A stretch of DNA of 64,000 nt from Sphingopyxis macrogoltabida (GTDB taxonomy: Bacteria; Pseudomonadota; Alphaproteobacteria; Sphingomonadales; Sphingomonadaceae): positions 558,501-622,500 of the forward strand of contig NZ_CP009429.1 of the NCBI RefSeq assembly GCF_001314325.1, in the 5' to 3' direction. The position numbers were made by a program, and so were the translations under genes. Below the pieces are notes generated by a model that saw nothing but the letters and a program-made list of their open reading frames with translations, did no database searches and was not told the DNA's origin. Below, in pieces: positions 1 through 64,000 of the stretch (the first letter of the stretch is position 1; each line of letters begins with the position of its first letter).

Positions 1-810
1 TATGCGAGCTACAACCGCGGCTTCAAGAGCGGGGTCTACAACATCTCCTCGCTGTCGGCGCGCGCGACCGAGCCCGAGACGATCGATGCTTTCGAGGTCG
101 GACTGAAGTCGCAATTGTTCGACCGCAAGCTGACCCTCAACCTTGCGGGCTATTATTATAAATATGACAATCTGCAGGTGCCGGTCGTCGACCCGGCAAC
201 CAACACGCAAATTTCGATCAACGCGGCGAAGGCGACGATTTCGGGGCTGGAAGCCGAAATGTCGTTCCGGCCCGACGACCGGCTGACGCTGTCGGGCAGC
301 TTCTCGACCTATTTCAAATCGGAATATGACAGCTTTCCGAACTGCGAAATCTATCGTCCCGCCGGGGTCGGCCTGGCGCTGGCGACCAACGCCGATTGTT
401 CGGGCGAAGATCTGCCCGTCACGCCGAATATCATGGCCAGCGTGTCGGCGAACTACAAGCTGCCGCTGGGCGCCGCGGGCGAGCTCGAACTGGCGGGACT
501 GCTCAGCTACACCGACAAGTTCGACCATGCGACGCACGGCTTTTATCCCGCGGGGGTCGATGCCGGCGGCAATCCCTATCCGGCGGGCGAGGGCAGGGCG
601 CCGGTCCAGAAAGCGCTGACGACGCTCAACCTCTCGGCGACCTTCCGGCCGCTGAAGGATAATTTCTACGTCACCGTCTGGGGCCGCGACCTGCTCAACC
701 AGGGCGACCGCGTGTTCCGCAACATGCAGACGACGACATTCGGCTATTCGACGGCGCTCGGCCGCGGGATCACCGGGGGCGTCACGATCGGCTTCAAATT
801 CGGTTCGTGA
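1..810 (+). CDS. TonB-dependent receptor, C-terminal part (5' end outside window)
   Basis: The frame is open from base 1 and ends at the TGA at 808-810, giving about 269 residues of an outer-membrane TonB-dependent receptor barrel. The visible part starts with SYNRGFKSGVYN, a strand motif typical of the sphingomonad catabolic receptors. It continues with alternating aromatic beta-strands and ends in IGFKFGS. The protein is closely related to the receptor at 23540-25927: both share KYDNLQVPVVDP, SINAAKATISGLE and a cysteine pair with NADCSG. The plug, TonB box and signal peptide lie upstream of the window. The substrate is unknown. The gene converges on the GMC oxidoreductase gene, with an inverted repeat between them. 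Confidence 0.93.
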   Translation, partial: YASYNRGFKSGVYNISSLSARATEPETIDAFEVGLKSQLFDRKLTLNLAGYYYKYDNLQVPVVDPATNTQISINAAKATISGLEAEMSFRPDDRLTLSGSFSTYFKSEYDSFPNCEIYRPAGVGLALATNADCSGEDLPVTPNIMASVSANYKLPLGAAGELELAGLLSYTDKFDHATHGFYPAGVDAGGNPYPAGEGRAPVQKALTTLNLSATFRPLKDNFYVTVWGRDLLNQGDRVFRNMQTTTFGYSTALGRGITGGVTIGFKFGS

Positions 811-820
811 CGGCGTGACG

Positions 821-874
821 AGGCGGCGGGGCGGCGATGAGGCGGTAAGGGCATCGCCGGCCGTCCCGCCGCCT
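821..874. terminator. Inverted repeat between convergent genes, possible bidirectional terminator
   Basis: AGGCGGCGGG (821-830) pairs perfectly with CCCGCCGCCT (865-874). It lies in the 70 bp between the stops of the TonB receptor (+) and the GMC gene (-). The loop is 34 nt and itself GC-rich, and there is only a weak T run after the stem. The assignment rests on the position and the perfect 10-bp stem. Confidence 0.35.
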
Positions 875-880
875 TAGTTG

Positions 881-2488
881 CTAGGCCGCAGGCGCATCGC
901 GCAGGATGATGTCGGCGCCGCGCCATGCCATCGCCATCGTCGGGCCGTTGGTGTTGCCCGACGGGATCACCGGCATGATCGAGGTGTCGATAATGCGCAG
1001 GCCAGCAACGCCGCGGACGCGGAGGGCGGGGTCCACGACCGAGGCCTCGTCCTTGCCCATCCGGCAACTGCCCACCGCATGGTAGCCGCAGGTGCCGAAC
1101 CGGTCATAGGCATCGAGAATTTCGGCGTCGCTGGCGAACGCTGGGCCGGGCAGCGTCTCCTCGGCGATCATGCCGGCCAGCGGTTCCTGCCTTGCATATT
1201 CGCGCATCACGCGCACCGCGCCGGTCATCGCGGCGCGGTCCTCCTCGGTGTCGCGGTAATTGGGTCTGAAGCTGGCCGCGGCGTCTGGATCGCGCGTCGC
1301 GATGTGGATGCTCCCGCGCGAGGTCGGGCGCAGCGGATAGATCACCGCGTTGATCCCGGGATGCTTTTCGAGCGCGGTGCGCTGCTTTTCCATGTCGAAG
1401 CTGAACGGCGCGATCAGCATCTGGACGTCGGGGCGGTTGAGCCCCGGGCGCGATTTGAACCAGCCGCCGATTTCATAGGCGGCGGCCGACATCGGCCCGT
1501 CGTCGGTCAGATAATATTTGAGCGTCGCGAGCAGCAGGCGCCAGCCGCCGAAGACGCGGTTCTGCGACAGCGCCGCTTTCGTCAGCTTCCATTGCATGAT
1601 GATCCCGCGATGCTCGATCAGCCCTTCGCCGACCTCGGGGTTATGGTGGACGAGCGGGATATCGAGCGCGGCGAGGCGCGCAGAGTCGCCCACGCCCGAG
1701 CGCTCGAGGATCGCCGGGCTCGCCATCGCGCCACCGCACAGGATGACCTCGTGCTTCGCATCGATCCGCTCGCGCTGACCATCGTGAACCACCTCGACGC
1801 CCACCGCGCGCGTGCCGTCGAAGAGCACGCGTTCGACGGTGCGCTCGGTCAGGATGGTGAGGTTGGGGCGCTTCTCGGCGGGGCGCAGGAAGGCCTGCGC
1901 GGCGCTCTGCCGCTTGCCCTTGAAGATGGTGCGCGGGGCATAGCCGATCGCGACCTGATCGTCGGGTGCGTTGACGTCGCGCTTGTTCGTCCAGCCCATC
2001 GCTTCGCCCGCCGCGACCTGTGCGTCGCTGATCGGCAGGCGCTGGGTCGGCATCGAGATTTTCATCGGCCCGGCATCGCCGCGCGTCTCGGCGGCGCCGA
2101 GCTCGTGATTCTCGAAGGCGCGATAGGCGGCGCCGATATGCGTCCAGCTCCAGTCGTCGCTCGACTGCTGCGCGATCGCGTCGAAATCGGCGGGCTGGCC
2201 GCGGACGTACATCATGCCGTTGACCGACGACGACCCGCCGAGCACGCGGCCGCGCACCCACGCCTCGGACTGGCCCGCGGTCGACGCCTCGGGCTCGCTC
2301 ATATGCACCCATAGATGCCTCGGATCCTGCATCACCTTGGCGAGCCCCTTGGGCATCGAAATAAAGGGATGACGGTCGCGCGGCCCCGCTTCGATCAGCG
2401 CGATCTTCAGATGCGGATTCTCGGACAGGCGGTAGGCGAGGACGCAGCCGGCGGCGCCGGCGCCGCAGATAATATAGTCGAAGCTCAT
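881..2488 (-). CDS. GMC-family FAD-dependent alcohol oxidoreductase
   Basis: A 535-residue flavoprotein of the glucose-methanol-choline family, the usual length for choline or alcohol dehydrogenases. The FAD Rossmann motif GAGAAGCVLAYRLSE is at about residues 9-23. GRVLGGSSSVNGMMYVRG follows near 80-97. The C-terminal catalytic region contains CGYHAVGSCRMG and SGNTNGPT, with the expected His and Asn. It should oxidise a primary or secondary alcohol using a non-oxygen acceptor. The start has GAGGGGAA six bases upstream. It is divergent from the Rieske/ligase/P450 operon, and a shared operator-like site lies between them at 2546-2560. PegA-like polyethylene-glycol dehydrogenases have similar length, but so do many other GMC enzymes, so the substrate is not assigned. 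Confidence 0.92.
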   Translation of the reverse strand: MSFDYIICGAGAAGCVLAYRLSENPHLKIALIEAGPRDRHPFISMPKGLAKVMQDPRHLWVHMSEPEASTAGQSEAWVRGRVLGGSSSVNGMMYVRGQPADFDAIAQQSSDDWSWTHIGAAYRAFENHELGAAETRGDAGPMKISMPTQRLPISDAQVAAGEAMGWTNKRDVNAPDDQVAIGYAPRTIFKGKRQSAAQAFLRPAEKRPNLTILTERTVERVLFDGTRAVGVEVVHDGQRERIDAKHEVILCGGAMASPAILERSGVGDSARLAALDIPLVHHNPEVGEGLIEHRGIIMQWKLTKAALSQNRVFGGWRLLLATLKYYLTDDGPMSAAAYEIGGWFKSRPGLNRPDVQMLIAPFSFDMEKQRTALEKHPGINAVIYPLRPTSRGSIHIATRDPDAAASFRPNYRDTEEDRAAMTGAVRVMREYARQEPLAGMIAEETLPGPAFASDAEILDAYDRFGTCGYHAVGSCRMGKDEASVVDPALRVRGVAGLRIIDTSIMPVIPSGNTNGPTMAMAWRGADIILRDAPAA

Positions 2489-2545
2489 GCCGCATTCCCC
2501 TCGATTTCGGCCGCTTTTACGGCACTCTCATCCTCGTCATAAAAA

Positions 2546-2560
2546 ACTATTGTTATTAGG
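2546..2560. promoter_or_regulatory. Operator-like site, NCTA-N7-TAGG family (site 1)
   Basis: ACTA-TTGTTAT-TAGG lies in the 119-bp divergent promoter between the GMC gene and the Rieske operon. The longer string CTATTGTTATTAGGTAA differs from the copy at 7286-7302 at only three positions. The binding protein is inferred to be the TetR regulator encoded at 6556-7197. Confidence 0.5.
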
Positions 2561-2607
2561 TAAAGGGTCGAATAGGCTGAAGCCAACGAAAAGGAGAGGA
2601 TTGCGAT

Positions 2608-3786
2608 ATGAGTGACGTTGCAGAGGTTGCACGCCCCGCCCGCAAGCTGACCACGCTCGCCGACCTGACGCCGAGCCAGATCGAGGCGATCCGCAAAATC
2701 CCCGCCGAAAAGGATGCGGTGGTCGTCCCCTTCGGTTCGACGCGCCCCAACGCCATCTTCACCGGTCAGGCGCGTTACGACCGCGAACAGGAACGGATTT
2801 TCCGCCGCTATCCGGTGCCCGTCACCGTCTCGGCGCTGCTCGAACCCGGCAGCATCGTCGCCAACGACAGCTATGGCTTCCCGATGCTCGTCTCGCGCAC
2901 TCGCGACGGCACGATCAAGGCGTTCGTCAACGCGTGCCAGCACAAGGGGTCGAAGATTATCGAGGATTGCGCGGTCCACAAGCAGGGCCGCATGACCTGT
3001 CCCTATCACGCCTGGACCTATGGCATCGACGGCAAGCTTATCGGCGTGTCGCGCAGCGAGGCCTTTCAGGGACTCGACAAGAGTCAGCGCGGGCTGATCG
3101 AGCTTGAGGCGCGCGAGTGGGGCGGTATCGTCTATGTCCAATTGAACCGCGACATCCCCGCGGATTGGTCGAACCTGTCGCAGCAGGTCGCCGACGATTT
3201 CGACGCGCTCGGGATCGGATCGGCGCATGTCTATGGCCGCAAGACGTTCGACCTCAATGCCAACTGGAAGGTCGTGCTCGAACCCTTTCTCGAAGGCTAT
3301 CATGTCCAGCGGCTGCACGCCGCGTCGATCGGCGACCGCTTTCAGGATGCGCCGAACATCGTCGACATGTTCGGGCCGAACATCCGGCAGGTGTCGGGGC
3401 GCATCGGCTATGTCCCCGAAATGCTCGACGAGGACCCGGCGGCGAATGTCCACAAGCTGGTGACGCATGCCTATACGGCCTTCCCCAACTGCGTCGTGGT
3501 AACCAGCCAATATTATACCAGCGTCATGCTCCTCATGCCGCGCGGCCCCGATCGTACGACGGTCGAATATTTCATGCTGACCCCCGAAGCGGCGGCGACG
3601 CCCAAGGCCGAGGAGGTGTTCGCGCGCTCCTACGAACTGATCCTCGGTGTGTTCGGGGGCGAGGATTTTCGCGCCGCCGAGATCAGCCAGCAGGGGCTGA
3701 ACGCGGGTGTGCCCCAAGAGACGATCTATTGCGGGCTCGAGACCAATATCATCCGCTATTATGAAGCGATCGAAGCGCTTCTTTGA
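2608..3786 (+). CDS. Rieske non-haem iron oxygenase, catalytic (alpha) subunit
   Basis: 392 residues, typical of ring-hydroxylating oxygenase alpha subunits. The Rieske [2Fe-2S] ligands are C110, H112, C131 and H134 (CQH ... CPYH). The mononuclear iron site has H232 and H237 in GYHVQRLH, with D353 a plausible third ligand. It should hydroxylate or O-demethylate a carbon substrate using electrons from a ferredoxin/reductase not encoded next to it. AGGAG lies upstream of the ATG. It is first in an operon with an acyl-CoA ligase (37 bp downstream) and a P450, so the substrate probably carries, or acquires, a carboxylate. It is the first of three Rieske/ligase pairs in the window. Confidence 0.93.
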   Translation: MSDVAEVARPARKLTTLADLTPSQIEAIRKIPAEKDAVVVPFGSTRPNAIFTGQARYDREQERIFRRYPVPVTVSALLEPGSIVANDSYGFPMLVSRTRDGTIKAFVNACQHKGSKIIEDCAVHKQGRMTCPYHAWTYGIDGKLIGVSRSEAFQGLDKSQRGLIELEAREWGGIVYVQLNRDIPADWSNLSQQVADDFDALGIGSAHVYGRKTFDLNANWKVVLEPFLEGYHVQRLHAASIGDRFQDAPNIVDMFGPNIRQVSGRIGYVPEMLDEDPAANVHKLVTHAYTAFPNCVVVTSQYYTSVMLLMPRGPDRTTVEYFMLTPEAAATPKAEEVFARSYELILGVFGGEDFRAAEISQQGLNAGVPQETIYCGLETNIIRYYEAIEALL

Positions 3787-3823
3787 ACGATAAGCCGGCA
3801 AAGACCGGATGGAGAGGGACCGA

Positions 3824-5323
3824 ATGGCGCAGACTTTGCCGGGCGCGATGGATTGGTGGGCACGGATGCGGCCGGAGCAGCCTGCGGTGGTGCTCGGCGG
3901 CGACCGGCTGAGCTACGGAGAATACAAGGATTGGTCCGACCGCGTTGCCGCCATGCTCGAGGCCGACGGGTTGCTACCCGGCGACCGCGTCGCGATCTGC
4001 TCGACCAACAGCCTGGCCTATTGCGCGCTGATCATGGGGATCATCCGCGCCGGCGGCATCGTCAATCCGGTCAACTTCCGCTTCACCCCGCGCGAAATCC
4101 GCGAGCTGTGCGAGACGACTGAGCCGCGCTTCGCTTTCGCGGCGCCCGAGTTTGCGGCGAATGTCGAGGCGGCAGGGCTAACCCCGCGTCCGATGGCAGA
4201 GATCGAGACGCTTCGCCATGCGGAGCCCGCCTTGCCCGCGCATGATCCGCTTCCCGATGCTCCCGTCGTCATCATCGCGACGAGCGGATCGACCGCCAAG
4301 CCCAAGGGGGTCGTCTTCACCAACCGCTCGATGACCGCTTACGCCGCCTGTTGGGCGGTCGAGGAGACGTCGTCGTCGCCGGGATCGCGCGTGATCACGC
4401 TCGCGCCGCTCAACACCTCGGCGGGATTCGTCCAGCTCGTCCATTATACGGTGCAGGGCTGCACCGTTTATATGGAGCCGGCCTTCGTGCCCGACGCGAT
4501 CCTGCAACTGATCCAGGACGAGAAGATAAGCTGTTTCGGCGGTGTCCCGACCTTCTTCGAGGCGATTACGCGCTGTCCCGGCTTTGCCGAAGCCGACCTG
4601 TCGTCGATCCGCCTCGCGACCGCGGGCGGCGCGCGGGTGAGCCGGCAATTGCTCGACACGTGGAAGGCAAAGGGCATCACGATCCGGCAGATTTACGGCC
4701 AGACCGAAGTCGGCGGCAATGCGACGATGATGCCCGAGCATCTGGCGATCGAAGAGCCCGAAAAATGCGGCTGGGGCGGCGTCTTCATGGATCTGCGCGT
4801 CGTACGGGCCGACGGCAGCGATTGCGAACCCGGCGAACCCGGCGAAATATTGATGCGCTCGCCCGGCATGATGCAGGGCTATTGGCGCAACCCGGAGGAA
4901 ACGGCGAAGGCGATCCGCGATGGCTGGCTCCATTCGGGGGATATCGGCACCCTCGACGAGCGCGGCCTTTTGACCTTCGTCGACCGGATGAAGGATCTGA
5001 TCATCTCGGGCGGGCTCAACATCTCGGCGGCCGAGGTCGAGCGCGTGGTGTGCGAATTCCCCGGCGTGGTCGAGGCGCTGGCGATCGCGGCGCCCGACGA
5101 GAAGTTCGGTGAGACGCCCTTCGTCGTCTATCACGGCCCCGCCGAGGTCGACGTCGCGGCGCTGATTGCTCACTGCAACACCAATCTCTCCAATTACAAG
5201 GTGCCGCGCTACGTCGCTTTTTCGGCCGATCCGCTGCCGCGGCTCGCGACCGGCAAATTGTCGAAGCCCGCGGTGCGCGAAGCCTATGCCGGCGCGCATG
5301 AAACGATGGCGCGCGTCAGATGA
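3824..5323 (+). CDS. AMP-forming acyl-CoA synthetase/ligase
   Basis: 499 residues from the ATG at 3824, chosen because GGAGAGGG sits five bases before it. An in-frame ATG at 3809 would put that Shine-Dalgarno inside the gene. It is an adenylate-forming enzyme that activates a carboxylic acid to an acyl-AMP and then an acyl-CoA. The phosphate-binding loop SGSTAKPKG is at about 154-162, IYGQTEVGG and the SGD motif follow, and the catalytic lysine is K478 in ATGKLSK. It sits between the Rieske oxygenase and P450 genes, stops 10 bp before the P450 start, and belongs to the same operon. Related ligases occur at 19096, 29418 and 30997. Confidence 0.93.
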   Translation: MAQTLPGAMDWWARMRPEQPAVVLGGDRLSYGEYKDWSDRVAAMLEADGLLPGDRVAICSTNSLAYCALIMGIIRAGGIVNPVNFRFTPREIRELCETTEPRFAFAAPEFAANVEAAGLTPRPMAEIETLRHAEPALPAHDPLPDAPVVIIATSGSTAKPKGVVFTNRSMTAYAACWAVEETSSSPGSRVITLAPLNTSAGFVQLVHYTVQGCTVYMEPAFVPDAILQLIQDEKISCFGGVPTFFEAITRCPGFAEADLSSIRLATAGGARVSRQLLDTWKAKGITIRQIYGQTEVGGNATMMPEHLAIEEPEKCGWGGVFMDLRVVRADGSDCEPGEPGEILMRSPGMMQGYWRNPEETAKAIRDGWLHSGDIGTLDERGLLTFVDRMKDLIISGGLNISAAEVERVVCEFPGVVEALAIAAPDEKFGETPFVVYHGPAEVDVAALIAHCNTNLSNYKVPRYVAFSADPLPRLATGKLSKPAVREAYAGAHETMARVR

Positions 5324-5333
5324 GGAGCCAAGG

Positions 5334-6554
5334 ATGACTGCTGCCCAGCTCGCCGCCGCGCCGGTGCCGCCGCATATCCCGGCGCATCTGGTGTTCGATT
5401 TCGACATCTATGCCGACCCGCGCATCGGCGAGGATGTGCAGGGGACATATGCGGCCGCACTCGAGGACGCACCGGGCATTTTCTGGACGCGGCTCAACGG
5501 CGGACACTGGATCGTCAAGAGCTTCGACGCGATCAGCCAGATCGTGCTCGATCCCGAGCATTTCTCGGTGCGCGAGATGCAGATTCCGCGCGTCCAGAAC
5601 CCGCCCTTCATGATCCCGCTCAGCCTCGATCCGCCCGAAAACCTGCCCTATCGTCGTGCGATGATGCCGATGTTCGGACCCGCCGCGATCAAGGCGCTCG
5701 AACCGCGGATCCGCGAATGGGCTGCCGAATTTGTCGAGGCGGTCGCCGACAAGGGCGCCTGCGACTTCCAGGCCGATGTGTCGAAGGTCTTTCCAGTCAG
5801 CGTGTTCATGGAACTGATGGGCATGGACCTTGCGCGGTTGCAGGATTTCCGCCATCTCGCCGAGGATTTCTTCTCGGCACAGAATGACGAGGCAGAGCTA
5901 GGCCGGTTGAGTGCGTTGATCCTCGGCGAGCTCAAGGGGCTGATCGCGGAGAAACGCGCGGTTCCCGACGGCAAGCTGATGACGCACTTCATCACCGTCG
6001 AGGTCGACGGGCGCACGATGAGCGACGACGAGATATTGGCGATGAGCTTCGTGCTCTTCCTCGGCGGCATGGATACGGTGACCAATGTCACCGGCTTCGC
6101 CTTTCAGCAGCTCGCGCAGATGCCCGAGGTTCAGGCACGGCTCGCCGCCGATCCGTCGCTGATCCCGGCCTTCGCCGACGAGGCGGTGCGCCTCTATGGC
6201 GTCGTCAACACGCCGCGATTGGTGGTGCAGGACCAGCAGATCGGCGAGGCCCGGTTTCGCGAAGGCGAGATGGTGCTCAATGTCCTCTGCCTCGGCAGCC
6301 GCGACCCGGCGAAGTTCGAGCAGCCGAACATCTTCGACCTCGACCGCAAGAAGACCGCGCATCTGACCTTTTCGTCGGGCCCGCATCTGTGCGTCGGCCA
6401 TGTCCTCGGCCGCGCCGAACTGCGCATCCTGACCGAGGAATGGGTGAAACGTGTCCCTGCGTTTCGCCCCGTTCCCGGCGAGAAGCACGGCTTTCGCATC
6501 GGGACGGTGATGGCACTCGAATCGCTGCCGGTCGAATGGGAAGTCGCGGGCTGA
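5334..6554 (+). CDS. Cytochrome P450 monooxygenase
   Basis: 406 residues from the ATG at 5334, preceded by GAGGAGCCAAGG. The frame is open further upstream, but only as an overlap with the ligase. It is a soluble bacterial class I P450. The I-helix GGMDTVT is at about 244-250, ExxR is E283-R286, and the haem-binding segment FSSGPHLCVG is at 346-355 with ligand C353. It inserts one oxygen atom using electrons from a ferredoxin; the only 2Fe-2S ferredoxin gene in the window is at 44393-44713. It is third in the Rieske/ligase/P450 operon. The gene ends two bases before the convergent TetR gene. Confidence 0.95.
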   Translation: MTAAQLAAAPVPPHIPAHLVFDFDIYADPRIGEDVQGTYAAALEDAPGIFWTRLNGGHWIVKSFDAISQIVLDPEHFSVREMQIPRVQNPPFMIPLSLDPPENLPYRRAMMPMFGPAAIKALEPRIREWAAEFVEAVADKGACDFQADVSKVFPVSVFMELMGMDLARLQDFRHLAEDFFSAQNDEAELGRLSALILGELKGLIAEKRAVPDGKLMTHFITVEVDGRTMSDDEILAMSFVLFLGGMDTVTNVTGFAFQQLAQMPEVQARLAADPSLIPAFADEAVRLYGVVNTPRLVVQDQQIGEARFREGEMVLNVLCLGSRDPAKFEQPNIFDLDRKKTAHLTFSSGPHLCVGHVLGRAELRILTEEWVKRVPAFRPVPGEKHGFRIGTVMALESLPVEWEVAG

Positions 6555-6555
6555 G

Positions 6556-7197
6556 CTAGTCGGTCTCGCCGAGCGGCGCGCCGATCGTATCGGTGCCGAG
6601 CCGGCGGCGCACCCCGACGAGAAACATCCGCAGCGCTTCGACGAACATCTCCTCGTCGCCGAAAGGATTGTCGTCCACGGCCTTCGCAAAATTCGGATAT
6701 TTGGCGGCGTCGACCGGCGGGATCACCGGAATCCCACGCACCTGCGCCGACGCCTCGAACAGCGCGGTGCCGAAAGTGTACTTCTCGATCGCGTCGATCA
6801 CGGTGAGGTGGATCGAGGGCGGATAGGGCTCTTCGGATGCCGCCCGCTCATAGGCGGCGAGCAGCAGGTGGCGCGGGAAATAGCGGAGCATCAGCGGCGC
6901 GGCATTGGGGTGCTTGAGCAAGGCGCGGCGGGTGACGACGCAGCGCGCGATGATCTGTTCTTCGAACGACTGGGACGGATCGTTCACGGTCGGGATGCGC
7001 ACGAACATCATGCGCGCGACTTCCTGCAACAGCTCCGACTTGTCCTTGAAATGATGGTAGAGCGAGGGCGGCCGGACGCCGAGCTTTTGCGCCACGAGAT
7101 TGAGGCTCAGCTCTTCGAGCCCGGCCTCGTCGATGACTTCCAGCGCGGCCTCGGCCGCATTGGCGCGCGATATCAGCGGTTTGGATGGTCGTGCCAA
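6556..7197 (-). CDS. TetR-family transcriptional regulator
   Basis: 213 residues if it starts at the TTG at 7197, which has AAGGGGAA upstream. The frame continues back to 7518, but that would overlap the divergent hydrolase. The N-terminal helix-turn-helix reads LVAQKLGVRPPSLYHHFKDK. The C-terminal ligand domain contains PLMLRYFPRHLLLAAYER. It is clearly paralogous to the regulator at 59752-60408, which has the same PLMLRxFPR block and the same inferred TTG start. Its operator is probably the NCTA-N7-TAGR motif found in its own promoter (7285-7299) and in the two neighbouring promoters. Autoregulated repression relieved by an acyl-CoA or aromatic ligand is the likely mode. Confidence 0.88.
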   Translation of the reverse strand: MARPSKPLISRANAAEAALEVIDEAGLEELSLNLVAQKLGVRPPSLYHHFKDKSELLQEVARMMFVRIPTVNDPSQSFEEQIIARCVVTRRALLKHPNAAPLMLRYFPRHLLLAAYERAASEEPYPPSIHLTVIDAIEKYTFGTALFEASAQVRGIPVIPPVDAAKYPNFAKAVDDNPFGDEEMFVEALRMFLVGVRRRLGTDTIGAPLGETD

Positions 7198-7284
7198 AGA
7201 TTGTTTCCCCTTGCCCGGTCGCTCATGGCAGTGAGGCGCCGCTAGCGCCAGTGCTAAAGCCGTCGTCCGGTTGCACATGTTCAA

Positions 7285-7299
7285 TCTATTGACGTTAGG
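7285..7299. promoter_or_regulatory. Operator-like site, NCTA-N7-TAGG family (site 2)
   Basis: TCTA-TTGACGT-TAGG lies midway between the divergent TetR and hydrolase starts. The wider CTATTGACGTTAGGTAA matches site 1 at 14 of 17 positions. It includes a TTGACG hexamer that could serve as a -35 element for the hydrolase, so a bound repressor would block RNA polymerase. Confidence 0.5.
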
Positions 7300-7339
7300 T
7301 AAGCGCGGGGTCATTGTCGAGACCGAGGAGAGAAAAGCG

Positions 7340-8197
7340 ATGGCAGATCGTCTGAAGCGCAGCGTTTTCGTATCGGCCGACGGCGTCAGGCTGGTCGGCG
7401 ATCGGGGCGGGGCCGCCGATGCGCCGTGCGTCGTGTTGTTGCACGGCGGCGGGCAGACGCGGCACAGTTGGAGCCGCGCGGTCGACAGTCTGATCGGGGC
7501 GGGGTTGCAGGTGATCAACTTCGACGCGCGCGGGCATGGTGACAGCGATTGGTCGCCGAGCGGCTCTTATGCATTGAGCGACCGGGCTGCCGATCTTCGC
7601 GCGGTGGTCGCGGACCTTGGCGTGCCGTTCGTGCTCGTCGGCGCATCGCTTGGCGGCGCGACCGCGATCCAGGCGGTGCACGAGGGATTGCGGCCGGCGG
7701 GGGTGGTGCTCGTCGATATCGTGCCCGAGCCCGATCCGCGCGGGATCGAACGCATCGTCGGTTTCATGCACGGGCACCGCGGCGGCTTTGCGAGTATCGA
7801 CGAGGCGGCGGCGGCGGTCGCGGCCTATAATCCCCAACGCGCGCGGCCGAACGACACGAGCGGGCTGATGAAGAATCTGCGTCCGCGCGACGACGGGCGC
7901 CTCTATTGGCACTGGGATCCGCGCATCCTCGATACCGCGCCGACGACGCATCATATTGTCGTCGAACGCGCGACCGAGACATTGGGCGCATTGATCGACA
8001 TCCCGGTCCTGCTGGTCCGCGGCCTGTCGAGCGACGTGGTGAGCGAGGCGGGGATCGCCGCCTTTCGGCGACAGGTGCCGCGTCTCGAAATTCTCGACGT
8101 GCAGGGCGCCGGGCACATGGTCGCGGGCGATCGCAACGATGCCTTTAATGACGGCGTGATTGCCTTTGCGAAGCGGCTGCTCGTGCCTGCGGCCTGA
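7340..8197 (+). CDS. Alpha/beta-fold hydrolase
   Basis: 285 residues from the ATG at 7340, with GAGGAGAG upstream. It has the classical alpha/beta-hydrolase layout: oxyanion HGGGQTRHSW at 35-44, nucleophile elbow GASLGG with S103, and a C-terminal catalytic His in GAGHMVAGD. The GHGDS segment near 66-70 is typical of the haloalkane dehalogenase/lactonase/ester hydrolase branch. There is no signal peptide, so it is cytoplasmic. It may hydrolyse an ester, lactone or C-C bond of a pathway intermediate. It is divergent from the TetR gene and followed by a TonB receptor gene 155 bp downstream. Confidence 0.88.
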   Translation: MADRLKRSVFVSADGVRLVGDRGGAADAPCVVLLHGGGQTRHSWSRAVDSLIGAGLQVINFDARGHGDSDWSPSGSYALSDRAADLRAVVADLGVPFVLVGASLGGATAIQAVHEGLRPAGVVLVDIVPEPDPRGIERIVGFMHGHRGGFASIDEAAAAVAAYNPQRARPNDTSGLMKNLRPRDDGRLYWHWDPRILDTAPTTHHIVVERATETLGALIDIPVLLVRGLSSDVVSEAGIAAFRRQVPRLEILDVQGAGHMVAGDRNDAFNDGVIAFAKRLLVPAA

Positions 8198-8200
8198 TAT

Positions 8201-8223
8201 ATCAATAGAAATAAGATATTGAT
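8201..8223. repeat. AT-rich inverted repeat after the hydrolase gene
   Basis: ATCAATA (8201-8207) and TATTGAT (8217-8223) form a 7-bp palindrome with a 9-nt spacer just after the hydrolase stop. It lacks a T tract, so it is a weak terminator candidate. It may equally be a protein-binding site in the promoter of the TonB receptor gene. Confidence 0.3.
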
Positions 8224-8287
8224 TTAACGCAATATATATCGCCTGTTTCAAAAACCTTATGGCGTTAAATTTGCGATTGACTTTAAA

Positions 8288-8302
8288 TCTAATGACTGTA
8301 GG
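8288..8302. promoter_or_regulatory. Operator-like site, NCTA-N7-TAGG family (site 3)
   Basis: TCTA-ATGACTG-TAGG lies 51 bp upstream of the TonB receptor ATG. The surrounding CTAATGACTGTAGGTTA matches site 2 at 13 of 17 positions. A TTGACT hexamer begins at 8278, just upstream, so the site is placed where a repressor would overlap the promoter. Confidence 0.45.
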
Positions 8303-8308
8303 TTAATT

Positions 8309-8341
8309 CCCAAGGCCGCAGATGATGGCCTCATCTTTGGG
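8309..8341 (+). promoter_or_regulatory. 5' leader hairpin touching the ribosome-binding site
   Basis: Two nested palindromes lie directly before the TonB receptor start: AGATGA-TGGCC-TCATCT (8320-8336) inside an outer CCCAA (8309-8313) / TTGGG (8337-8341) pairing. The final GGG belongs to the Shine-Dalgarno run GGGAGGAG, so the fold could partly hide the ribosome-binding site. Confidence 0.35.
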
Positions 8342-8352
8342 AGGAGACGGTC

Positions 8353-10800
8353 ATGGATCGCACATTTTCGCGTCCTGCAATTCGCTACGCTAGCCTGGCA
8401 TCGGTTATCGCGCTCGCGGCGGTCGCCGCACCGGTTTCTGCCCAGGACGATCCGGCTGCTCAGGCGCCGGCTGACGAAGCGACGACCGGCAGCATGGCCG
8501 ACAGCGAAATCATCGTCACCGCCCGCCGCCGCGACGAGCGTCTGATCGACGCGCCCGTGGCGATCACCGCGCTCGGCGGCGCCGCGCTCGACAATTATGC
8601 GGTCACCGAATTCAACGATATTGCGCAGCTCGTGCCGACGATGGTGGCAGGCAAGGCGGCGTCGGGGTCGTCGGCAAGCATCTTCCTGCGCGGCGTCGGA
8701 TCGACCGCGCTCAGCGCCGGTTTCGACCAGTCGGTGTCCTTCGTCGTCGACGGCATGCCGATGAGCCGTGGCCGCGAGATCGGGCTCAGCCAGTATGACG
8801 TCCAGCGCGTCGAGGTGCTCAAAGGGCCGCAGGCGCTGTTCTTCGGCAAGAATGCCACCGCCGGCCTGATCTCGGTCACCACGAACAACCCGCGCGACGT
8901 GTTCGAGGCTGGGCTCAAGCTCGGCTACGGCTTCGAGGCGAAAGAGAAATATGGCGAGGGCTATATTTCGGGCCCGCTCGCCGAAGGGCTGCGCGCACGG
9001 CTGGCCTTCCGCATTTCGGACAGCGAGGGCGCCTTCACCAACACGGCGGCCGAAACCTATATCGATCCGTTCGGCCTCGAACGTCACCGCAACAGCAAGA
9101 ATCGCGGCTATGGGCGGACCTACAGCGGCCGCGCGACGATCGAATGGGACGCGACCGACAATCTGACCTTCCAGGTCAAGACCGGCTATACCGACCAGAA
9201 GGATGGCGGTCCGACCGACATCATCGAACGCATCTGCGGCGGCGGGCGTACCGTGCCTTTCGCGGCGAACGGCATCCCGCCGAGCCCCAACGCCGATTGC
9301 GTCATCAACGGCCGGTCGGACAGCTCGACGATCCCGGTCGAGGTTGCGGGGCTCGATTACCGCTACGCCGGCGACGGGCGCATGTATTCGCGGCTGAAAT
9401 CGGGCTTCGGCATCCTGACCGCGACGCTGACCAGCGACGTGTTCGACGTGACCTCGATCACCTCATACTACCGGTTCAAGCAGACCGACCTCAACAATGT
9501 GTCGGGCGAGGCTTACCCGGCGACCTTCTCGCAGCTTGCCGATTATCGCCAGACATCGGAGGAGCTGCGCTTCCAGTCGAAATGGGACGGGCCGGTCAAT
9601 GTGCTGTTCGGGCTGTTCGCGTCGAGCAACAAGTTCATCTTCAATACCGACGCCTATATCTTCCCGCTGCCGGCGGTCGCGGCGGGCACGACCTATGTGA
9701 CCTTCAAGCGCGACAATGGTTTCAAGGGCAGTTCGATGTCGGCGTTCGGCGAAGTGACCGCGAACCTGTCCGATGCGATCGAACTCGCGGCGGGCGCGCG
9801 CTACAGCTATGAATCGCGCGACAGCTTCCAGCAGTCGCTCGCCGCCAATCCGGCCTTTGGCGCCGCCTTCCCGGGCGGCCTGCGGCTCGATGACCGGTAC
9901 CGCGAGTCCGACGTGTCGCCGCAGGTAACGCTGCGCTACAAGCCGTCGCGCGACCTGACCTTTTATGCCGCCTATAAGGAAGGCTTCAAATCGGGCGGGT
10001 TCAATATCTCGCAGACGCTGACCCCCGCCGCAACGGTCGCGGCCGGCGAGTTCGGCGCGGAGCGCGCCCGCGGCGGCGAGGTCGGTGCCCGCGCGATCCT
10101 GATGGGCGGCGCACTGTCGCTCAACGCCACCGCTTATTATTACGACTATCTCGACCTGCAGGTGCAGAATTTCGATCCGGTCACCATCGGCCAGGTCGTG
10201 GCGAACGCCGGCACGCTGCGCGTCAAGGGTATCGAGGGCGATTTCAACTGGCGCTTGGGCGGCTTCTCGCTGCGCGGCGCGGCGGCGTTCAACGATGCAA
10301 CCTACAAGGATTATGTCGGCCAATGCTATGGCGGCCAGACGATTGCGCAAGGGTGTAACTTGCTCGCGCCGGCGCCCGGGGCCGCTTTCACCAGCCAGGA
10401 TTATGACGGACTGACCCCGCCCAAGGCGCCGCGCTTCGCCGGCCGTCTCGGCGCAAGCTATGAGGTCGAGCTGTCGGGATCGGGCCTGCGGCTCGAGGCG
10501 AGCGGCGACATGAGCTATTCGTCCAAATATAATTTCTCGGACACGCTACGCCCCGACGCAATCCAGCCGAGTTTCACCAAGTTCGATGCGTCGTTGCGGC
10601 TGAAAGGCCCCGAGGATCGTTGGACCCTCGCGCTGATCGGGCGTAACCTCAGCAACAAATATGTCGTGACCGGCGGTTCGGAAATCCCGTTCACCGGGGG
10701 GACCGGCACCGGCACCGCAGGACCGGGCGTGCTCAGCGATCTGTCGGCCTTCGTCGACAATCCGCGCGAATTCTACATCGAAGCATCCGTGAAATTCTGA
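8353..10800 (+). CDS. TonB-dependent outer-membrane receptor
   Basis: 815 residues with GGGAGGAG before the ATG. A signal peptide covers about residues 1-30, ending in VAAPVSAQ. A TonB-box-like SEIIVTARRR follows near 50-60, then the plug domain with LRGVGS, VDGMP and VLKGPQALFFGKNATAG, then a long 22-strand-type barrel with YAAYKEGFKSGGFN. The last residue is phenylalanine (ASVKF), as expected for assembly by BAM. It should import a bulky substrate across the outer membrane using TonB energy. It overlaps the following lipase-like gene by one base (TGATG), so the two are translationally coupled, suggesting uptake and hydrolysis of the same ester. Confidence 0.95.
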   Translation: MDRTFSRPAIRYASLASVIALAAVAAPVSAQDDPAAQAPADEATTGSMADSEIIVTARRRDERLIDAPVAITALGGAALDNYAVTEFNDIAQLVPTMVAGKAASGSSASIFLRGVGSTALSAGFDQSVSFVVDGMPMSRGREIGLSQYDVQRVEVLKGPQALFFGKNATAGLISVTTNNPRDVFEAGLKLGYGFEAKEKYGEGYISGPLAEGLRARLAFRISDSEGAFTNTAAETYIDPFGLERHRNSKNRGYGRTYSGRATIEWDATDNLTFQVKTGYTDQKDGGPTDIIERICGGGRTVPFAANGIPPSPNADCVINGRSDSSTIPVEVAGLDYRYAGDGRMYSRLKSGFGILTATLTSDVFDVTSITSYYRFKQTDLNNVSGEAYPATFSQLADYRQTSEELRFQSKWDGPVNVLFGLFASSNKFIFNTDAYIFPLPAVAAGTTYVTFKRDNGFKGSSMSAFGEVTANLSDAIELAAGARYSYESRDSFQQSLAANPAFGAAFPGGLRLDDRYRESDVSPQVTLRYKPSRDLTFYAAYKEGFKSGGFNISQTLTPAATVAAGEFGAERARGGEVGARAILMGGALSLNATAYYYDYLDLQVQNFDPVTIGQVVANAGTLRVKGIEGDFNWRLGGFSLRGAAAFNDATYKDYVGQCYGGQTIAQGCNLLAPAPGAAFTSQDYDGLTPPKAPRFAGRLGASYEVELSGSGLRLEASGDMSYSSKYNFSDTLRPDAIQPSFTKFDASLRLKGPEDRWTLALIGRNLSNKYVVTGGSEIPFTGGTGTGTAGPGVLSDLSAFVDNPREFYIEASVKF

Positions 10801-12023
10801 TGTCCGGAACGACATGGAGCCCGGCACCGCGCAAGCGGGCCGGGCTCATGCTATTGGCGTTGTTGGCCACGACGGTTCCGGCAGCGGCCAAGCCATCCGA
10901 TGTCGGCGACGGCGGTGTGCCGTCCTTCTATCGCTGGTCCGGCGCTTTGCCGAACGAAGCGGGCGTGGTGCTGGCTGAAGAGCTTTTGCCGGACGAATTT
11001 TCGGTCGCGACGGCGGGGAAGGCCGTGCGCATCCTCTACACCGCCCGCGACGGGATCACCGACAAGGGCGTGGTGCCGGTGTCGGCGGCACTGTTCCTGC
11101 CGCGCGGGGCACCGCCGGAAGGCGGTTGGCCGGTGATGGCGTGGGCGCACGGCACGACCGGCATCGCCGATATCTGCGCGCCGTCGGCGCGTCCGCGCGG
11201 CGAACGCGACAGCCGCTATATCGCAAGCTGGCTCGACGCCGGTTTCGCGGTGGTGGCGAGCGACTATCAGGGGCTCGGCACGCCCGGCATCCATCCCTAT
11301 TCCAATTATCGTGCGAGTTCGTACAGCCTGCTCGACAGCGCGCGGGCGATCATCGGGGGCCGTTATGGCGCTGCCAATGCCGTCGTCCTCGTCGGGCAAT
11401 CGCAGGGCGCCGGGACCGTTGTCGCCGCCGCCGGCTATGCGCCGTCCTATGCGCCCGATTTGCAGGTCCGTGGCGTCGTCGCGACGGGCGCGCCCAACCT
11501 GTCGCGCGAGGCGATCGAGAGCGGGCTCGCGTCGAGCGCGACCGACGTCATGGTCACCGGCGCCTATGCCATGATCGGCTACGAACTCACGCGCACCCAT
11601 GCCGATCTCGACGCCGATGCGGTGTTCACCGAGCAGGGGCGCGAGATCGAGGCGATGGTCGGATCGGCGTGCCTGCCCGACCTGATGAAGGCCGCCGCCG
11701 CGCGCAATCTCGACCCGTCGAAGGCCTTCCGTCCGGGGATGCTGAAGCGCCTCTGGGATACCGACGTCGATCTGCGTTCCTTTCCGACGCTCGACCTTGC
11801 GCCGCCGGTCTTTTTCGGGATCGGCGCGGCGGATACCGCGGCGCTGCCGATGACGACGCTGGCACTGGTCAATGACCTTTGCAGCCGCGGCAATGTCGTC
11901 GAGGCGCACATCTACCGGGACAAGGATCATTCGGGCGTGGTCAATGCCGCGGCGCCTGACGCCATTGTCTTTGCCAAGGCCGTGCTCGAAGGGCGGCCGC
12001 TCGCGGCGACCTGCAAGCCGTAG
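10800..12023 (+). CDS. Secreted lipase-like alpha/beta hydrolase
   Basis: 407 residues starting within the stop codon of the TonB receptor. The N-terminus (RKRAGLMLLALLATTVPAAA) is a signal peptide, so it acts in the periplasm or outside. The body matches secretory-lipase (LIP) type hydrolases: AWAHGTTG near 115-122, ASDYQGLGTPG near 153-163, nucleophile elbow GQSQG with S201, and DKDHSG near the C-terminus supplying the catalytic His. It probably cleaves an ester before or after import through the coupled receptor. It ends four bases before the convergent MFS gene. Confidence 0.85.
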   Translation: MSGTTWSPAPRKRAGLMLLALLATTVPAAAKPSDVGDGGVPSFYRWSGALPNEAGVVLAEELLPDEFSVATAGKAVRILYTARDGITDKGVVPVSAALFLPRGAPPEGGWPVMAWAHGTTGIADICAPSARPRGERDSRYIASWLDAGFAVVASDYQGLGTPGIHPYSNYRASSYSLLDSARAIIGGRYGAANAVVLVGQSQGAGTVVAAAGYAPSYAPDLQVRGVVATGAPNLSREAIESGLASSATDVMVTGAYAMIGYELTRTHADLDADAVFTEQGREIEAMVGSACLPDLMKAAAARNLDPSKAFRPGMLKRLWDTDVDLRSFPTLDLAPPVFFGIGAADTAALPMTTLALVNDLCSRGNVVEAHIYRDKDHSGVVNAAAPDAIVFAKAVLEGRPLAATCKP

Positions 12024-12027
12024 CCGG

Positions 12028-13326
12028 TCAGCGCCGCCCCTCGTCGGCGACACGCCGGTACGCCGTCGTGGCGAGCAGGATCAGCCCGACGGTGAGCGGC
12101 AGCATGATCAGCGCCAGAACCGACAGGCTCTGGCGCAGCGCGTCGCTGCCGGTGAACACCGCATCGGACAGCCACGCCGACAGTGCCGGGCCGCAAGTCA
12201 GGCCGACCAGATTGCCGACGAGTACATAAAGCGACGTGATCTTCGCGCGCATGCGCGGCGGGGCGATGTGCTGGATGATCAGCACGGCGAGCCCGCCCGC
12301 CGCGCCATAGCCGAAGGTCGCGACGGCAATGAGCGCGATCGCGCCGTCGATATCGCTCGCGAGCAGGAACGCGGCGACCGCGGCGTGACCGATGCCGAGG
12401 CCGATAGCGAGCGCGAGCACTGCCAACTCGGCGCGGCCGCGCTTCAGCACCCAGGCGCTTATGGCTGGCCAGAAAATGGCGGCGACGGCCGCTGCGATCA
12501 CGCCCACCAGCCCGAAGATCGCACCGGCCTGGGCGACGCTCTGGCCATAGCTGCGCGTCAGCATCGTCGCGGTCCAGGCGATGAAGCTGTAGCTCGCGAG
12601 CGCCGAGACTCCGAAGCTCAGATAGAAGGGAAGATAGAAGCGCCAATGGCGGCCGAGATAGGCAAAGGCGACCGCGACACTCGTCTGGTCGGCCTGACCC
12701 GGTTCTTCGATGCGCTGGGGCTCGGCGACGCTGATCAGCCAGAGCGGGCCGAGGAGTAGCCCCGGCACGCCGACGATGACGAGCGTCAGGCGCCACGGGC
12801 TGAGCCCGAGGTCGGGAGACAGGATTGTCGCCAGCTCGAAAGCCCAGGCACCGATCAGGAAAGCGCCCGACGCCATCAGGGTCGACACCGCCATGAACAG
12901 TCCGATCGGTAGCGCGCGCTTTTCGGGCGGAAACAAGTCGGCGACGATCGAGACCGTTGCGGGCACCAGCACTGCTTCGCCGATCGCCACGCCGGCGCGC
13001 GTTGCCAGCAATATCTCGAAATTAGGCGCGAAGCCCGAGGCGACCGTCGAGAGGCTCCAGACGATGACGCCGATGCCGACGATCCGCACGCGCGTGCCGC
13101 GGTCGATGAGGTACGCGACGGGCACGCCCGACAGCGCGTAGAGCAATCCGAAGCCGAGCCCGATAAGCAGGCCGATCGCGGTCGCATCGATGCCCATATC
13201 CCTGATGATCGGATCGGCGAGCAGCGCGATGATATAGCGGTCGAGATAAGAGAGCGCCGCGATCAGGCAGAGCAGCCCCGCGACATACCAGGCGCGGCGG
13301 AGCGACGGCCATGCGGTCTCCGTCAT
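12028..13326 (-). CDS. Major facilitator superfamily transporter
   Basis: 432 residues from the ATG at 13326, which overlaps the stop of the molybdopterin oxidoreductase gene as ATGA. The longer upstream frame is therefore not used. It is a hydrophobic inner-membrane protein with about 12 predicted membrane helices. Features of the family are LSYLDRYIIALLADPI in helix 1 and DRGTRVRIVGIG in the loop between helices 2 and 3. It resembles the spinster/hexuronate branch common beside aromatic or terpenoid catabolic genes. It is last of the operon arylsulfatase - molybdopterin oxidoreductase - MFS, so it probably imports the desulfated substrate or exports a product. Confidence 0.9.
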   Translation of the reverse strand: MTETAWPSLRRAWYVAGLLCLIAALSYLDRYIIALLADPIIRDMGIDATAIGLLIGLGFGLLYALSGVPVAYLIDRGTRVRIVGIGVIVWSLSTVASGFAPNFEILLATRAGVAIGEAVLVPATVSIVADLFPPEKRALPIGLFMAVSTLMASGAFLIGAWAFELATILSPDLGLSPWRLTLVIVGVPGLLLGPLWLISVAEPQRIEEPGQADQTSVAVAFAYLGRHWRFYLPFYLSFGVSALASYSFIAWTATMLTRSYGQSVAQAGAIFGLVGVIAAAVAAIFWPAISAWVLKRGRAELAVLALAIGLGIGHAAVAAFLLASDIDGAIALIAVATFGYGAAGGLAVLIIQHIAPPRMRAKITSLYVLVGNLVGLTCGPALSAWLSDAVFTGSDALRQSLSVLALIMLPLTVGLILLATTAYRRVADEGRR

Positions 13327-15431
13327 GCCGCGCAAATCTCGACCGGAAAGCCTTCGAGCCAGCTCATGCCCGACACCTGCTCGGCCTGATCGGGGGTGGA
13401 GGGGGTGATTTCGTTGAGGTTGCGGCCGGGCTGTGCGTTGGCACCCTGCCAGCCGCCGCGATGACCCCAGCCGTGCGGATAGGCGACGCAGCCTTGGCGG
13501 ACCTCGTCGGTGACCTCGGCAACGACCTCGATCGTGCCCCACTGCGTCGAGATCTTCACCGCCATGCCGTCGTCGATGCCGCGTGCGGCAGCGTCGACCG
13601 GGTTGATCAGCAGCGCGGGCGAGTCCGAGCGGACGAGCTTGTCGACATTATGCATCCAGCTGTTGATCGAGCGCAATTTGCGCAGGTTGATCAGGCGCAG
13701 CATATTGGGGTCGGGATCGGGTTCGGCGCGGAGCCGCGCGACCTCGTCGCCCGCGATATCGTCCCACAAGTGGATCTTGCCGTCGGGGTGGCCGATGCGC
13801 TTTTCGAAGTCGAAGGCCCAGCGGCCGCGTTCGATCATCACGCCGTGCGGGTTGGCCTTCAGCTTGGCAAGCGACAGTCCGTCCTGACCCTCGATTCCCG
13901 CTTGCAGCGCGCCGTCGGCCATCTCGAACGGCGTCATATTGCCGAAGGCGCCGTCGCGGCCCATGCGCGCGGCGAGGTCGCGCAAAATTTCATATTCGCC
14001 GCGCGCCTGCCCGGTCGGCGGGACCACCGCGGGGACATATTGGGCGAAGGGGCGGACCATGTGGTTCATGAAGAACTGGTTGATATCCTCGCGCTCAAGC
14101 GCGGTGGTCGCGGGCAGGATATAGTGCGCGTGGCGCGAGGTTTCGGTCATGTAGAGATCGACCGAAACCATCATGTCGAGCAAAGCGAAGCCCTCGGGCA
14201 GACGCGGGCCGCCGGGCATCGACAGCACGGGATTGGCGCCAACGGTCAGCAGCGTCCTGATCTGGCCTTCGCCGGGCGTCGTCATTTCCTCGAGGAAGGT
14301 CAGGCTCGACTGGGTGCCCCAGACCGAGGCCTGGCCGCTGACGCGCGAGCTGTGACGTTTGTGGCGCGCGTGCCCTGGCCCGGTCGATTGCGCCTCGGTC
14401 GCAGTGCCGCCATGCCCCCAACCGACGCCGCCGGGCTTGTGGAACTTGCCGCCGAGGACGTTGAGCAGGTGCAGGAAATAGTTGGTCAGCGTCGAGTAAC
14501 TCGCGCGGCAGATGCCGATGCGCCCCATCGCGGCGGCGCGCGGCGCGGCGACGAAATCGCGCGCTAGCGTGCGGATTTCGTCGGCATCGATGCCGCAGCG
14601 CGGCGCGGCGAGTTCGGGGGTGATCCAGTCGATCGCGGCCTTGAGCTCGGCAAAACCGGTGCAATGGCGTTCGACAAAGTCCATGTCGGCCAGCCCTTCG
14701 GCAAGCACGGTCTGCACCATCGCGCCGAGCAGCCAGACGTCGCCGGCGGGGATGATCGAGACATGTTCGAACTTGCGCGCGGTTTCGCTGCGGCGCGGAT
14801 CGACGACGATGACACGGCCGCGCTCGGCGATCTCGACCAGATCCTCCTTGAAGCGCGGCGCGATGAGGAGCGAGCCGTGACTGACCAGCGGGTTCGACCC
14901 GAAGATCAGCAGATGGTCGCATTGGGCGAGGTCGGGGAAGACGAAGCCGTGGGTGCCGAAGATCAGTTCGGTGGCCAGCACGACCGACGTGATGTCCTCC
15001 GACGACGGGGTGAACAGCTTGGTGCAGTCCATCGCGCGGCTGAACAGATAATTGCCCATCGAGCTGGGCCAGCCCATGCTCGGCGGGTTGCCGGTGTTCA
15101 TCGCGAAGCTCTGGCTGCCATGCCGGTCGATCGAGGCCGATAGGCGCGCGGCGATGTCGTTCAGCGCTTCGTCCCAGCCGACGGGTTCGAACTCGCCGGG
15201 GCCGCCGACGCGTTTGAGCGGCGTCGTGACGCGGTCGGGATCATAGGTAACCTCGGCGAGCGCGGGTCCCTTGACGCAGATGTGGCCGCGCGAATGGGGA
15301 TTGTCGCGGTCGGGGCGGACCTTGACGATCTTGCCGTCCGCGACCGTCGCGACCATGCCGCACAGCGCCTCGCAGACACGGCAGTAAGTGATGTGGTCGC
15401 CATCGGCGCCGGGGGTGGTGGTGAAGGCCAT
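13323..15431 (-). CDS. Molybdopterin oxidoreductase, copy 1 (DMSO-reductase family)
   Basis: 702 residues from the ATG at 15431, which has AGGAGG upstream; an earlier in-frame ATG at 15452 lacks this. It is a bis-MGD enzyme of the formate dehydrogenase/DMSO reductase family. An N-terminal [4Fe-4S] site is formed by C17, C20, C24 and C52. IFGSNPLVSHGS and VVDPRRSETARK are cofactor-binding segments. The C-terminal domain has SYPHGWGH-like AYPHGWGHRGGW. At the metal-ligand position (TPSSEDI) I see serine S144, not Cys or Sec. There is no Tat signal and no electron-transfer subunit gene, suggesting a soluble single-subunit hydroxylase or reductase. It is sandwiched between the arylsulfatase and MFS genes. 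Two paralogues lie at 34197 and 41575. Confidence 0.9.
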   Translation of the reverse strand: MAFTTTPGADGDHITYCRVCEALCGMVATVADGKIVKVRPDRDNPHSRGHICVKGPALAEVTYDPDRVTTPLKRVGGPGEFEPVGWDEALNDIAARLSASIDRHGSQSFAMNTGNPPSMGWPSSMGNYLFSRAMDCTKLFTPSSEDITSVVLATELIFGTHGFVFPDLAQCDHLLIFGSNPLVSHGSLLIAPRFKEDLVEIAERGRVIVVDPRRSETARKFEHVSIIPAGDVWLLGAMVQTVLAEGLADMDFVERHCTGFAELKAAIDWITPELAAPRCGIDADEIRTLARDFVAAPRAAAMGRIGICRASYSTLTNYFLHLLNVLGGKFHKPGGVGWGHGGTATEAQSTGPGHARHKRHSSRVSGQASVWGTQSSLTFLEEMTTPGEGQIRTLLTVGANPVLSMPGGPRLPEGFALLDMMVSVDLYMTETSRHAHYILPATTALEREDINQFFMNHMVRPFAQYVPAVVPPTGQARGEYEILRDLAARMGRDGAFGNMTPFEMADGALQAGIEGQDGLSLAKLKANPHGVMIERGRWAFDFEKRIGHPDGKIHLWDDIAGDEVARLRAEPDPDPNMLRLINLRKLRSINSWMHNVDKLVRSDSPALLINPVDAAARGIDDGMAVKISTQWGTIEVVAEVTDEVRQGCVAYPHGWGHRGGWQGANAQPGRNLNEITPSTPDQAEQVSGMSWLEGFPVEICAA

Positions 15432-15448
15432 GCGACTTCCTCCTTCTG

Positions 15449-17761
15449 TCACTGCGCCCTTGGCGGGGTGATCCGGATATTGACGGTACGGATGCGGCCA
15501 TCGAGCGCGCCCGCGGTCCTGCCGCCCTCGAGCGGGCCCGAGCCGCTGTCCTGTCCCAGGTCGAAGGTCTCGGTCGGTGAGAAGGACAGGCGGGGCAGGG
15601 CGCCTTTGATCGTGCCGCTCGCGACTTCGGCGCCGTCGGCGAGGATGTGGACCAGCGCCTCGCTTTCGCCGCGCCGCTCGAAGCGGAGCAGCAGATTGGC
15701 GGCACCGCGGCGAAGCACGCGGTCGGCGGCGACCTCGCTCAGCTTCATGTCGAGGCTGCGATAGGTGAAGACCGGACGGCCCTTGCGCACATGGAGTGCG
15801 AAGCCGCCGTGACGGCCACCGATCGCGGCGATGGTGCCATTGGCGTCAGCATCGAGATCGAGCGCCGCCTCGATCGTGAAGCTGGTCGACGGGACGGGCG
15901 GCGCAAGTGCTTCGGGGATGCGTGCGGTGGCGCCGGTGTAGGTCCACAGATAGCCGCGGCGCGCCATATCGGCCGCCATGATCTTGCGGACATAGCCCCA
16001 CGCGTCGCTGGTGTTGGTCAGCGGATAGACGTTGTTCGCCTTTGCCTCGCGATCGAACAACGCCTTCATTTCGGCAAGCTTGCGTGGGTTCGCGGCAGCG
16101 ACGTTGCGCTGTTCGCCGGGATCGGCCGCGACGTTATAGAGTTCCCACTTGTCGTCGCTAAACGTCGGCTTGTTCATGAAATCCCACACGTCGAGCCGGT
16201 GCGGGACGACGGCTTTCCAGCCGTTCGCATAGATCGCGCGGTTGCCGTACATCTCGTAATATTGCGTGGCATGCCGCGTCGGCGCGGCGGGGGCCGCGAA
16301 GCTGTATTTCATGCTGACGCCGTCGAACGCCATCTGGCGCTGGCCGTTGACCATCACGGCGGGGGCGATGCCTGCGGCGTCGAGGATCGTCGGCGTGATG
16401 TCGGTGACATGCTGATATTGCCCGCGCAGCTCGCCGCGGGCGGCGATGCCGCCCGGCCACGAGACGATCAGCGGGACGCGGGTGCCGCCCTCATAGGCCG
16501 TCTGCTTGTAATAGCGGAACGGCGTGTTGCCCGCGACCGCCCAGCCATTGGCGTAATGCGGATAGGTCGAGGGACCGCCCCAATCGTCATAGTGGCGCAG
16601 ATTTTCGGCGAGCGTCGCGAAATAGGCGTTGGCGAAATAATGTTCGCTGAAGGTGCCTTGCGGTGCGCCCTCGGCGCTGGCGCCATTGTCGGCGGTGATC
16701 AGGACGACCGTGTTGTCGAGTTCGCCGCGCGCTTCGAGCGCATCGAGGATGCGGCCGAACTGTTCGTCGGCGTGGCTGAGTTGCGCCGCGAAGGCCTCCA
16801 TCTGGCGCGCGAACATGCGCTGCTCGTCGCGGCTGAGCTCGGCCCAATGTTTTACCCCGGCGGGCAGCGGCGGCAGCGCCATGTCGGCGGGGACGAGGCC
16901 GAGCGCCTTCTGCCGGTCGAGGACCTGCTGCGCTGCGACATCCCAGCCCGCGTCGAAGCGGCCCTTATAATGGTCGAGCCAGCGCTGCGGCGCGTGATGC
17001 GGGGCGTGGACCGCGCCGGTCGCCCAATACATCATGAACGGCCGCTTCGGATCGGTGGCATCGCGCGCGCCGATCCAGCCGATTGCCCTGTCGGCCATGT
17101 CGGCGCTGAGATGATAATCGGCGCGCGGCGACAGCGCGACCGGATCATGGTCCGACCAAAGCGTCGGGTCGAAATTGTCGGCGTCGAAGGCGAGGAAGCC
17201 ATAATAGCGATCGAACCCCTGACCGCTCGGCCAATAGGTGAAGGGTCCGACGGCAGACGCATCGGCTTGCGGCAGATGGTCCCATTTGCCGATCGCATAG
17301 GTGAGATAGCCCGACTGGCGCAGATTCTCGGCGACGGTGCCGGCGCTCCGCGGAACGAGCGCGTCCTGCCCCGGAAAGCCAACCGCGATCGCCGAATGGC
17401 CGCCGATATGGACCCGGTGCGAATTGCGCCCGGTGAGCAGCGCGGCGCGGCTGGCCGAGCAGATGGGGGTAGTATGGTAATTGGTGTAGCGCAGGCCCCG
17501 CTGCGCGACGCGGTCGATGTTCGGGGTTTCGACGAGGCCGCCATAGCTGCCGAGCTGGCCGAAGCCCATGTCGTCGATCACCCAGACGAGGACATTGGGG
17601 GCGCCCGCGGGGGCGACGGTGCGGGTGATTTTTCCGGGTGCCGAATCGGCGAAGGTCTTGCCGATTTTGGGCTGGTCGCCGGGTGCCGCCGATGCCGGCA
17701 AGGCCGCCGCCGCTGCGATCGCGCAGGCGCTCGCCATGTTGAAAAAGCGGTAGTTCCTCAT
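15449..17761 (-). CDS. Periplasmic arylsulfatase
   Basis: 770 residues with an N-terminal signal peptide (ACAIAAAAALPASAA). It is a type I sulfatase that hydrolyses sulfate esters. Metal ligands D63 and D64 are in VIDDMGFG. The formylglycine site is C101-S-A-S-R105 followed by AALLTGR, with alanine at the usual proline position of CxPxR. ITADNGASAEG supplies the later metal ligands. An extra C-terminal domain of about 170 residues (FTIEAALDLDADANG) looks beta-rich. It is first in the operon with the molybdopterin oxidoreductase (17 bp downstream) and the MFS transporter. Activity needs an FGE-type maturase, which is not in the window. The substrate is a sulfated organic molecule. Confidence 0.93.
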   Translation of the reverse strand: MRNYRFFNMASACAIAAAAALPASAAPGDQPKIGKTFADSAPGKITRTVAPAGAPNVLVWVIDDMGFGQLGSYGGLVETPNIDRVAQRGLRYTNYHTTPICSASRAALLTGRNSHRVHIGGHSAIAVGFPGQDALVPRSAGTVAENLRQSGYLTYAIGKWDHLPQADASAVGPFTYWPSGQGFDRYYGFLAFDADNFDPTLWSDHDPVALSPRADYHLSADMADRAIGWIGARDATDPKRPFMMYWATGAVHAPHHAPQRWLDHYKGRFDAGWDVAAQQVLDRQKALGLVPADMALPPLPAGVKHWAELSRDEQRMFARQMEAFAAQLSHADEQFGRILDALEARGELDNTVVLITADNGASAEGAPQGTFSEHYFANAYFATLAENLRHYDDWGGPSTYPHYANGWAVAGNTPFRYYKQTAYEGGTRVPLIVSWPGGIAARGELRGQYQHVTDITPTILDAAGIAPAVMVNGQRQMAFDGVSMKYSFAAPAAPTRHATQYYEMYGNRAIYANGWKAVVPHRLDVWDFMNKPTFSDDKWELYNVAADPGEQRNVAAANPRKLAEMKALFDREAKANNVYPLTNTSDAWGYVRKIMAADMARRGYLWTYTGATARIPEALAPPVPSTSFTIEAALDLDADANGTIAAIGGRHGGFALHVRKGRPVFTYRSLDMKLSEVAADRVLRRGAANLLLRFERRGESEALVHILADGAEVASGTIKGALPRLSFSPTETFDLGQDSGSGPLEGGRTAGALDGRIRTVNIRITPPRAQ

Positions 17762-17818
17762 TCCCGTACACCTCGTGTCTGTCGATCGCCGGATGCTTGA
17801 CGCCGCACTATAGATGAA

Positions 17819-17840
17819 TTACAATCTTCGTAAAGTGTAA
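17819..17840. promoter_or_regulatory. Operator-like site TTACA-N12-TGTAA (site a)
   Basis: TTACA (17819-17823) and TGTAA (17836-17840) are separated by exactly 12 bases in the divergent promoter between the arylsulfatase and Rieske genes. The same arms and spacing occur at 29309-29332 between another Rieske gene and its ligase. Confidence 0.45.
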
Positions 17841-17866
17841 ACATGCAGGATGGCGAGGGACAGGAC

Positions 17867-19015
17867 ATGAAAATCGAGCTGGATACGATCTATCGCCGCA
17901 TCGTCGACCATCTGGAAAATGGCACGACCGACATGGCCGCCGATTCGATCGAGGTCCCCGCTGCGCATTTCACCGATACCGACCATCTGGCCCGCGAACT
18001 GGAAGTGTTCCGCCGCCAGCCGCTGGCCGCTGCAACGAGCATGGAGGTCCCCGAGCCGGGCAGCTTCGTGACCCGCGACATATTGGGCGTACCGCTGCTG
18101 ATCGTGCGGCAGAAGGACGGTAGCGTCGGGGTGTTTCGCAACATGTGCCGCCACCGCGGCGGCAAGGTCGAGCAGGGCGACAAGGGGAAGAAGCCCTTTT
18201 TCGTCTGCGCCTATCACGGCTGGAGCTTCAAGGGCGACGGCAGCTTGCGCGGCGTGCCGTTCGAAGAGCAATATGGCACGCTCGACAAGGGGTGCCGCAA
18301 CCTCTTCTCGGTCGAGGCCGAGGAACGCCATGGCCTGATCTGGATCAAGCTGCCGCAGGCGCCGCAGGATTTGTCGCTCGCCGACTATCTGGGCGAGGCC
18401 GACGAGCGGCTCGCGGCCTATGACATCGAACGGCTCACCGTGTTCATGGACCAGAAGATCGACCTCGACATCAACTGGAAGCTGGTGATGGACGGCGCGA
18501 TCGACGTGCTGCACCCGCAATTTCTGCACGCCGAGGGGGTCGGCAAGCTGATCCAGACCGGCGCCGCGGTGTGGCTCGACCTCGGGCGGCACGGCCAATC
18601 CTATTCGGCGCGCAAGCGGTTGGCGCGCAAGCTCAAGGCCGGCGAACCGATCGACAAGGGATTCCGCTACCTGACCGGCAACCTGATGATCTTCCCGAAC
18701 ATGAGCGTGATCCCGACCCCCGACCATATCGAGCATTGGACGGTATGGCCGCACCTGACCGACCCCGGCAAATGCCATGTCCATATCCGCTTCCTGACCG
18801 ATCCGGCCAAGCTGACCGACGAGGTCGCGGCGCGGATCAACCGGAGCTGGGACATTCTGCGGCAGGCGGCGACCGAGGAGGATTTCCCGATGGAGGAAAT
18901 GATCCAGGCCAATGCCGCGGCGCTGCCGACCACCGATTTCCTCTATGGCGCGAACGAGGTGCCGACGCAGCATTTGCACCTGCAGATGGCGCGCGAGTTC
19001 GAGGCGTTGACCTGA
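17867..19015 (+). CDS. Rieske non-haem iron oxygenase, catalytic (alpha) subunit
   Basis: 382 residues from the ATG at 17867; GGCGAGGGA lies upstream, and the earlier ATG at 17843 would place it inside the gene. Rieske ligands are C94, H96, C114 and H117 (CRH ... CAYH). The catalytic iron region is NWKLVMDGAIDVLHPQFLH, with D209, H216 and H221. The FLH and DxxxDxxH layout fits aromatic ring-hydroxylating or demethylating alpha subunits. Electron partners are not adjacent. It is followed 80 bp downstream by an acyl-CoA ligase on the same strand, making the second Rieske/ligase pair. It is divergent from the arylsulfatase operon over a shared operator-like site. Confidence 0.93.
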   Translation: MKIELDTIYRRIVDHLENGTTDMAADSIEVPAAHFTDTDHLARELEVFRRQPLAAATSMEVPEPGSFVTRDILGVPLLIVRQKDGSVGVFRNMCRHRGGKVEQGDKGKKPFFVCAYHGWSFKGDGSLRGVPFEEQYGTLDKGCRNLFSVEAEERHGLIWIKLPQAPQDLSLADYLGEADERLAAYDIERLTVFMDQKIDLDINWKLVMDGAIDVLHPQFLHAEGVGKLIQTGAAVWLDLGRHGQSYSARKRLARKLKAGEPIDKGFRYLTGNLMIFPNMSVIPTPDHIEHWTVWPHLTDPGKCHVHIRFLTDPAKLTDEVAARINRSWDILRQAATEEDFPMEEMIQANAAALPTTDFLYGANEVPTQHLHLQMAREFEALT

Positions 19016-19095
19016 CGAGCGCGCCGCGCCGATGATCGAATGAAACGACCGGACGAAGAGCCGGGCCCCGCGACAAACCCCTCGGGAGAGACTGC

Positions 19096-20631
19096 ATGAA
19101 TATCGCCGAACTCGTTCGCTATTGGGCGCGCTGGAGACCGGGGCATACCGCGGTGATCACCGACGACGTCCGCACGAGCTGGGCCGAGTTCGACGCGCGC
19201 AGCGACGCGATTGCGCGCGGGTTGCGCGCTGCCGGTGTGGTCAAGGGCGACCGCGTCGGCATGCACCTCGACAACCGGATCGAGGCGCCGCTGCTCACCG
19301 TCGCCTGCCTGAAGCTCGGCGCGATGATCGTGCCGCTCAATTTCAAGCTGACGGCGAGCGAAATCCTGCCGCTGCTCGAGGATGCCGACTGCAAGCTCGT
19401 CGTCACCCAGGCGAAGCATCTGGGCCGGCTCGAACTGGCGGCGGCGAAGCTGCCGTTCAAGATCTACAGCCTCGACGGCAGCGATGTGCCGGGCTTCTCT
19501 TCGCTGCTGATCGACAGCGGTCCGGCGCCGGTCGAGGCGATCGGGCTGAACGATGCCGGTTTCCTCTGCTACACCTCGGGCACGACGGGGCGGCAGAAGG
19601 GCGCGCTGCTGACGCATGGCGGCGCCATGTATCCGGGGCTCGCCAAGAATATCGCCGAGGGGCTGACCTGGCGCGATTCGATCATGGTCGCGGTGCCCTT
19701 CGTCTTCACCGGCGCGATCGTCTCCTGCTTCATCCAGTTCGCGGTGAATGCGGGCGGCACGATGGTGCTCGAATCCGATTTCGACATCGACCGCTACCTC
19801 GACGTGATCCAGCGCCACCGCGTCAGTGCGGCGACGACGGTGCCGGTGGTATGGGAACGGCTGATGCGCTCGCCGGGGTTCGACAAGGCCGACCTGTCGA
19901 GCATGATTTCGGCCGCCGCGGGCGGCGCGCCGGTCAGCGTCGACCTGATCGAGGCCTATCGCGCCAAGGGCATTTCGCTGATCCAGTCCTACGGCCTGAC
20001 CGAAGCGTCGGGGCTGGCCGCGACGATGCACGGCGAGGATGCGATCGCGCATATCGGCTGGGCCGGGCGCCCGATCGTTGGCAGCGAAATGAAGATCGGC
20101 GATGCCGACGGCAATGCGCTCGCCAATGGCGAGATCGGTGAGATCATGGTGCGCGGGCCGCATGTGATGCGCGAATATTGGCGCAATCCGGAAGCCACCG
20201 CCGCGACCTTCGCGGGCGACTGGCTGCGCACCGGCGACACCGGCATGATGAACGACGAAGGTTTCGTGAAGGTCGTCGACCGGTCGAAGGACATGATCAT
20301 TTCGGGCGGCATCAACGTCTATCCGGCCGAGATCGAAAAGATCCTGTCGGCCAACCCGCATGTCCCCGAACTGGCGGTGATCGGGGTTCCGGACAGCGAC
20401 TGGGGCGAAGTGCCGATGATCGTCGCGAGCGGCGTGAAGGACGAGGGCGCGGCGCTGTCGGCCTTCGAATGCGACGGGTCGGCGCAGCTCGCGCCGTTCA
20501 AGCGGCCGCGCCGGGTGGTGTTCATCGACGAACCGCTGCCGCGTACGCTGTCGGGCAAGATTTCCAAACCGACGCTGCGCGGGCTGTTCCCGGCGGTGCC
20601 CGAGGGGGCGCGGGCGCTGTTCGGGAAATAG
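19096..20631 (+). CDS. AMP-forming acyl-CoA synthetase/ligase
   Basis: 511 residues with GGGAGAG upstream. The P-loop YTSGTTGRQKG spans about 159-169. QSYGLTEASG, the SGD-type DWLRTGDTG and DRSKDMIISGGINVYPAEIE follow, and the catalytic lysine is K488 in LSGKISK. It converts a carboxylic acid to its CoA thioester. The partner is the Rieske oxygenase immediately upstream, so the oxygenated product is probably a carboxylate ready for activation. Fatty-acid, cinnamate, benzoate-type or terpenoid-acid substrates cannot be told apart by eye. Confidence 0.93.
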   Translation: MNIAELVRYWARWRPGHTAVITDDVRTSWAEFDARSDAIARGLRAAGVVKGDRVGMHLDNRIEAPLLTVACLKLGAMIVPLNFKLTASEILPLLEDADCKLVVTQAKHLGRLELAAAKLPFKIYSLDGSDVPGFSSLLIDSGPAPVEAIGLNDAGFLCYTSGTTGRQKGALLTHGGAMYPGLAKNIAEGLTWRDSIMVAVPFVFTGAIVSCFIQFAVNAGGTMVLESDFDIDRYLDVIQRHRVSAATTVPVVWERLMRSPGFDKADLSSMISAAAGGAPVSVDLIEAYRAKGISLIQSYGLTEASGLAATMHGEDAIAHIGWAGRPIVGSEMKIGDADGNALANGEIGEIMVRGPHVMREYWRNPEATAATFAGDWLRTGDTGMMNDEGFVKVVDRSKDMIISGGINVYPAEIEKILSANPHVPELAVIGVPDSDWGEVPMIVASGVKDEGAALSAFECDGSAQLAPFKRPRRVVFIDEPLPRTLSGKISKPTLRGLFPAVPEGARALFGK

Positions 20632-20659
20632 GGGGCAGGAGCGGAGGTTCCCTTACCTT

Positions 20660-20735
20660 GTCATTCCCGCGAAAGCGGGAACCCAGTGTGGGGTCAGCCG
20701 ACGGACGCTCGGGTCCCCGCTTTCGCGGGGATGAC
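20660..20735. repeat. REP-like palindromic element, GCGAAAGC type (copy 1)
   Basis: Two inverted copies face each other: TCATTCCCGCGAAAGCGGGA (20661-20680) with ACCCA following, and GGGTCCCCGCTTTCGCGGGG (20711-20730) with ATGAC following. Each arm is itself a small hairpin. The same pair, in the opposite order, occurs at 50314-50390. Elements of this kind are scattered between genes in sphingomonad genomes. Confidence 0.8.
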
Positions 20736-20768
20736 AAAAGTGGGGTGCGCCATCCACCCCTAAGCCGT

Positions 20769-22388
20769 CTACGGCGTCATCGTGCCCGTACAACTCCAGT
20801 TGCGCGCATCATTGATGTCGCTGTCCGCCGCGCCCGTAAACTGCGCCACCTTCGGAAAGGCGCAGATGCGGTACGTGCGCGCGGGCGGGGCCTCGACCAC
20901 CGCCGGCTTTTCCTTGCTCATCCCCGACACATACATGGCGGTGTTCGAGGTCGAGTTGAGCTCGAGTTCGCGCGGGGCGTTGGTCATCAGGATTTCGGTC
21001 GGGCGGTGGCCCCCCTCGACCCAGCGCTCCATCGCCTCGAGCAGCGCACGCGAGCTGTCGGTCGGCGTGCCTTCGCCGCCACGGCAATGATACATGCCGG
21101 GGATGAAGAAACTCTGGAAAAAGTCTTCGCTCGCGGCGCCGTATTGCTGGCGGACGCCGGCGCTGTAATTGGCGGTATAGGCGGGCGGAACCGCTTCGTC
21201 GGATGCCCCGGTCCACATGATCAGCTTGCCGCCGGTCCGGGTCATGCCAGCCAGCTTTTCGGGGGCATAGCCATAGCCGCCGACCTTGTCCCAGATCGCC
21301 GCTTCGGCATTGCGCTGGCGCGGATCGGCAAAATCCATCTGGCTGAGCGCGTCATAGCCGTCACCGCGCAGCGCCTTCATGCTGAGCACGGTCGATCCGA
21401 ACAAGGGCGGGCGTGTCGCGTCGGTCCAGGGCGGCGCGGCGGTTCCCAATCCGATCGGGCCCAGCAGCGCGGGGTTCGCCAGCCAGTAGCCGGGCGCCGA
21501 TACCGCCGATCCCTTGATCGCAGGCAGCCCGCCCGCGAGCAATTCGAGCGTCGAATATTGCGCGTCGCTGAGGAAGGAGAAGAGGGTGCGCGACAGCTCG
21601 ATACGCGTCGGGTCCCAGATCAGGCCGTCGCGCGCCCCGTCGCTTTCGTCGAACCGGTCCATGATCACCTGTCCGACGCGGCCCATCTCGGCCGGTGAAA
21701 TCCAGCGCTTCGGATCGCGCGCGACATGCTGCGCGATATAGGCCCAGAAGGTCTGGATATAGGCGCTGGTGGGGGCGCCGCCGGCAATGAAACCGTCGGC
21801 GTCGCCCGGATAGCGTTCGGCCTCCATCAGCGTGCTGACGCCGCCGCCCGAGCAACCCATGATATAGCGCGGCATGCGCGGCCGGTCGTAATAGCCGCGC
21901 GCGATCGCCTGCGTCGCCAGCGCCGCGACATGCGCGCCGCGATGGGCATAATCCTCGGACTTTCCGGGGTCGGCGCGGAACGACATGTCGAGCGCGCCGG
22001 TCGAATGCGACCCCTTGTCGGTCGATGCGACGGCGTAGCCCGCGGTGATATGCTCGCGCGACGGGTTGACGATATAGCCGGCGGACCCGCCGGGAATGAC
22101 CATCAGGTAACGGCCGTTCCAGCTCTGCGGCAGCGCGATCATGAAGCCGACGCTGTTCGGCCCGGGCTCGTCGGTGCGCACGATCCCGTCGATGCGGCAA
22201 TAGGGCGCGGGGTCGGACAGCCATTGCACCGACCGGATTTCGACATCCTTGCCGCCCCAGCCGATCGCGCCGGTCGAGCAGGCCGCCGCGGCCGTGCCGG
22301 GGATCGCGGCCGGGGGCCCGTCCTGCGCCGCCGTCGCCGGCGTCGCTGCGATCATGCCCGCCGCCATCAACATCGCCCGATACCGCAT
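20769..22388 (-). CDS. Tannase/feruloyl-esterase family hydrolase, secreted
   Basis: 539 residues from the ATG at 22388, which has GGAGGAAA upstream. A signal peptide (MLMAAGMIAATPATAA) exports it. The tannase-family triad is complete and shows the family's CS-D-HC arrangement: C179-S180 in MGCSGGG, D397 in GASDEAV, and H434-C435 in MYHCRGG. The two cysteines flank the nucleophile and the histidine and should form the characteristic disulfide. It is expected to cleave an aromatic or other carboxylic ester in the periplasm or outside. It is divergent from a TetR gene and close to a TonB receptor. Confidence 0.9.
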   Translation of the reverse strand: MRYRAMLMAAGMIAATPATAAQDGPPAAIPGTAAAACSTGAIGWGGKDVEIRSVQWLSDPAPYCRIDGIVRTDEPGPNSVGFMIALPQSWNGRYLMVIPGGSAGYIVNPSREHITAGYAVASTDKGSHSTGALDMSFRADPGKSEDYAHRGAHVAALATQAIARGYYDRPRMPRYIMGCSGGGVSTLMEAERYPGDADGFIAGGAPTSAYIQTFWAYIAQHVARDPKRWISPAEMGRVGQVIMDRFDESDGARDGLIWDPTRIELSRTLFSFLSDAQYSTLELLAGGLPAIKGSAVSAPGYWLANPALLGPIGLGTAAPPWTDATRPPLFGSTVLSMKALRGDGYDALSQMDFADPRQRNAEAAIWDKVGGYGYAPEKLAGMTRTGGKLIMWTGASDEAVPPAYTANYSAGVRQQYGAASEDFFQSFFIPGMYHCRGGEGTPTDSSRALLEAMERWVEGGHRPTEILMTNAPRELELNSTSNTAMYVSGMSKEKPAVVEAPPARTYRICAFPKVAQFTGAADSDINDARNWSCTGTMTP

Positions 22389-22416
22389 ATCTTTTCCTCC
22401 CGCTCCGCGTGATTCC

Positions 22417-22435
22417 AACGGATCGAGAATCCGTT
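22417..22435. promoter_or_regulatory. Perfect palindrome in the tannase/TetR divergent promoter
   Basis: AACGGAT (22417-22423) and ATCCGTT (22429-22435) are exact reverse complements with a 5-nt spacer. The 19-bp palindrome has the size of a TetR-family operator. It lies about 30 bp upstream of the esterase start and 134 bp upstream of the TetR start. Confidence 0.4.
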
Positions 22436-22446
22436 AAGGCATCAAA

Positions 22447-22468
22447 TAACAAAAAATGGAAAATGTAA
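22447..22468. promoter_or_regulatory. Weak operator-like site TAACA-N12-TGTAA (site b)
   Basis: TAACA (22447-22451) and TGTAA (22464-22468) repeat the 12-base spacing of the sites at 17819 and 29309, with one mismatch in the left arm. The region is strongly AT-rich compared with the surrounding genes and carries the promoters of both the esterase and the TetR gene. Confidence 0.3.
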
Positions 22469-22568
22469 ATAACGATGCTATGGTCGGAACCGGACGCGGA
22501 GTCGGCTGTCGGGTTCGCGGGCGGCTGCGCTGGCCAAAAGCGCGGCGGAAAGCTAGGCAGGGGGAAGG

Positions 22569-23195
22569 ATGGGAGAGGCATTGGACGATCCGGCACAACA
22601 GGCCATGCCCGATATCGGCAAGACCGGCGCGAGGATCGTCGACGGCGCGCGGCGCTGTTTCGAGCGTTACGGTATCGAGAAGACGACGATCGAGGATATT
22701 GCGCGCGCCGCCGGGGTCTCGCGCCCGACGGTCTATAAATTCTTCGGCGGCAAGATGGATATCGTCGATTACATCGGTTTCGCCGAACTCGACAAGATCC
22801 AGGAGCTTGTTCGCGCGCGTGTCCAGCGCCACCGGAATTTCGCCGACACGACCACCGAGGCGATCGTCGCGTCGGTGCAGGTGGCGAGCGGCAATCCCTA
22901 TATCCGGCGCTTCGTCGAGGATCTGGAGGTGTCGGCGCAGAGCCAGCTCCCTACCAGCCCCTATCAGGAACAGGCGCGGCACCGCTGGGAGTCGGTGATG
23001 AAACGGGCGCAGGCGAGCGGCGAACTCGCGGCCGATCTGGATCCGGCCGACGTCGTCAACTGGCTGTCGCGCAACCAGGTCATGCTGCTGCGGGTGCTCG
23101 ACCAGTTTCGCGGCGACGAGGACAAGCTGCGCCACATCGTCCGCCGCTTCGTTGTCGAGCCCCTGCTTGCCAATCGGGCGATCACGTCAAGCTGA
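22569..23195 (+). CDS. TetR-family transcriptional regulator
   Basis: 208 residues, with AGGGGGAAGG before the ATG. The helix-turn-helix is TTIEDIARAAGVSRPTVYKFFGGK, within about residues 37-60. It is paralogous to the regulator at 33505-34113: the two share the FExYGIxKTTIE and SRPTVYK blocks and a QPLLA/EPLLA end. It is divergent from the tannase-family esterase and upstream of a TonB receptor, so it probably controls one or both. Candidate operators in the adjoining 180-bp promoter are the 19-bp palindrome at 22417 and the TAACA-N12-TGTAA site at 22447. Confidence 0.9.
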   Translation: MGEALDDPAQQAMPDIGKTGARIVDGARRCFERYGIEKTTIEDIARAAGVSRPTVYKFFGGKMDIVDYIGFAELDKIQELVRARVQRHRNFADTTTEAIVASVQVASGNPYIRRFVEDLEVSAQSQLPTSPYQEQARHRWESVMKRAQASGELAADLDPADVVNWLSRNQVMLLRVLDQFRGDEDKLRHIVRRFVVEPLLANRAITSS

Positions 23196-23539
23196 CTCCT
23201 TTGGACGGCACGGGCCCGATTCGCCTTACGCCCGACATCTGCCGTATCTTGGGCCATGATCGAAATTGCGAGGGTAATGGTCGATCAGACCCAAGAATCT
23301 CAAGCTTTTCTGCGCATTAAACTACATATCATAGATTGTGCACTGCAGCGTCGTTTCTGCGTTCGGCGACAGAGTTGACATTTTATCGAATCTGTTGTCT
23401 GTAAGTTTCGGGAGTGATGCACGGCATAGGACCGGCCGACACGATCTGCCCTGATCGCGTCGAGCAGCGCGCCTCCCACGATTTTGGACTGCGCGGGCTC
23501 GCCTCCACGAATGGCGGGCGCCGCAAATGGGAGGATGCT
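23196..23539 (+). other. 344-bp intergenic region upstream of TonB receptor
   Basis: No convincing gene is seen. The central part (about 23300-23410) is AT-rich. TTGACA at 23375-23380 is a good -35 hexamer, but the -10 region 17-18 bases on is weak. TTGACA and TGTTG (23393-23397) are again 12 bases apart, echoing the TTACA-N12-TGTAA motif. A long leader of about 130 bases precedes the receptor start. Confidence 0.4.
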
Positions 23540-25927
23540 ATGCGCTTTTCTTACAAGCTCGCCACCTGCTCGCTGGCAATTGCGGTTTCGACCGTCTCGA
23601 CGGTGGCGATGGCCCAGACCGCCGACGACGGCGCCGACAGCTCGGGTGCCAATGAAATCGTCGTGACCGCGCAGAAGCGCGACGAACGGTTGCAGGACGT
23701 GCCGATCGCGGTAACCGCGTTCACGCCCGATCAACTCCAGCAAAGCGGCATCTCCGACGTTCTGGAACTGGCTGCGGTTACCCCGTCGCTGTTGATCACC
23801 GAAGGATCGAGCGCGGCGCAACCCTATATTCGCGGCGTCGGCGGCCGGAACATTACGCCGGGCAACGAAGCCACGACCGCGGTTTATGTCGATGGCGTCT
23901 ATCAGACCGACAAGACCGGTATCCTGCTGCAGGGTTTCCCCGATGTGCAGTCGGTGCAGGTGCTGCGCGGTCCGCAAGGCACGCTTTTCGGCCGTAATGC
24001 GACCTCGGGCGCGATCCTTGTTACCACCCTGAAGCCCGACACCGAATTCGGGGGCATGCTCGAAGGCACCTATGGCACCGACGAGGAGGGCGCGCGCGGC
24101 TTCCTGACCGGCGGCCTGTCGGAGACGATGGCGGTCAGCGTCAGCGGCTTCTACCGTAACGAGCGTCCCTATATCCGCAACCGGACCCAGGCCCTGAACG
24201 GCGCCGGAAAATATGTCGGCGGCGACCAGAGCTTCGGCTTTCGCGGGTCGCTCTTGTGGGAAGCGACGCCCGATTTCACCGCGACGCTGTCGGGCTATTA
24301 TTCCAAGGGCGAAACGAACGCCGTGGTGGCTTTGCAGCCGATCCTTGGAGAAACCACCACGACCGGTCAGGTCGCATCGGGTATCGACATCTCGCGGCCG
24401 GAACGTTCCTATTACGGCGAAATCGATCCCGAGGTTCGCTTTCAGGGCTATGGTGCATCGCTGACGCTCGACGCCGATGTCGGCGCGGTCAATATCAAGT
24501 CGATTTCGGCGTATAGCCACAGCACTTCGGGCGTCGAATATGATCTCGACGGCTCGCCCGCCCCCGTCTTCTGGTTCGATACGGCGCTCAAGGGGCGGAG
24601 CTACCAGCAGGAAATCGACATCACTTCGAAGAACGACGGCCCGTTCCAGTGGATCCTTGGCGGCTTTTATCTCAACTACCGCGACGGCTATGCGGGACTC
24701 GATCAATATGTCGGCCTGCCGGTTCCGGCAACGCTGCGGCCGCACACCATCCCGCAGGCGCTGCTCGATCGCTCGGCAGCCGGCGCTGGTCCGACGTCGG
24801 GCCTCGCTTACATCGATCAAAGCGCCTTTGTCACGGTCAAGTCGCTGGGGGTGTTCGGTGAAGCATCTTATGAGTTCAGCGACGCCGCCAAGCTGACGCT
24901 GGGGTTGCGCTACACCGACGAGAAGCATGTGCTCGACAAGGATAATGCCGGCACGACCTATGTGCCCGACGGGACCGGCGGCGTCATTGCGATCGCGAGC
25001 AATTCCGCCGCGATCTGCGCCGCGAACCCGGCATGCAAGGGGCTTAGCGCGCCTTTCTCCGAGCTGACTTATCGGGCGGTTTTCGACTATAAGTTCAGCG
25101 ACGATGTCATGGGCTATCTGAGCTACAACCGCGGCTTCAAGAGCGGCGTCTATAATATTTCGTCGATCCCGAACGTCATCCCGACGCAGCCGGAGACGAT
25201 CGATGCGTTCGAAGCCGGTCTCAAGACCAGCCTGTTCGATCGCAAGGTGACCTTCAACGCCGCCGCCTATTATTACAAATACGACAATCTGCAGGTTCCG
25301 GTGGTCGATCCGGTGACCAACACGCAGCAGTCGATCAATGCGGCCAAGGCGACGATTTCCGGTCTTGAAATCGAAGCAGCCTACCGCCCGAATGATCGCT
25401 TCTCGCTTTCGGCCGGCTTCGCGACTTTCTTCAAATCGGAATATGACAGCTTCAACAACTGCGCCATCTACCGCCGCCGGGCATCGGGACTCGCAGTCCC
25501 CCCCAACGCGGATTGTTCGGGCTTCGACCTGCCGGCAACGCCTGACGTCACCTTCAGCCTCCAGGCCAATTACGACATTCCGCTGGCCAATGGCGGGAAG
25601 TTCGAACTCAGCGGCCTGTTCAGCTATGTCGACGAGTTCGATCACGCAACTTACGGCGCTTATCCGGCGGGGGGCACGGGTGCCGGCGCCTATCCGGCCG
25701 GCATCGGACGCGCGCCGGTCCAGAAGGCGACGGAGACTTTGAACCTGTCGGCGACCTTCCATGCGCCCGACGACGCCTTCTATGTGTCAGTGTGGGGCAA
25801 GGATCTGTTCAACCAGAACGACGTCTTCCGCAACGTGTCGACCACGTCGTTCGGCTATTATTCGGTGCTGTCGCGCGGAACGACCGCCGGCGTCACGATC
25901 GGGACGAAGTTCGGATCGCAGCGCTAA
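23540..25927 (+). CDS. TonB-dependent outer-membrane receptor
   Basis: 795 residues from the ATG at 23540, chosen for the GGGAGG upstream and the signal peptide it exposes (LAIAVSTVSTVAMAQ). A TonB-box-like NEIVVTAQKRDER is followed by the plug, with YIRGVGGRN, VYVDGVYQT and VLRGPQGTLFGRNATSGA. The barrel carries LSYNRGFKSGVYN and ends in TIGTKFGSQR, not in an aromatic residue. It is closely related to the receptor truncated by the left edge (1-810). A strong terminator follows eleven bases after the stop. The substrate is probably chemically close to that of the left-edge receptor. Confidence 0.95.
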   Translation: MRFSYKLATCSLAIAVSTVSTVAMAQTADDGADSSGANEIVVTAQKRDERLQDVPIAVTAFTPDQLQQSGISDVLELAAVTPSLLITEGSSAAQPYIRGVGGRNITPGNEATTAVYVDGVYQTDKTGILLQGFPDVQSVQVLRGPQGTLFGRNATSGAILVTTLKPDTEFGGMLEGTYGTDEEGARGFLTGGLSETMAVSVSGFYRNERPYIRNRTQALNGAGKYVGGDQSFGFRGSLLWEATPDFTATLSGYYSKGETNAVVALQPILGETTTTGQVASGIDISRPERSYYGEIDPEVRFQGYGASLTLDADVGAVNIKSISAYSHSTSGVEYDLDGSPAPVFWFDTALKGRSYQQEIDITSKNDGPFQWILGGFYLNYRDGYAGLDQYVGLPVPATLRPHTIPQALLDRSAAGAGPTSGLAYIDQSAFVTVKSLGVFGEASYEFSDAAKLTLGLRYTDEKHVLDKDNAGTTYVPDGTGGVIAIASNSAAICAANPACKGLSAPFSELTYRAVFDYKFSDDVMGYLSYNRGFKSGVYNISSIPNVIPTQPETIDAFEAGLKTSLFDRKVTFNAAAYYYKYDNLQVPVVDPVTNTQQSINAAKATISGLEIEAAYRPNDRFSLSAGFATFFKSEYDSFNNCAIYRRRASGLAVPPNADCSGFDLPATPDVTFSLQANYDIPLANGGKFELSGLFSYVDEFDHATYGAYPAGGTGAGAYPAGIGRAPVQKATETLNLSATFHAPDDAFYVSVWGKDLFNQNDVFRNVSTTSFGYYSVLSRGTTAGVTIGTKFGSQR

Positions 25928-25937
25928 AAAAGGGGCA

Positions 25938-25975
25938 CGGCCGCCGGCGAGGGCACTGCCGGCGGCCGCGTTTTT
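25938..25975 (+). terminator. Rho-independent terminator after TonB receptor
   Basis: CGGCCGCCGGC (25938-25948) pairs perfectly with GCCGGCGGCCG (25958-25968) around a 9-nt loop and is followed by CG and TTTTTC. A run of A residues precedes the stem. It separates the receptor from the isochorismatase-like gene, which starts at 25990. Confidence 0.85.
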
Positions 25976-25989
25976 CTAAGGAGAGCGAC

Positions 25990-26730
25990 GTGGCCACTTC
26001 CCCCGGTGCCGCGGGCGACATGCTGCCGCCCGACCTCTCGGCGCATTGGTATAATGCCGGTGATTTTGCGCCCGGCGAGCCGTGGAGGGCATTCGATCCC
26101 CGCCGGACCGCGCTGGTCCTCGTCGACCTGATCAATTGGCAGGTCGATCCCGGCGGCCCTTCGATCGCCGCGATCCGCGCAGCCGGGCACCCCGAGCGCG
26201 CCGGCCATCTGCTCGATCGCTTCGCGGGCACCATCGCACCCAATCTCAAGCTGCTGTTGCCTGTAGCGCGCCGCGCGGGCGTGCGCATCGTTCATGCCCG
26301 GCTCGCCAGCCGGCATCCGGGCTATGCCGACATTGTTCCGGCGCTGCGCCCCTATGTGAAGGCGGCCGAGGCCCGTGACGGATCGCTCGCCGCGGCGCCG
26401 ATCGCCGAGGTGGGCAACGAACCCGGCGACCTGTCGATCGTCAAGCGAGGATCGGGGGCCTTCGGCGGCACCGAGCTCGACTTCCTGCTCCGCCGCGAAG
26501 GCATCGAGACGATCCTCTATGCCGGGGTGGTGACGACGGCGTGCGTGCTGCTCAGCGTTGCCGCAGGGTTCGACCTTGGATACCGGCAATATCTGGTCGC
26601 CGATTGCACCGGCACCCTGTCGGGGCGCGACCAGGAAGATGCCGAGCGGCTGATCGGCAATTATCTCGCCGAAATCGTGACCGCCGCCGATGCTGTGGCG
26701 GCGATGGAGAAACACAGCGATGCCCTATGA
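25990..26730 (+). CDS. Isochorismatase-family cysteine hydrolase
   Basis: 246 residues from a GTG at 25990 with AAGGAGAG upstream. The frame runs further 5' only through the terminator and the receptor gene. The family triad is visible: D46 in LVDLINWQVD, K152 in VKRGSGAFGG, and C185 in GVVTTACVLLS. Members hydrolyse amide bonds (nicotinamidase, carbamoylsarcosine amidase) or enol ethers (isochorismatase), so the exact reaction is open. Overlap by 11 bases with the following CoA-transferase gene indicates one operon. It starts just after a strong terminator, so it may depend on its own promoter or on readthrough. Confidence 0.88.
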   Translation: MATSPGAAGDMLPPDLSAHWYNAGDFAPGEPWRAFDPRRTALVLVDLINWQVDPGGPSIAAIRAAGHPERAGHLLDRFAGTIAPNLKLLLPVARRAGVRIVHARLASRHPGYADIVPALRPYVKAAEARDGSLAAAPIAEVGNEPGDLSIVKRGSGAFGGTELDFLLRREGIETILYAGVVTTACVLLSVAAGFDLGYRQYLVADCTGTLSGRDQEDAERLIGNYLAEIVTAADAVAAMEKHSDAL

Positions 26731-27901
26731 TTTCCTGACCGATCTGCTGGTGATCGAGGTCTCGCATTTCGGCCCCGATGCGCTTGGCGGCCGGCTCGCC
26801 GACATGGGCGCCCGGGTGATCAAGGTCGAAGACCCCGACGGCGGCGATCCGGTGCGCCGCGCCGGGCCGTGGTCGGTGGGTGAGGAACATGGCTTCTCCT
26901 ATCTCCACCTCCGCTGGAATCGCGGCAAGGAAAGCGTGATCATCGACCTGGCGACCGAGCAGGGCCGGGCCGACTTCCTGACGCTGACGGAAAAAGCCGA
27001 CGTTGTGATCGAAGGAATGCGCGCGGGCGTGATGGCGCGGCTCGGCCTCGGGTACGCGGTGCTGAAGGCGGCCAATCCCGCGATTGTCTTTTGCTCGCTG
27101 TCGGGGCTCGGTGAGACGGGTCCCTATGCCAAGCTCGCCTCGCACGGCCCGTCGTTCGACGCCTATGGCGGACTCGGCACACCGGCGGGCGAGAGCATCT
27201 CGCGCTACGACGGGCCGCAGGCGCCGTCGATCGGCATGTATGCCTATGGACTGGAGGCGGCTTTTGCGGTCGTTGCGGCGGTGCATCGCGCGCGCCGGAC
27301 GGGCGAGGGCGCAGCGATCGAGGTCGCCGCCGCCGATTGCTCGGCGCACTGGATGCCCGAGGCGCTCGATCCGTTGCTCAATCCTGACGCGACCTTTGCG
27401 CGGCCGGGCTTCCTCGACGCGAGCGGCAAGATGCGTTTCTGGGCGCGGATGGAGAATTACCGCTGCGCCGACGGCAAGCTGATCTTCCTGATGACCTTCA
27501 CCGCGAAGAGCTGGCAGGCGCTGCTGAAGCTGATCGGCCGGCCCGATCTCGACGCCATCTATACGCGCGAGCCGCAGACGGGGACCGAGGATGCCGAGGT
27601 CAATGCCGCGCTGATCCCGATCTTCGCCTCGCGCCCGCGCGCCGAATGGCTCGCGGATTTCGAGCGTGACAATGTCGCCGCAATGCCGGTGAACAGCTTT
27701 GCCGATGTGATTGCAGACCCGCATTTCCGGGCGCGCGACAACACATATCAGGCGACTCTTCCCGATGGACGGAAACTGACGCTGACCTCGTCGGCGATCC
27801 ATGTCGCGGGGCAGCATTTCGGCATGCCGCTGGCGCCCGAAGCCGGCGAGGATAGCGCCGCGATCCGCGCGGAATTCGGACTCGGCGGGGACAGGGAATA
27901 G
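26720..27901 (+). CDS. CaiB/BaiF family (class III) CoA-transferase
   Basis: 393 residues from the ATG at 26720, with GATGGAGAA upstream. The fold markers are clear: DMGARVIKVEDPDGGDP near 28-44, NRGKESVIIDL, ADVVIEGMRAGVMARLGLG, and GLGETGPYA near 129-137. Class III enzymes move CoA between carboxylic acids through an aspartyl thioester, normally the D of a GYD/GHD motif. Here that position reads SHGPSFD, with Gly where Asp is expected and D147 four residues later. It may still be active or may be a racemase-like or lyase-like relative. It is in an operon with the isochorismatase-like gene. Confidence 0.87.
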   Translation: MPYDFLTDLLVIEVSHFGPDALGGRLADMGARVIKVEDPDGGDPVRRAGPWSVGEEHGFSYLHLRWNRGKESVIIDLATEQGRADFLTLTEKADVVIEGMRAGVMARLGLGYAVLKAANPAIVFCSLSGLGETGPYAKLASHGPSFDAYGGLGTPAGESISRYDGPQAPSIGMYAYGLEAAFAVVAAVHRARRTGEGAAIEVAAADCSAHWMPEALDPLLNPDATFARPGFLDASGKMRFWARMENYRCADGKLIFLMTFTAKSWQALLKLIGRPDLDAIYTREPQTGTEDAEVNAALIPIFASRPRAEWLADFERDNVAAMPVNSFADVIADPHFRARDNTYQATLPDGRKLTLTSSAIHVAGQHFGMPLAPEAGEDSAAIRAEFGLGGDRE

Positions 27902-27933
27902 GGCGGCTTTTGGTCGGAAGCGGACTTTTCTTT

Positions 27934-28028
27934 GTCGTCACCCCGGGCTTGACCCGGGGCCTGCCTTTTCTTTGATCTGACGTCGAAAGAAGGAAGGCGG
28001 GTCCCGGGTCAAGCCCGGGATGACGACT
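27934..28028. repeat. REP-like palindromic element, CCCGGGCTTGACCCGGG type
   Basis: GTCGTCACCCCGGGCTTGAC (27934-27953) followed by CCGGGGCC is mirrored by GGGTCCCGGGTCAAGCCCGG (27999-28018) followed by GATGACGAC. This is a second class of extragenic palindrome, different in sequence from the GCGAAAGC elements at 20660 and 50314. It lies between the convergent CoA-transferase and Rieske genes and could act as a transcription end. Confidence 0.75.
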
Positions 28029-28063
28029 TAACAAGCGACAGTTCTCCACCCCACAGCGGTCGT

Positions 28064-29269
28064 TCAGCCGCGCGCGGCGCGCGCCTGCATCGGAACGACG
28101 CTGGGTCCCGCCATCACCCGGTCATAGCTGCGGTGAAACTGCTGGTTGATGACCTCGTTGTGCGCGAGCAGCATCGTGCCGGTGTTCGGCATGTTCGCCG
28201 AGCGCTGGATGCTGTCGCCGATCGGCACGTCCTCGTTCAGGATCGCGGCCTCGGCGATGTCCCAATTCTTGGCGAGGATCGTCTGGCCTTTCTCGTCATA
28301 ATCGCCCGGAGCCTTCGGGGTCAGGAAGCGCAGGTGGACGCGCGAGCGGCCGGGATCGTGGACGTCCTGATACATGGTCCAGAATTCGGCGTGATGCGGG
28401 TGCAACTGGATGCTGACATTGGGAAAGACCATATTGCCATAGACCACATAAGGGTCGAGGTCGTGCTCGCCCGGCTCGCTGTCGAGGATTTCGTCGATCT
28501 TGCGCCGCGGCGTCGTCGTTACCGCATGATCGCCGGTGCCTTCGACGCGCGCCATCATGTTCATGTAGAAATAGGGCCGGATCGTCGGGCCATGGACCCA
28601 TTGGACATGGTAGCCGTCGGTCAGGCCGTCGACCATGATCTTCCAGTTCTGGTCGAAGGTGAAAAAGGCCTCGCGATAGAAATATTGCCGGTCGAGGCGA
28701 TAGCCCGCGAGCACGCCGTCCATCACCGGGCCGAGGTGCGCGGCGACGTCGATCGACCCTTCGGGATTTTCGACGATCCAGACGAAGCCGTGACGCTCCT
28801 CGCACGGCAGCGCGATCAAATTGCGCTCGCGGCACGGCAGGCTGAGCCCCAGCGTCTGTTTGAAGGTGAGGCCGATCAGTTCGCCCTCATTGGTATAGGT
28901 CCAGCCGTGATAGGGGCAGGAAAAGCGCCCCTGCTTGCCCTCCGCCTCTGTCACCAAAGTCGCGCCGCGGTGGCGGCACATGTTGAGGAAGGCGCGGACC
29001 TGGCCGTCCTTGCCGCGCGTGACGAGCGCCTCGCTGCGGTTGAGCTTCACCGTCACATAGCTGCCCGATTCGGGGAGCTGGCTGCTGTGCAGTGCCATCA
29101 TCGGATAATGTTCGAAGATCTTCTCGCGCTCGGCGACCGCGATATCGGGGTCCGAATAGACCGAGAGCGGATATTCGTAGGTTTCCTCGATCATGTCGGT
29201 GCTGTTGTCGCGGATATGGCGGAACAGTTTCTCCGCGACCTGCCGGTTATGTTCGGGGCTCAAATACAT
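28064..29269 (-). CDS. Rieske non-haem iron oxygenase, catalytic (alpha) subunit
   Basis: 401 residues from the ATG at 29269 with GGAGAGA upstream. The frame is open another 300 bases, but only across the promoter and the divergent ligase. Rieske ligands are C98, H100, C118 and H121 (CRH ... CPYH). The catalytic iron region NWKIMVDGLTDGYHVQWVH has D214, D218, H221 and H226. The length and HWVH-type spacing fit an aromatic-ring or phenylpropanoid-type dioxygenase large subunit. No small subunit or reductase is adjacent. It is divergent from an acyl-CoA ligase, forming the third Rieske/ligase neighbourhood. Confidence 0.93.
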   Translation of the reverse strand: MYLSPEHNRQVAEKLFRHIRDNSTDMIEETYEYPLSVYSDPDIAVAEREKIFEHYPMMALHSSQLPESGSYVTVKLNRSEALVTRGKDGQVRAFLNMCRHRGATLVTEAEGKQGRFSCPYHGWTYTNEGELIGLTFKQTLGLSLPCRERNLIALPCEERHGFVWIVENPEGSIDVAAHLGPVMDGVLAGYRLDRQYFYREAFFTFDQNWKIMVDGLTDGYHVQWVHGPTIRPYFYMNMMARVEGTGDHAVTTTPRRKIDEILDSEPGEHDLDPYVVYGNMVFPNVSIQLHPHHAEFWTMYQDVHDPGRSRVHLRFLTPKAPGDYDEKGQTILAKNWDIAEAAILNEDVPIGDSIQRSANMPNTGTMLLAHNEVINQQFHRSYDRVMAGPSVVPMQARAARG

Positions 29270-29308
29270 TCGTCTCTCCGTAGGGCGCCCGCGACGGAAG
29301 CGATTGCC

Positions 29309-29332
29309 TTTACACATATGTAGCATTGTAAA
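29309..29332. promoter_or_regulatory. Operator-like site TTTACA-N12-TGTAAA (site c)
   Basis: TTTACA (29309-29314) and TGTAAA (29327-29332) are perfect inverted arms 12 bases apart. They sit about 40 bp upstream of the Rieske start in a divergent promoter. This is the best example of the motif also seen at 17819. A further imperfect inverted repeat, GCAAAAGCC/GGGCTTTGC, follows at about 29335-29362. Confidence 0.5.
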
Positions 29333-29417
29333 TGGCAAAAGCCTATATAAAAAGGGCTTTGCAAAAAATGCGACTTTACGCAGCCGTGAATCGGCAAGGC
29401 AAAGCGCGGGGAGAGTT

Positions 29418-31025
29418 ATGGTCGATACGCTGAAGATGCCCTCGGTCCCGGTGCTGATCCGCGAACGCGCGGCGCACGATCCGTCGGCGCCGTTCCTCAC
29501 CGATGTCGCGGGCGGCACGATGACCGGCGGCGCGTTCCACGAGGCGGCGCTGCGGATTGCGGATGCCATGGCGGCGCTGGGGATCGAGCCGGGCGAATGC
29601 GTCGCGACGATGCTCGATCCGTGCCTGACCGCTTACACGGCGTGGATCGGGCTGAGCTGGCGCGGCGCGCTCGAAGTGCCGATCAATCCCGAATATAAGG
29701 GCAATCTGCTCGCCTATGCGCTCAACGATTGCCGTGCGCGGGTGCTGATCACCAGCAATGGCTGCATCGATCAGGTCAATGCGATCCGCGATCGGCTGGA
29801 GACGCTCGAACGCATTATCACGATCGATGATGCAGTGTGCGTCAGTGAAATTCCGGTGGCGACGCTGGCGTCGGTCGAGGCCGGGGCACCGCGGATCGAG
29901 CATGCGGAACCGACACTCGCCGACACCAACGCGGTTATCTACACCTCGGGCACCACCGGCCCATCGAAGGGTGTATTGCAGGCGTGGGGTTCGATCCAGC
30001 AGGTCCAGCATAATTTCAGCGGCGAGGCGATCGATCCCGATCAGGTGCCGGTCTATTATTCGCCGTGGCCGACCTTTCATTCGTCGGGGCGTGTCGGCTT
30101 TGTCTTCGCGGTGGTGCGCGGCGGGCATATGGTGTTTCGCAGCCGCTTTTCGGTCAGCCATTACTGGGCCGATGTGCGGGCACATGGCTGTACCCACACA
30201 CAGTTGATGGGGATTGCGGGCTTCCTGATGAACGTCGAGCGGCGGTCGGACGACGCCGACAATCCGTTGCAATGGGTGCTGATGAACCCGGTGCTCCCCG
30301 ATTATCGCGATTTCGAGACGCGCTTCGGGGTGAAGGTGTGCACCGGCTGGGGGATGACCGAGATCGGTTTTCCATTGAACGCCTCTAACCTTCCCAATGC
30401 GCAGACCTGCGGCAAGCTGTCGCCGCTCTACGAAGTGCGCATCGTCGATGCCGATGGCCGCGACCTTCCCGACGGGCAGGCGGGCGAATTGCTGATCCGC
30501 GGCAAGGCGCCTTTCCTGATCACGCAGGGCTATCTGAACAAGCCCGACGCGAACCGGAAGTCATGGCGCGACGGCTGGTATGCGACGGGCGATATCTTGC
30601 GCCGCGACCCCGACGGTTATTTCTACTTCCTCGACCGTGCCAACGACTATCTCCGCGTGCGCGGCAATAATGTCTCGTCGCTCGAGCTGGAGGGCGAGGT
30701 GCGCGGACATCCGGCGGTTGCCGAGGCAGCGGCGATCGCGGTGAAGGCGGCGGACGTTCCGGCGCTGCCCGGTAACGCCCGCGCCAGCGAGGATGAGATC
30801 AAGGTCGCCGTGCAACTGAATGGTTCGGTGCCGCTCAACGAGGGCGACCTCGTCGATTATCTCGCCGAGCGGCTACCGCGCTATATGGTGCCGCGCTTCG
30901 TCGAGTTCGTCGATGAATTGCCGCGTACGCCGACGGGCAAGATCCGCAAGGCGGGGCTGCGCGAGGCGCCGGTCAACGCGGCGACCTGGGACCGGCTCAG
31001 CCGATCCGTTCCCGCCGCAACCTGA
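29418..31025 (+). CDS. AMP-forming acyl-CoA synthetase/ligase
   Basis: 535 residues from the ATG at 29418 with GGGGAGA upstream; the longer open frame overlaps the divergent Rieske gene. The P-loop YTSGTTGPSKG is at about 175-185. TGWGMTEIG, WYATGD and DRANDYLRVRGNNVSS follow, and the catalytic lysine is K508 in PTGKIRK. It makes a CoA thioester from the acid handled by the adjacent Rieske enzyme. Its 3' end overlaps the 3' end of another ligase gene on the opposite strand by 29 bp. Both proteins end with a TWDR segment, so they belong to one subfamily. Confidence 0.92.
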   Translation: MVDTLKMPSVPVLIRERAAHDPSAPFLTDVAGGTMTGGAFHEAALRIADAMAALGIEPGECVATMLDPCLTAYTAWIGLSWRGALEVPINPEYKGNLLAYALNDCRARVLITSNGCIDQVNAIRDRLETLERIITIDDAVCVSEIPVATLASVEAGAPRIEHAEPTLADTNAVIYTSGTTGPSKGVLQAWGSIQQVQHNFSGEAIDPDQVPVYYSPWPTFHSSGRVGFVFAVVRGGHMVFRSRFSVSHYWADVRAHGCTHTQLMGIAGFLMNVERRSDDADNPLQWVLMNPVLPDYRDFETRFGVKVCTGWGMTEIGFPLNASNLPNAQTCGKLSPLYEVRIVDADGRDLPDGQAGELLIRGKAPFLITQGYLNKPDANRKSWRDGWYATGDILRRDPDGYFYFLDRANDYLRVRGNNVSSLELEGEVRGHPAVAEAAAIAVKAADVPALPGNARASEDEIKVAVQLNGSVPLNEGDLVDYLAERLPRYMVPRFVEFVDELPRTPTGKIRKAGLREAPVNAATWDRLSRSVPAAT

Positions 31026-32607
31026 TCCCCGCCGCCTCGCGGTCCCAGGTGTCGTCGGTCACCCCGTCGTCGCGTAGCGCATATTTCTGGATCTTCTGCG
31101 TCGGGGTGCGCGGCAGGTCGGCCATCAGGCGAAAATAGCGCGGCACCATATAGTGCGGCAGGCGGGTGGCGAGAAAGTCGGTCAGCGCCTTGAGGTCGAT
31201 CTCGGCGCCGTCCGAGGGCATGATGCACGCCATTACCTCATCCTCGGTCTTGTCGCTCGCGACCCCGATCACCGCGGCCTCCTTGACCCCGGTGAAGGCA
31301 CGGATTTCCTGTTCGACCTCATAGGCGGAGATATTCTCGCCGCGGCGGCGGATCGCGTCCTTGCGGCGGTCGACGAAGAAATAATCGCCGTCGGCGTCGC
31401 GGCGCAGCAGGTCGCCGGTATGCAGCCAGCCGTTGCGCCAGGTTTCGGCGGTCGCCTCGGGATTTTTGTAATATTCGGTGAACATCGTCCAGGGCTGGTC
31501 GCAGCGCAGGATGGCTTCGCCGACCGCGCCATCGGGCACCTCGATGTCATGCTCGTCGACCAGCCGGATATGCTGCCCGGCGCGCAGCCGGCCGGCGACA
31601 CCGATCTTGTCGGGGTTGAGCGGACTCTGCACCGGATTGGCGAGTTCGGTCATGCTGTAGGCGGCGAAGGCGCCGACCCCGAAGCGCGCGGTGAACGCCT
31701 TGACGTCGGCGGTGTAGGGCACCGCGCTCACCGATTTCAGGCTGTGGTCGCGGTCGTCGTCCGACGGCGGCGCGCTGAGCAGGAAGGGGATCATCGCGCC
31801 GAGCAGCGTCGTGGTGTTCGCGCCATGCTCGCGGACGATCTGCCAGAACTGGTCGGTCTTGAACGATTCGACGAGCACGACCGATCCGGCGTTCGAAAGC
31901 TGGCCATAAAGGCAGCCGAAGCCGCCCGAGTGGAAGATCGGCAGATGCGCGAGATGGCGATATTCGCGGCCGATCATCGCCGGCATCGCGGCGTGATAGA
32001 AGGTCCACATATGCGCGTAGGAGCACATCACCGCCTTCGACGGGCCGGTGGTGCCAGAGGTGAAGATGATCGTCATATTGTCCCAGGGCGCGAGCGGCTT
32101 CGCGAGATCGCCGGCATGTCCGGGCGCGTCCAGCATCGCCTCGCCGTGGAGGGTGAGGCCGTCGATCGGCTCCGCTTCGCCGCCGATGACGATCACCTGT
32201 TCAAGCATGCCGCGCTCGACCTCGGCGAGACGGGGCATGAGGTCGCGGTGGACCAGCCCGACCTTCGCGTCGGCCAGCCACAGCACGTGCCGGAGCAAGC
32301 TGCCGCGATAGGCGAGGTTTGCGGGCACGAAAACGCCGCCGAGCATATGCGTGCCGAGCCAGGCGCGCACTGCGGCCTTGCCGTTGGGCAACCAGTTGAA
32401 GACATGGTCGCCCTGTTCGACGCCCAGCTTCTTCAGGGCAGCGGCGGCGCGATGCGCCTGTTCGAGCGCCTCGGCGAAGCTCCATTCGCTGCCGTCCTGA
32501 AAGCGCATATAGAGATCGTCCGGATGCTCGCGCGCCTGCCGTTCGAGCAGGTAACGGGTGATCGCCTGATCGGAGGTGGGGAAGGGCATTTCGGACATCG
32601 GCGTCAT
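30997..32607 (-). CDS. AMP-forming acyl-CoA synthetase/ligase, variant motifs
   Basis: 536 residues. The ATG at 32607 overlaps the upstream stop as ATGA; an ATG at 32598 with AGGA nine bases before it is equally possible. Motifs are FTSGTTGPSKA near 182-192 (Ala for the usual Gly), AYSMTELANP, GWLHTGD, DRRKDAIRRRGENISAYE and catalytic K505. The last lies in PTQKIQK, where Gln replaces the usual Gly before the lysine. It ends by overlapping the ligase at 29418-31025 tail to tail. It is cotranscribed with the DUF2889-like gene, behind the perfect palindrome at 33436-33461, which places it in the TTRRTCGATTGATTAA group. Confidence 0.92.
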   Translation of the reverse strand: MTPMSEMPFPTSDQAITRYLLERQAREHPDDLYMRFQDGSEWSFAEALEQAHRAAAALKKLGVEQGDHVFNWLPNGKAAVRAWLGTHMLGGVFVPANLAYRGSLLRHVLWLADAKVGLVHRDLMPRLAEVERGMLEQVIVIGGEAEPIDGLTLHGEAMLDAPGHAGDLAKPLAPWDNMTIIFTSGTTGPSKAVMCSYAHMWTFYHAAMPAMIGREYRHLAHLPIFHSGGFGCLYGQLSNAGSVVLVESFKTDQFWQIVREHGANTTTLLGAMIPFLLSAPPSDDDRDHSLKSVSAVPYTADVKAFTARFGVGAFAAYSMTELANPVQSPLNPDKIGVAGRLRAGQHIRLVDEHDIEVPDGAVGEAILRCDQPWTMFTEYYKNPEATAETWRNGWLHTGDLLRRDADGDYFFVDRRKDAIRRRGENISAYEVEQEIRAFTGVKEAAVIGVASDKTEDEVMACIMPSDGAEIDLKALTDFLATRLPHYMVPRYFRLMADLPRTPTQKIQKYALRDDGVTDDTWDREAAGIRLRRERIG

Positions 32608-33395
32608 TCCTGCTGTGCACGGGTGAAGGGAAAAAGCGCGGCCTCCTCGCGGCGGAGACCGGGGCGCGCGTTGGCGAGGCGGAGCGAGGTGGCGTAGCGC
32701 TCGGGCTGCGAGCCGAAGCAGGTTGCGGGCAACGGACCCGACAGCGCGCCGTCGCGGCCATAATATTGGGTGATGTCCATGCGCTGGCCGCGCCCGACGA
32801 AGGTGCCGCGCTGGATCAGGAACAGGCGTTGGAATTCCTCCGCCGACAGCCGCTCGGCGGCCCAGCGCGCGAAGCCGCTCAGTAGGGGCGCCCCCGCATA
32901 GGCGGCGGGCGCCGTGATCTGAAAATCGGCGTCGATCATGATTTCGAGCACAAGCGCACCGTCCTGAAGGAGTCGCACCGGCTGCTTGTCGAGGTCGGCG
33001 TCGGGCAGAATCACGTCATGCCGCCGATCATCGCGCCCCTGCGAGATATGCACCGCCGCGAGGCGCAGCGTGTCGAACATATGTGTGCAGTGCAGTGCGG
33101 GTTTGGCCTGCAGCCAGCGGGTGCGGAGATCCGCAACCAGGGGCAGGCCCGCGAGACCGGCGAGCGCGCCGTCGGCGCCCGCGCAGCTCGTCAGCGGATG
33201 GCGCTCCCAGCGCCCTTCGACGGCGGTCAGCGCGTGGTCGTCGTGTTGGATCCGCAGCGCGAGCGCGTGGAACGGATCCTCCAGCACCGCTTCGATCCGG
33301 TCGGGAGCGAGGCGGCGGAAGCGTGTCGTCCGGACGAAATAGCCGTCGCCATAGGCGGGATTAGCGGGCCTTGGGTGCGCCGGATCGTCGGTCAT
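32604..33395 (-). CDS. DUF2889-like protein
   Basis: 263 residues with no recognisable enzyme motif, membrane segment or signal peptide. The pattern of IEAVLEDPFHALALRI, a central RHPLTSCAGADGALAGLAG and HCTHMFDTLRLAAVH matches what I know of DUF2889, a family found next to CoA ligases and acyl-CoA dehydrogenases in proteobacteria and actinobacteria. The conserved His and Cys suggest metal binding or catalysis, but this is inference. It overlaps the downstream ligase by ATGA, so the two are translationally coupled. The perfect 26-bp palindrome lies about 40 bp upstream of its start. Confidence 0.75.
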   Translation of the reverse strand: MTDDPAHPRPANPAYGDGYFVRTTRFRRLAPDRIEAVLEDPFHALALRIQHDDHALTAVEGRWERHPLTSCAGADGALAGLAGLPLVADLRTRWLQAKPALHCTHMFDTLRLAAVHISQGRDDRRHDVILPDADLDKQPVRLLQDGALVLEIMIDADFQITAPAAYAGAPLLSGFARWAAERLSAEEFQRLFLIQRGTFVGRGQRMDITQYYGRDGALSGPLPATCFGSQPERYATSLRLANARPGLRREEAALFPFTRAQQE

Positions 33396-33435
33396 CGCTC
33401 GATCGGGCCTCCCATGCTCTGTCGCGATTTCCGCG

Positions 33436-33461
33436 GCTATTTAATCGATTGATTAAATAGC
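33436..33461. promoter_or_regulatory. Perfect 26-bp palindrome, TTRRTCGATTGATTAA family (site A)
   Basis: GCTATTTAATC (33436-33446) and GATTAAATAGC (33451-33461) are exact reverse complements around GATT. The 16-bp core TTAATCGATTGATTAA is shared, with variation, by five other promoter sites at 41419, 41543, 44750, 44819 and 54920. It lies just upstream of the DUF2889-like/ligase operon. Confidence 0.7.
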
Positions 33462-33504
33462 TGTGTCAGCTTGGGGAGGAGGCGTCAAGCCGCCTGTGAT
33501 GGCC

Positions 33505-34113
33505 TCAGCGGATTTCGCTGCCTGCGAGCAGGGGTTGGACGATGAAACGCCGGATGAAGCGGCGCTTTTCGGCGTCGTCGATCTGCGGCGAAGCGACCTG
33601 CAGCATCAGCATCGCCTGCGCCCGCGCGAGCCAGTAGATGCATTCGTCGATTTCGAGGTCGGTCGCGATGTCGCCGCGGGCGCGCGCCTGTTCGAACATG
33701 TTCGCCCACCAGGTGCGCTGCAATTGCTGCATCAGGCTGCTGGGCGAGATCACCGATTCCTGAAACTCGATGCTTTCGACCATGCGGCGAATATAGATAT
33801 TTTCGTTCGCCAGCCGGATCACGAGCAACAAAGTGTCGGACAGGAAGTCGGCGAAATCGTCGGAACGCACCAGCCGCCGCCGAACCTCGCTGTTGACCCG
33901 CCACGTCTCGCGCACCGAAATCTCGTCGAGGATCGCATCCTTGCTCGGATAATATTTATAGACGGTCGGACGCGACACCTTGGCGCGGCTCGCGATATTC
34001 TCGATCGTCGTCTTGCCGATCCCATATTGCTCGAAACAATCATAGGCGGCGCGCAGGATGCGCTCCTGCGTCGAATTGTCGTCCGTCCGGGCTGCCACCG
34101 GGCCGCTGTCCAT
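33505..34113 (-). CDS. TetR-family transcriptional regulator
   Basis: 202 residues from the ATG at 34113, which has AGGAGA upstream; an earlier ATG at 34149 is possible. The helix-turn-helix is TTIENIASRAKVSRPTVYKYYPSK. It is paralogous to the regulator at 22569-23195. It lies between a molybdopterin oxidoreductase gene and the DUF2889-like/ligase operon on the same strand. It is a leading candidate to bind the palindrome at 33436, 44 bp beyond its own stop, and the five matching sites downstream. The alternative is the TetR at 43722-44366. Confidence 0.9.
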   Translation of the reverse strand: MDSGPVAARTDDNSTQERILRAAYDCFEQYGIGKTTIENIASRAKVSRPTVYKYYPSKDAILDEISVRETWRVNSEVRRRLVRSDDFADFLSDTLLLVIRLANENIYIRRMVESIEFQESVISPSSLMQQLQRTWWANMFEQARARGDIATDLEIDECIYWLARAQAMLMLQVASPQIDDAEKRRFIRRFIVQPLLAGSEIR

Positions 34114-34196
34114 CACCTGATCTCCTGCCCCGCGACGGGAATGCTGCATCGCGTCGTCGTTAGCAAGGTCGGTATCGCGAACAAGTCGCAAATTTG

Positions 34197-36311
34197 TCAC
34201 GCTGCGGCGGCGATCTTGCGGACCGATACTTCCAGTCCGTCCATGATCGTCGTGCCCGAGATCGCCTCGACCGCCTCCGGACCGACCGGCAGCAGCCAGT
34301 TGATATTGCTGCCGCCCTGCGCATTGGCGTGCTGCCAGCCGCCGTGGTGGCCCCAACCGTGCGGATAGCTGACGGTGCCGGGGCGCATATCATCGGTGAC
34401 CGCGATGCATACAGTGACCATCGCGGCGCCGGTCGACAGGTCGACGGCCTCGCCATCGTGCAAGTCTAGCCGCGCGGCGTCCTCGGGATGCATCAGCAGT
34501 TCGGGATGCTGGCTGCGGACGAGGCGCGGGACATTGTGCAGCCAGCTGTTGAGCGAACGGATGTCGCGGTGCGTGATCAGGCGCAGCGTATCGGTCGGTG
34601 CGGGCGTCAGCCGCGCGAACTCGTCGGCGATCATCGCGTGCCACAGCTTCGCGCGCCCGTCGGCGATGCGCGGCCATGGATCATAGGGATCGGGCAGGTC
34701 GACCATCACGCCGTGCGGCACGTCGCGGAGCTTGTCGAAGCTCCATCCCTCGCGCGCGCCCATGTCGTCGCCGGCGGGGCCGAGGCGGAAGGCCTTGTCG
34801 AGATCGTCCATCGGCCGGCCGTGCGTCGGTTTGCCCATGCGCGCGAGCAGGCCGTTGAAAATCTCCCATTCCGATCTGGCTTCGCCGACCGGCGGGATCA
34901 CCGCATCGGTCACCTGCACGAAGGGACGGATCATCGAGCCCAGTCCCGCCATCGGATAATCGTCGCGTTCGAAAAAGGTCGGGACGGGCAGGATATAGTC
35001 GGCGTAGCGGTTGCTTTCGGTCTGGTAGAGGTCGAGCGCGACGATCAGGTCGAGTTGCCCAAGCGCGTCGACCAGCGCCTGCCCGCCGGGCGCCGACATC
35101 ACCATATTGCCGCCGGTCAGGATCATCGCGCGCACCTGCCCCTCGCCGGGTTCCAAAATGTCCGCGGGCAGCATCGCCGAGGCGAGGAATTGCGCGACGC
35201 TGGGGAAGTCGCCGACGCGGCTGCGTGTGTCGCCATAGCCGCCGGTCAGCACCTTCTGCGATCCGCCGAGGATCGTGCGGCTGAAGATCGCGCCGCCGGG
35301 GCGCCCCAGCTTGCCGCCGAGCAGGTTGAGCGCGATCAGCAGGAAATTCTCGAGCGTCGCATGCGGCCCACGGCAGACGCCGAGCCGGCCATAGGCGACG
35401 GCGCGCGGGGTGGCGGCGAAGCTGCGCGCGAGCTCGGCGATGGTGCCCGCGTCGACGCCCGCGCGGCCGGCGCAGTCGACGAGGTCGTATTGCGCGACCG
35501 TGGACGCGAGGTCCGCGAAGCTATCGGTATGCGCGGCGACATAGTCGGCATCGTACAATTCTTCGTCGATCAGCACGCGGAGCAGCCCGAGCAGGAGCCA
35601 GACGTCGCCGTTGGCGCGTACCGCGACATGCTGGTAGCGGCGCGCAGTCTCGGTGCGGCGGGGGTCGACGACGACGACGCGTCCGCGTTCGGCGATCGCG
35701 TCGAGGTCGTGGCGCACGCGCGGCGACCAGACCATCGATCCGTTGGAAACCAGCGGATTGGCGCCGAACATCAGCAGCATGTCGGTATGCGGCAGGTCTG
35801 GAATGTCATAGGTCACCGCCGAGCCGAAAGCGAGATAACAGGCGGTCAGCCGCGCATTGGTATCCTGCGATCCCGCGCCATAATATTTGGTGATGCCGAG
35901 CGTCCCCAGGAATGCCTTGAGGCTGAACGACACGTCGATGCCGAAGGCGATCGGATTGCCCTTGTACGACGCGACCGCGTCGGGCCCGTGGGTGTCGATC
36001 ACTTGGCCGAGCCGCGCCGCAATATCGTCGAGCGCTTCGTCCCAGCCGACGGGTGCGAATTCGCCCGGTCCGCCGACGCGCTTCAGCGGGGTCAGGATGC
36101 GGTCGGGGTCGTAGGTGACATTGTGGAAGGTGATCCCCTTCAGGCAGACATGGCCCAACGAATGCGGATTTTCCTTGTCGGGCTGGACGTCGGTGATGCG
36201 GCCGTCCTCGACTTTGGCGGCGAGCCCGCAATGCGCTTCGCAGAGGCGGCAGAAGGTGACATGCACCCCGTCCTCTCCGGGCTGGAGCCGCTTGGTCTGG
36301 CTCTCGGTCAT
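34197..36311 (-). CDS. Molybdopterin oxidoreductase, copy 2 (DMSO-reductase family)
   Basis: 704 residues with GAGGGG upstream. [4Fe-4S] ligands are C21, C24, C28 and C56. MFGANPLVSNGS, VVVDPRRTETARR and ICRGPHAT-like VCRGPHAT belong to the bis-MGD fold, and the C-terminal domain has SYPHGWGHHGGW. The sequence YYGAGSQDTN places serine S148 at the likely metal-ligand position, as in YGTYS of DMSO reductase. There is no Tat leader and no partner subunit gene. It is divergent from an aldehyde dehydrogenase. It is most similar to the copy at 41575, which shares the AGSQDTNAR string, and less so to the copy at 13323. Confidence 0.9.
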   Translation of the reverse strand: MTESQTKRLQPGEDGVHVTFCRLCEAHCGLAAKVEDGRITDVQPDKENPHSLGHVCLKGITFHNVTYDPDRILTPLKRVGGPGEFAPVGWDEALDDIAARLGQVIDTHGPDAVASYKGNPIAFGIDVSFSLKAFLGTLGITKYYGAGSQDTNARLTACYLAFGSAVTYDIPDLPHTDMLLMFGANPLVSNGSMVWSPRVRHDLDAIAERGRVVVVDPRRTETARRYQHVAVRANGDVWLLLGLLRVLIDEELYDADYVAAHTDSFADLASTVAQYDLVDCAGRAGVDAGTIAELARSFAATPRAVAYGRLGVCRGPHATLENFLLIALNLLGGKLGRPGGAIFSRTILGGSQKVLTGGYGDTRSRVGDFPSVAQFLASAMLPADILEPGEGQVRAMILTGGNMVMSAPGGQALVDALGQLDLIVALDLYQTESNRYADYILPVPTFFERDDYPMAGLGSMIRPFVQVTDAVIPPVGEARSEWEIFNGLLARMGKPTHGRPMDDLDKAFRLGPAGDDMGAREGWSFDKLRDVPHGVMVDLPDPYDPWPRIADGRAKLWHAMIADEFARLTPAPTDTLRLITHRDIRSLNSWLHNVPRLVRSQHPELLMHPEDAARLDLHDGEAVDLSTGAAMVTVCIAVTDDMRPGTVSYPHGWGHHGGWQHANAQGGSNINWLLPVGPEAVEAISGTTIMDGLEVSVRKIAAAA

Positions 36312-36423
36312 CGCCTGCCCCTCATGAATCGCCTCTCATATCTAATAGTATTTGATTATCGCCGCAAATGGTGCAAATCCGGGGACGGGAACCGGATTTC
36401 CGAACGATATGGGCGAGGGTAAA
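36312..36423. promoter_or_regulatory. Divergent promoter region without a recognised operator
   Basis: 112 bp between the molybdopterin oxidoreductase and aldehyde dehydrogenase starts. A 30-bp AT-rich stretch (about 36332-36362) is the likely promoter. None of the three repeated operator motifs of the window is present in recognisable form. Confidence 0.3.
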
Positions 36424-37848
36424 ATGGACTTTGCGAGCAACTACACGCTGACCATCGATGGCGCTGCGGTCGACACCGCGGAGCGCGTCGACGTGATCAA
36501 TCCCGCGACGGGCAAGGCCTTTGCCTCGGCGCCCGCGGCCGGGCAGGCCGAGCTCGACCTCGCGGTCGCCGCGGCGAAGCGCGCGCTGCCGGCGTGGAAG
36601 GCGCTCGGCTGGGAGGGACGGCGCGAATTGCTGGTCAAAGCGGCGAAGGCGATCGAACCGCATCTCGACCAGTTCGCTGCCCTGTTTGTCGCCGAACAAG
36701 GGCGACCGACCGCGCTCGCCAAGGGTGAGGTGCAGATGGGCGCCTGGTGGCTGAAGTCGGTCGCGCGGCAGGACCTGCCCAACGAGGTGGTCGAGGACAG
36801 CGACACGCGCCAGGTGATCGTCAAGCACGAGCCGCTGGGCGTCGTCGCCGCGATCGTACCGTGGAATTTCCCGTTCCTGCTCGCGATGTGGAAGATCGCG
36901 CCGGCGCTGCTCGCGGGCAACACGATGGTGCTCAAACCGTCGCCCTACACCCCGCTCTGCTCGCTGAAGCTCGCCGAACTGTGGCGCGATATCCTGCCGG
37001 CCGGTGTCTATAATGTCATTTCGGGCGACGATGCGCTCGGCCCGCTGATGACCGCGCATCCGGGCTTTGCGAAGATCAGCTTCACCGGCTCGACCGCGAC
37101 GGGCAAGCGCGTGATGGAGGCGGCATCGCGCGACCTCAAGCGCATCACGCTCGAACTTGGCGGCAACGACGCCGCGATCGTGCTGCCCGACGTCGACGTG
37201 GCGGAGGTCGCGCCGAAACTCTTCTTCGGGTCCTTCTACAACACGGCGCAGGTCTGCATCGCGACCAAGCGCATGTATATCCACGACGATATCTATGACG
37301 AGATGCTGGCCGCCTTCCACCGGCTCGCGAAGGAGGCGGTCGTCGGCGACGGGGCGCAGCAGGGGGTGCAATATGGTCCGGTCCAGAACCGTGCCCAATA
37401 TGACCGCGTCCGCGGCCTGATCGACGGCGCGCGCGCCGAGGGGCTGAGCTTGCTGCAGGGCGCCAACGTGCCCGAGGGCGACGGCTATTTCATCCCGATC
37501 ACGCTCGTCGACAACCCGCCCGAGGATGCGGCGGTGGTGACCGAGGAAGCCTTCGGCCCGGTGCTGCCGCTGCTGCGCTTTTCGAGCATCGAGGATGTCG
37601 TCGAGCGCGCGAACAATTGCGATTACGGCCTTGCGGGCGCGGTCTGGTCGAAGGATATCGACGCGGCGGTCGCGCTCGCCGACCGGATCGAAACCGGCAC
37701 CGTCTGGATCAACGACAATTTCCAGAACGGCCCACATATCCCCTTCGCGGGGGCGAAGCAGTCCGGGTTCGGAGTCGAGAATGGCGCCGAGGGCCTGCGC
37801 GAATTCACCTTTCCGAAGGTGATCTTCGTGCCGAAGAAACCGGCCTGA
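36424..37848 (+). CDS. NAD(P)-dependent aldehyde dehydrogenase
   Basis: 474 residues from the ATG at 36424, with GCGAGGG upstream; in-frame ATGs at 36352 and 36409 lack one. It oxidises an aldehyde to the carboxylate. Catalytic residues are N148 in VPWNFP, E244 in LELGGND and C278 in NTAQVCIATKR. TGSTATGK is the cofactor-loop motif. The length is at the short end of the family. It would supply the acid used by the CoA ligases, downstream of P450 and GMC steps. It converges on the acyl-CoA dehydrogenase pair. Confidence 0.94.
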   Translation: MDFASNYTLTIDGAAVDTAERVDVINPATGKAFASAPAAGQAELDLAVAAAKRALPAWKALGWEGRRELLVKAAKAIEPHLDQFAALFVAEQGRPTALAKGEVQMGAWWLKSVARQDLPNEVVEDSDTRQVIVKHEPLGVVAAIVPWNFPFLLAMWKIAPALLAGNTMVLKPSPYTPLCSLKLAELWRDILPAGVYNVISGDDALGPLMTAHPGFAKISFTGSTATGKRVMEAASRDLKRITLELGGNDAAIVLPDVDVAEVAPKLFFGSFYNTAQVCIATKRMYIHDDIYDEMLAAFHRLAKEAVVGDGAQQGVQYGPVQNRAQYDRVRGLIDGARAEGLSLLQGANVPEGDGYFIPITLVDNPPEDAAVVTEEAFGPVLPLLRFSSIEDVVERANNCDYGLAGAVWSKDIDAAVALADRIETGTVWINDNFQNGPHIPFAGAKQSGFGVENGAEGLREFTFPKVIFVPKKPA

Positions 37849-37889
37849 CGGGCGAGGGCGCATCGGCGGTTCCGGCATGCGCGCCCGGC

Positions 37890-38906
37890 CTAAATCCCGG
37901 CGATCCGGGCGAGGTGCCAGTCGCTATCCGCCCACAGCACCTCGATCGCCATCGCGCGCTTCACATAATGGCCGACCGGCAGTTCGTCGGTCATGCCCAT
38001 GCCGCCGTGAAGCTGGATCGCCTGCTGCCCGACGAAGCGGCAGGCGCGGGCGACATTGACCATCGCGCTCGACACCGCTCGGGCGCGTTCGGGCGCCGCT
38101 TCCCCGAGCGCCTCGACCGCGAGCCATGCCGACGAGCGTGCCAGCTCGCATTCGAGATACATGTCGACCATGCGGTGTTGGAGCGCCTGAAAGCCGGCGA
38201 TCGGCTGGCCGAACTGGCGCCGCTGGCCGGTGTAGGCGATCGTCTGTTCGAGCAGGTTGTCGAGCAGGCCCACCGCCTCGGCCGCTAGCAACGCGAGCGC
38301 GCGGTCGCGGGCTTCTTCGAGCAGGTCGAGCGCGCCGCCTTCGGGGCCGATCAGGGCATCGGCGGGGAGGGCGTGGTTCTCGAAAACCAGATCGGCGGCG
38401 GGGTGGCTGTCGATCGTCCGGTACGGCGACAGCCGGAGGCCTTCGGTCCGGGCTGGGTCGATCCGGAAGAGCGACAGCGCGTCGGCGCCGGTGTGCGCGG
38501 CGACCAATAGGACATCGGCTTCGGCCGCCCAGCCGACGACCGCCTTGGTCCCGTCGAGGCGCCAGCCGTCGCCGTCGCGCCGTGCGTGCGTCTCGATGCC
38601 CGCAAAATCATAGCGCATAGCCGGCTCGGCCCAAGCGAGGGTCGCGATTGCCGTGGCGGGCAAGGCCGGGGCGTTGCAGCGATCGAGCAGCCACGCCGCC
38701 GTCGCCACGTCGGCGAAGGGCAGATGCGCGCGCGTGCGGCCGATCTCTTCGGCGATGATCGCACCCTGTTGCGCGTCGAGCAGCGCGGCGTCGATGCCGA
38801 GCCGTTCGGCAAAATCGGGCCAGCGAGGAGCTTCGTCCCTGCCCAGATACGCCCGCACCGCGTCCCGCAGCATCGTCTGTTCGGTTTCGGATAGCGGGGC
38901 GCTCAT
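37890..38906 (-). CDS. Acyl-CoA dehydrogenase, short subunit of a pair
   Basis: 338 residues, shorter than the roughly 380 of homotetrameric enzymes. RRQFGQPIAGFQALQHRMVDMY and IQLHGGMGMTDE are the C-terminal FAD/tetramer-interface motifs. It overlaps the preceding, longer acyl-CoA dehydrogenase gene by ATGA. Short plus long pairs of this kind form alpha2beta2 enzymes in steroid side-chain degradation (FadE/ChsE type), where each subunit contributes half of the FAD site. The same arrangement recurs at 54992-57332. It is third in the operon P450 - acyl-CoA dehydrogenase - acyl-CoA dehydrogenase. Confidence 0.9.
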   Translation of the reverse strand: MSAPLSETEQTMLRDAVRAYLGRDEAPRWPDFAERLGIDAALLDAQQGAIIAEEIGRTRAHLPFADVATAAWLLDRCNAPALPATAIATLAWAEPAMRYDFAGIETHARRDGDGWRLDGTKAVVGWAAEADVLLVAAHTGADALSLFRIDPARTEGLRLSPYRTIDSHPAADLVFENHALPADALIGPEGGALDLLEEARDRALALLAAEAVGLLDNLLEQTIAYTGQRRQFGQPIAGFQALQHRMVDMYLECELARSSAWLAVEALGEAAPERARAVSSAMVNVARACRFVGQQAIQLHGGMGMTDELPVGHYVKRAMAIEVLWADSDWHLARIAGI

Positions 38907-40093
38907 CGTGCCATCCCCGCCAGCGAACGCCAGATGATATTCTTCTGCACCTCGGTCGAGCCGCCGTAGATCGTCTGGGCGCGCTCGAAGAGATAGGATT
39001 GCACGGCCACCGGGCCGAACGGCGTGGTCGCCGGCGCCGCCGCTGCCCAGTCGGCCTCGCCGCGATCGAGCATCGGCAGCCGGTTACGGCCGGCGACGTC
39101 GATGCCCAACTCGGTGATCGCCTGCGCGCATTCGGTGCAGGCGATCTTGAGCGCCGCGGCGGTCGCCATCGAAATCTCGCTGCGCAGCGCGCGCAGGATC
39201 GAGGCCTCGATCGCCGCGAGCCGCGCCGCGACGCGGGCATGGGCGAGACGGAAAGCCGGGTCGCGGTCCATCGTGCCGCCGCCGTTCGCGGGCAGCCGTC
39301 CCGCTTCTTCGAGCAGCTTGGCGAGATCGCGCTTCTTCGATCCGATATGCGCGTAGGACAGGCGCTCGTTCTTGAGCAGGACATTGGCATAGTGCCAGGC
39401 CTGACCCTCGTCGCCGATGCGGTTGGTGACCGGCACGCGGACATTGTCGAATTCGATGCGATTGAGCTCGTCCGACCCGTCGATCAGCCGGATCGGGTGG
39501 ACGCTGATCCCGGGCAGGTCCAGCGGCGCGCAGATCAGCGAAATGCCCTGCTGCTTGCGCTCCTCGCGGCTGGTGCGCGCGAGGCAGAATATCCAGTCGG
39601 CCCACTGCGCGCCCGACGTCCAGATCTTCGTGCCGTTGAGGATATAATCGTCGCCGTCGCGCACCGCCGAAAAGCGCAGCGAGGCGAGATCGGAGCCGGC
39701 TTCGGGCTCCGAATAGCCCTGCGCCCAGAAACTGCGCGATTCGAGGATCGCGGGCAGCCAGTCGGCCTTCTGCTGGTCCGATCCGAACGCCGCGATGATC
39801 GGCCCGATATAGATCACCGCCATCGGAATGATCGCGGCGGCGTGCGCCAGTTCGAGTTCCTGATCGAAGATATAGCGTTCGGCCGGCGTCCAGCCGGTGC
39901 CGCCGACCTCGCGCGGCCAGCCGACGCCGAGCCAGCCGCGCGCGTTCAGCGCGCGCTGCGCGTCGATATGGTCCTGCTTGGTAAGCCGCTGTCCCGCCTT
40001 GTTCCTGGCGATGACGTGCGCGGGATAGTCGCGTGCGAAAAACGTCCGCACGGCATCGCGAAACTCGGTTTCTTCGGCAGTCAGTTTGAGCAC
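38903..40093 (-). CDS. Acyl-CoA dehydrogenase, long subunit of a pair
   Basis: 396 residues from a GTG at 40093 (VLKLTAEETEFRDAVR), which fits the family N-terminus; ACAGGA lies upstream. The ATG at 40138 would add 15 residues that do not look like the family. The FAD/substrate motif QGYSEPEAGSDLASL is near 150-165. The C-terminus has AQTIYGGSTEVQKNIIW, where the residue after Tyr is Gly, not the Glu base of medium-chain acyl-CoA dehydrogenase. The catalytic base may therefore lie elsewhere or in the partner subunit. It lies between the P450 and short-subunit genes in one operon. Confidence 0.9.
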   Translation of the reverse strand: MLKLTAEETEFRDAVRTFFARDYPAHVIARNKAGQRLTKQDHIDAQRALNARGWLGVGWPREVGGTGWTPAERYIFDQELELAHAAAIIPMAVIYIGPIIAAFGSDQQKADWLPAILESRSFWAQGYSEPEAGSDLASLRFSAVRDGDDYILNGTKIWTSGAQWADWIFCLARTSREERKQQGISLICAPLDLPGISVHPIRLIDGSDELNRIEFDNVRVPVTNRIGDEGQAWHYANVLLKNERLSYAHIGSKKRDLAKLLEEAGRLPANGGGTMDRDPAFRLAHARVAARLAAIEASILRALRSEISMATAAALKIACTECAQAITELGIDVAGRNRLPMLDRGEADWAAAAPATTPFGPVAVQSYLFERAQTIYGGSTEVQKNIIWRSLAGMAR

Positions 40094-40150
40094 GTCGGGA
40101 TCCTGTCGACAGGGTGGGACAGCGGGTTGCGGCCCCACCCTAGAACATGG

Positions 40151-41347
40151 TCAGGACGCGCGGAAGGTGACCGGCAGCGTTTTGAGCACCCGCGATTCCC
40201 CGACCGCGAAATCGGGCTGGAAATCGGAGCGGATCTTGAGGTCGGGCAGGCGCTCGAAGATCGAGCGGATCATCATTTCGAGCAGCGCCTTGGCGAAATG
40301 CTGGCCGATGCAGATATGCGCGCCGCCGCCGAAGCCCAGATGATCGTGCTCGCTGCGCACTGCCCGGTCGAAGCGGACCTCGTTGGGGTCGGCGAAATGG
40401 CCGGGGTCGTGGTTCGCGGCGCCGTTCATCGCCATGATGTAATCGCCGGCCTTGAGCGGACAGCCCTCGAGCTCGGTGTCGCGCGTAACGGTGCGCCGCA
40501 ACCCCTGGATCGGCGAGGCGTAGCGCACGAATTCCTGCAGCGCGGTCGGGAAATCGATTTCGCCGCTCAGCAGCTTTGCGCGCTCCTCGGGATGTTCGAT
40601 CAGGTACCAGAGCGACATGCCCGCGACCGCGCTGGTCGTGTCGAGCCCGCCGAACAGCACCAGCGTCGCGATGCCGACGATTTCGTCATCGGTCAGCTTT
40701 TCACCGCCGATTTCGGCGTCGATCAGCGTCTGCATCAGATCGTCCTCGGGCGGCGACTGCCGCCGCCGCGCGGCAAATTCATACAGATACTGGCTGAGCT
40801 CGAGGCCATATTGGCCGCAGGTTTCGGGATCCTCGACGCGCATGCGGGTGAGGAAGTCGATCTTGTGCGACAATATTTCCCAGTCCGCGCGGGGCACGCC
40901 GAGGAAGGGCATGATCACCGTCGCGAGCGTCGGGCGGACGAGCTGTTCCTGCAATTCGGCCTCGCCGGCCGGGACGATCGCGTCGAGCAGCTCGGTGATG
41001 ATCGCCTCGAAACGCGGGCGATATTTCTGGATCGCGTCGGGCAGGAAGATCGGGTTGAGCAGCTTGCGCATCCGCGTCTGCTGCGGCGGGTCGAGGTCGA
41101 TGGGATAGAGCGCCAGCGGCTGCTTGGGCAGTGCGGTGCCGTCGGCCGAACTGAAGGTCCGGAAATCGTCATAGACGCGGCGCGTCGCGGCATAGTTGGT
41201 GGTGTACCAGAAGCCGCCAAGCTGTTCCGAGCGTGCGACCGGACAGCCGCCGGCGCGGACCTTGTCATAGAAGTCATAGGGGCGCTGCATCAGCGTGCGG
41301 TCGTGCTGGCTGAATTCTTCCACCGCATAGTCTTTGACGTCCGCCAT
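40151..41347 (-). CDS. Cytochrome P450 monooxygenase
   Basis: 398 residues from the ATG at 41347, with GAGAGGA upstream; the ATG at 41395 would extend into the promoter. It is a class I bacterial P450. The I-helix FGGLDTTSA is at about 232-240, ExxR is E272-R275, and haem segment FGGGAHICIG holds C346. The DLDPPQQTRMRKLLNPIF region is typical of camphor- and terpene-type P450s, but that does not fix the substrate. The likely electron donor is the 2Fe-2S ferredoxin at 44393-44713, which carries the same operator motif in its promoter. It is first in an operon with two acyl-CoA dehydrogenases. Confidence 0.95.
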   Translation of the reverse strand: MADVKDYAVEEFSQHDRTLMQRPYDFYDKVRAGGCPVARSEQLGGFWYTTNYAATRRVYDDFRTFSSADGTALPKQPLALYPIDLDPPQQTRMRKLLNPIFLPDAIQKYRPRFEAIITELLDAIVPAGEAELQEQLVRPTLATVIMPFLGVPRADWEILSHKIDFLTRMRVEDPETCGQYGLELSQYLYEFAARRRQSPPEDDLMQTLIDAEIGGEKLTDDEIVGIATLVLFGGLDTTSAVAGMSLWYLIEHPEERAKLLSGEIDFPTALQEFVRYASPIQGLRRTVTRDTELEGCPLKAGDYIMAMNGAANHDPGHFADPNEVRFDRAVRSEHDHLGFGGGAHICIGQHFAKALLEMMIRSIFERLPDLKIRSDFQPDFAVGESRVLKTLPVTFRAS

Positions 41348-41418
41348 CGATCGATCCTCTCGCCTGTGCCACCCGCGGGCCTTTTCGCGATGCAATTTCG
41401 ATCAAATGGCAAGCCGTG

Positions 41419-41434
41419 TCAACCAATCGATTAA
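41419..41434. promoter_or_regulatory. Operator-like site, TTRRTCGATTGATTAA family (site B)
   Basis: Read on the minus strand the site is TTAATCGATTGGTTGA, identical to the first 11 bases of site A. It lies 72 bp upstream of the P450 start, in the divergent promoter shared with the molybdopterin oxidoreductase gene. Confidence 0.6.
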
Positions 41435-41542
41435 TTGTTTTCTTCTTTCGTGGGCAGGAAAATGGCACTTTCCGGCGATTTTTGTCTCGGGAGCGTGACT
41501 TTACATTTCGAAGAATATGGACAGTCGGCGAAAAGGATGAGA

Positions 41543-41558
41543 GGTTCTAACCGATCAA
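41543..41558. promoter_or_regulatory. Operator-like site, TTRRTCGATTGATTAA family (site F)
   Basis: On the minus strand it reads TTGATCGGTTAGAACC, the most divergent member, but with the TTRRTCGRTT core. It ends 17 bp before the ATG of the molybdopterin oxidoreductase gene, next to its ribosome-binding site. Confidence 0.4.
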
Positions 41559-41574
41559 CTAACTGGAGCGAATC

Positions 41575-43710
41575 ATGCGGCCAGCGACGGGCGAGGACGG
41601 CGACCATATAACCTTCTGCCGCATCTGCACGGCGGTATGCGGGCTGGTGGCGACGGTCGAGGACGGCAAGGTCGTGCGCGCGCGGCCCGACCCCGACAAC
41701 CCGTCGTCGCAGGGCCATGCCTGCGTGAAAGGCATCGCCTATCATGGCGTGACCCACGACCCCGACCGCGTGACGCGGCCGATGAAGCGCGTCGCGCCTG
41801 GCCGCTTCGAGCCGGTGAGCTGGGACGAAGCGCTGGACGATATCGCGGCGCGGCTGTCGGCGATCATCGCCGAGCACGGCCCCGACGCCGTGGCGAGCTA
41901 TCAGGGCAATCCGCCCGCCTATGCCACCGACGGCATGACGGGGTTCCGCATGTTCCTGAAGGCGCTCGGTACGACCAAAATCTATGGCGCGGGCTCGCAG
42001 GACACCAACGCCCGCTTCACCGCCAACTGGATACTCTACGGCAGCCCGCTGACGATCGACGTGCCCGACGTCAACAATGCCGACTTCATGCTGATCTTCG
42101 GCGCCAACCCGCTGATCTCACACGGCTCGCTGATCTTCACCCCGCGCGTCCGGCACCAGCTCGACGCGGTCGCGGCGCGCGGCGGGGTCGTCGTCGTCGA
42201 CCCGCGGCGCAGCGAGACCGCGGCGCGCTACGAACATGTCGCGATCGAGCCCAATTCGGATTGCTGGCTGATGCTCGCGATGCTCAAGACGCTTGCCGAC
42301 GAGGGGCTGGCCGACGAGGCGTTTCTTGCCGAGCGTTGCGCGGGCTGGGGCGAGTTGCAGGTGGCGCTCGCGGGCATCGATTATGACGATACCGCCCGGC
42401 GTACGGGGATCGATGTCGAAACGATCAAGACCCTCGCGCGCCGCCTGACCGCCAGCCCGAAATCGGTGTGTTACGGCCGCGTCGGCATCTGCCGCGGGCC
42501 GCATGCGACGCTCGCGAACTTCCTGCTGTCGGCGCTCAACATGGTCGGCGGCACCTTCGGACACGAAGGGGGCAGCACGTTCGCGACGCCGGTGCTTGCC
42601 GGCAGCGACCGTGCTACCACCGGCGGCTATGACGAGGTGCGCAGCCGCGTCGGCAATTTCCCCAGCGTGACGCAATTCCTGCCGTCGGCGGTGATGCCCG
42701 ACGACATTCTCGAACCCGGCCCGGGCAAGGTCCGCGCGCTCCTGTCGCTCGGCGGCAATGTGCTGCTCGCGGCGCCGGGCGGCGACCGGCTGCGGCGCGG
42801 GCTCGAACAGCTCGAGCTATCGGTGTCCTTCGACCTTTATATCAACGAGGCGGGGTCCTACGCCGATTATGTATTACCCGGCCTGACCTTCTACGAGCGC
42901 GCCGACCTGCCGATGGTGCCCTTCATGAGCATGGTGCAGCCCTTCCTGCAATATGCCGAGCCGGTGATCCCGCCGGTCGGCGACGCACGGAGCGAGTTCG
43001 ACACCTTCTGCGATATATTGGCGCGGATGGGGCTGCGCATGCCCGCCGCTTCGCCCGATGAGGTGGCGGCGCAGGCGGCGGGCGGGCAGATGCGTCCGCT
43101 CGAAGTGCTCGACGGCGCGATCCGGCAGGGACCGGCGGGTGTCCATGGCGACTGGTCGATCGACAAGTTGCGCGACCATCCGCACGGCGTGATGCTCGAC
43201 ATTCCCATACCTTGGGGCAATCAGGAGAAAATCGCGCATGCCGACGGCCGCATCCATCTGTGGGACGATATGGTCGCCGCCGAACTCGGCCGCCTGTTCG
43301 CGGCGGCGCCGGTCGAAGGGCTGAAGCTGCTGTCGCGGCGCGACATGCGTTCGCACAATGGATGGCTCCACAATGTCGACCGGCTGATCCGCTCGCAGAA
43401 GCCGACCTTGCATATCCATCCCGACGATGCGGCCGAGCGCGGCCTCGCCGACGGCGACCGTGCGACCTTGTCGAACCGCTTCGGCGCGATCGAGGTCGAG
43501 GTCGAGATCAATGACGATCACCGGCGGGGTACCGTTTCCTATCCGCATTGCTTCGGGCATGACACGGGCGGCTGGCAGCGCGCGAACCGGGCCGGCGGCG
43601 CAAACGTCAACATCCTGCTCGGGCACGGCCCCGATGTCGTCGAGGCGGTGTCGGGGACGACGCTGATGGACGGGATCGCGGTCGAGGTGACCGCGCTACA
43701 GCCGGCGTGA
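41575..43710 (+). CDS. Molybdopterin oxidoreductase, copy 3 (DMSO-reductase family)
   Basis: 711 residues, with CTGGAGCG upstream. [4Fe-4S] ligands are C15, C18, C22 and C50. IFGANPLISHGS, VVVDPRRSETAAR and GICRGPHATL are shared with the copy at 34197, as is YGAGSQDTNAR, which puts S141 at the probable Mo/W ligand position. The C-terminal domain has SYPHCFGHDTGGW, with Cys-Phe replacing the Gly-Trp of the other two copies. There is no signal peptide or partner subunit gene. It is divergent from the P450/acyl-CoA dehydrogenase operon and belongs to the TTRRTCGATTGATTAA group. Confidence 0.9.
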   Translation: MRPATGEDGDHITFCRICTAVCGLVATVEDGKVVRARPDPDNPSSQGHACVKGIAYHGVTHDPDRVTRPMKRVAPGRFEPVSWDEALDDIAARLSAIIAEHGPDAVASYQGNPPAYATDGMTGFRMFLKALGTTKIYGAGSQDTNARFTANWILYGSPLTIDVPDVNNADFMLIFGANPLISHGSLIFTPRVRHQLDAVAARGGVVVVDPRRSETAARYEHVAIEPNSDCWLMLAMLKTLADEGLADEAFLAERCAGWGELQVALAGIDYDDTARRTGIDVETIKTLARRLTASPKSVCYGRVGICRGPHATLANFLLSALNMVGGTFGHEGGSTFATPVLAGSDRATTGGYDEVRSRVGNFPSVTQFLPSAVMPDDILEPGPGKVRALLSLGGNVLLAAPGGDRLRRGLEQLELSVSFDLYINEAGSYADYVLPGLTFYERADLPMVPFMSMVQPFLQYAEPVIPPVGDARSEFDTFCDILARMGLRMPAASPDEVAAQAAGGQMRPLEVLDGAIRQGPAGVHGDWSIDKLRDHPHGVMLDIPIPWGNQEKIAHADGRIHLWDDMVAAELGRLFAAAPVEGLKLLSRRDMRSHNGWLHNVDRLIRSQKPTLHIHPDDAAERGLADGDRATLSNRFGAIEVEVEINDDHRRGTVSYPHCFGHDTGGWQRANRAGGANVNILLGHGPDVVEAVSGTTLMDGIAVEVTALQPA

Positions 43711-43721
43711 ACGCGTTGGCG

Positions 43722-44366
43722 TCAGGGCGCGAGGCCGCGCAGATAGATGTCGCAGACCATCTCGGCATATTTCTGCTTGATGCCATCGTCGAGCTTCGCG
43801 ACCCCCAAGGTCGACGGCACGGAATAGCCGGCGTGGAAAATATGGTCGGCCGCGCCGACGAGGCAATAATAGAGCAGCCCCGGATCGACGTCCTTGAGCA
43901 CGCCTTCGCGCACCCCCTGCGCGACGATGTCGCGATAGACCTCGATCATCGGCTCGATGAAGATTTGCGCGACGCGCTTGCTCGCCGCGGGGCTGCCGGA
44001 CTCGACCATATAGTGGATCAGCCGGTTGATGTAGGGCGAGCGATAATAGGCGTTGATGATGCCGTTGATATGGATCTTCAGCTTCTTTTGCGCCGGAATG
44101 TCCATTTCGCTGAGCGCCTTGAGCGCGGTCATCGCGGTCTCGGCATCGCGTTCGAGCACCGCGAGCAGCAGCCCTTCCTTGTTGCCGAAATAATATTTGA
44201 TCATCGCGCTGTTCACCGACGCGCGCTGCGAAATCTCGTTGAGCGACACGTCGATCGTCGTCGCCTCGGACAGCAGCTGTGCCGTCGCGTTCAAAAGCGC
44301 CTCGGCCGATGCCGAACGTTCCTCGCGCCGGGCTGCCTTGATCGTCAAGCCGCTGTCTTTGTCCAT
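43722..44366 (-). CDS. TetR-family transcriptional regulator
   Basis: 214 residues from the ATG at 44366; the longer frame runs into the ferredoxin gene. The N-terminal DNA-binding domain contains LNEISQRASVNSAMIKYYFGNKEGLL. The NSAMIKYYFG recognition helix is of the AcrR/CerR-like type and differs from the SRPTVYK type of the regulators at 22569 and 33505. It is 26 bp downstream of the ferredoxin gene and probably cotranscribed with it from the promoter holding site C. It could therefore be the autoregulated repressor of the TTRRTCGATTGATTAA regulon. Confidence 0.88.
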   Translation of the reverse strand: MDKDSGLTIKAARREERSASAEALLNATAQLLSEATTIDVSLNEISQRASVNSAMIKYYFGNKEGLLLAVLERDAETAMTALKALSEMDIPAQKKLKIHINGIINAYYRSPYINRLIHYMVESGSPAASKRVAQIFIEPMIEVYRDIVAQGVREGVLKDVDPGLLYYCLVGAADHIFHAGYSVPSTLGVAKLDDGIKQKYAEMVCDIYLRGLAP

Positions 44367-44392
44367 GCTGATGTCCGTTGTCTCCGCCCGGC

Positions 44393-44713
44393 CTACCGTT
44401 GGGACTCGGGAAGGAAGACTGTCAAGCCCTCCAGATCGTCGGTCATCGCGATCTGGCACGACAGGCGGCTGTTCGGGCGCGGGTCGTTGACGCAGTCGAG
44501 CATCTCGCTTTCGTCGGCGCCGGCGGGGCCGACGCGCTCCAGCCAGTCGGGGGCGATATAGATGTGGCACGTCGCACAGGCACAGACGCCGCCGCAATCG
44601 GCCTCGATCCCTTCGACCATATTGTCACGCGCGCCGCGCATGACGGAATCGCCGACCTCGATCTCGATCGTCTCGACACTCCCGTCCGCTGCATGGAAAT
44701 TCACGCTCGGCAT
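44393..44713 (-). CDS. 2Fe-2S ferredoxin, adrenodoxin/putidaredoxin type
   Basis: 106 residues from the ATG at 44713, which has GGGGAAAA upstream. Iron-sulfur ligands are C40, C46, C49 and C86 in the spacing C-x5-C-x2-C ... C, within DCGGVCACATCHIYI and SRLSCQI. Proteins of this type pass electrons from an FAD reductase to class I P450s. It is the only ferredoxin gene in the window and shares its operator motif with the P450 operon at 41347, so that P450 is the likely partner. No ferredoxin reductase gene is visible, so the reductase must be elsewhere. Confidence 0.94.
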   Translation of the reverse strand: MPSVNFHAADGSVETIEIEVGDSVMRGARDNMVEGIEADCGGVCACATCHIYIAPDWLERVGPAGADESEMLDCVNDPRPNSRLSCQIAMTDDLEGLTVFLPESQR

Positions 44714-44749
44714 ATGCTTTTCCCCGTCCCGGCCATGGTGGATCAATCC

Positions 44750-44765
44750 ACTTTCAATCGATCAA
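44750..44765. promoter_or_regulatory. Operator-like site, TTRRTCGATTGATTAA family (site C)
   Basis: On the minus strand: TTGATCGATTGAAAGT, preceded by ATTAA. It lies 37 bp upstream of the ferredoxin start in the 127-bp divergent promoter shared with the GMC gene, which holds a second copy (site D). Confidence 0.55.
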
Positions 44766-44818
44766 TTAATATTGCATGGTGACGGTGTCAACGAATGCGC
44801 TTATGCAGCGCAAATTAA

Positions 44819-44834
44819 TTAGTCGATTGATGGA
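44819..44834. promoter_or_regulatory. Operator-like site, TTRRTCGATTGATTAA family (site D)
   Basis: TTAGTCGATTGATGGA ends inside the ribosome-binding site GGAGAGG of the GMC gene (ATG at 44841). A protein bound here would sit at the very start of the transcript, so repression is more likely than activation. Confidence 0.6.
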
Positions 44835-44840
44835 GAGGCC

Positions 44841-46445
44841 ATGTCGGGCGAGGAAGCGGACTATATCGTCGTGGGCGGGGGCAGCGCGGGTTGCGTCCTG
44901 GCGGCGCGGTTGAGCGAGGATCCGGGCGTCCGCGTCGCGCTGGTCGAGGCGGGCGGCGAATCGACCGGCCTGATGGTCCAGATGCCCGTCGGCTTCGCCA
45001 AGATGCTCGTCGACGACCGTTACGACTGGAAATATTGGCAACAGCCCGACCCGTCGATCAACGGGCGGCGCTTCATCTGGTCGGGCGGGCGGATGCTCGG
45101 CGGCGGCAGCGCGATCAACGGCCAGGTTTATATCCGCGGCACGCGCGCCGACTTCGACGCGTGGGAACGGCTGGGCGCCACCGGCTGGAATTTCGACAGC
45201 GTCTTTCCCTATTTCCTGCGCAGCGAGAGCTGGAGCGGTGCGCCGAACCAGAGTCACGGATCGCAGGGGCCGCTGTCGGTGTCGCCGATGCGCGACCCGC
45301 ATCCGCTGTGCGACCTGTTTCTCCGTGCCTGCGAGCAATATGGCCTCGCGCGGCTCGACGATTATAACGGCGGGCAGATGGAGGGCGCGTACCTCACGCA
45401 GGCGACGCAGCGCGACGGCTGGCGCTGCAGCACCGAAAAGGCCTATCTTCGCGACGCGCGGAAGCGGCCCAATCTGATGACCGTCACCCATGCGCATGTC
45501 GAAACGATCATTATCGAAAATGGCGAGGCGGTCGGCATCCGCTACCGGCAGGGCGGCGATGCCAAGGTGCTGCGCGCGCGCCGCGAGGTGATCGTCTCGT
45601 CGGGATCGATGGGATCGCCGGCGCTGCTGCTGCGCTCGGGGATCGGTGCCGGCGACTATCTGCAATCGCGCGGCATTGCGGTGCAGGCCGACCGGCCCGA
45701 GGTCGGCCACAATTTGCAGGAACATCCCGGCATTACCCAGAACAAGTTCGTCAGCGTGCCGACGCTCAACAGTCAGGTCGGCCCGCTCGACATGGTCCGC
45801 CACCTCACCAAATTCTTCTGGAACAAGACGGGGCCGATGGGCGCCCCCGCAGTGCAGGCAATGGGCCTCGCGCGGACGCGCGACGGGCTCGACGAACCCG
45901 ACGTCCAGCTCCATTTCATGCCGCTCGCCTATAATGTCGAGCCCGAGACGGTGTCGTCGGCCGAGGCGGTGATGCCGAAGGAACCGTGCATCAGCATCAA
46001 CGTCTCGCTGACGCGGCCGAAGTCGCGTGGCCGCGTCGAACTCGGCGATGCGCTCGAACCGGTGATCCATCACAAATTGCTCGGCGAGCGCGCCGACGTC
46101 GATACGCTGATCGGCGCGATGAAGCTGGTCGACCGGCTGTTCGCGATGCCGGCGCTCAGCGCGATCACGCTCGGCGACCGCTCGCCCGACCCGGTACCGA
46201 CCGACGATGCCGGCTGGGAGGATTATGTCCGCGCCAAGACGATGATCACCTATCACCCCGTCGGGAGCTGTCGCATGGGGTCGGACGCCGGCTCGGTCGT
46301 CGACCCCGAGTGCCGCGTGCGCGGGGTCGGACGGCTGCGCGTCGCCGACGCCTCGATCATGCCGCAGATCACCAGCGGCAACACCAATGCCGCGACGATC
46401 ATGATCGGCGAGAAGGCCGCCGAGCTGATCCGCACCGCCGCATGA
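44841..46445 (+). CDS. GMC-family FAD-dependent alcohol oxidoreductase
   Basis: 534 residues. FAD motif GGGSAGCVLAARLSE at about 12-26, GGRMLGGGSAINGQVYIRG near 84-102, and C-terminal catalytic segments TYHPVGSCRMG and SGNTNAAT with His and Asn. It resembles choline-dehydrogenase-like alcohol dehydrogenases and the GMC enzyme at 881-2488. In the pathway it would oxidise the alcohol made by the P450 to an aldehyde. It is first in a tightly packed operon: GMC - crotonase - crotonase - aldehyde dehydrogenase - SDR, with an ATGA overlap to the next gene. Confidence 0.94.
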   Translation: MSGEEADYIVVGGGSAGCVLAARLSEDPGVRVALVEAGGESTGLMVQMPVGFAKMLVDDRYDWKYWQQPDPSINGRRFIWSGGRMLGGGSAINGQVYIRGTRADFDAWERLGATGWNFDSVFPYFLRSESWSGAPNQSHGSQGPLSVSPMRDPHPLCDLFLRACEQYGLARLDDYNGGQMEGAYLTQATQRDGWRCSTEKAYLRDARKRPNLMTVTHAHVETIIIENGEAVGIRYRQGGDAKVLRARREVIVSSGSMGSPALLLRSGIGAGDYLQSRGIAVQADRPEVGHNLQEHPGITQNKFVSVPTLNSQVGPLDMVRHLTKFFWNKTGPMGAPAVQAMGLARTRDGLDEPDVQLHFMPLAYNVEPETVSSAEAVMPKEPCISINVSLTRPKSRGRVELGDALEPVIHHKLLGERADVDTLIGAMKLVDRLFAMPALSAITLGDRSPDPVPTDDAGWEDYVRAKTMITYHPVGSCRMGSDAGSVVDPECRVRGVGRLRVADASIMPQITSGNTNAATIMIGEKAAELIRTAA

Positions 46446-47215
46446 GCAGTACCGGCGCCTATGATTTCGAGCACATAGCGGTCGAACGGCCGGCCCCCGG
46501 CCTCGTCCTGCTGACGCTCAACCGGCCCGAGCGGATGAATGCGACCAACGACGTGCTGCACGGCGAACTCGTTCGCTTACCCGCGCTGATCGACGCCGAC
46601 CCGGATGCCCGCGCCGCGGTGGTGACCGGGGCAGGGCGCGCCTTTTGCGTCGGGGGAGACTGGGCCGATATCGCGAGCGACGGCAATGATTATGCCAACA
46701 AGATCCGGATGATGCGCGAAACCTCGCAGATCCTGACTGCGTTGATCGAGATGCGCAAACCGCTCGTCTCGGCGATCAACGGGCCTGCCGCCGGGATCGG
46801 CCTTGCGCTCGGGCTGCTCGCCGATATTTCGGTCGTGAACGAAGAGGCGAACCTCTCCGACGGACATCTGCGCATCGGGCTTGCCGCGGGCGATCATGCC
46901 GCGATGGTGTGGCCTTTGCTCTGTTCGATGGCGAAGGCGAAGCGCTATTTGCTCACCGGCGACAAATTGAACGGCCGCGAGGCCGAGCGGATCGGGCTCG
47001 TCTCGGACGCGGTGCCCGCCGCCGACGTGCTGTCGCTCGCGCTGCGCTATGCCGCGACGCTCGCCGAGCGCTCGCCGCTCGCGGTCGAGCTCAGCAAGCG
47101 CGCGCTCAACCATTGGTGGCGTCAGGCCATGCCGATTTTCGAAGCGTCGCTGGGTTACGAGATGGTGACCGCCTTCGACCCCGACCAAGCGGCCTATGTG
47201 CCGTCCAAAAGCTGA
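46442..47215 (+). CDS. Crotonase-fold protein without canonical glutamates
   Basis: 257 residues from the ATG at 46442, overlapping the GMC stop by ATGA. TLNRPERMNA and VTGAGRAFCVGGDW are enoyl-CoA hydratase family motifs, and GPAAGIGLAL forms the oxyanion hole. By-eye alignment to the hydratase at 57352 shows A122 and H142 at the two catalytic glutamate positions. Classical hydration is therefore unlikely. Members with such changes act as isomerases, decarboxylases, hydrolases or C-C lyases. It is followed by a second non-canonical crotonase and then by an aldehyde dehydrogenase in the same operon. Confidence 0.85.
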   Translation: MSSTGAYDFEHIAVERPAPGLVLLTLNRPERMNATNDVLHGELVRLPALIDADPDARAAVVTGAGRAFCVGGDWADIASDGNDYANKIRMMRETSQILTALIEMRKPLVSAINGPAAGIGLALGLLADISVVNEEANLSDGHLRIGLAAGDHAAMVWPLLCSMAKAKRYLLTGDKLNGREAERIGLVSDAVPAADVLSLALRYAATLAERSPLAVELSKRALNHWWRQAMPIFEASLGYEMVTAFDPDQAAYVPSKS

Positions 47216-47225
47216 GGAACTGCCG

Positions 47226-48002
47226 ATGACCACCGAACCGACGCTGATCGTCGCCACCCCCACGCCGGGCGTGCTGCACCTGACCTTCAACCGGCCCGAC
47301 GTGCACAACGCCTATGACACGCCGACCTTTACGGCCTTTGCCGAACAGCTCGACCGCGCCGCGAGCGATCCCGATATCCGCGCCATCGTGATCAGCGCGC
47401 GCGGGGGAAAGGCGTTCAGCGCCGGTTTCGACATCCATGAGATGGCCGGCTTCGATGCCGCCACGATGCGCCGCGCCTTCGAGACGCGCGATCCGGTGTT
47501 CGGCCGCGTCGCCGCACATCCGCTGCCGATCATCGCCGCGATCGACGGCATCTGCTTCGGCGCGGGCGCGCTGCTCGCGCTCGCCTGCGACATGCGCATC
47601 GCCACCCCCGGCTTTCGCTTCAAGGTCACCGCCGTCGGCTATGGCTGCGCCAACGCAACCTGGTCGCTGCCGCGCGCGGTCGGCGCGCCGCGCGCCAAGG
47701 CGATCCTGATGACCGGGCAGGTCGTCGGAGCCGAGGAGGCAGAGCGCATCGGGCTGGTCAATGCGGTCGTCGAAGCGTCCGAACTCGACGCGCATGCCAT
47801 CGCGCTTGCCTCGGCCATCGCCGGGCATCCGCCGCAGGGGATCAAGGGCATCAAGACGCTCGTCGACGGCAGCCTGACGCGCTCGCCGATCGAGGGCTGG
47901 CAGGCCGAATATGACTGGATGATCGCCAGCATGACCGACGCCCCGGGGGGCGGCGAGACGTTCGGAAAATTCCTGTCCGAGCACGACGACCACAAACGCT
48001 GA
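47226..48002 (+). CDS. Crotonase-fold protein without canonical glutamates
   Basis: 258 residues from the ATG at 47226 with GAGGA upstream. TFNRPDVHNAYD, ISARGGKAFSAGFDIHEM and ICFGAGALLALACDMRIA mark the crotonase fold. L116 and A136 occupy the positions of the two catalytic glutamates, so the reaction is unlikely to be simple enoyl-CoA hydration. The G-F-D of SAGFDI could supply an acidic residue, as in some crotonase hydrolases and lyases. Being next to another non-canonical crotonase suggests a paired or sequential role. It may be part of an aldolytic or hydrolytic route, since an aldehyde dehydrogenase gene follows 21 bp later. Confidence 0.85.
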   Translation: MTTEPTLIVATPTPGVLHLTFNRPDVHNAYDTPTFTAFAEQLDRAASDPDIRAIVISARGGKAFSAGFDIHEMAGFDAATMRRAFETRDPVFGRVAAHPLPIIAAIDGICFGAGALLALACDMRIATPGFRFKVTAVGYGCANATWSLPRAVGAPRAKAILMTGQVVGAEEAERIGLVNAVVEASELDAHAIALASAIAGHPPQGIKGIKTLVDGSLTRSPIEGWQAEYDWMIASMTDAPGGGETFGKFLSEHDDHKR

Positions 48003-48023
48003 ACACGACATCAGGAGAGTAGA

Positions 48024-49508
48024 ATGATCGGCCAAGCCAACGCGCAGGTGGCGCATCCCGACCGGCTTTTCATCGGCGGACGCTGGATTCCCGTCGAGGG
48101 TAGCGCTCGCTTCACCGTGACCAACCCCGCGACCGAGGAAGCGTTCGGCGAAGTCGTCGCGGCAGGCGCGCCCGAGGTCGAGCGCGCGGTCGCGGCGGCG
48201 CGCAAGGCGTTCGACGAGGGTCCTTGGCCGCGGATGTCCGCCGCCGAGCGCGCAACCTACATGCGCGCCTTGTCGCAGGCGCTGCAGCGCCGCGGCGCCG
48301 CGCTCGACAGCGCGTGGATTTCGCAGGTCGGGGTGCCGATCTGGATGGCGCAGGGCTCGGGGGCGGGCACCGCGGGGCTGCTCGATTATTATGCCGGGCT
48401 CGCCGAGGCCTATCCGTTCGAGGATGTCCGCCCGTCGAATGGCATGATGTCGAAGGTTGCGGTAGTTGTGCGTGAGCCTGTCGGCGTCGTCGCGGCGATC
48501 GCGCCGTGGAACGGCCCGCTCGCCTCGCTGCTCATCAAGCTCGCTCCCGCGCTCGCGACCGGATGCACCGTCATCCTGAAACCCGCGCCCGAAACCCCGC
48601 TCGAGGCGTTCATGCTCGCCGAGGCCGCCGAGGAGGCGGGCTTCCCCGAAGGTGTGATCAACCTGCTGCCCGCCGACCGCGAGGCGTCGGACCTGCTCAT
48701 CCGCCATCCTGGCGTCGACAAGGTCGCCTTCACCGGCTCGACCGAGGTCGGGCTGCATATCGCGCAGGTCTGCGCCGGCCGCATGGCGCGCTTCACGATG
48801 GAACTGGGCGGCAAGTCGGCGGCGATCGTGCTCGACGATTTCGAGCCCGAGGCGATGGGCCCCGCGCTGGCGCCGATGATCACCCTGCTCTGCGGCCAGG
48901 TGTGCATCAATTTCAGCCGCGTGCTCGTGCCCAGAGCGCGCAAGGATGCCTATGTCGAAAGCCTTGCCGCGGCAATGGCGGCGACCAGCATCGGCGACCC
49001 ACTCGACGCGAACACGATGATGGGCCCGCTCGCGATGGCGCGGCACCATGCCAAGGTGTCGAGCTATTTCGACAAGGGCGTCGCCGAGGGCGCGCGCATC
49101 GCCACCGGCGGCCGCCGCCCGCCCGCGCTCAACAGCGGCTATTATGTCGAGCCGACGGTGTTCGCTGATGCGACCAACGACATGGCGATCGCACAGGAGG
49201 AAATCTTCGGCCCCGTCACTGCGGTCATCCCCTATGACAGCGTCGAGGAAGCGATCGCTATCGCCAACGACAGCCAGTTCGGCCTGTCGGGTGGCGTTTA
49301 TACGCACGACACCGATCGCGCCTATGGCGTCGCGCGGCGTATCCGCACCGGCCATTTCACCCAGAACGGGCGCGATTTCGACCTGACCAATCCCTTCGGC
49401 GGCTTCAAGAAATCGGGCGTCGGGCGCGAGGGCGGACCCGAAGGCATCGAGCCCTTCACCGAGGTCAAGACCGTGTTCCTGCCGCAGGCGCCGAGCGTAC
49501 TCGCATGA
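48024..49508 (+). CDS. NAD(P)-dependent aldehyde dehydrogenase
   Basis: 494 residues, with a good GGAGAG before the ATG. Catalytic residues are N163 in APWNGP, E260 in MELGGKS and C294 in GQVCINFSR. TGSTEVG is the cofactor loop. The length and C-terminal GGFKKSGVGREGG are typical of the broad-substrate aldehyde dehydrogenase family. In this operon it would oxidise the aldehyde from the GMC enzyme or from a C-C cleaving crotonase. It overlaps the SDR gene by ATGA. Confidence 0.95.
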   Translation: MIGQANAQVAHPDRLFIGGRWIPVEGSARFTVTNPATEEAFGEVVAAGAPEVERAVAAARKAFDEGPWPRMSAAERATYMRALSQALQRRGAALDSAWISQVGVPIWMAQGSGAGTAGLLDYYAGLAEAYPFEDVRPSNGMMSKVAVVVREPVGVVAAIAPWNGPLASLLIKLAPALATGCTVILKPAPETPLEAFMLAEAAEEAGFPEGVINLLPADREASDLLIRHPGVDKVAFTGSTEVGLHIAQVCAGRMARFTMELGGKSAAIVLDDFEPEAMGPALAPMITLLCGQVCINFSRVLVPRARKDAYVESLAAAMAATSIGDPLDANTMMGPLAMARHHAKVSSYFDKGVAEGARIATGGRRPPALNSGYYVEPTVFADATNDMAIAQEEIFGPVTAVIPYDSVEEAIAIANDSQFGLSGGVYTHDTDRAYGVARRIRTGHFTQNGRDFDLTNPFGGFKKSGVGREGGPEGIEPFTEVKTVFLPQAPSVLA

Positions 49509-50287
49509 GCATTTATGTCGCCGGCCTGTTCGACGTCGCGGGCAAGCGCGCGCTGGTCACCGGCGCGACCTCGGGCATCGGCCGGATGATCGCGCGCGGG
49601 CTGGCGCAGGCGGGTGTCGAAGTGTGGGTCGTCGCGCGCGGCGCCGACGACGTCGATGCGATTGTCGGGGAATTGGGCGGCAAGGCGCAGGGTGTCGTGG
49701 CTGATGTCGCGACCGAGGACGGCATCGCGCGGATCGCCGAGGCGCTCGGCGACCGGCCGCTTCATATCCTCGTCAACAATGCGGGGACCGATCGCCCGAC
49801 CCCGCTCGACGCCGAGGGGCGCGAGGATTTCGACGCGGTGCTTGGGCTCAACCTCACCGCGCCCTTCCTGCTGACGCGCAAACTGCTCCCGCAGCTCGAA
49901 GGCGCCGCCAGCCCCGGCGATCCGGCGCGCGTGATCAACATCGCCTCGATCGCCGCCCTCAATCCCGGCCATCTCGAAAATTTTGCTTATGCGTCGAGCA
50001 AGAGCGGGGTCGCGATGATGTCGCGCCATCTCGGCCGCCATCTCGCCAAGCGCAACATCAGCTGCAACGCGATCGCGCCGGGGCTCTTTCCGTCGCGGCT
50101 GACCGAGCAATTTCTCGGTATGGGGGAGGCGGACGAGGTCCCCAAGGCGTTCGTTTCGCCGCTCGGTGCACGGGCGGGCGAGATGGACGATATCGCGGGC
50201 GCGGTGATCTATCTTTCGTCGCGCGCGGGCGCCTGGGTGACCGGCGTGCTACTCCCGGTGAGCGGAGGGATTTCAACCGTTAGTTGA
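49505..50287 (+). CDS. Short-chain dehydrogenase/reductase (SDR)
   Basis: 260 residues. Cofactor motif TGATSGIG at 19-26, NNAG at 91-94, catalytic S148, Y162 and K166 (YASSK). It lacks an Arg directly after the TGxxxGIG, but R28 and R45 nearby leave NADP use possible. In the operon it would oxidise the 3-hydroxyacyl-CoA or another secondary alcohol. It is the last gene of the GMC operon. A REP-like palindrome follows its stop and may mark the transcript end. Confidence 0.93.
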   Translation: MSIYVAGLFDVAGKRALVTGATSGIGRMIARGLAQAGVEVWVVARGADDVDAIVGELGGKAQGVVADVATEDGIARIAEALGDRPLHILVNNAGTDRPTPLDAEGREDFDAVLGLNLTAPFLLTRKLLPQLEGAASPGDPARVINIASIAALNPGHLENFAYASSKSGVAMMSRHLGRHLAKRNISCNAIAPGLFPSRLTEQFLGMGEADEVPKAFVSPLGARAGEMDDIAGAVIYLSSRAGAWVTGVLLPVSGGISTVS

Positions 50288-50313
50288 GTATTGGGGAGCG
50301 GCCTCATTTGTTT

Positions 50314-50390
50314 GTCATCCCCGCGAAAGCGGGGACCCAGAGCATGCATCGGCCTACCCTACACTGGGTTCCCGCTTTCGCGGGAATGAC
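50314..50390. repeat. REP-like palindromic element, GCGAAAGC type (copy 2)
   Basis: GTCATCCCCGCGAAAGCGGG (50314-50333) continuing GACCCAG, and CTGGGTTCCCGCTTTCGCGG (50364-50383) continuing GAATGAC, are inverted with respect to each other. The two halves are the same as in the copy at 20660-20735 but swapped in order. It lies between the convergent SDR and thiolase-like genes. Confidence 0.8.
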
Positions 50391-50440
50391 GACGTTGGGA
50401 AACATCAGCTAGCGGGCCTAACCGCCCGTCCGACGCAATC

Positions 50441-51604
50441 CTAATCCACCCCGAAGATTGCCGAACTGATCGTCGGCGCGCCGGGTCCGCCGGCGAGCAG
50501 ACAGGTCTGCGCGTTCGGCACCGGGTTCGGGCTTTCGCCGCGCAGGCAGCGCACCGCTTCAACCGCGGTGACAAAGCCGTGGACGAAGCCATGCGCGAGG
50601 TTCCCGCCCGAGGTGTTGACCGGCAGCTTGCCCGACGGCGCGATCAGATTCTCGAAGCGCACGACCTCGGCGACATTCTCATAGGTGCAGAAACCGTGAT
50701 CGATCAGCGACGCGATGCCCTGCGCGCTGAAATTCTCATAAAGCTGGACGACGTCGATATCGGCGGGGGTCAGCCCGGCGGTGCCGTAGAGCCGGTCGCG
50801 GATGGCGCGGAAGCCGGCGGTCGGATAGAGGTCGGTCGCGTCGTTTTCGAGCAGGTCGCCATAACCTGCTTCGGTGCCCTGTGCGACCGACAGCAATTTG
50901 ACCGGTTTCTTCTTCAGGTCGCGCGCCATCTCGGTCGACACGAGCAGGATCGCCCCGGCACCGTCGTTCTCGCGGCTGCAATCGAACAGGTGGAAGGGTT
51001 CGGCGATGATCCGCGAGCCGCGATATTCTTGCGTGTCGAACTCTTTGCCATAGGCGACCGCTTCGGGATTGCGGCTGCCGTGGTAATAGGAAGCGCGGAC
51101 CAGTTCCTCGCACAGCTCGTACGGCACGCCGTGATATTCGAACATCCGCTGCGCACGCATCGCGCAGACCTGCGCGGGCGCGAGGATGCCCGACGACACC
51201 ATATGGTCGTTGAGGTGGTGCGCCATCACGGCGGCCGACAGCCGCCCGCTATTGCCCTCGACCAGTGCGCGGAACACGACGACGGCGCGCGCCTGGCCGG
51301 TCAGGATCGCCGAGGCAGCGATGCCGAAGGCGCCAGCGATGCCGCCGCCGCCGCCGCCCCACACCTGCGCCGACCAGTTGATCGCCTTGGTGCCGAGATC
51401 GGGCATCAGCCGCACGGGCTCGTTCTTGTCGTCGCCATAGGAGACGAAGCCGTCGACGTCGGCAGGGTCGAACCCCGCATCCTCGCATGCATCGACGATC
51501 GCGCGGACGAGCACGCCGCGCTCGGGCAGGGGCGCGGTGCCGCGCTTGTACTGGCGATAGCCGACGCCGGCGGCCGCCGTCAGGCCGGACAGATTGGGGG
51601 TCAT
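50441..51604 (-). CDS. Thiolase-superfamily protein, Ltp2-like (no nucleophilic Cys)
   Basis: 387 residues. VWGGGGGGIAGAFGIAASAI occupies the position where thiolases carry the acyl-accepting cysteine, and it has Gly instead. VQLYENFS replaces the NEAF segment, and NTSGGNLAHGFVHG with EAVRCLRG ends the protein. This pattern matches lipid-transfer/SCP2-type thiolase-like proteins such as Ltp2, which cleave a side chain by retro-aldol reaction together with a DUF35 partner. The DUF35 gene overlaps its start by ATGA. A thioester-cleaving thiolase reaction is unlikely. It converges on the SDR gene. Confidence 0.87.
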   Translation of the reverse strand: MTPNLSGLTAAAGVGYRQYKRGTAPLPERGVLVRAIVDACEDAGFDPADVDGFVSYGDDKNEPVRLMPDLGTKAINWSAQVWGGGGGGIAGAFGIAASAILTGQARAVVVFRALVEGNSGRLSAAVMAHHLNDHMVSSGILAPAQVCAMRAQRMFEYHGVPYELCEELVRASYYHGSRNPEAVAYGKEFDTQEYRGSRIIAEPFHLFDCSRENDGAGAILLVSTEMARDLKKKPVKLLSVAQGTEAGYGDLLENDATDLYPTAGFRAIRDRLYGTAGLTPADIDVVQLYENFSAQGIASLIDHGFCTYENVAEVVRFENLIAPSGKLPVNTSGGNLAHGFVHGFVTAVEAVRCLRGESPNPVPNAQTCLLAGGPGAPTISSAIFGVD

Positions 51605-52011
51605 GCAAGTCTCCAGCGCAGCGCAGGAATTTCTGCGTCACCGAAGGCGGTGCGCGCGATGGTGCCGGCGACGGGGGCGCCGATCTTCAGGCCCGCTTCG
51701 TCGCCTTCGAGCACGCCGACCAGGCGCACCGGCACGGCATCGAGGGTGACGACGAGCGTCGCAAAGGGTTTGGCAAAGGCTTCGGTGCCGCCGAAGGGGT
51801 GGTGGGTGCGGGTGTATGTGAAGACCGTGCCGGTCAGCGGCTGCTCGACCCATTCATGGTCCCAGCCGCCGCACGCGCTGCAACGCCAGACCGCCGGCCA
51901 ATGCCAGTGTCCGCATCCCGTGCAGCGCGGCAATTCGAGCCGCCCTTCCAGAAGCGCATCCCAATAGCGCCCTTCGGCGCCGATCGGGCCCGTTGCCGAA
52001 TGATAGGTCAT
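51601..52011 (-). CDS. DUF35/OB-fold protein with zinc ribbon
   Basis: 136 residues. The N-terminal rubredoxin-like zinc ribbon has C30, C33, C45 and C48 (CTGCGHWHWPAVWRCSACGG). An OB-fold follows (TGTVFTYTRTHHPFGG). DUF35 proteins bind acyl-CoA and pair with thiolase-like enzymes, as ChsH2 does with Ltp2 in steroid side-chain cleavage. Translational coupling (ATGA) to the thiolase-like gene supports the same complex here. Its promoter carries TCTA-N7-TAGA, which relates it to the regulon of the 2.5-8.3 kb region and not to its neighbours. Confidence 0.9.
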   Translation of the reverse strand: MTYHSATGPIGAEGRYWDALLEGRLELPRCTGCGHWHWPAVWRCSACGGWDHEWVEQPLTGTVFTYTRTHHPFGGTEAFAKPFATLVVTLDAVPVRLVGVLEGDEAGLKIGAPVAGTIARTAFGDAEIPALRWRLA

Positions 52012-52060
52012 TCGCCCCGCATCCTTTCCCGCCGCTCTCCAGCGGCCATTGCATCATTTA

Positions 52061-52075
52061 TCTACACTATATAGA
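52061..52075. promoter_or_regulatory. Operator-like site, NCTA-N7-TAGR family (site 4)
   Basis: TCTA-CACTATA-TAGA is a perfect palindrome in its arms and sits 50 bp upstream of the DUF35 start and 67 bp upstream of the EthD-like start. Its right arm is TAGA where sites 1-3 have TAGG. Confidence 0.4.
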
Positions 52076-52141
52076 TTCGATGCCGACGTGCAATGGTGAA
52101 GTGCGCGGGACGGGATAACGCCCGCGCGGAGGGGAGAGACG

Positions 52142-52516
52142 ATGATGCTGCGAGTGACCTTCTGCCTGAAGCGGCTGCCCGGGCTGACGCGCGCGCAGTT
52201 TCAGGATTATTGGCGGAACCGCCATGCCCCGCTGGTGAGGGAACATGCCACGGCGCTCGGCATTCGCAAATATGTCCAGTCGCACAGCCTGACCCTGCCC
52301 GGTGCCTTTCCGCTGGCCGATGTAAGGGGCTCATCGGGCCTCGATTTCGACGGCGTCGCGCAGCTCTGGTGGGACGATATGGCAAGCTTTGCTGCGGCCG
52401 GGACGACCGAAGCGGGGCGTGTTGCGGGTGCGCTGCTGCTCGCCGACGAGCAAAAGTTCATCGACCTGCCCAATTCGCCGATCTTCCTGTCGGACGATTA
52501 TCACGTCATCGACTAG
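52142..52516 (+). CDS. EthD-domain protein
   Basis: 124 residues (or 123 from the next codon). LRVTFCLKRLPGLTRAQFQDYWRNRHAPLV is the hallmark N-terminus of EthD, a dimeric alpha/beta-barrel family. A central loop (WWDDMASF) and C-terminal FLSDDYHVID complete it. The founding member is needed for P450-dependent degradation of ethyl tert-butyl ether, but its biochemical function is unclear. Relatives include small cyclases, isomerases and dehydratases. It is divergent from the DUF35/thiolase-like pair and convergent on the fused CoA-transferase, 15 bp apart. Confidence 0.85.
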   Translation: MMLRVTFCLKRLPGLTRAQFQDYWRNRHAPLVREHATALGIRKYVQSHSLTLPGAFPLADVRGSSGLDFDGVAQLWWDDMASFAAAGTTEAGRVAGALLLADEQKFIDLPNSPIFLSDDYHVID

Positions 52517-52531
52517 ACGCGACGGAGAGCC

Positions 52532-54829
52532 CTATTTGGGATGCCCCGTCGCGGTCACGGGTTCGCGGCTTGCCATATGCGCCTCGGCCTGTTGCCGGGT
52601 CAGTTCGGCAAGCGGCTCGAGGACGGCATTATCCTTGAGCGCGTCGATGCCCGCTGGGTCGACACCCAGCCAGTCGGCGATGACCTCTGCGCTCTGCTCG
52701 CCGCTCAGCGGCGCGGGGCGAGGGGGCGGCGCGGGCAGGTCGCTGGTCCGCGCGATATAGGCATCGCCGAACACGTCTTCCTGCAGCCAGGGGTGACCTT
52801 CGATCCGGTAGAAGCCGCGTTCGCGATAATAGGGAAAATCGGGAAGTTCGGAGAGGCGCAGCATCGGGGCGGCGGCGATGCCCGCCGCCTGCAGCATCTC
52901 CGCTGCCTCATATGGCGTGCGGTCGGCCAGCCAGGCCTCGATCCGCTCGTCGATCGCGCCCCGCGCGGCAAGCCGCTTGGCCGCGGTATCGAACGCCGTT
53001 CCCTCGACATAGCCGATGGTGTCGCACAATCGCGCCCAGTCTGCGTCGGACTCGACGGTGATCACGCACCATTCGTCGTCGCCCGCAGTGCGATAGGCGG
53101 CCCACGGCCAGTCAGTCGGGGCACCGCCCGCCGGCGTGCCGCGCACGACGTCGGCGGCGAAATGGCCGATCATCACCTCTGACTGCGCGACCTTGGCGAC
53201 CCCGCCCAGCCCGGTGCGCAGCCGTCGGATCAATAGCGCCGCAACGCCGATCGCGCAGATGCGGCCCGCGACATGGTCGGGATAGACGGTGATCGAATCG
53301 CTGAAGCTCTGCGGGTCGTCGGGGTAGCGCCAAGCAAGCGTCAGCCCGGTCGACGCACGGACGAGCGGACCATAGCCCATGCGCCCGCTCCACGGCCCGG
53401 TGTCGCCGAAGGCCGAGCTTTCGGAAACGACGATCCGCGGGTTGATCGCGCGCAGTTCGGCTTCGCCGAGGCCCAGCTTCTCCATCGTGCCGGGTTTGAA
53501 ATTCGAGCAGACGACGTCGGCCTGTTTGACGAGGTCGAGGAACAATGCGCGCCCGGCCTCGCTGCGCAGGTCCAACCCCAGGCTGCGCTTGTTACGATGG
53601 CCGGCCGCGAAGCTGACCGACATGCCATGCTCCAGATAGGATTGGCGGCTGCCGTCGGGGAAGGCCTGGCTTTCGATCTTGATCACATCGGCGCCGAAAT
53701 CGCCGAGCAACCGCGCGCCCTCGGCGCCGACGACGATGACGCCAAGGTCGAGGACCTTGAGGTCGCCAAAGGGGGCGAGGGGAGGAACTTCGCTCGCCGC
53801 GGGAAAGGCGACGTCTTCCGGGGCAGAGAGCGGCCCCATACGCGCGCCGTCGATGGTCAGGAAGCCGTTGGGCAGCCGCGTTCCATCGCCGAGCGTCGCC
53901 ACCGCCTCGCGCGCCGCCGCATGATCGCTGTCGAGAAACTCGCCGAGCGTCAGCACCGACGCGATCGGCACGCCATGCTCCTGCCCCTCGCGCTCGAGAT
54001 CGACGCGATGCTTGTCGGCGAAGAAGCCTGCAATATAGGGAAGGAGGTCGGCCGACGCATAACGGTGCGACGTCCGGTCGAAATCGGGCGAGGCGAACTG
54101 CTCGGGCTCGCCCATCCAGCGGAACATGCCGCGCCACTGCCGCTTCGCGAGCAAACAGATTCGTACATAGCCGTCGGCGCAGCGCATGATCGGATATTGA
54201 AAACCGGCGCGCGGCCGATCGCGGAGCAGCAGCCCGACCGGCTTGCCCATCGTCGCGCTGCCATTGATGCCGAAGCCCGGATCGAGACCTTGTACCGCGC
54301 CGTCGAGCGCCGCGAAGTCGAAATGCGCGCCTGCGCCGCCGCTCAAGCTCCGATAGAGCGCGCCGAGCAGCGCAAAAACGGCCTGCGGGGCTGCGCATTG
54401 GTAAGCAAGATCGCCGGGCGGGATCAGCGGCTCGCGGCCGCGGATGCCCGAACGCGACAGCACGGCGGACAGCGCGTGAAGGACCGGGCCGGTCGCGCGC
54501 CAGTTCGCCAGCGGGCCGTTTTCGCCGAAGTCGCTGACGGACATGGTGACAAGCGCGGGTCGGTCGCGGCGCAGCGCAGCGAGGTCGATGCCCGCCGAAC
54601 GATCGGCGATGACGATATGCGCTCGTTCGATGAGAGCGGAGGTTTCGGTCAGCGCTTCGACGTGAATCCGTTTGCCTGCTTGCGCGACGATTGTTTCCGC
54701 ACCGCGATCCGCATCGGACGCGAAGCTGTCGACCTGCGCGCCCAGATCGGCAAGATAGCGTCCGATCATCGCCAGCGGACCGCGCACGCTTTCGACGATG
54801 CGAACGCCGGAAAGCGGTCGGTTGGACAT
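52532..54829 (-). CDS. Fused two-domain CaiB/BaiF (class III) CoA-transferase-like protein
   Basis: 765 residues from the ATG at 54829 (AAAGGTA upstream). It is twice the normal length of the family: domain 1 covers about 1-345 and domain 2 begins at about 355 with DLKVLDLGVIVVGAEGARLLGD-type sequence and FGADVIKIES. Both halves align with class III CoA-transferases, but the GYD/GHD aspartate that forms the acyl intermediate is missing in both. Domain 1 reads ATGPVLHALS, domain 2 GYGPLVRAST. Class III enzymes are normally dimers of interlocked subunits, so fusion would make a permanent heterodimer. It shares a divergent promoter and site E with the acyl-CoA dehydrogenase operon at 54992. Confidence 0.88.
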   Translation of the reverse strand: MSNRPLSGVRIVESVRGPLAMIGRYLADLGAQVDSFASDADRGAETIVAQAGKRIHVEALTETSALIERAHIVIADRSAGIDLAALRRDRPALVTMSVSDFGENGPLANWRATGPVLHALSAVLSRSGIRGREPLIPPGDLAYQCAAPQAVFALLGALYRSLSGGAGAHFDFAALDGAVQGLDPGFGINGSATMGKPVGLLLRDRPRAGFQYPIMRCADGYVRICLLAKRQWRGMFRWMGEPEQFASPDFDRTSHRYASADLLPYIAGFFADKHRVDLEREGQEHGVPIASVLTLGEFLDSDHAAAREAVATLGDGTRLPNGFLTIDGARMGPLSAPEDVAFPAASEVPPLAPFGDLKVLDLGVIVVGAEGARLLGDFGADVIKIESQAFPDGSRQSYLEHGMSVSFAAGHRNKRSLGLDLRSEAGRALFLDLVKQADVVCSNFKPGTMEKLGLGEAELRAINPRIVVSESSAFGDTGPWSGRMGYGPLVRASTGLTLAWRYPDDPQSFSDSITVYPDHVAGRICAIGVAALLIRRLRTGLGGVAKVAQSEVMIGHFAADVVRGTPAGGAPTDWPWAAYRTAGDDEWCVITVESDADWARLCDTIGYVEGTAFDTAAKRLAARGAIDERIEAWLADRTPYEAAEMLQAAGIAAAPMLRLSELPDFPYYRERGFYRIEGHPWLQEDVFGDAYIARTSDLPAPPPRPAPLSGEQSAEVIADWLGVDPAGIDALKDNAVLEPLAELTRQQAEAHMASREPVTATGHPK

Positions 54830-54919
54830 GGACTTACCTTTCTGTTCGGCGCTCGGCCGGGCGCAAAATCGTCCGGCTGGGATCACGGGCGCTTGCCATA
54901 TCCGGGCCGCGAAGAAAAG

Positions 54920-54935
54920 TTAATTAATCGACTAA
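54920..54935. promoter_or_regulatory. Operator-like site, TTRRTCGATTGATTAA family (site E)
   Basis: On the minus strand: TTAGTCGATTAATTAA, 15 of 16 bases fitting the consensus. It lies between the fused CoA-transferase (91 bp) and the acyl-CoA dehydrogenase operon (57 bp), so it could control both. Confidence 0.6.
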
Positions 54936-54991
54936 TTCGTTTTGCGGGCTCGGACCTTCTATGTTAGCGGCCCTGTCACGGAGAGCTGACG

Positions 54992-56098
54992 ATGGACTTC
55001 ACTTTCACCGACGACCAGCGTCAGTTGCGCGACGCGTTGCGCGGTTATCTGGCACGCAACAATGGATTTCCCGCGCGTACGGCGAGCGCCCGGAGTGCGT
55101 CGGGCTGGAGCGAATCGCTGTGGCGCGGGCTCGCCGACGATCTCGGTATCCTCGGCGTGCTCGTCGCCGAAGCAGCGGGCGGGGCCGGCGGCGATGCGGT
55201 CGACATGATGGTGGTGATGGAGGAACTGGGCGCCAACCTGCTTGTCGAGCCCTATCTTGAAACCGCAGTCATCGGCGCCTCGGCGCTGGGCGCCGCCGGA
55301 GGGCGCGAAGCCGAGCTGAAAGCGATCGCGAGCGGCAGCATGCGCGTTGCCTTTGCCTGGGCCGAGGCCGAAGCGCGCTTCGATCATATGCCGTACGATA
55401 GCGTCGCGTCGCGCACGGCCACCGGGTGGCGCCTCGACGGCGCCAAGGCGGTGGTGATCGCGGCACCGATCGCGACGCACTTTCTCGTCACGGCGCGCGC
55501 CGACGAGGAGCCGGCGCTGTTCCTCGTCGAAGCCGGTGCTGCCGGTATCTCGCTTACCGCTTTCCCGACTATCGACGGGCGCCGCGCGGCCGATATGCGC
55601 TTCGACGCCGTGGCGATACCCGAGAGCGCGCTCGTTGCGCGGGGCGCGGAAGCGATCGAGCGGTTATGCGATATCGCGACCGCGATGCTCGGCGCCGAAG
55701 CGCTTGGCGTGATGCGCGTGATGCTCGACGACACCATCGCCTTCACCCGCGAGCGCCGCCAGTTCGGGCAGGCGATCGCCACCTTTCAGGTGCTGCAGCA
55801 CCGCATGGTCGACATGTATATGCAACTCGAGCTCGCAACTTCGGCTGTGTATCGTGCGGTGCTCAGTCTCGATGCCGCATCCGCCGAACGCGCGCGCGCC
55901 GTTTCGGCGATGAAGGTCACGGTCGCGGGCGCCTGTCGGTTCATCGGCCAGAATGCGATCCAGCTCCATGGCGGGATGGGCATGACCGACGAGGTCGCGG
56001 TGTCGCATTATTTCCGCCGCGCGACCGTCATCGAAAGCGAATTCGGATCGGCCGACTGGCACCGCCGCCGCTTCGCCAGCCTGTCGCGCGCGGCCTGA
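54992..56098 (+). CDS. Acyl-CoA dehydrogenase, short subunit of a pair
   Basis: 368 residues. MDFTFTDDQRQLRDALRGYLARNN is a normal N-terminus. RRQFGQAIATFQVLQHRMVDMY and IQLHGGMGMTDEVAVSHYF are the C-terminal FAD-interface motifs and match the short subunit at 37890 closely. It is followed 10 bp later by a longer acyl-CoA dehydrogenase, so the two probably form a heteromeric enzyme that introduces the alpha-beta double bond. It is first in a six-gene operon: two acyl-CoA dehydrogenases, hydratase, thiolase-like protein, TetR and GFA-type protein. Confidence 0.92.
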   Translation: MDFTFTDDQRQLRDALRGYLARNNGFPARTASARSASGWSESLWRGLADDLGILGVLVAEAAGGAGGDAVDMMVVMEELGANLLVEPYLETAVIGASALGAAGGREAELKAIASGSMRVAFAWAEAEARFDHMPYDSVASRTATGWRLDGAKAVVIAAPIATHFLVTARADEEPALFLVEAGAAGISLTAFPTIDGRRAADMRFDAVAIPESALVARGAEAIERLCDIATAMLGAEALGVMRVMLDDTIAFTRERRQFGQAIATFQVLQHRMVDMYMQLELATSAVYRAVLSLDAASAERARAVSAMKVTVAGACRFIGQNAIQLHGGMGMTDEVAVSHYFRRATVIESEFGSADWHRRRFASLSRAA

Positions 56099-56108
56099 GG
56101 AGGGATAG

Positions 56109-57332
56109 ATGGATATCGCCTGGAGCGCCGACGAAATCGCTTTTCGCGACGAAGTGCGCGCCTTTCTCGCCGACAAGCTCACCGACGACCTGCGCGCTAG
56201 CGGCGCGCATATGACAAGCGTTTATGCCGACCCCGATCATGCGCGGGCGTGGCAGGCGATCCTGCACGAAAAAGACTGGGTCGCGCCGTCCTGGCCGGTC
56301 GAGCATGGCGGCACCGGCTGGAGCCTCGCGCAGCGCTACATCTGGCAGCGCGAACGCATCGCCGCCGGCGCGCCGCCGGTCTCGCCGATGGGCGTGCAGA
56401 TGTGCGGCCCGGCGATCATCGGGCATGGCAGCGCGGAGCAGAAGGCGTTTTTCCTGCCGCGCATGCTGTCGGGCGAGCATTTCTGGTGTCAGGGCTATTC
56501 GGAAACCGGCTCGGGCTCCGACCTCGCCAGCCTGCAATGCCGTGCCGAAGAGGATGGCGATCATCTGGTCGTCACCGGCCAGAAATTGTGGAGCACGCAC
56601 GCGCATGCCGCGAACTGGGGCTTCTTCCTTGTCCGCACCGCGACGCTCGACCGGCCGCAAAAGGGGATCAGCTTTCTGCTGATCGACATGACTAGCCCCG
56701 GCATCACCGTCGTGCCGACGATCTCGCCCGCCGGCGAGAATATCCAGAACGAGATTTTCCTCGATAATGTGCGCGTGCCCAAGTCCAACGTCGTCGGCGC
56801 AATCGGCGACGGCTGGACCGTCGCCAAATATCTGCTCGAGTTCGAACGCGGCGGCGCCGCCTATGCGCCGGGGCTGCAGATCGATCTCGACGAAATCGAG
56901 CAATTCGCCAGCGCGTCGCGCGGCGACGATGGCGGACGTCTGATCGACGATGCCGCCTTCGCCGACGCCATGGCGCAGGCGCGGATCGACGTACTGGCAC
57001 TCGAAATCTTCGAATTTCGCGCGATGAGCGATGCGGGGGCGGGCCGTTATCCGCATGCCATCCCCTCGCTGATGAAGATCCGCGGGACCGAATTACAACA
57101 GCGGATCACCGAACTGCGCCTGCTCGCCGCGGGACGTTATGGCATGGCTTATCAGCCGCAGGCCGGCGTGTCGGCCGGCCCCGTCCACTTTCCCCATGCG
57201 GAGGGCGGCTTTGCCGGGCCGCGCGAGGCCGCGATCGCGCCGATGCGCTACGTCAGCGAACGCGCCGCGTCGATCTATGCCGGGACCAACGAGATCCAGC
57301 GCAACATCATCGCCAAGATCATGGGCCTCTAA
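56109..57332 (+). CDS. Acyl-CoA dehydrogenase, long subunit of a pair
   Basis: 407 residues, with GAGGAGGGAT before the ATG. QGYSETGSGSDLASL near 127-142 binds FAD and substrate. RAASIYAGTNEIQRNIIAKIMGL ends the protein; the residue after Tyr is Ala, not Glu, as in the other long subunit at 38903, where it is Gly. The catalytic base must be at another position or in the short partner. The paired layout mirrors 37890-40093, but the gene order is reversed, with the short subunit first here. Partner of the gene at 54992. Confidence 0.92.
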   Translation: MDIAWSADEIAFRDEVRAFLADKLTDDLRASGAHMTSVYADPDHARAWQAILHEKDWVAPSWPVEHGGTGWSLAQRYIWQRERIAAGAPPVSPMGVQMCGPAIIGHGSAEQKAFFLPRMLSGEHFWCQGYSETGSGSDLASLQCRAEEDGDHLVVTGQKLWSTHAHAANWGFFLVRTATLDRPQKGISFLLIDMTSPGITVVPTISPAGENIQNEIFLDNVRVPKSNVVGAIGDGWTVAKYLLEFERGGAAYAPGLQIDLDEIEQFASASRGDDGGRLIDDAAFADAMAQARIDVLALEIFEFRAMSDAGAGRYPHAIPSLMKIRGTELQQRITELRLLAAGRYGMAYQPQAGVSAGPVHFPHAEGGFAGPREAAIAPMRYVSERAASIYAGTNEIQRNIIAKIMGL

Positions 57333-57351
57333 CCCCTTTCGGAGAAACAAG

Positions 57352-58140
57352 ATGACCGAAGTGCTCGCCGAACGTCGCGGCCATGTCCTGATCCTGACGA
57401 TCAACCGGCCCGAGGCCCGCAACGCGGTGAACGCCGCCGTCCATGTCGGGCTTGGCGAAGGCCTCGAGCTGGCCGAGGCCGACCCCGAAATTCGCGCGGT
57501 GATCGTCACCGGCGCCGGCGATCAGGCCTTTTGTGCGGGCGCCGACCTCAAAGCGCTCTCGCGCGGCGAACGGCTGGAGCCAGAGGACAAGGCGCAGCGC
57601 GCGTGGGGTTTTGCAGGCTTTGTCCGGCATCCGATCGGCAAGCCGATCATCGCCGCGGTCAACGGCTTCGCGCTCGGCGGCGGCACCGAACTCGCGCTGG
57701 CGTCCGATATCGTCATCGCCGCCGACCATGCGCAATTCGGCCTGCCCGAGGTCAAGCGCGGCATCATTGCCGCGGCGGGCGGTGCTTTCCGCATCGTCCA
57801 GCAGCTCCCGCAAAAGGTCGCGATGCAGATATTGCTGACCGGAGAGCCGATTTCGGCGCAGCGCGCGCTCGACCTCGGCCTCGCCAACGAGGTGGTGCCG
57901 CTCGACCGGCTGATGGAGACCGCGCTCGATTTCGCCGATCGCATTGCGGTCAACGCCCCGCTCGCGGTGCAGGCGAGCAAGCGGATCGCGATGGGCATCG
58001 CCGAAGGGCGGATCGCCAGCGATGAGGATTTCTGGGAAGCGAACAAGCGCGAAACACGCCTCGTTTTCACGTCCGAGGATTCGCGCGAAGGCCCGCGGGC
58101 CTTTGCCGAAAAGCGCCAGCCCGTCTGGCAGGCTCGCTGA
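57352..58140 (+). CDS. Enoyl-CoA hydratase
   Basis: 262 residues from the ATG at 57352 (GGAGAAAC upstream). This is the only crotonase-fold protein of the window with both catalytic glutamates: E113 in GGGTELALASD and E133 in GLPEVKRGI. TINRPEARNAVN and FCAGADLKAL complete the family pattern. It hydrates the enoyl-CoA made by the acyl-CoA dehydrogenase pair just upstream. A thiolase-like gene follows 10 bp later. Assignment to general enoyl-CoA hydration is solid. Chain length and substrate are unknown. Confidence 0.95.
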   Translation: MTEVLAERRGHVLILTINRPEARNAVNAAVHVGLGEGLELAEADPEIRAVIVTGAGDQAFCAGADLKALSRGERLEPEDKAQRAWGFAGFVRHPIGKPIIAAVNGFALGGGTELALASDIVIAADHAQFGLPEVKRGIIAAAGGAFRIVQQLPQKVAMQILLTGEPISAQRALDLGLANEVVPLDRLMETALDFADRIAVNAPLAVQASKRIAMGIAEGRIASDEDFWEANKRETRLVFTSEDSREGPRAFAEKRQPVWQAR

Positions 58141-58150
58141 GGAAGCAGGT

Positions 58151-59641
58151 ATGTCGGACGAGAATATCCCCATCATCGTCGGCGTCGGCCAGATCAACGA
58201 TCGACCGGAAAACCCCGTGGACGGACACAGCCCGGTCGGCTTGATGGCCGAGGCCCTCCGGATCGCCGAAATGGATGCCGGAGGCGCGTTGCTTGCCGAC
58301 GCCGATTATCTCGGCATCGTCCAGCAGATATCGTTCCGCGACATCCGCGACGCGCGCGACCCGCTGGCCCAGGAACTCGGCATCGCACCCGCGACGATGG
58401 TGCAAAGCGAAGGGCCGAACGGCGACAGTCCGGTCATGCTGCTCAACGAGGCGGCGAACCGGATCGGGGCCGGCGAATCCCGGATCGCGCTGGTCTGCGG
58501 TGCCGAGGCGCTGCGAACCGCGGCGGCGAGAGCGGCGGCACAGGAATCCGGTCGCCGCATCGACGCGACGCGCGAAGCAGCGCAGCGGCGCGAGCCGAGC
58601 TATGCCCAGCAATATGGGCTGGTGGCGCCGGTCGATGTGTATCCGCTTTACGAAAATGCGCTCCGTGCATCGCTCGGGCAAAGTTTCGCCGAGGCGCAGG
58701 CCGAGAGCGGGATGATCTGGTCGCTTTTTTCGGAGGTCGCGGCCGCCAATCCGAACGCCTGGCTTCGCAAGCCGGTCAGTGCCGACGAGGTGATCGCACC
58801 GTCGGAAAGCAACCGGCCGATCGCCTTCCCCTATAACAAGCTGATGGTCGCCAACGCTTCGGTCAACCAGGGCGCCGCCTTCATCGTGACGAGTGTTGCG
58901 GAGGCGCGCCGGCGCGGTATCGCGGAGGATCGCTGGATCTATGTCGGCAATGGCGCCGCCGCTCACGAACCGAACAGCCCGCTGCAGCGCGATCGTTACG
59001 ACCATAGTGCGAGCATGGAGGTTTCGATCCGCCGGACCCTGGCGCTGAATGATGTCGACCCGTCGGGGCTAGACATCGTCGAATTGTACAGCTGTTTTCC
59101 CTGCATCCCGAAGCTCGCCCGCCGGATCATCGATTGGCCCGCCGAACGGCCAGCCACGGTCTTTGGCGGGCTGACCTTCGGCGGCGGGCCGATCGGCAAC
59201 TATATGGGCCACGCCATTGCGAGCATGACCGATCGGTTGCGGGTGGATGGCGGCACGGGGCTGCTCTTTGCAAATGGCGGTTACGCGACGCACAATCACA
59301 GCATCGTGATCAGCAGCGAGCCGATCACCGCGGCCTCCTTTCCCCGCAGCTACGACTATCAGGAGGAGGCTGACGCGATGCGCGATGCAATTCCGGCGCT
59401 GGCGCGCGACTATCTGGGCGACGCGACCATCGAAAGCTACACGATCCTCTATCGGCGCGACGGATTGCCAAAGGCGGGCGTGGTTGTCGCCAGGACCCCG
59501 GCGGGCGAGCGGACGCTCGCCCATGTCCCACCCGGCGATGAAGCCGTGCTGCGCCGGCTGGCCGATGCGGAGGCGGATCCTGTCGGCGCCACCGGCCGGA
59601 TCGTAGAGGGCGCGGCGCTTCGCGAATGGCGCTTTGCGTGA
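58151..59641 (+). CDS. Thiolase-like protein with C-terminal OB-fold-type domain (no nucleophilic Cys)
   Basis: 496 residues from the ATG at 58151. The thiolase fold spans about 1-400: IIVGVGQINDRPENP, ALVCGAEALRTA, VELYSCFPC in the NEAF position and GGLTFGGGPIGNYMGHAI in the GGxxALGHP position. The segment expected to hold the N-terminal nucleophile reads GPNGDSPV (88-95), without Cys. About 90 extra residues follow, ending in GATGRIVEG, resembling the OB-like appendage of SCP2-thiolase-like protein TLP1. It could perform a retro-aldol or condensation step, or bind acyl-CoA. The two thiolase-like proteins in the window therefore both lack the standard cysteine. Confidence 0.85.
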   Translation: MSDENIPIIVGVGQINDRPENPVDGHSPVGLMAEALRIAEMDAGGALLADADYLGIVQQISFRDIRDARDPLAQELGIAPATMVQSEGPNGDSPVMLLNEAANRIGAGESRIALVCGAEALRTAAARAAAQESGRRIDATREAAQRREPSYAQQYGLVAPVDVYPLYENALRASLGQSFAEAQAESGMIWSLFSEVAAANPNAWLRKPVSADEVIAPSESNRPIAFPYNKLMVANASVNQGAAFIVTSVAEARRRGIAEDRWIYVGNGAAAHEPNSPLQRDRYDHSASMEVSIRRTLALNDVDPSGLDIVELYSCFPCIPKLARRIIDWPAERPATVFGGLTFGGGPIGNYMGHAIASMTDRLRVDGGTGLLFANGGYATHNHSIVISSEPITAASFPRSYDYQEEADAMRDAIPALARDYLGDATIESYTILYRRDGLPKAGVVVARTPAGERTLAHVPPGDEAVLRRLADAEADPVGATGRIVEGAALREWRFA

Positions 59642-59751
59642 TCGCGATCGGCAGGATTGAAGCGGAAGCGGCGCATCGCAGCCTCCTGACTGTTCAAAGC
59701 CGGGTAATGGTGGCATCTGTCGGCCTAATGCCGATAGGGAAAGGGATAAGT

Positions 59752-60408
59752 TTGCCCGCCAGCCAAGCCAGGAAGAAAAAGGGTCCGGGACGCCCGCTGA
59801 CGCCGCTGATCACGCGCGAAACGGCGATCCTTGTGTCGATCGACCTGCTCGATCGCAAGGGGCTCGACGCGTTGACCGTGCAGGCGGTGGCGCGCGAACT
59901 GAACGTCCAGGCGCCGTCGCTCTATTATCATTTCAAGAATCGCGACGAGCTGCTCCACATGATCGCCAGGACCTTGCTGGTCGAGGTGGGGCAGGGCGAA
60001 AAGCCGGGCTCGTCATGGGAGGAGCGGGTGATCGATCTCGCGGTCGCGACGCGGCGCGTGATGTTGAACCATGCGCATGCCGGGCCGTTGATGCTACGCT
60101 TCTTCCCGCGCGAACTGATGCTCGGTGCCTATGAACGCGGACTGTCGGACTGCCCTTATCCGCCCGAGCATCACCTTGCGGTTCTCGAGGCGCTCGAAAA
60201 GCTGACCTATGGCAAGTCGCTTTTCGACGCAGCGGCCAAGGCGCACGACCATGCCGCGATGCCGCCGGTGGATGCGACGCGCTATCCGCTGCTGGCCGCG
60301 GCAATTGCCAAATCGCCGGTGTCGGACGAGGCGCTGTTCGTCGAAACATTGCAGGTGCTGCTCGACGGTTTCAGATTTCGATACGGACAGAGAGGCGGAA
60401 CGATATGA
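59752..60408 (+). CDS. TetR-family transcriptional regulator
   Basis: 218 residues if it starts at the TTG at 59752, which has AAAGGGA upstream. In-frame ATGs at 59707 and 59728 lack a convincing ribosome-binding site. The helix-turn-helix is VQAVARELNVQAPSLYYHFKNR, and the C-terminal domain has PLMLRFFPRELMLGAYERG. It is a paralogue of the regulator at 6556-7197, with the same inferred TTG start. It sits inside the acyl-CoA dehydrogenase operon and is coupled to the GFA-type gene. A likely target is the NCTA-N7-TAGG site at 61625 in front of the SDR gene. Confidence 0.87.
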   Translation: MPASQARKKKGPGRPLTPLITRETAILVSIDLLDRKGLDALTVQAVARELNVQAPSLYYHFKNRDELLHMIARTLLVEVGQGEKPGSSWEERVIDLAVATRRVMLNHAHAGPLMLRFFPRELMLGAYERGLSDCPYPPEHHLAVLEALEKLTYGKSLFDAAAKAHDHAAMPPVDATRYPLLAAAIAKSPVSDEALFVETLQVLLDGFRFRYGQRGGTI

Positions 60409-60806
60409 TCGAGGGCGGATGCAATTGCGGCGCGGTGCGTTACCGCGCCGAAGGCGACCCCATCGTGGTGGCGCAATGCCATTGCACCAACTGCCGCCGG
60501 CAGTCGGGCAGTGCCTTCTCGGTCAACCTGCTCTTCAAGGGGGCGGCCGTCAGCCATGACGGCGAACTGTCGGTCTATGAAGACAAGGACACCTTCTCCG
60601 GCAACGCGGTGCTGCGCAAATTCTGCGGTCGCTGCGGGTCGCCGATCTTTTCGGAGCCCACCGACGGAAAGGGGCTGTTGATCGTCAAGGCGGGAACGCT
60701 CGACGATCCGGCCCCCTTTGTTCCGACAGTGAGCGTCTGGACGTCGACCGCGCTGCCTTGGGTTGTGCTACCCGAAGGGCAATATGCGTTCGAAAAGAAC
60801 GCCTGA
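60405..60806 (+). CDS. GFA/CENP-V family zinc protein
   Basis: 133 residues, overlapping the TetR stop by ATGA. It matches the glutathione-dependent formaldehyde-activating enzyme/CENP-V family. Zinc ligands are C6 and C8 (CNC), C25, C27 and C30 (CHCTNC), and C74 and C77 (CGRC), followed by GSPIFSEP. Few members have proven enzyme activity. If the pathway releases formaldehyde through demethylation by a Rieske enzyme or P450, this protein could help its capture, but that is inference. Confidence 0.92.
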   Translation: MIEGGCNCGAVRYRAEGDPIVVAQCHCTNCRRQSGSAFSVNLLFKGAAVSHDGELSVYEDKDTFSGNAVLRKFCGRCGSPIFSEPTDGKGLLIVKAGTLDDPAPFVPTVSVWTSTALPWVVLPEGQYAFEKNA

Positions 60807-60830
60807 CGCGAACTGCCTCTTTCTGACGGC

Positions 60831-61571
60831 TCAGGCGGTGTAGCCGCCGTCGACGACGACCTCAGTACCCGTTACGAAGCTGCTTTCGTCCGAAAGCAGG
60901 AACAGGACCGCACCAACGCTCTCTTCCGGTTGCGCGACCCGCCCGAGCGGCGTCAACTGCGCCCCGCGGACGAGGGCCTCGCTGTTCGTCGTCTCGGTCA
61001 GCAGACGCGTTGCGAAAAAACCCGGGATCAGGACATTGACGCGAATGCCGCTGGGCGCGAGTTCCTTGGCCGCCGCCCGCGACATCCCGATCACTGCTGC
61101 TTTTGCGGCCGAATAGGCGACGAGATTCGCATGGGCTTTCGTGCCCGCAGGCGATGCGACATTGACGATCGAGCCGCCGCCCGATTCCAGCATCACGCGC
61201 GCGCCCTCGCGCATGCCCCAGAATACGCCATTCTGGTTGACCGCGATAATGTCGGCCCACTCCTCGTCGCTGATTTCGATCAGCGGGCGTGTGGCACCGA
61301 CCCCTGCATTGTTCACAAGCCCGTCGATCCGGCCGAAACGCTCCACCGCGAAGTCGACTGCAACCTTCCATTCCTCGGGCCTGGTGACGTCGAGCGGCAC
61401 AAAATGGGCTTTGCCGTCGAGCGATGCCGCGATCGCCGTTCCCGCGTCCCGGTCCCGGCCGCCGAAAACGACCTGCGCGCCCTCGTGTACCATTCCGCGA
61501 ACCTGCGCTTCGCCCATCCCTCGGGTCCCGCCCGACAGAAGAATTATTTTCCCCGACAACCGGCCTTCCAT
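60831..61571 (-). CDS. Short-chain dehydrogenase/reductase (SDR)
   Basis: 246 residues from the ATG at 61571 (GGAGAAG upstream); an ATG at 61619 is less likely. Cofactor motif SGGTRGMG at 13-20, with Arg after GGT. NNAG is at 87-90, catalytic S140, Y153 and K157. The end VTGTEVVVDGGYTA is typical of the classical FabG-like SDRs. It could be a 3-hydroxyacyl-CoA or hydroxysteroid/terpene alcohol dehydrogenase. It is transcribed from a promoter carrying an NCTA-N7-TAGG site, and converges on the GFA-type gene 24 bp away. Confidence 0.93.
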   Translation of the reverse strand: MEGRLSGKIILLSGGTRGMGEAQVRGMVHEGAQVVFGGRDRDAGTAIAASLDGKAHFVPLDVTRPEEWKVAVDFAVERFGRIDGLVNNAGVGATRPLIEISDEEWADIIAVNQNGVFWGMREGARVMLESGGGSIVNVASPAGTKAHANLVAYSAAKAAVIGMSRAAAKELAPSGIRVNVLIPGFFATRLLTETTNSEALVRGAQLTPLGRVAQPEESVGAVLFLLSDESSFVTGTEVVVDGGYTA

Positions 61572-61624
61572 CGAACCTTCTCCCGCAAGATCTGCGGCAC
61601 CACAGCCCTCATGGGCCATCGGAG

Positions 61625-61639
61625 CCTATTATCTATAGG
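61625..61639. promoter_or_regulatory. Operator-like site, NCTA-N7-TAGG family (site 5)
   Basis: CCTA-TTATCTA-TAGG has perfectly inverted 4-base arms, extendable to CCTAT/ATAGG. It lies 54 bp upstream of the SDR start in an AT-rich promoter, near the TetR gene that is paralogous to the one beside sites 1-3. Confidence 0.45.
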
Positions 61640-61700
61640 GTATAAATATATTTCCTCGGTTGCAATGGGCCGTTCGCCGCGAAGTTCCGGCAACAGGCTG

Positions 61701-62621
61701 TCAGGGATTGGCGAGTGCAAAGTCGATGGCGGCGCGCACCGCCGCGACCTGCGCCTCGATGCACTCCTCCGGCGATGTCCGCGGGCTGTCCGGATAGACT
61801 TCGGTGGTTGTCGTATATCGCGCTCCCGTGATCGCGCCGCAGAGACCAAGCTCCTGCAGCGGATATTCGATCACGCCATGGGCCACGACCGGTGAGCCGA
61901 TGATTTCGCCATTGTCGTCGGGGGGAGCGATGTGGGTTACGCTCTCGACCGCGGCGATAATCGCCTGCTGGAATGCGGGCTGCCGATTCGCGCTGTCGTC
62001 GACGACATAAAAGCCGTCGGGGATCAGTTCCAGATCGTTGACCTTACCGTCGCGCGCCGCGCGCGCGGGCCCGAATTCGCTGGCGTCGGTGTCGGTCGTT
62101 TCATGAAGGTCGATATGCATCAGAAATGGCGACTGTACCGACGCGATCAACTCGATGAGCGCCGTCGCTTCGCGCGCCGGCCCGTCGGGACGAAAGTTGC
62201 GGTTCGGATCGACGGCGTCGTAATTCCATCGGTTGATACGCTCATAGGCCCACGGGCTGACGCAGGGAATCGCGAGAAGATTGACCTTGCCCGCATAGTC
62301 CGATGCGGCGGTTTCCATAAACGTCAGCGCGCCGAGGACGCCGCTCGTCTCGTAACCATGCACGCCTCCCGTCACGAGGGCGGTCGGAAGATGGGGCGCG
62401 AACGAGCGGTCGCGAAGCGCGAGCAGCGGGTATGTTTCCCCGGCATAATCAAGCTCGCCATAAACCACCCGATCATAGCGTCCGGCCAATGCGTCGATAC
62501 GGGGCATGATATCGACATCGTAGCGGCGCTGGCGCGATTGCTGGTTCCGCCACGCTTCGATTTCGGCGGCGCCCCAAGGCTCGCCCGGCGTTCCTATCGG
62601 ATAAATATTCGACTTGGTCAT
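61701..62621 (-). CDS. M14-type zinc peptidase / AstE-AspA-like deacylase
   Basis: 306 residues from the ATG at 62621 (GAGAAGA upstream); the ATG at 62654 is possible. Zinc ligands are H88 and E91 in GGVHGYETSG and H173 in MHIDLHETTD. DPNRNFRPDG near 138-147 is the substrate-binding segment of M14 carboxypeptidases. TTTTEVYPDSP near the C-terminus may hold the catalytic Glu. Members are carboxypeptidases or N-acyl-amino-acid hydrolases such as succinylglutamate desuccinylase. There is no signal peptide, so it is cytoplasmic. It lies upstream of the SDR gene on the same strand but with a 129-bp gap. Confidence 0.85.
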   Translation of the reverse strand: MTKSNIYPIGTPGEPWGAAEIEAWRNQQSRQRRYDVDIMPRIDALAGRYDRVVYGELDYAGETYPLLALRDRSFAPHLPTALVTGGVHGYETSGVLGALTFMETAASDYAGKVNLLAIPCVSPWAYERINRWNYDAVDPNRNFRPDGPAREATALIELIASVQSPFLMHIDLHETTDTDASEFGPARAARDGKVNDLELIPDGFYVVDDSANRQPAFQQAIIAAVESVTHIAPPDDNGEIIGSPVVAHGVIEYPLQELGLCGAITGARYTTTTEVYPDSPRTSPEECIEAQVAAVRAAIDFALANP

Positions 62622-62715
62622 GATGCCTATCTTCTCGCTACTCGTCACTACCATTCAACCATATATATCGCCGTAAAATATTGAGATCACGCTAGAAAAT
62701 ATATTTCGCCCGAAA

Positions 62716-62736
62716 TGACCGAGCGGCAGTCGGTCA
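62716..62736. repeat. Inverted repeat TGACCGA-N7-TCGGTCA
   Basis: A perfect 7-bp palindrome (62716-62722 and 62730-62736) in the AT-rich intergenic region, about 95 bp upstream of the M14-type gene start. It is followed on the plus strand by a run of A. It is a possible operator and not similar to the three repeated motifs. Confidence 0.35.
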
Positions 62737-62862
62737 AAAACTACGCTTATGAAAAACAAGGAGAAATTTCGCGGTTCGGCGAGACCTCGAATCCGAAGAC
62801 TATCGATCGCTATGGTTGATCTGACATTGACTCCATTTTCGCGAATAAACGTCCAATAACAA

Positions 62863-62891
62863 TTGACAATGGTGTCTGGCAAAGAGATATT
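62863..62891 (+). promoter_or_regulatory. Sigma70-like promoter for outer-membrane protein gene
   Basis: TTGACA (62863-62868), a perfect -35 hexamer, is followed after 17 bases by GATATT (62886-62891), which matches four of six -10 positions. The predicted transcript would have a leader of about 125 bases before the ATG at 63025. Confidence 0.4.
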
Positions 62892-63024
62892 TGACGAACG
62901 ACCAATATGAGTTCGCTAAAGCTAGGCGGCTATCCGGTGGGGCCGGGTGCGAAGATTTCCATGTGAGCAGTCTGGCGGGCGATCATGGCCGGACTGATTG
63001 AAATGGTTGGACAGGGGCAGGCTC

Positions 63025-63798
63025 ATGACGAAACTGGCACGGTCGTGCACGGCGGTTGCATTTGCGATGTTGGCAGCGGCCATAACTTATCCCGCGCAAG
63101 CGGCGGAGGAAGACGAGCGCGGGACGACCGTTCAGATCACACCCTATGTCTGGGCAACGGGGTTCGGCGGGACCCTCCGCCCCGGGCCGGGCGCGCCGAC
63201 CGTCCATATCGACAAGAGCTTCGGCGAACTGATCGAGGATGTCGATGCGGCCTTCTTCGTCAGCGGGCTGATCAAGCATGATCGCCTGGTGATCGTCGCC
63301 GACCTCACGCATTCCTCCTCGTCACGCGAGGGACTGGTGCCGACCGGAAATCCGGCGCTTCCGGTCGTCCCGGCCGAAGGCAAGCTGAGCCAGACGTCGG
63401 CGACGGCGCTCGTCGGTTACCGGGCCGTCGAACAGGAAGGTGCCTCGCTCGACGTGCTCATCGGCGGGCGGGCCTGGTGGATCCGCCCGAAGGCGGCAGT
63501 TCCGGCGCTCAATCTTTCGGCGAGCGCAAAGGCGAGCTTCGTCGATCCGGTCTTTGCGACGCGCCTCAACATCAAGGCGTCGCCGAAACTCTCGTTCCTG
63601 CTGTACGGCGACATCGGCGGCTTCGGCGCGGCGTCGGACGTGACGGGGCAGGCGGCCGCGACGGCGAACCTGCGCGTCGCGAAAAATATCTGGCTCTCGG
63701 GCGGCTACCGTTATCTCTATGTCGATTACAAGAGCGGCAATGTCCGGACGAGCGCCGCGCTCGCCGGTCCGCTCCTGGGCGCGACGGTCGCATTCTGA
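63025..63798 (+). CDS. Small outer-membrane beta-barrel protein
   Basis: 257 residues from the ATG at 63025 (AGGGGCAGG upstream); an earlier ATG at 62998 is less likely. The N-terminus (SCTAVAFAMLAAAITYPAQAA) is a signal peptide. The rest alternates polar and hydrophobic residues in about 8-10 strands (ITPYVWATGFGG, LIGGRAWWIRP, LLYGDIGGFG, GGYRYLYVDYKSG) and ends in phenylalanine, as outer-membrane barrels do. It looks like the OmpA/OprF-like or 'outer membrane protein beta-barrel' group. No specific transport role can be read from the sequence. The following amidohydrolase gene starts 61 bp later. Confidence 0.85.
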   Translation: MTKLARSCTAVAFAMLAAAITYPAQAAEEDERGTTVQITPYVWATGFGGTLRPGPGAPTVHIDKSFGELIEDVDAAFFVSGLIKHDRLVIVADLTHSSSSREGLVPTGNPALPVVPAEGKLSQTSATALVGYRAVEQEGASLDVLIGGRAWWIRPKAAVPALNLSASAKASFVDPVFATRLNIKASPKLSFLLYGDIGGFGAASDVTGQAAATANLRVAKNIWLSGGYRYLYVDYKSGNVRTSAALAGPLLGATVAF

Positions 63799-63858
63799 TC
63801 GGCCGGAAGGCAGGCGCGGAGCTTCGATAGGGACTTTCGAACTGGACAGGGGCGGGCG

Positions 63859-64000
63859 ATGAACATGACGGCTTTGCGTTGGGGACTGGGTGTTGCGGCG
63901 GCGGTCCTCGTTTCTTCCTTCTCCGTCGGCGTACAGGCTCAGGATCCGGCGGCATCCGAAACGTTGTTCCGCAATGTCCGCGTGCTCGACGTGGTGAAGG
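63859..64000 (+). CDS. Amidohydrolase-family protein, N-terminal fragment (runs off window)
   Basis: 47 codons are visible before the window ends. The start at 63859 has GGGGCGGGCG upstream; the ATG at 63865 is an alternative. WGLGVAAAVLVSSFSVGVQAQ is a signal peptide. TLFRNVRVLDVVK directly after it is the standard beginning of imidazolonepropionase-like metal-dependent amidohydrolases, where a small N-terminal beta-domain precedes the barrel. The metal site lies beyond the window, so the call rests on this short segment and the export signal. Confidence 0.65.
   Translation, partial: MNMTALRWGLGVAAAVLVSSFSVGVQAQDPAASETLFRNVRVLDVVK

Follow-up and report, generated by a model that had tools for sequence, protein, structure and literature searches.

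Six near-palindromes matching TTARTYRATYRAYTAA with two or fewer mismatches, all intergenic, span 21.5 kb of the window, the 64,000-nucleotide stretch of Sphingopyxis macrogoltabida DNA analysed here. As the preliminary description proposed, they form one operator family that precedes multiple units in a single catabolic cluster, and that family is very probably read by a TetR protein encoded in the cluster. On the sequence and comparative evidence below, we think it highly likely that all six serve as operators for a single local repressor of TetR type, TetR2, which probably regulates its own synthesis through site 4. The whole has the look of a real, conserved and probably autoregulated TetR regulon. 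The sites are:

Site 1, 33441-33456, plus strand, TTAATCGATTGATTAA, ahead of the DUF2889 protein and acyl-CoA ligase genes (minus strand)
Site 2, 41419-41434, minus strand, TTAATCGATTGGTTGA, ahead of the P450 and acyl-CoA dehydrogenase a and b genes (minus strand)
Site 3, 41547-41562, minus strand, TTAGTTGATCGGTTAG, directly 5' of the molybdopterin enzyme 2 ATG at 41575
Site 4, 44754-44769, minus strand, TTAATTGATCGATTGA, ahead of the ferredoxin and TetR2 genes (minus strand)
Site 5, 44815-44834, plus strand, two overlapping registers, directly 5' of the GMC oxidoreductase ATG at 44841
Site 6, 54920-54935, minus strand, TTAGTCGATTAATTAA, between the fused CoA-transferase gene (minus) and the acyl-CoA dehydrogenase c and d genes (plus)

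The window contains five copies of the core TTRRTCGATT where 0.46 would be expected, and none of 100 shuffles had five or more. This core had been described as shared by all six sites; it is exact in five of them and one site lacks it. The 16-mer of the preliminary description, at up to three mismatches, gave eight matches at five places in the window (0.55 expected; eight or more in 0/100 shuffles), site 3, the weakest of the six, being four mismatches away. When a symmetric weight matrix was built from the sites, exactly these six scored at least 15 in the window, and in leave-one-out trials every omitted site beat all other window positions. Two sites first placed at 41543-41558 and 44750-44765 were moved by 4 bp to the palindromic registers 41547-41562 and 44754-44769, and at site 5 a second register, 44815-44830, overlaps 44819-44834. 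In the copy at 33436-33461, reported as a perfect 26-bp palindrome, 24 of 26 bases agree with the reverse complement; for the other five sites the figure is 8-12 of 16.

All six sites fall between called genes, in agreement with the earlier claim that they lie in promoters and never inside a gene, but promoter-like boxes were seen beside sites 1, 2 and 4 only. These candidate boxes were judged by likeness to the TTGACA/-10 promoter consensus alone. At site 1 a CTGACA at 33469-33464, and at site 4 an exact TTGACA at 44791-44786, would put the -10 region within the site; site 2 overlaps an exact TTGACA at 41422-41417. Sites 3, 5 and 6 gave no clear case, and for these we infer a promoter location. 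The genes concerned are:

30997-32607, minus strand, AMP-binding acyl-CoA ligase
32604-33395, minus strand, DUF2889 protein, first gene behind site 1
33505-34113, minus strand, TetR1, TetR_N domain, the disfavoured candidate
37890-38906, minus strand, acyl-CoA dehydrogenase b
38903-40138, minus strand, acyl-CoA dehydrogenase a, Tcur3483-like
40151-41347, minus strand, cytochrome P450, behind site 2
41575-43710, plus strand, molybdopterin oxidoreductase 2, behind site 3
43722-44366, minus strand, TetR2, TetR_N plus TetR_C_9 (PF14514), the predicted binding protein
44393-44713, minus strand, [2Fe-2S] ferredoxin, putidaredoxin-like by solved structures, 26 bp before TetR2
44841-46445, plus strand, GMC oxidoreductase, first gene behind site 5
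46445-47215, plus strand, enoyl-CoA hydratase/isomerase 1
47196-48002, plus strand, enoyl-CoA hydratase/isomerase 2
48024-49508, plus strand, aldehyde dehydrogenase 2
49505-50287, plus strand, SDR oxidoreductase
52532-54886, minus strand, fused (double) type III CoA-transferase, behind site 6
54992-56098, plus strand, acyl-CoA dehydrogenase c, Tcur3481-like
56109-57332, plus strand, acyl-CoA dehydrogenase d
57379-58140, plus strand, enoyl-CoA hydratase/isomerase 3

The P450 gene appears more likely to begin at the 41347 ATG than at the upstream TTG (41395). The sites do front several catabolic units, but "close to a complete degradation route" is supported only in part: neither the thiolase/OB pair (50441-52011) nor the unit of molybdopterin enzyme 1/TetR1 with aldehyde dehydrogenase 1 (33505-37848) has a site of its own. 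An antisense ORF at 36322-37878 (minus) was rejected as a gene, having no Pfam or NCBIfam match; the true gene at this locus runs on the plus strand and encodes an aldehyde dehydrogenase.

The sites are conserved, 89 of 100 site columns being invariant versus 175 of 420 other intergenic columns (6-7 genomes), with site 6 invariant at 16/16. At least three distinct places within 45 kb were found in 11 of 80 genomes of the genus; a TetR2-family gene lies inside the site cluster in all 11, TetR1 in seven. Five of these genomes (G224, G314, G315, G327, G373) carry cluster B, a different gene cluster with the same kind of sites, whose TetR2 relatives show 38-39% and 34% identity; the G224 and G315 matches are near-identical and so not independent. 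G315 carries both clusters and has three TetR2-family genes beside similar sites. A site precedes the TetR gene or its inferred operon in 7/7 close orthologues (the window's included), in 5/5 cluster-B relatives, and for one relative in each of two other genera (G111, G099). Four plasmids with TetR relatives at 67.5, 40, 38 and 37% hold 4, 4, 6 and 1 sites (score at least 14) within 24.6-40.6 kb, all 15 intergenic; the single site beside the 37% relative, in Novosphingobium EMRT-2, is not above the permuted control. The operator does not track the whole TetR2 family, most remoter relatives being without a site. Among family-sample relatives 25 of 29 scored below 14 in the 400 bp upstream (best matches only), as did 17 of 18 non-cluster genus relatives with a locus, in 450 bp; one of those without a site is a 39% relative in G367, a genome lacking a site cluster. 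At E<=1e-55 a search of 397 family and 385 class genomes for closer TetR2 orthologues returned only the gene itself, and TetR2-like proteins at 54-83% identity exist among the best 120 of 179 matches, as sequences without genomic context.

TetR2 scored above the Pfam cut-offs for TetR_N (33.2 bits, cut-off 24) and PF14514 (93 bits, cut-off 25.3), and PF14514 was present in 7/7 scanned TetR relatives near sites. In the recognition-helix segment the cluster-B TetRs match TetR2 at 19 of 29 residues. Up to 18 of the 29 are likewise retained in relatives that lack a site, so this segment does not explain site absence. The ferredoxin, which had no Pfam match at 0.001, probably shares an operon with TetR2, to judge from the 26-bp gap, and site 4 would thus be the operator ahead of TetR2's own unit.

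The preliminary description named either the TetR at 33505-34113 or the one at 43722-44366 as binder, and the evidence favours the latter, TetR2, because its inferred operon bears a site, because the cluster-B sites accompany TetR2 relatives, in four of five cases without TetR1, and because of the plasmid sites. The cluster-A genomes alone cannot separate the two candidates, since TetR1 and TetR2 always occur together in all seven. That TetR1 reads the sites and TetR2 serves something else is very unlikely, even though the genus genomes that have TetR1, 7 of 80, are precisely the cluster-A ones, and its gene adjoins site 1, the best copy. Site 1 is downstream of TetR1 and upstream of the DUF2889 and ligase genes. 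Molybdopterin enzyme 1 and TetR1 have a different conserved near-palindrome (36340-36356) in the promoter region that precedes them. TetR1, which had no PF14514 match at 0.001, was unmatched (E<=1e-20) in G224, G314, G327 and G373 despite their clustered sites, and given this absence where sites persist we reject it as sole reader. Around its nearest relatives (the cluster-A genomes' second TetR1-type gene, plus another from G185) scores did not exceed 11.5 in eight loci of about 3.6 kb. Eight remoter relatives were mixed, four of the eight loci (9-20 kb) having a place of at least 15, which we read as a putative effect of AT-rich composition. Alternatively the two TetRs might share the sites, either competing for them or acting as a two-input gate, and their joint retention in every cluster-A genome fits this. 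We regard such sharing as quite improbable, given that the two recognition segments agree at only 7 of 29 residues and that the TetR1 unit has that other near-palindrome before it.

Very improbable is a global or unlinked regulator encoded outside the cluster. In its favour, the 16-mer TTAATCGATTGATTTT, which in this genome lies roughly 0.4 kb upstream of a TonB receptor gene, recurs in 11 of 80 genus genomes, eight of them without the site cluster. Against it, the six outlying places at two or fewer mismatches equal the number given by the reversed-pattern control. All three places in the 5.75-Mb genome at 0-1 mismatch of the palindromic pattern are in this cluster, as are six of the 12 at two or fewer, a concentration that speaks for TetR2 as local repressor. 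Many equally good matches inside genes, named beforehand as evidence against the regulon, were not found, and none at 0-1 mismatch lies outside the window. Of the six outlying places, L118 falls within an ORF, where that ORF begins, and L117 has no called gene nearby. The match at C1:550673-550692, 8 kb before the window and intergenic, with an AraC-type gene on one side and a PAPS reductase gene on the other (score 20.5), was rejected as a regulon member, being near sulfur genes and probably a chance match; C1:2400534, before a TonB receptor gene, was not linked to the regulon either. A candidate match at C2:317799 is flanked by genes for an FAA hydrolase and a Rieske oxygenase. Markov controls failed to set the window apart from background at threshold 8. 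At threshold 12 they did so (11 versus 2.70), but there five own-genome stretches picked for containing an outlying site also exceeded them (9 versus 2.30). Column-permuted matrices were then adopted in their place; 0-3.3% of these reached the observed count at other loci.

On the favoured reading, that of TetR2 as local repressor, a TetR2 dimer would bind TTAATYGATCRATTAA-like sites ahead of seven putative transcription units. It would cover the -35/-10 regions at sites 1, 2 and 4 and the stretch directly 5' of the start codon at sites 3 and 5, acting by repression rather than activation, and would release the DNA on binding a pathway intermediate as inducer, perhaps an acyl-CoA or a free acid or alcohol.

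A catabolic cluster whose enzymes resemble those that remove steroid side chains now has a likely regulator and operator; in other sphingomonad clusters, and on plasmids, this operator accompanies related TetR genes. Some regulons of pollutant- and lipid-degrading sphingomonads thereby become predictable from sequence. More tentatively, a subset of Sphingomonadaceae TetR_C_9 regulators may share one operator code across catabolic clusters, in which event strains with two clusters would cross-regulate distinct pathways, and catabolic regulons of sphingomonads could in general be located by means of the operator. This raises the question of how strains bearing several of these TetRs escape cross-talk or turn it to use.

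Several cluster enzymes appear similar to steroid side-chain enzymes. The thiolase and OB protein match chains A and B of the solved structure 6ok1 and resemble an Ltp2-type lipid-transfer protein paired with ChsH2(DUF35). Solved structures also match acyl-CoA dehydrogenase a (Tcur3483) and acyl-CoA dehydrogenase c (Tcur3481). These matches presumably tie the enzymes to steroid side chains; unlike in those systems, they are joined here to GMC, aldehyde dehydrogenase, fused CoA-transferase and molybdopterin enzymes. Local, autoregulated repression of catabolic clusters is a general mode of TetR action, and the present case is alike in its small in-cluster HTH regulator and its near-palindromes before units, one before its own. 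KstR is a TetR regulator of steroid-type catabolic genes; with its model NF033703, TetR1 scored 24.1 bits, below the cut-off of 280, and TetR2 had no match. TetR2 likewise fell below the cut-offs for RutR (TIGR03613, 46.4 bits against 368) and PsrA (NF053516, 40.3 against 300). None of the six spelled operator variants was found in the literature searched, most subscription papers being outside its scope; titles and abstract openings on ATTAATCGAT with TetR showed nothing on this regulon, and the partial texts searched included no paper on this cluster. In one study, PsrA, FadP and LiuQ are TetR-family regulators of acyl-CoA degradation genes across several operons, as proposed here, with FadP and LiuQ confined to betaproteobacteria among that study's genomes (PMC5343134). 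Another sphingomonad, Caenibius tardaugens, offers a parallel in its bile-salt cluster bsd I, where a TetR is proposed to bind palindromes between catabolic genes; these, ATAGGGCCATTG and GCATGCGGGATGC, differ from the present motif when compared at motif level (PMC12882949). In sum, the type of control is a familiar one, with the twist that in other pathways the same site seems to be read by some TetR2 relatives.

The six predicted near-palindromic operators of the catabolic cluster are better assigned to TetR2 than to TetR1. The operators, the transcription units behind them (limits drawn from intergenic gaps) and genes named below are as follows.

33441-33456: site 1, DUF2889 and ligase
41419-41434: site 2, P450 and acyl-CoA dehydrogenases a and b
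41547-41562: site 3, molybdopterin enzyme 2
44754-44769: site 4, ferredoxin and TetR2
44815-44834: site 5, GMC, two crotonases, aldehyde dehydrogenase 2 and SDR
54920-54935: site 6, fused CoA-transferase in one direction; in the other, acyl-CoA dehydrogenases c and d with a crotonase
33505-34113, minus strand: TetR1
36352-37848, plus strand: aldehyde dehydrogenase 1
43722-44366, minus strand: TetR2

Molybdopterin enzyme 1-TetR1, aldehyde dehydrogenase 1 and the thiolase-OB pair have no site of their own. The core sequence named in the preliminary description was indeed enriched in the window (C1:558501-622500 of a 5.75-Mb genome), with 5 copies versus 0.46 expected. A symmetric matrix built on the six sites scored at least 15 at six places in 64 kb, those same six, and with leave-one-out matrices every omitted site still scored above all other window positions. 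Two details of that description had to be corrected: the palindromic register of two sites is offset by 4 bp, and the palindrome called perfect over 26 bp is self-complementary at only 24 of 26 bases. Palindromic symmetry is poor in sites 3 and 5 (8/16). In the whole genome, TTARTYRATYRAYTAA with up to two mismatches gave 14 forward matches versus 6 for the reversed-pattern control; these merged into 12 places, six of them in the catabolic cluster, as were all three places with no or one mismatch. For the 16-mer first proposed, at up to two mismatches, 4 of 6 genome places fall in the window. Elsewhere in the genome, TTAATCGATTGATTTT (C1:2400534) stands roughly 0.4 kb upstream of a TonB receptor gene; of the 80 genus genomes, 11 contain this 16-mer, eight of them having no site cluster. 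A weak site (C2:317799) lies between FAA hydrolase and Rieske oxygenase genes in another catabolic region. One genome with a window-type cluster, G340, carries an extra site (C53:146129, score 24.2) for which a window counterpart was not seen.

Orthologous intergenic regions were aligned, window included (seven sequences for site 1, six for the others). Invariant columns numbered 14/16 in site 1 versus 33/93 outside, 24/32 versus 53/147 for sites 2 and 3, 35/36 versus 41/91 for sites 4 and 5, and 16/16 versus 48/89 for site 6, in all 89/100 versus 175/420. As the aligned genomes are close (TetR2 89-100% identical, 100% in G315), this is a footprint within a group of near relatives rather than deep conservation. 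The P450 start is likelier ATG 41347 than TTG 41395, because a GAGAGG stretch precedes the former and alignments at four orthologous loci span 403-405 of 414 residues. An exact TTGACA at 41422-41417 overlaps site 2; with another at 44791-44786 the -10 region would fall within site 4, and with CTGACA at 33469-33464 within site 1. By the usual consensus these boxes, noted without a shuffle control, are putative promoter elements, and their positions at sites 1, 2 and 4 favour repression.

Clustered sites, defined as three or more separate places on the same contig inside 45 kb, were found in 11 of 80 genus genomes (G000, G224, G314, G315, G325, G327, G329, G335, G340, G349 and G373; G298-G301, whose coordinates are those of G349, G340, G329 and G335, were counted once). 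All 11 have a TetR2-family gene inside the cluster, and 7 have TetR1. In the remaining 69 genomes, matches at E<=1e-20 were found to TetR2 in 14 and to TetR1 in none; the four close named relatives of TetR1 are three Sphingopyxis and one Sphingomonadaceae bacterium (89-96% identity). G224 and G315 carry a second, different cluster, with acyl-CoA dehydrogenase at 60%, aldehyde dehydrogenase at 58%, other P450, acyl-CoA dehydrogenase, crotonase, SDR and CoA-transferase genes at 28-44%, and two TetR2 relatives (40% and 34%); TetR1 is absent from these stretches. Places scoring at least 15 numbered 13 in G224's 58 kb (permuted-matrix mean 0.95; 2/300 permutations reach 13) and 13 in G315's 60 kb (mean 0.74; 0/300), the two genomes not being independent of each other. 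For G314, G327 and G373 the comparison was restricted to site and TetR positions. G315 carries both clusters (L103-L107), with similar operators beside three of its four TetR2-family genes, and is a natural case for cross-talk between such regulators.

At eight loci of the nearest TetR1 relatives (G185 and the second TetR1-type copy present in all seven genomes with a window-type cluster), nothing scored above 11.5. Eight loci of remoter relatives scored up to 19.7, four at 15 or more, which we read as a probable effect of AT-rich composition. A different near-palindrome, ATCTAATAGTATTTGAT, lies at 36340-36356 between molybdopterin enzyme 1-TetR1 and aldehyde dehydrogenase 1, the sole place in the genome within two mismatches of its pattern; as a candidate TetR1 operator it is a fair guess, no more. 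It is recognisable in three other genomes, with weaker symmetry in two, and at the equivalent place in two genomes (L040 and L042) aldehyde dehydrogenase 1 was not found. A third TetR gene (22569-23195), 39% identical to TetR1, adjoins a TonB receptor.

TetR2 remains the favoured reader, and from sequence comparison the operator appears to mark a subset of its family. Within 400 bp upstream, 25 of 29 family-sample relatives scored below 14, as did, within 450 bp, 17 of the 18 non-cluster genus relatives for which a locus was available; G367 has two TetR2-family genes (39% and 35%) and no site cluster. Site-less relatives keep up to 18 of 29 recognition-segment residues and the TetRs of the second cluster type 19, so the helix cannot tell operator users. 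Outside the genus, one of three TetR2 relatives in G111 has a place 154 bp before the matched start (score 14.3) and one of two in G099 has one at 160 bp (16.7), with further places within 9 kb of both. Similar palindromes, TTAATCGnnCGATTAA-like, are scattered throughout G111, probably for another regulator with a similar site. In a further genus (g87), TTAACCGnGCGTTTAA stands 116-119 bp upstream of the match at three loci (scores 11.4-16.5). Among nine plasmid records, four were analysed: N. capsulatum (TetR relative 67.5%; four sites, two of them upstream of the TetR gene), Sphingobium TomTYG65 (40%; four, of which one is 37 bp upstream of three genes in a row, the TetR gene last), Sphingobium JS3065 (38%; six) and Novosphingobium EMRT-2 (37%; one, not above control, directly before a three-gene run with the TetR gene last). 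All 15 plasmid sites scoring at least 14 are intergenic versus 3.8-13.6% of 16-mers; the product, ~7e-17, overstates the case because some plasmid genes are missing from the gene table and AT-rich sites fall more readily between genes.

Solved structures matched were Tcur3483 and Tcur3481 for acyl-CoA dehydrogenases a and c, the two chains of 6ok1 for the thiolase and the OB protein, and, as the best of 344 matches, CYP125MRCA for the P450. These counterparts belong to steroid side-chain removal. The ligase had no match in a solved-structure search at 1e-50. Six spelled-out motif variants were not found in the literature searched, which covers few subscription papers and cannot prove the motif new. 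For comparison, published work concerns an IclR-type repressor (PMC13273656), the TetR of the bile-salt cluster bsd I of Caenibius tardaugens (PMC12882949) and the PsrA, FadP and LiuQ TetR regulons (PMC5343134).
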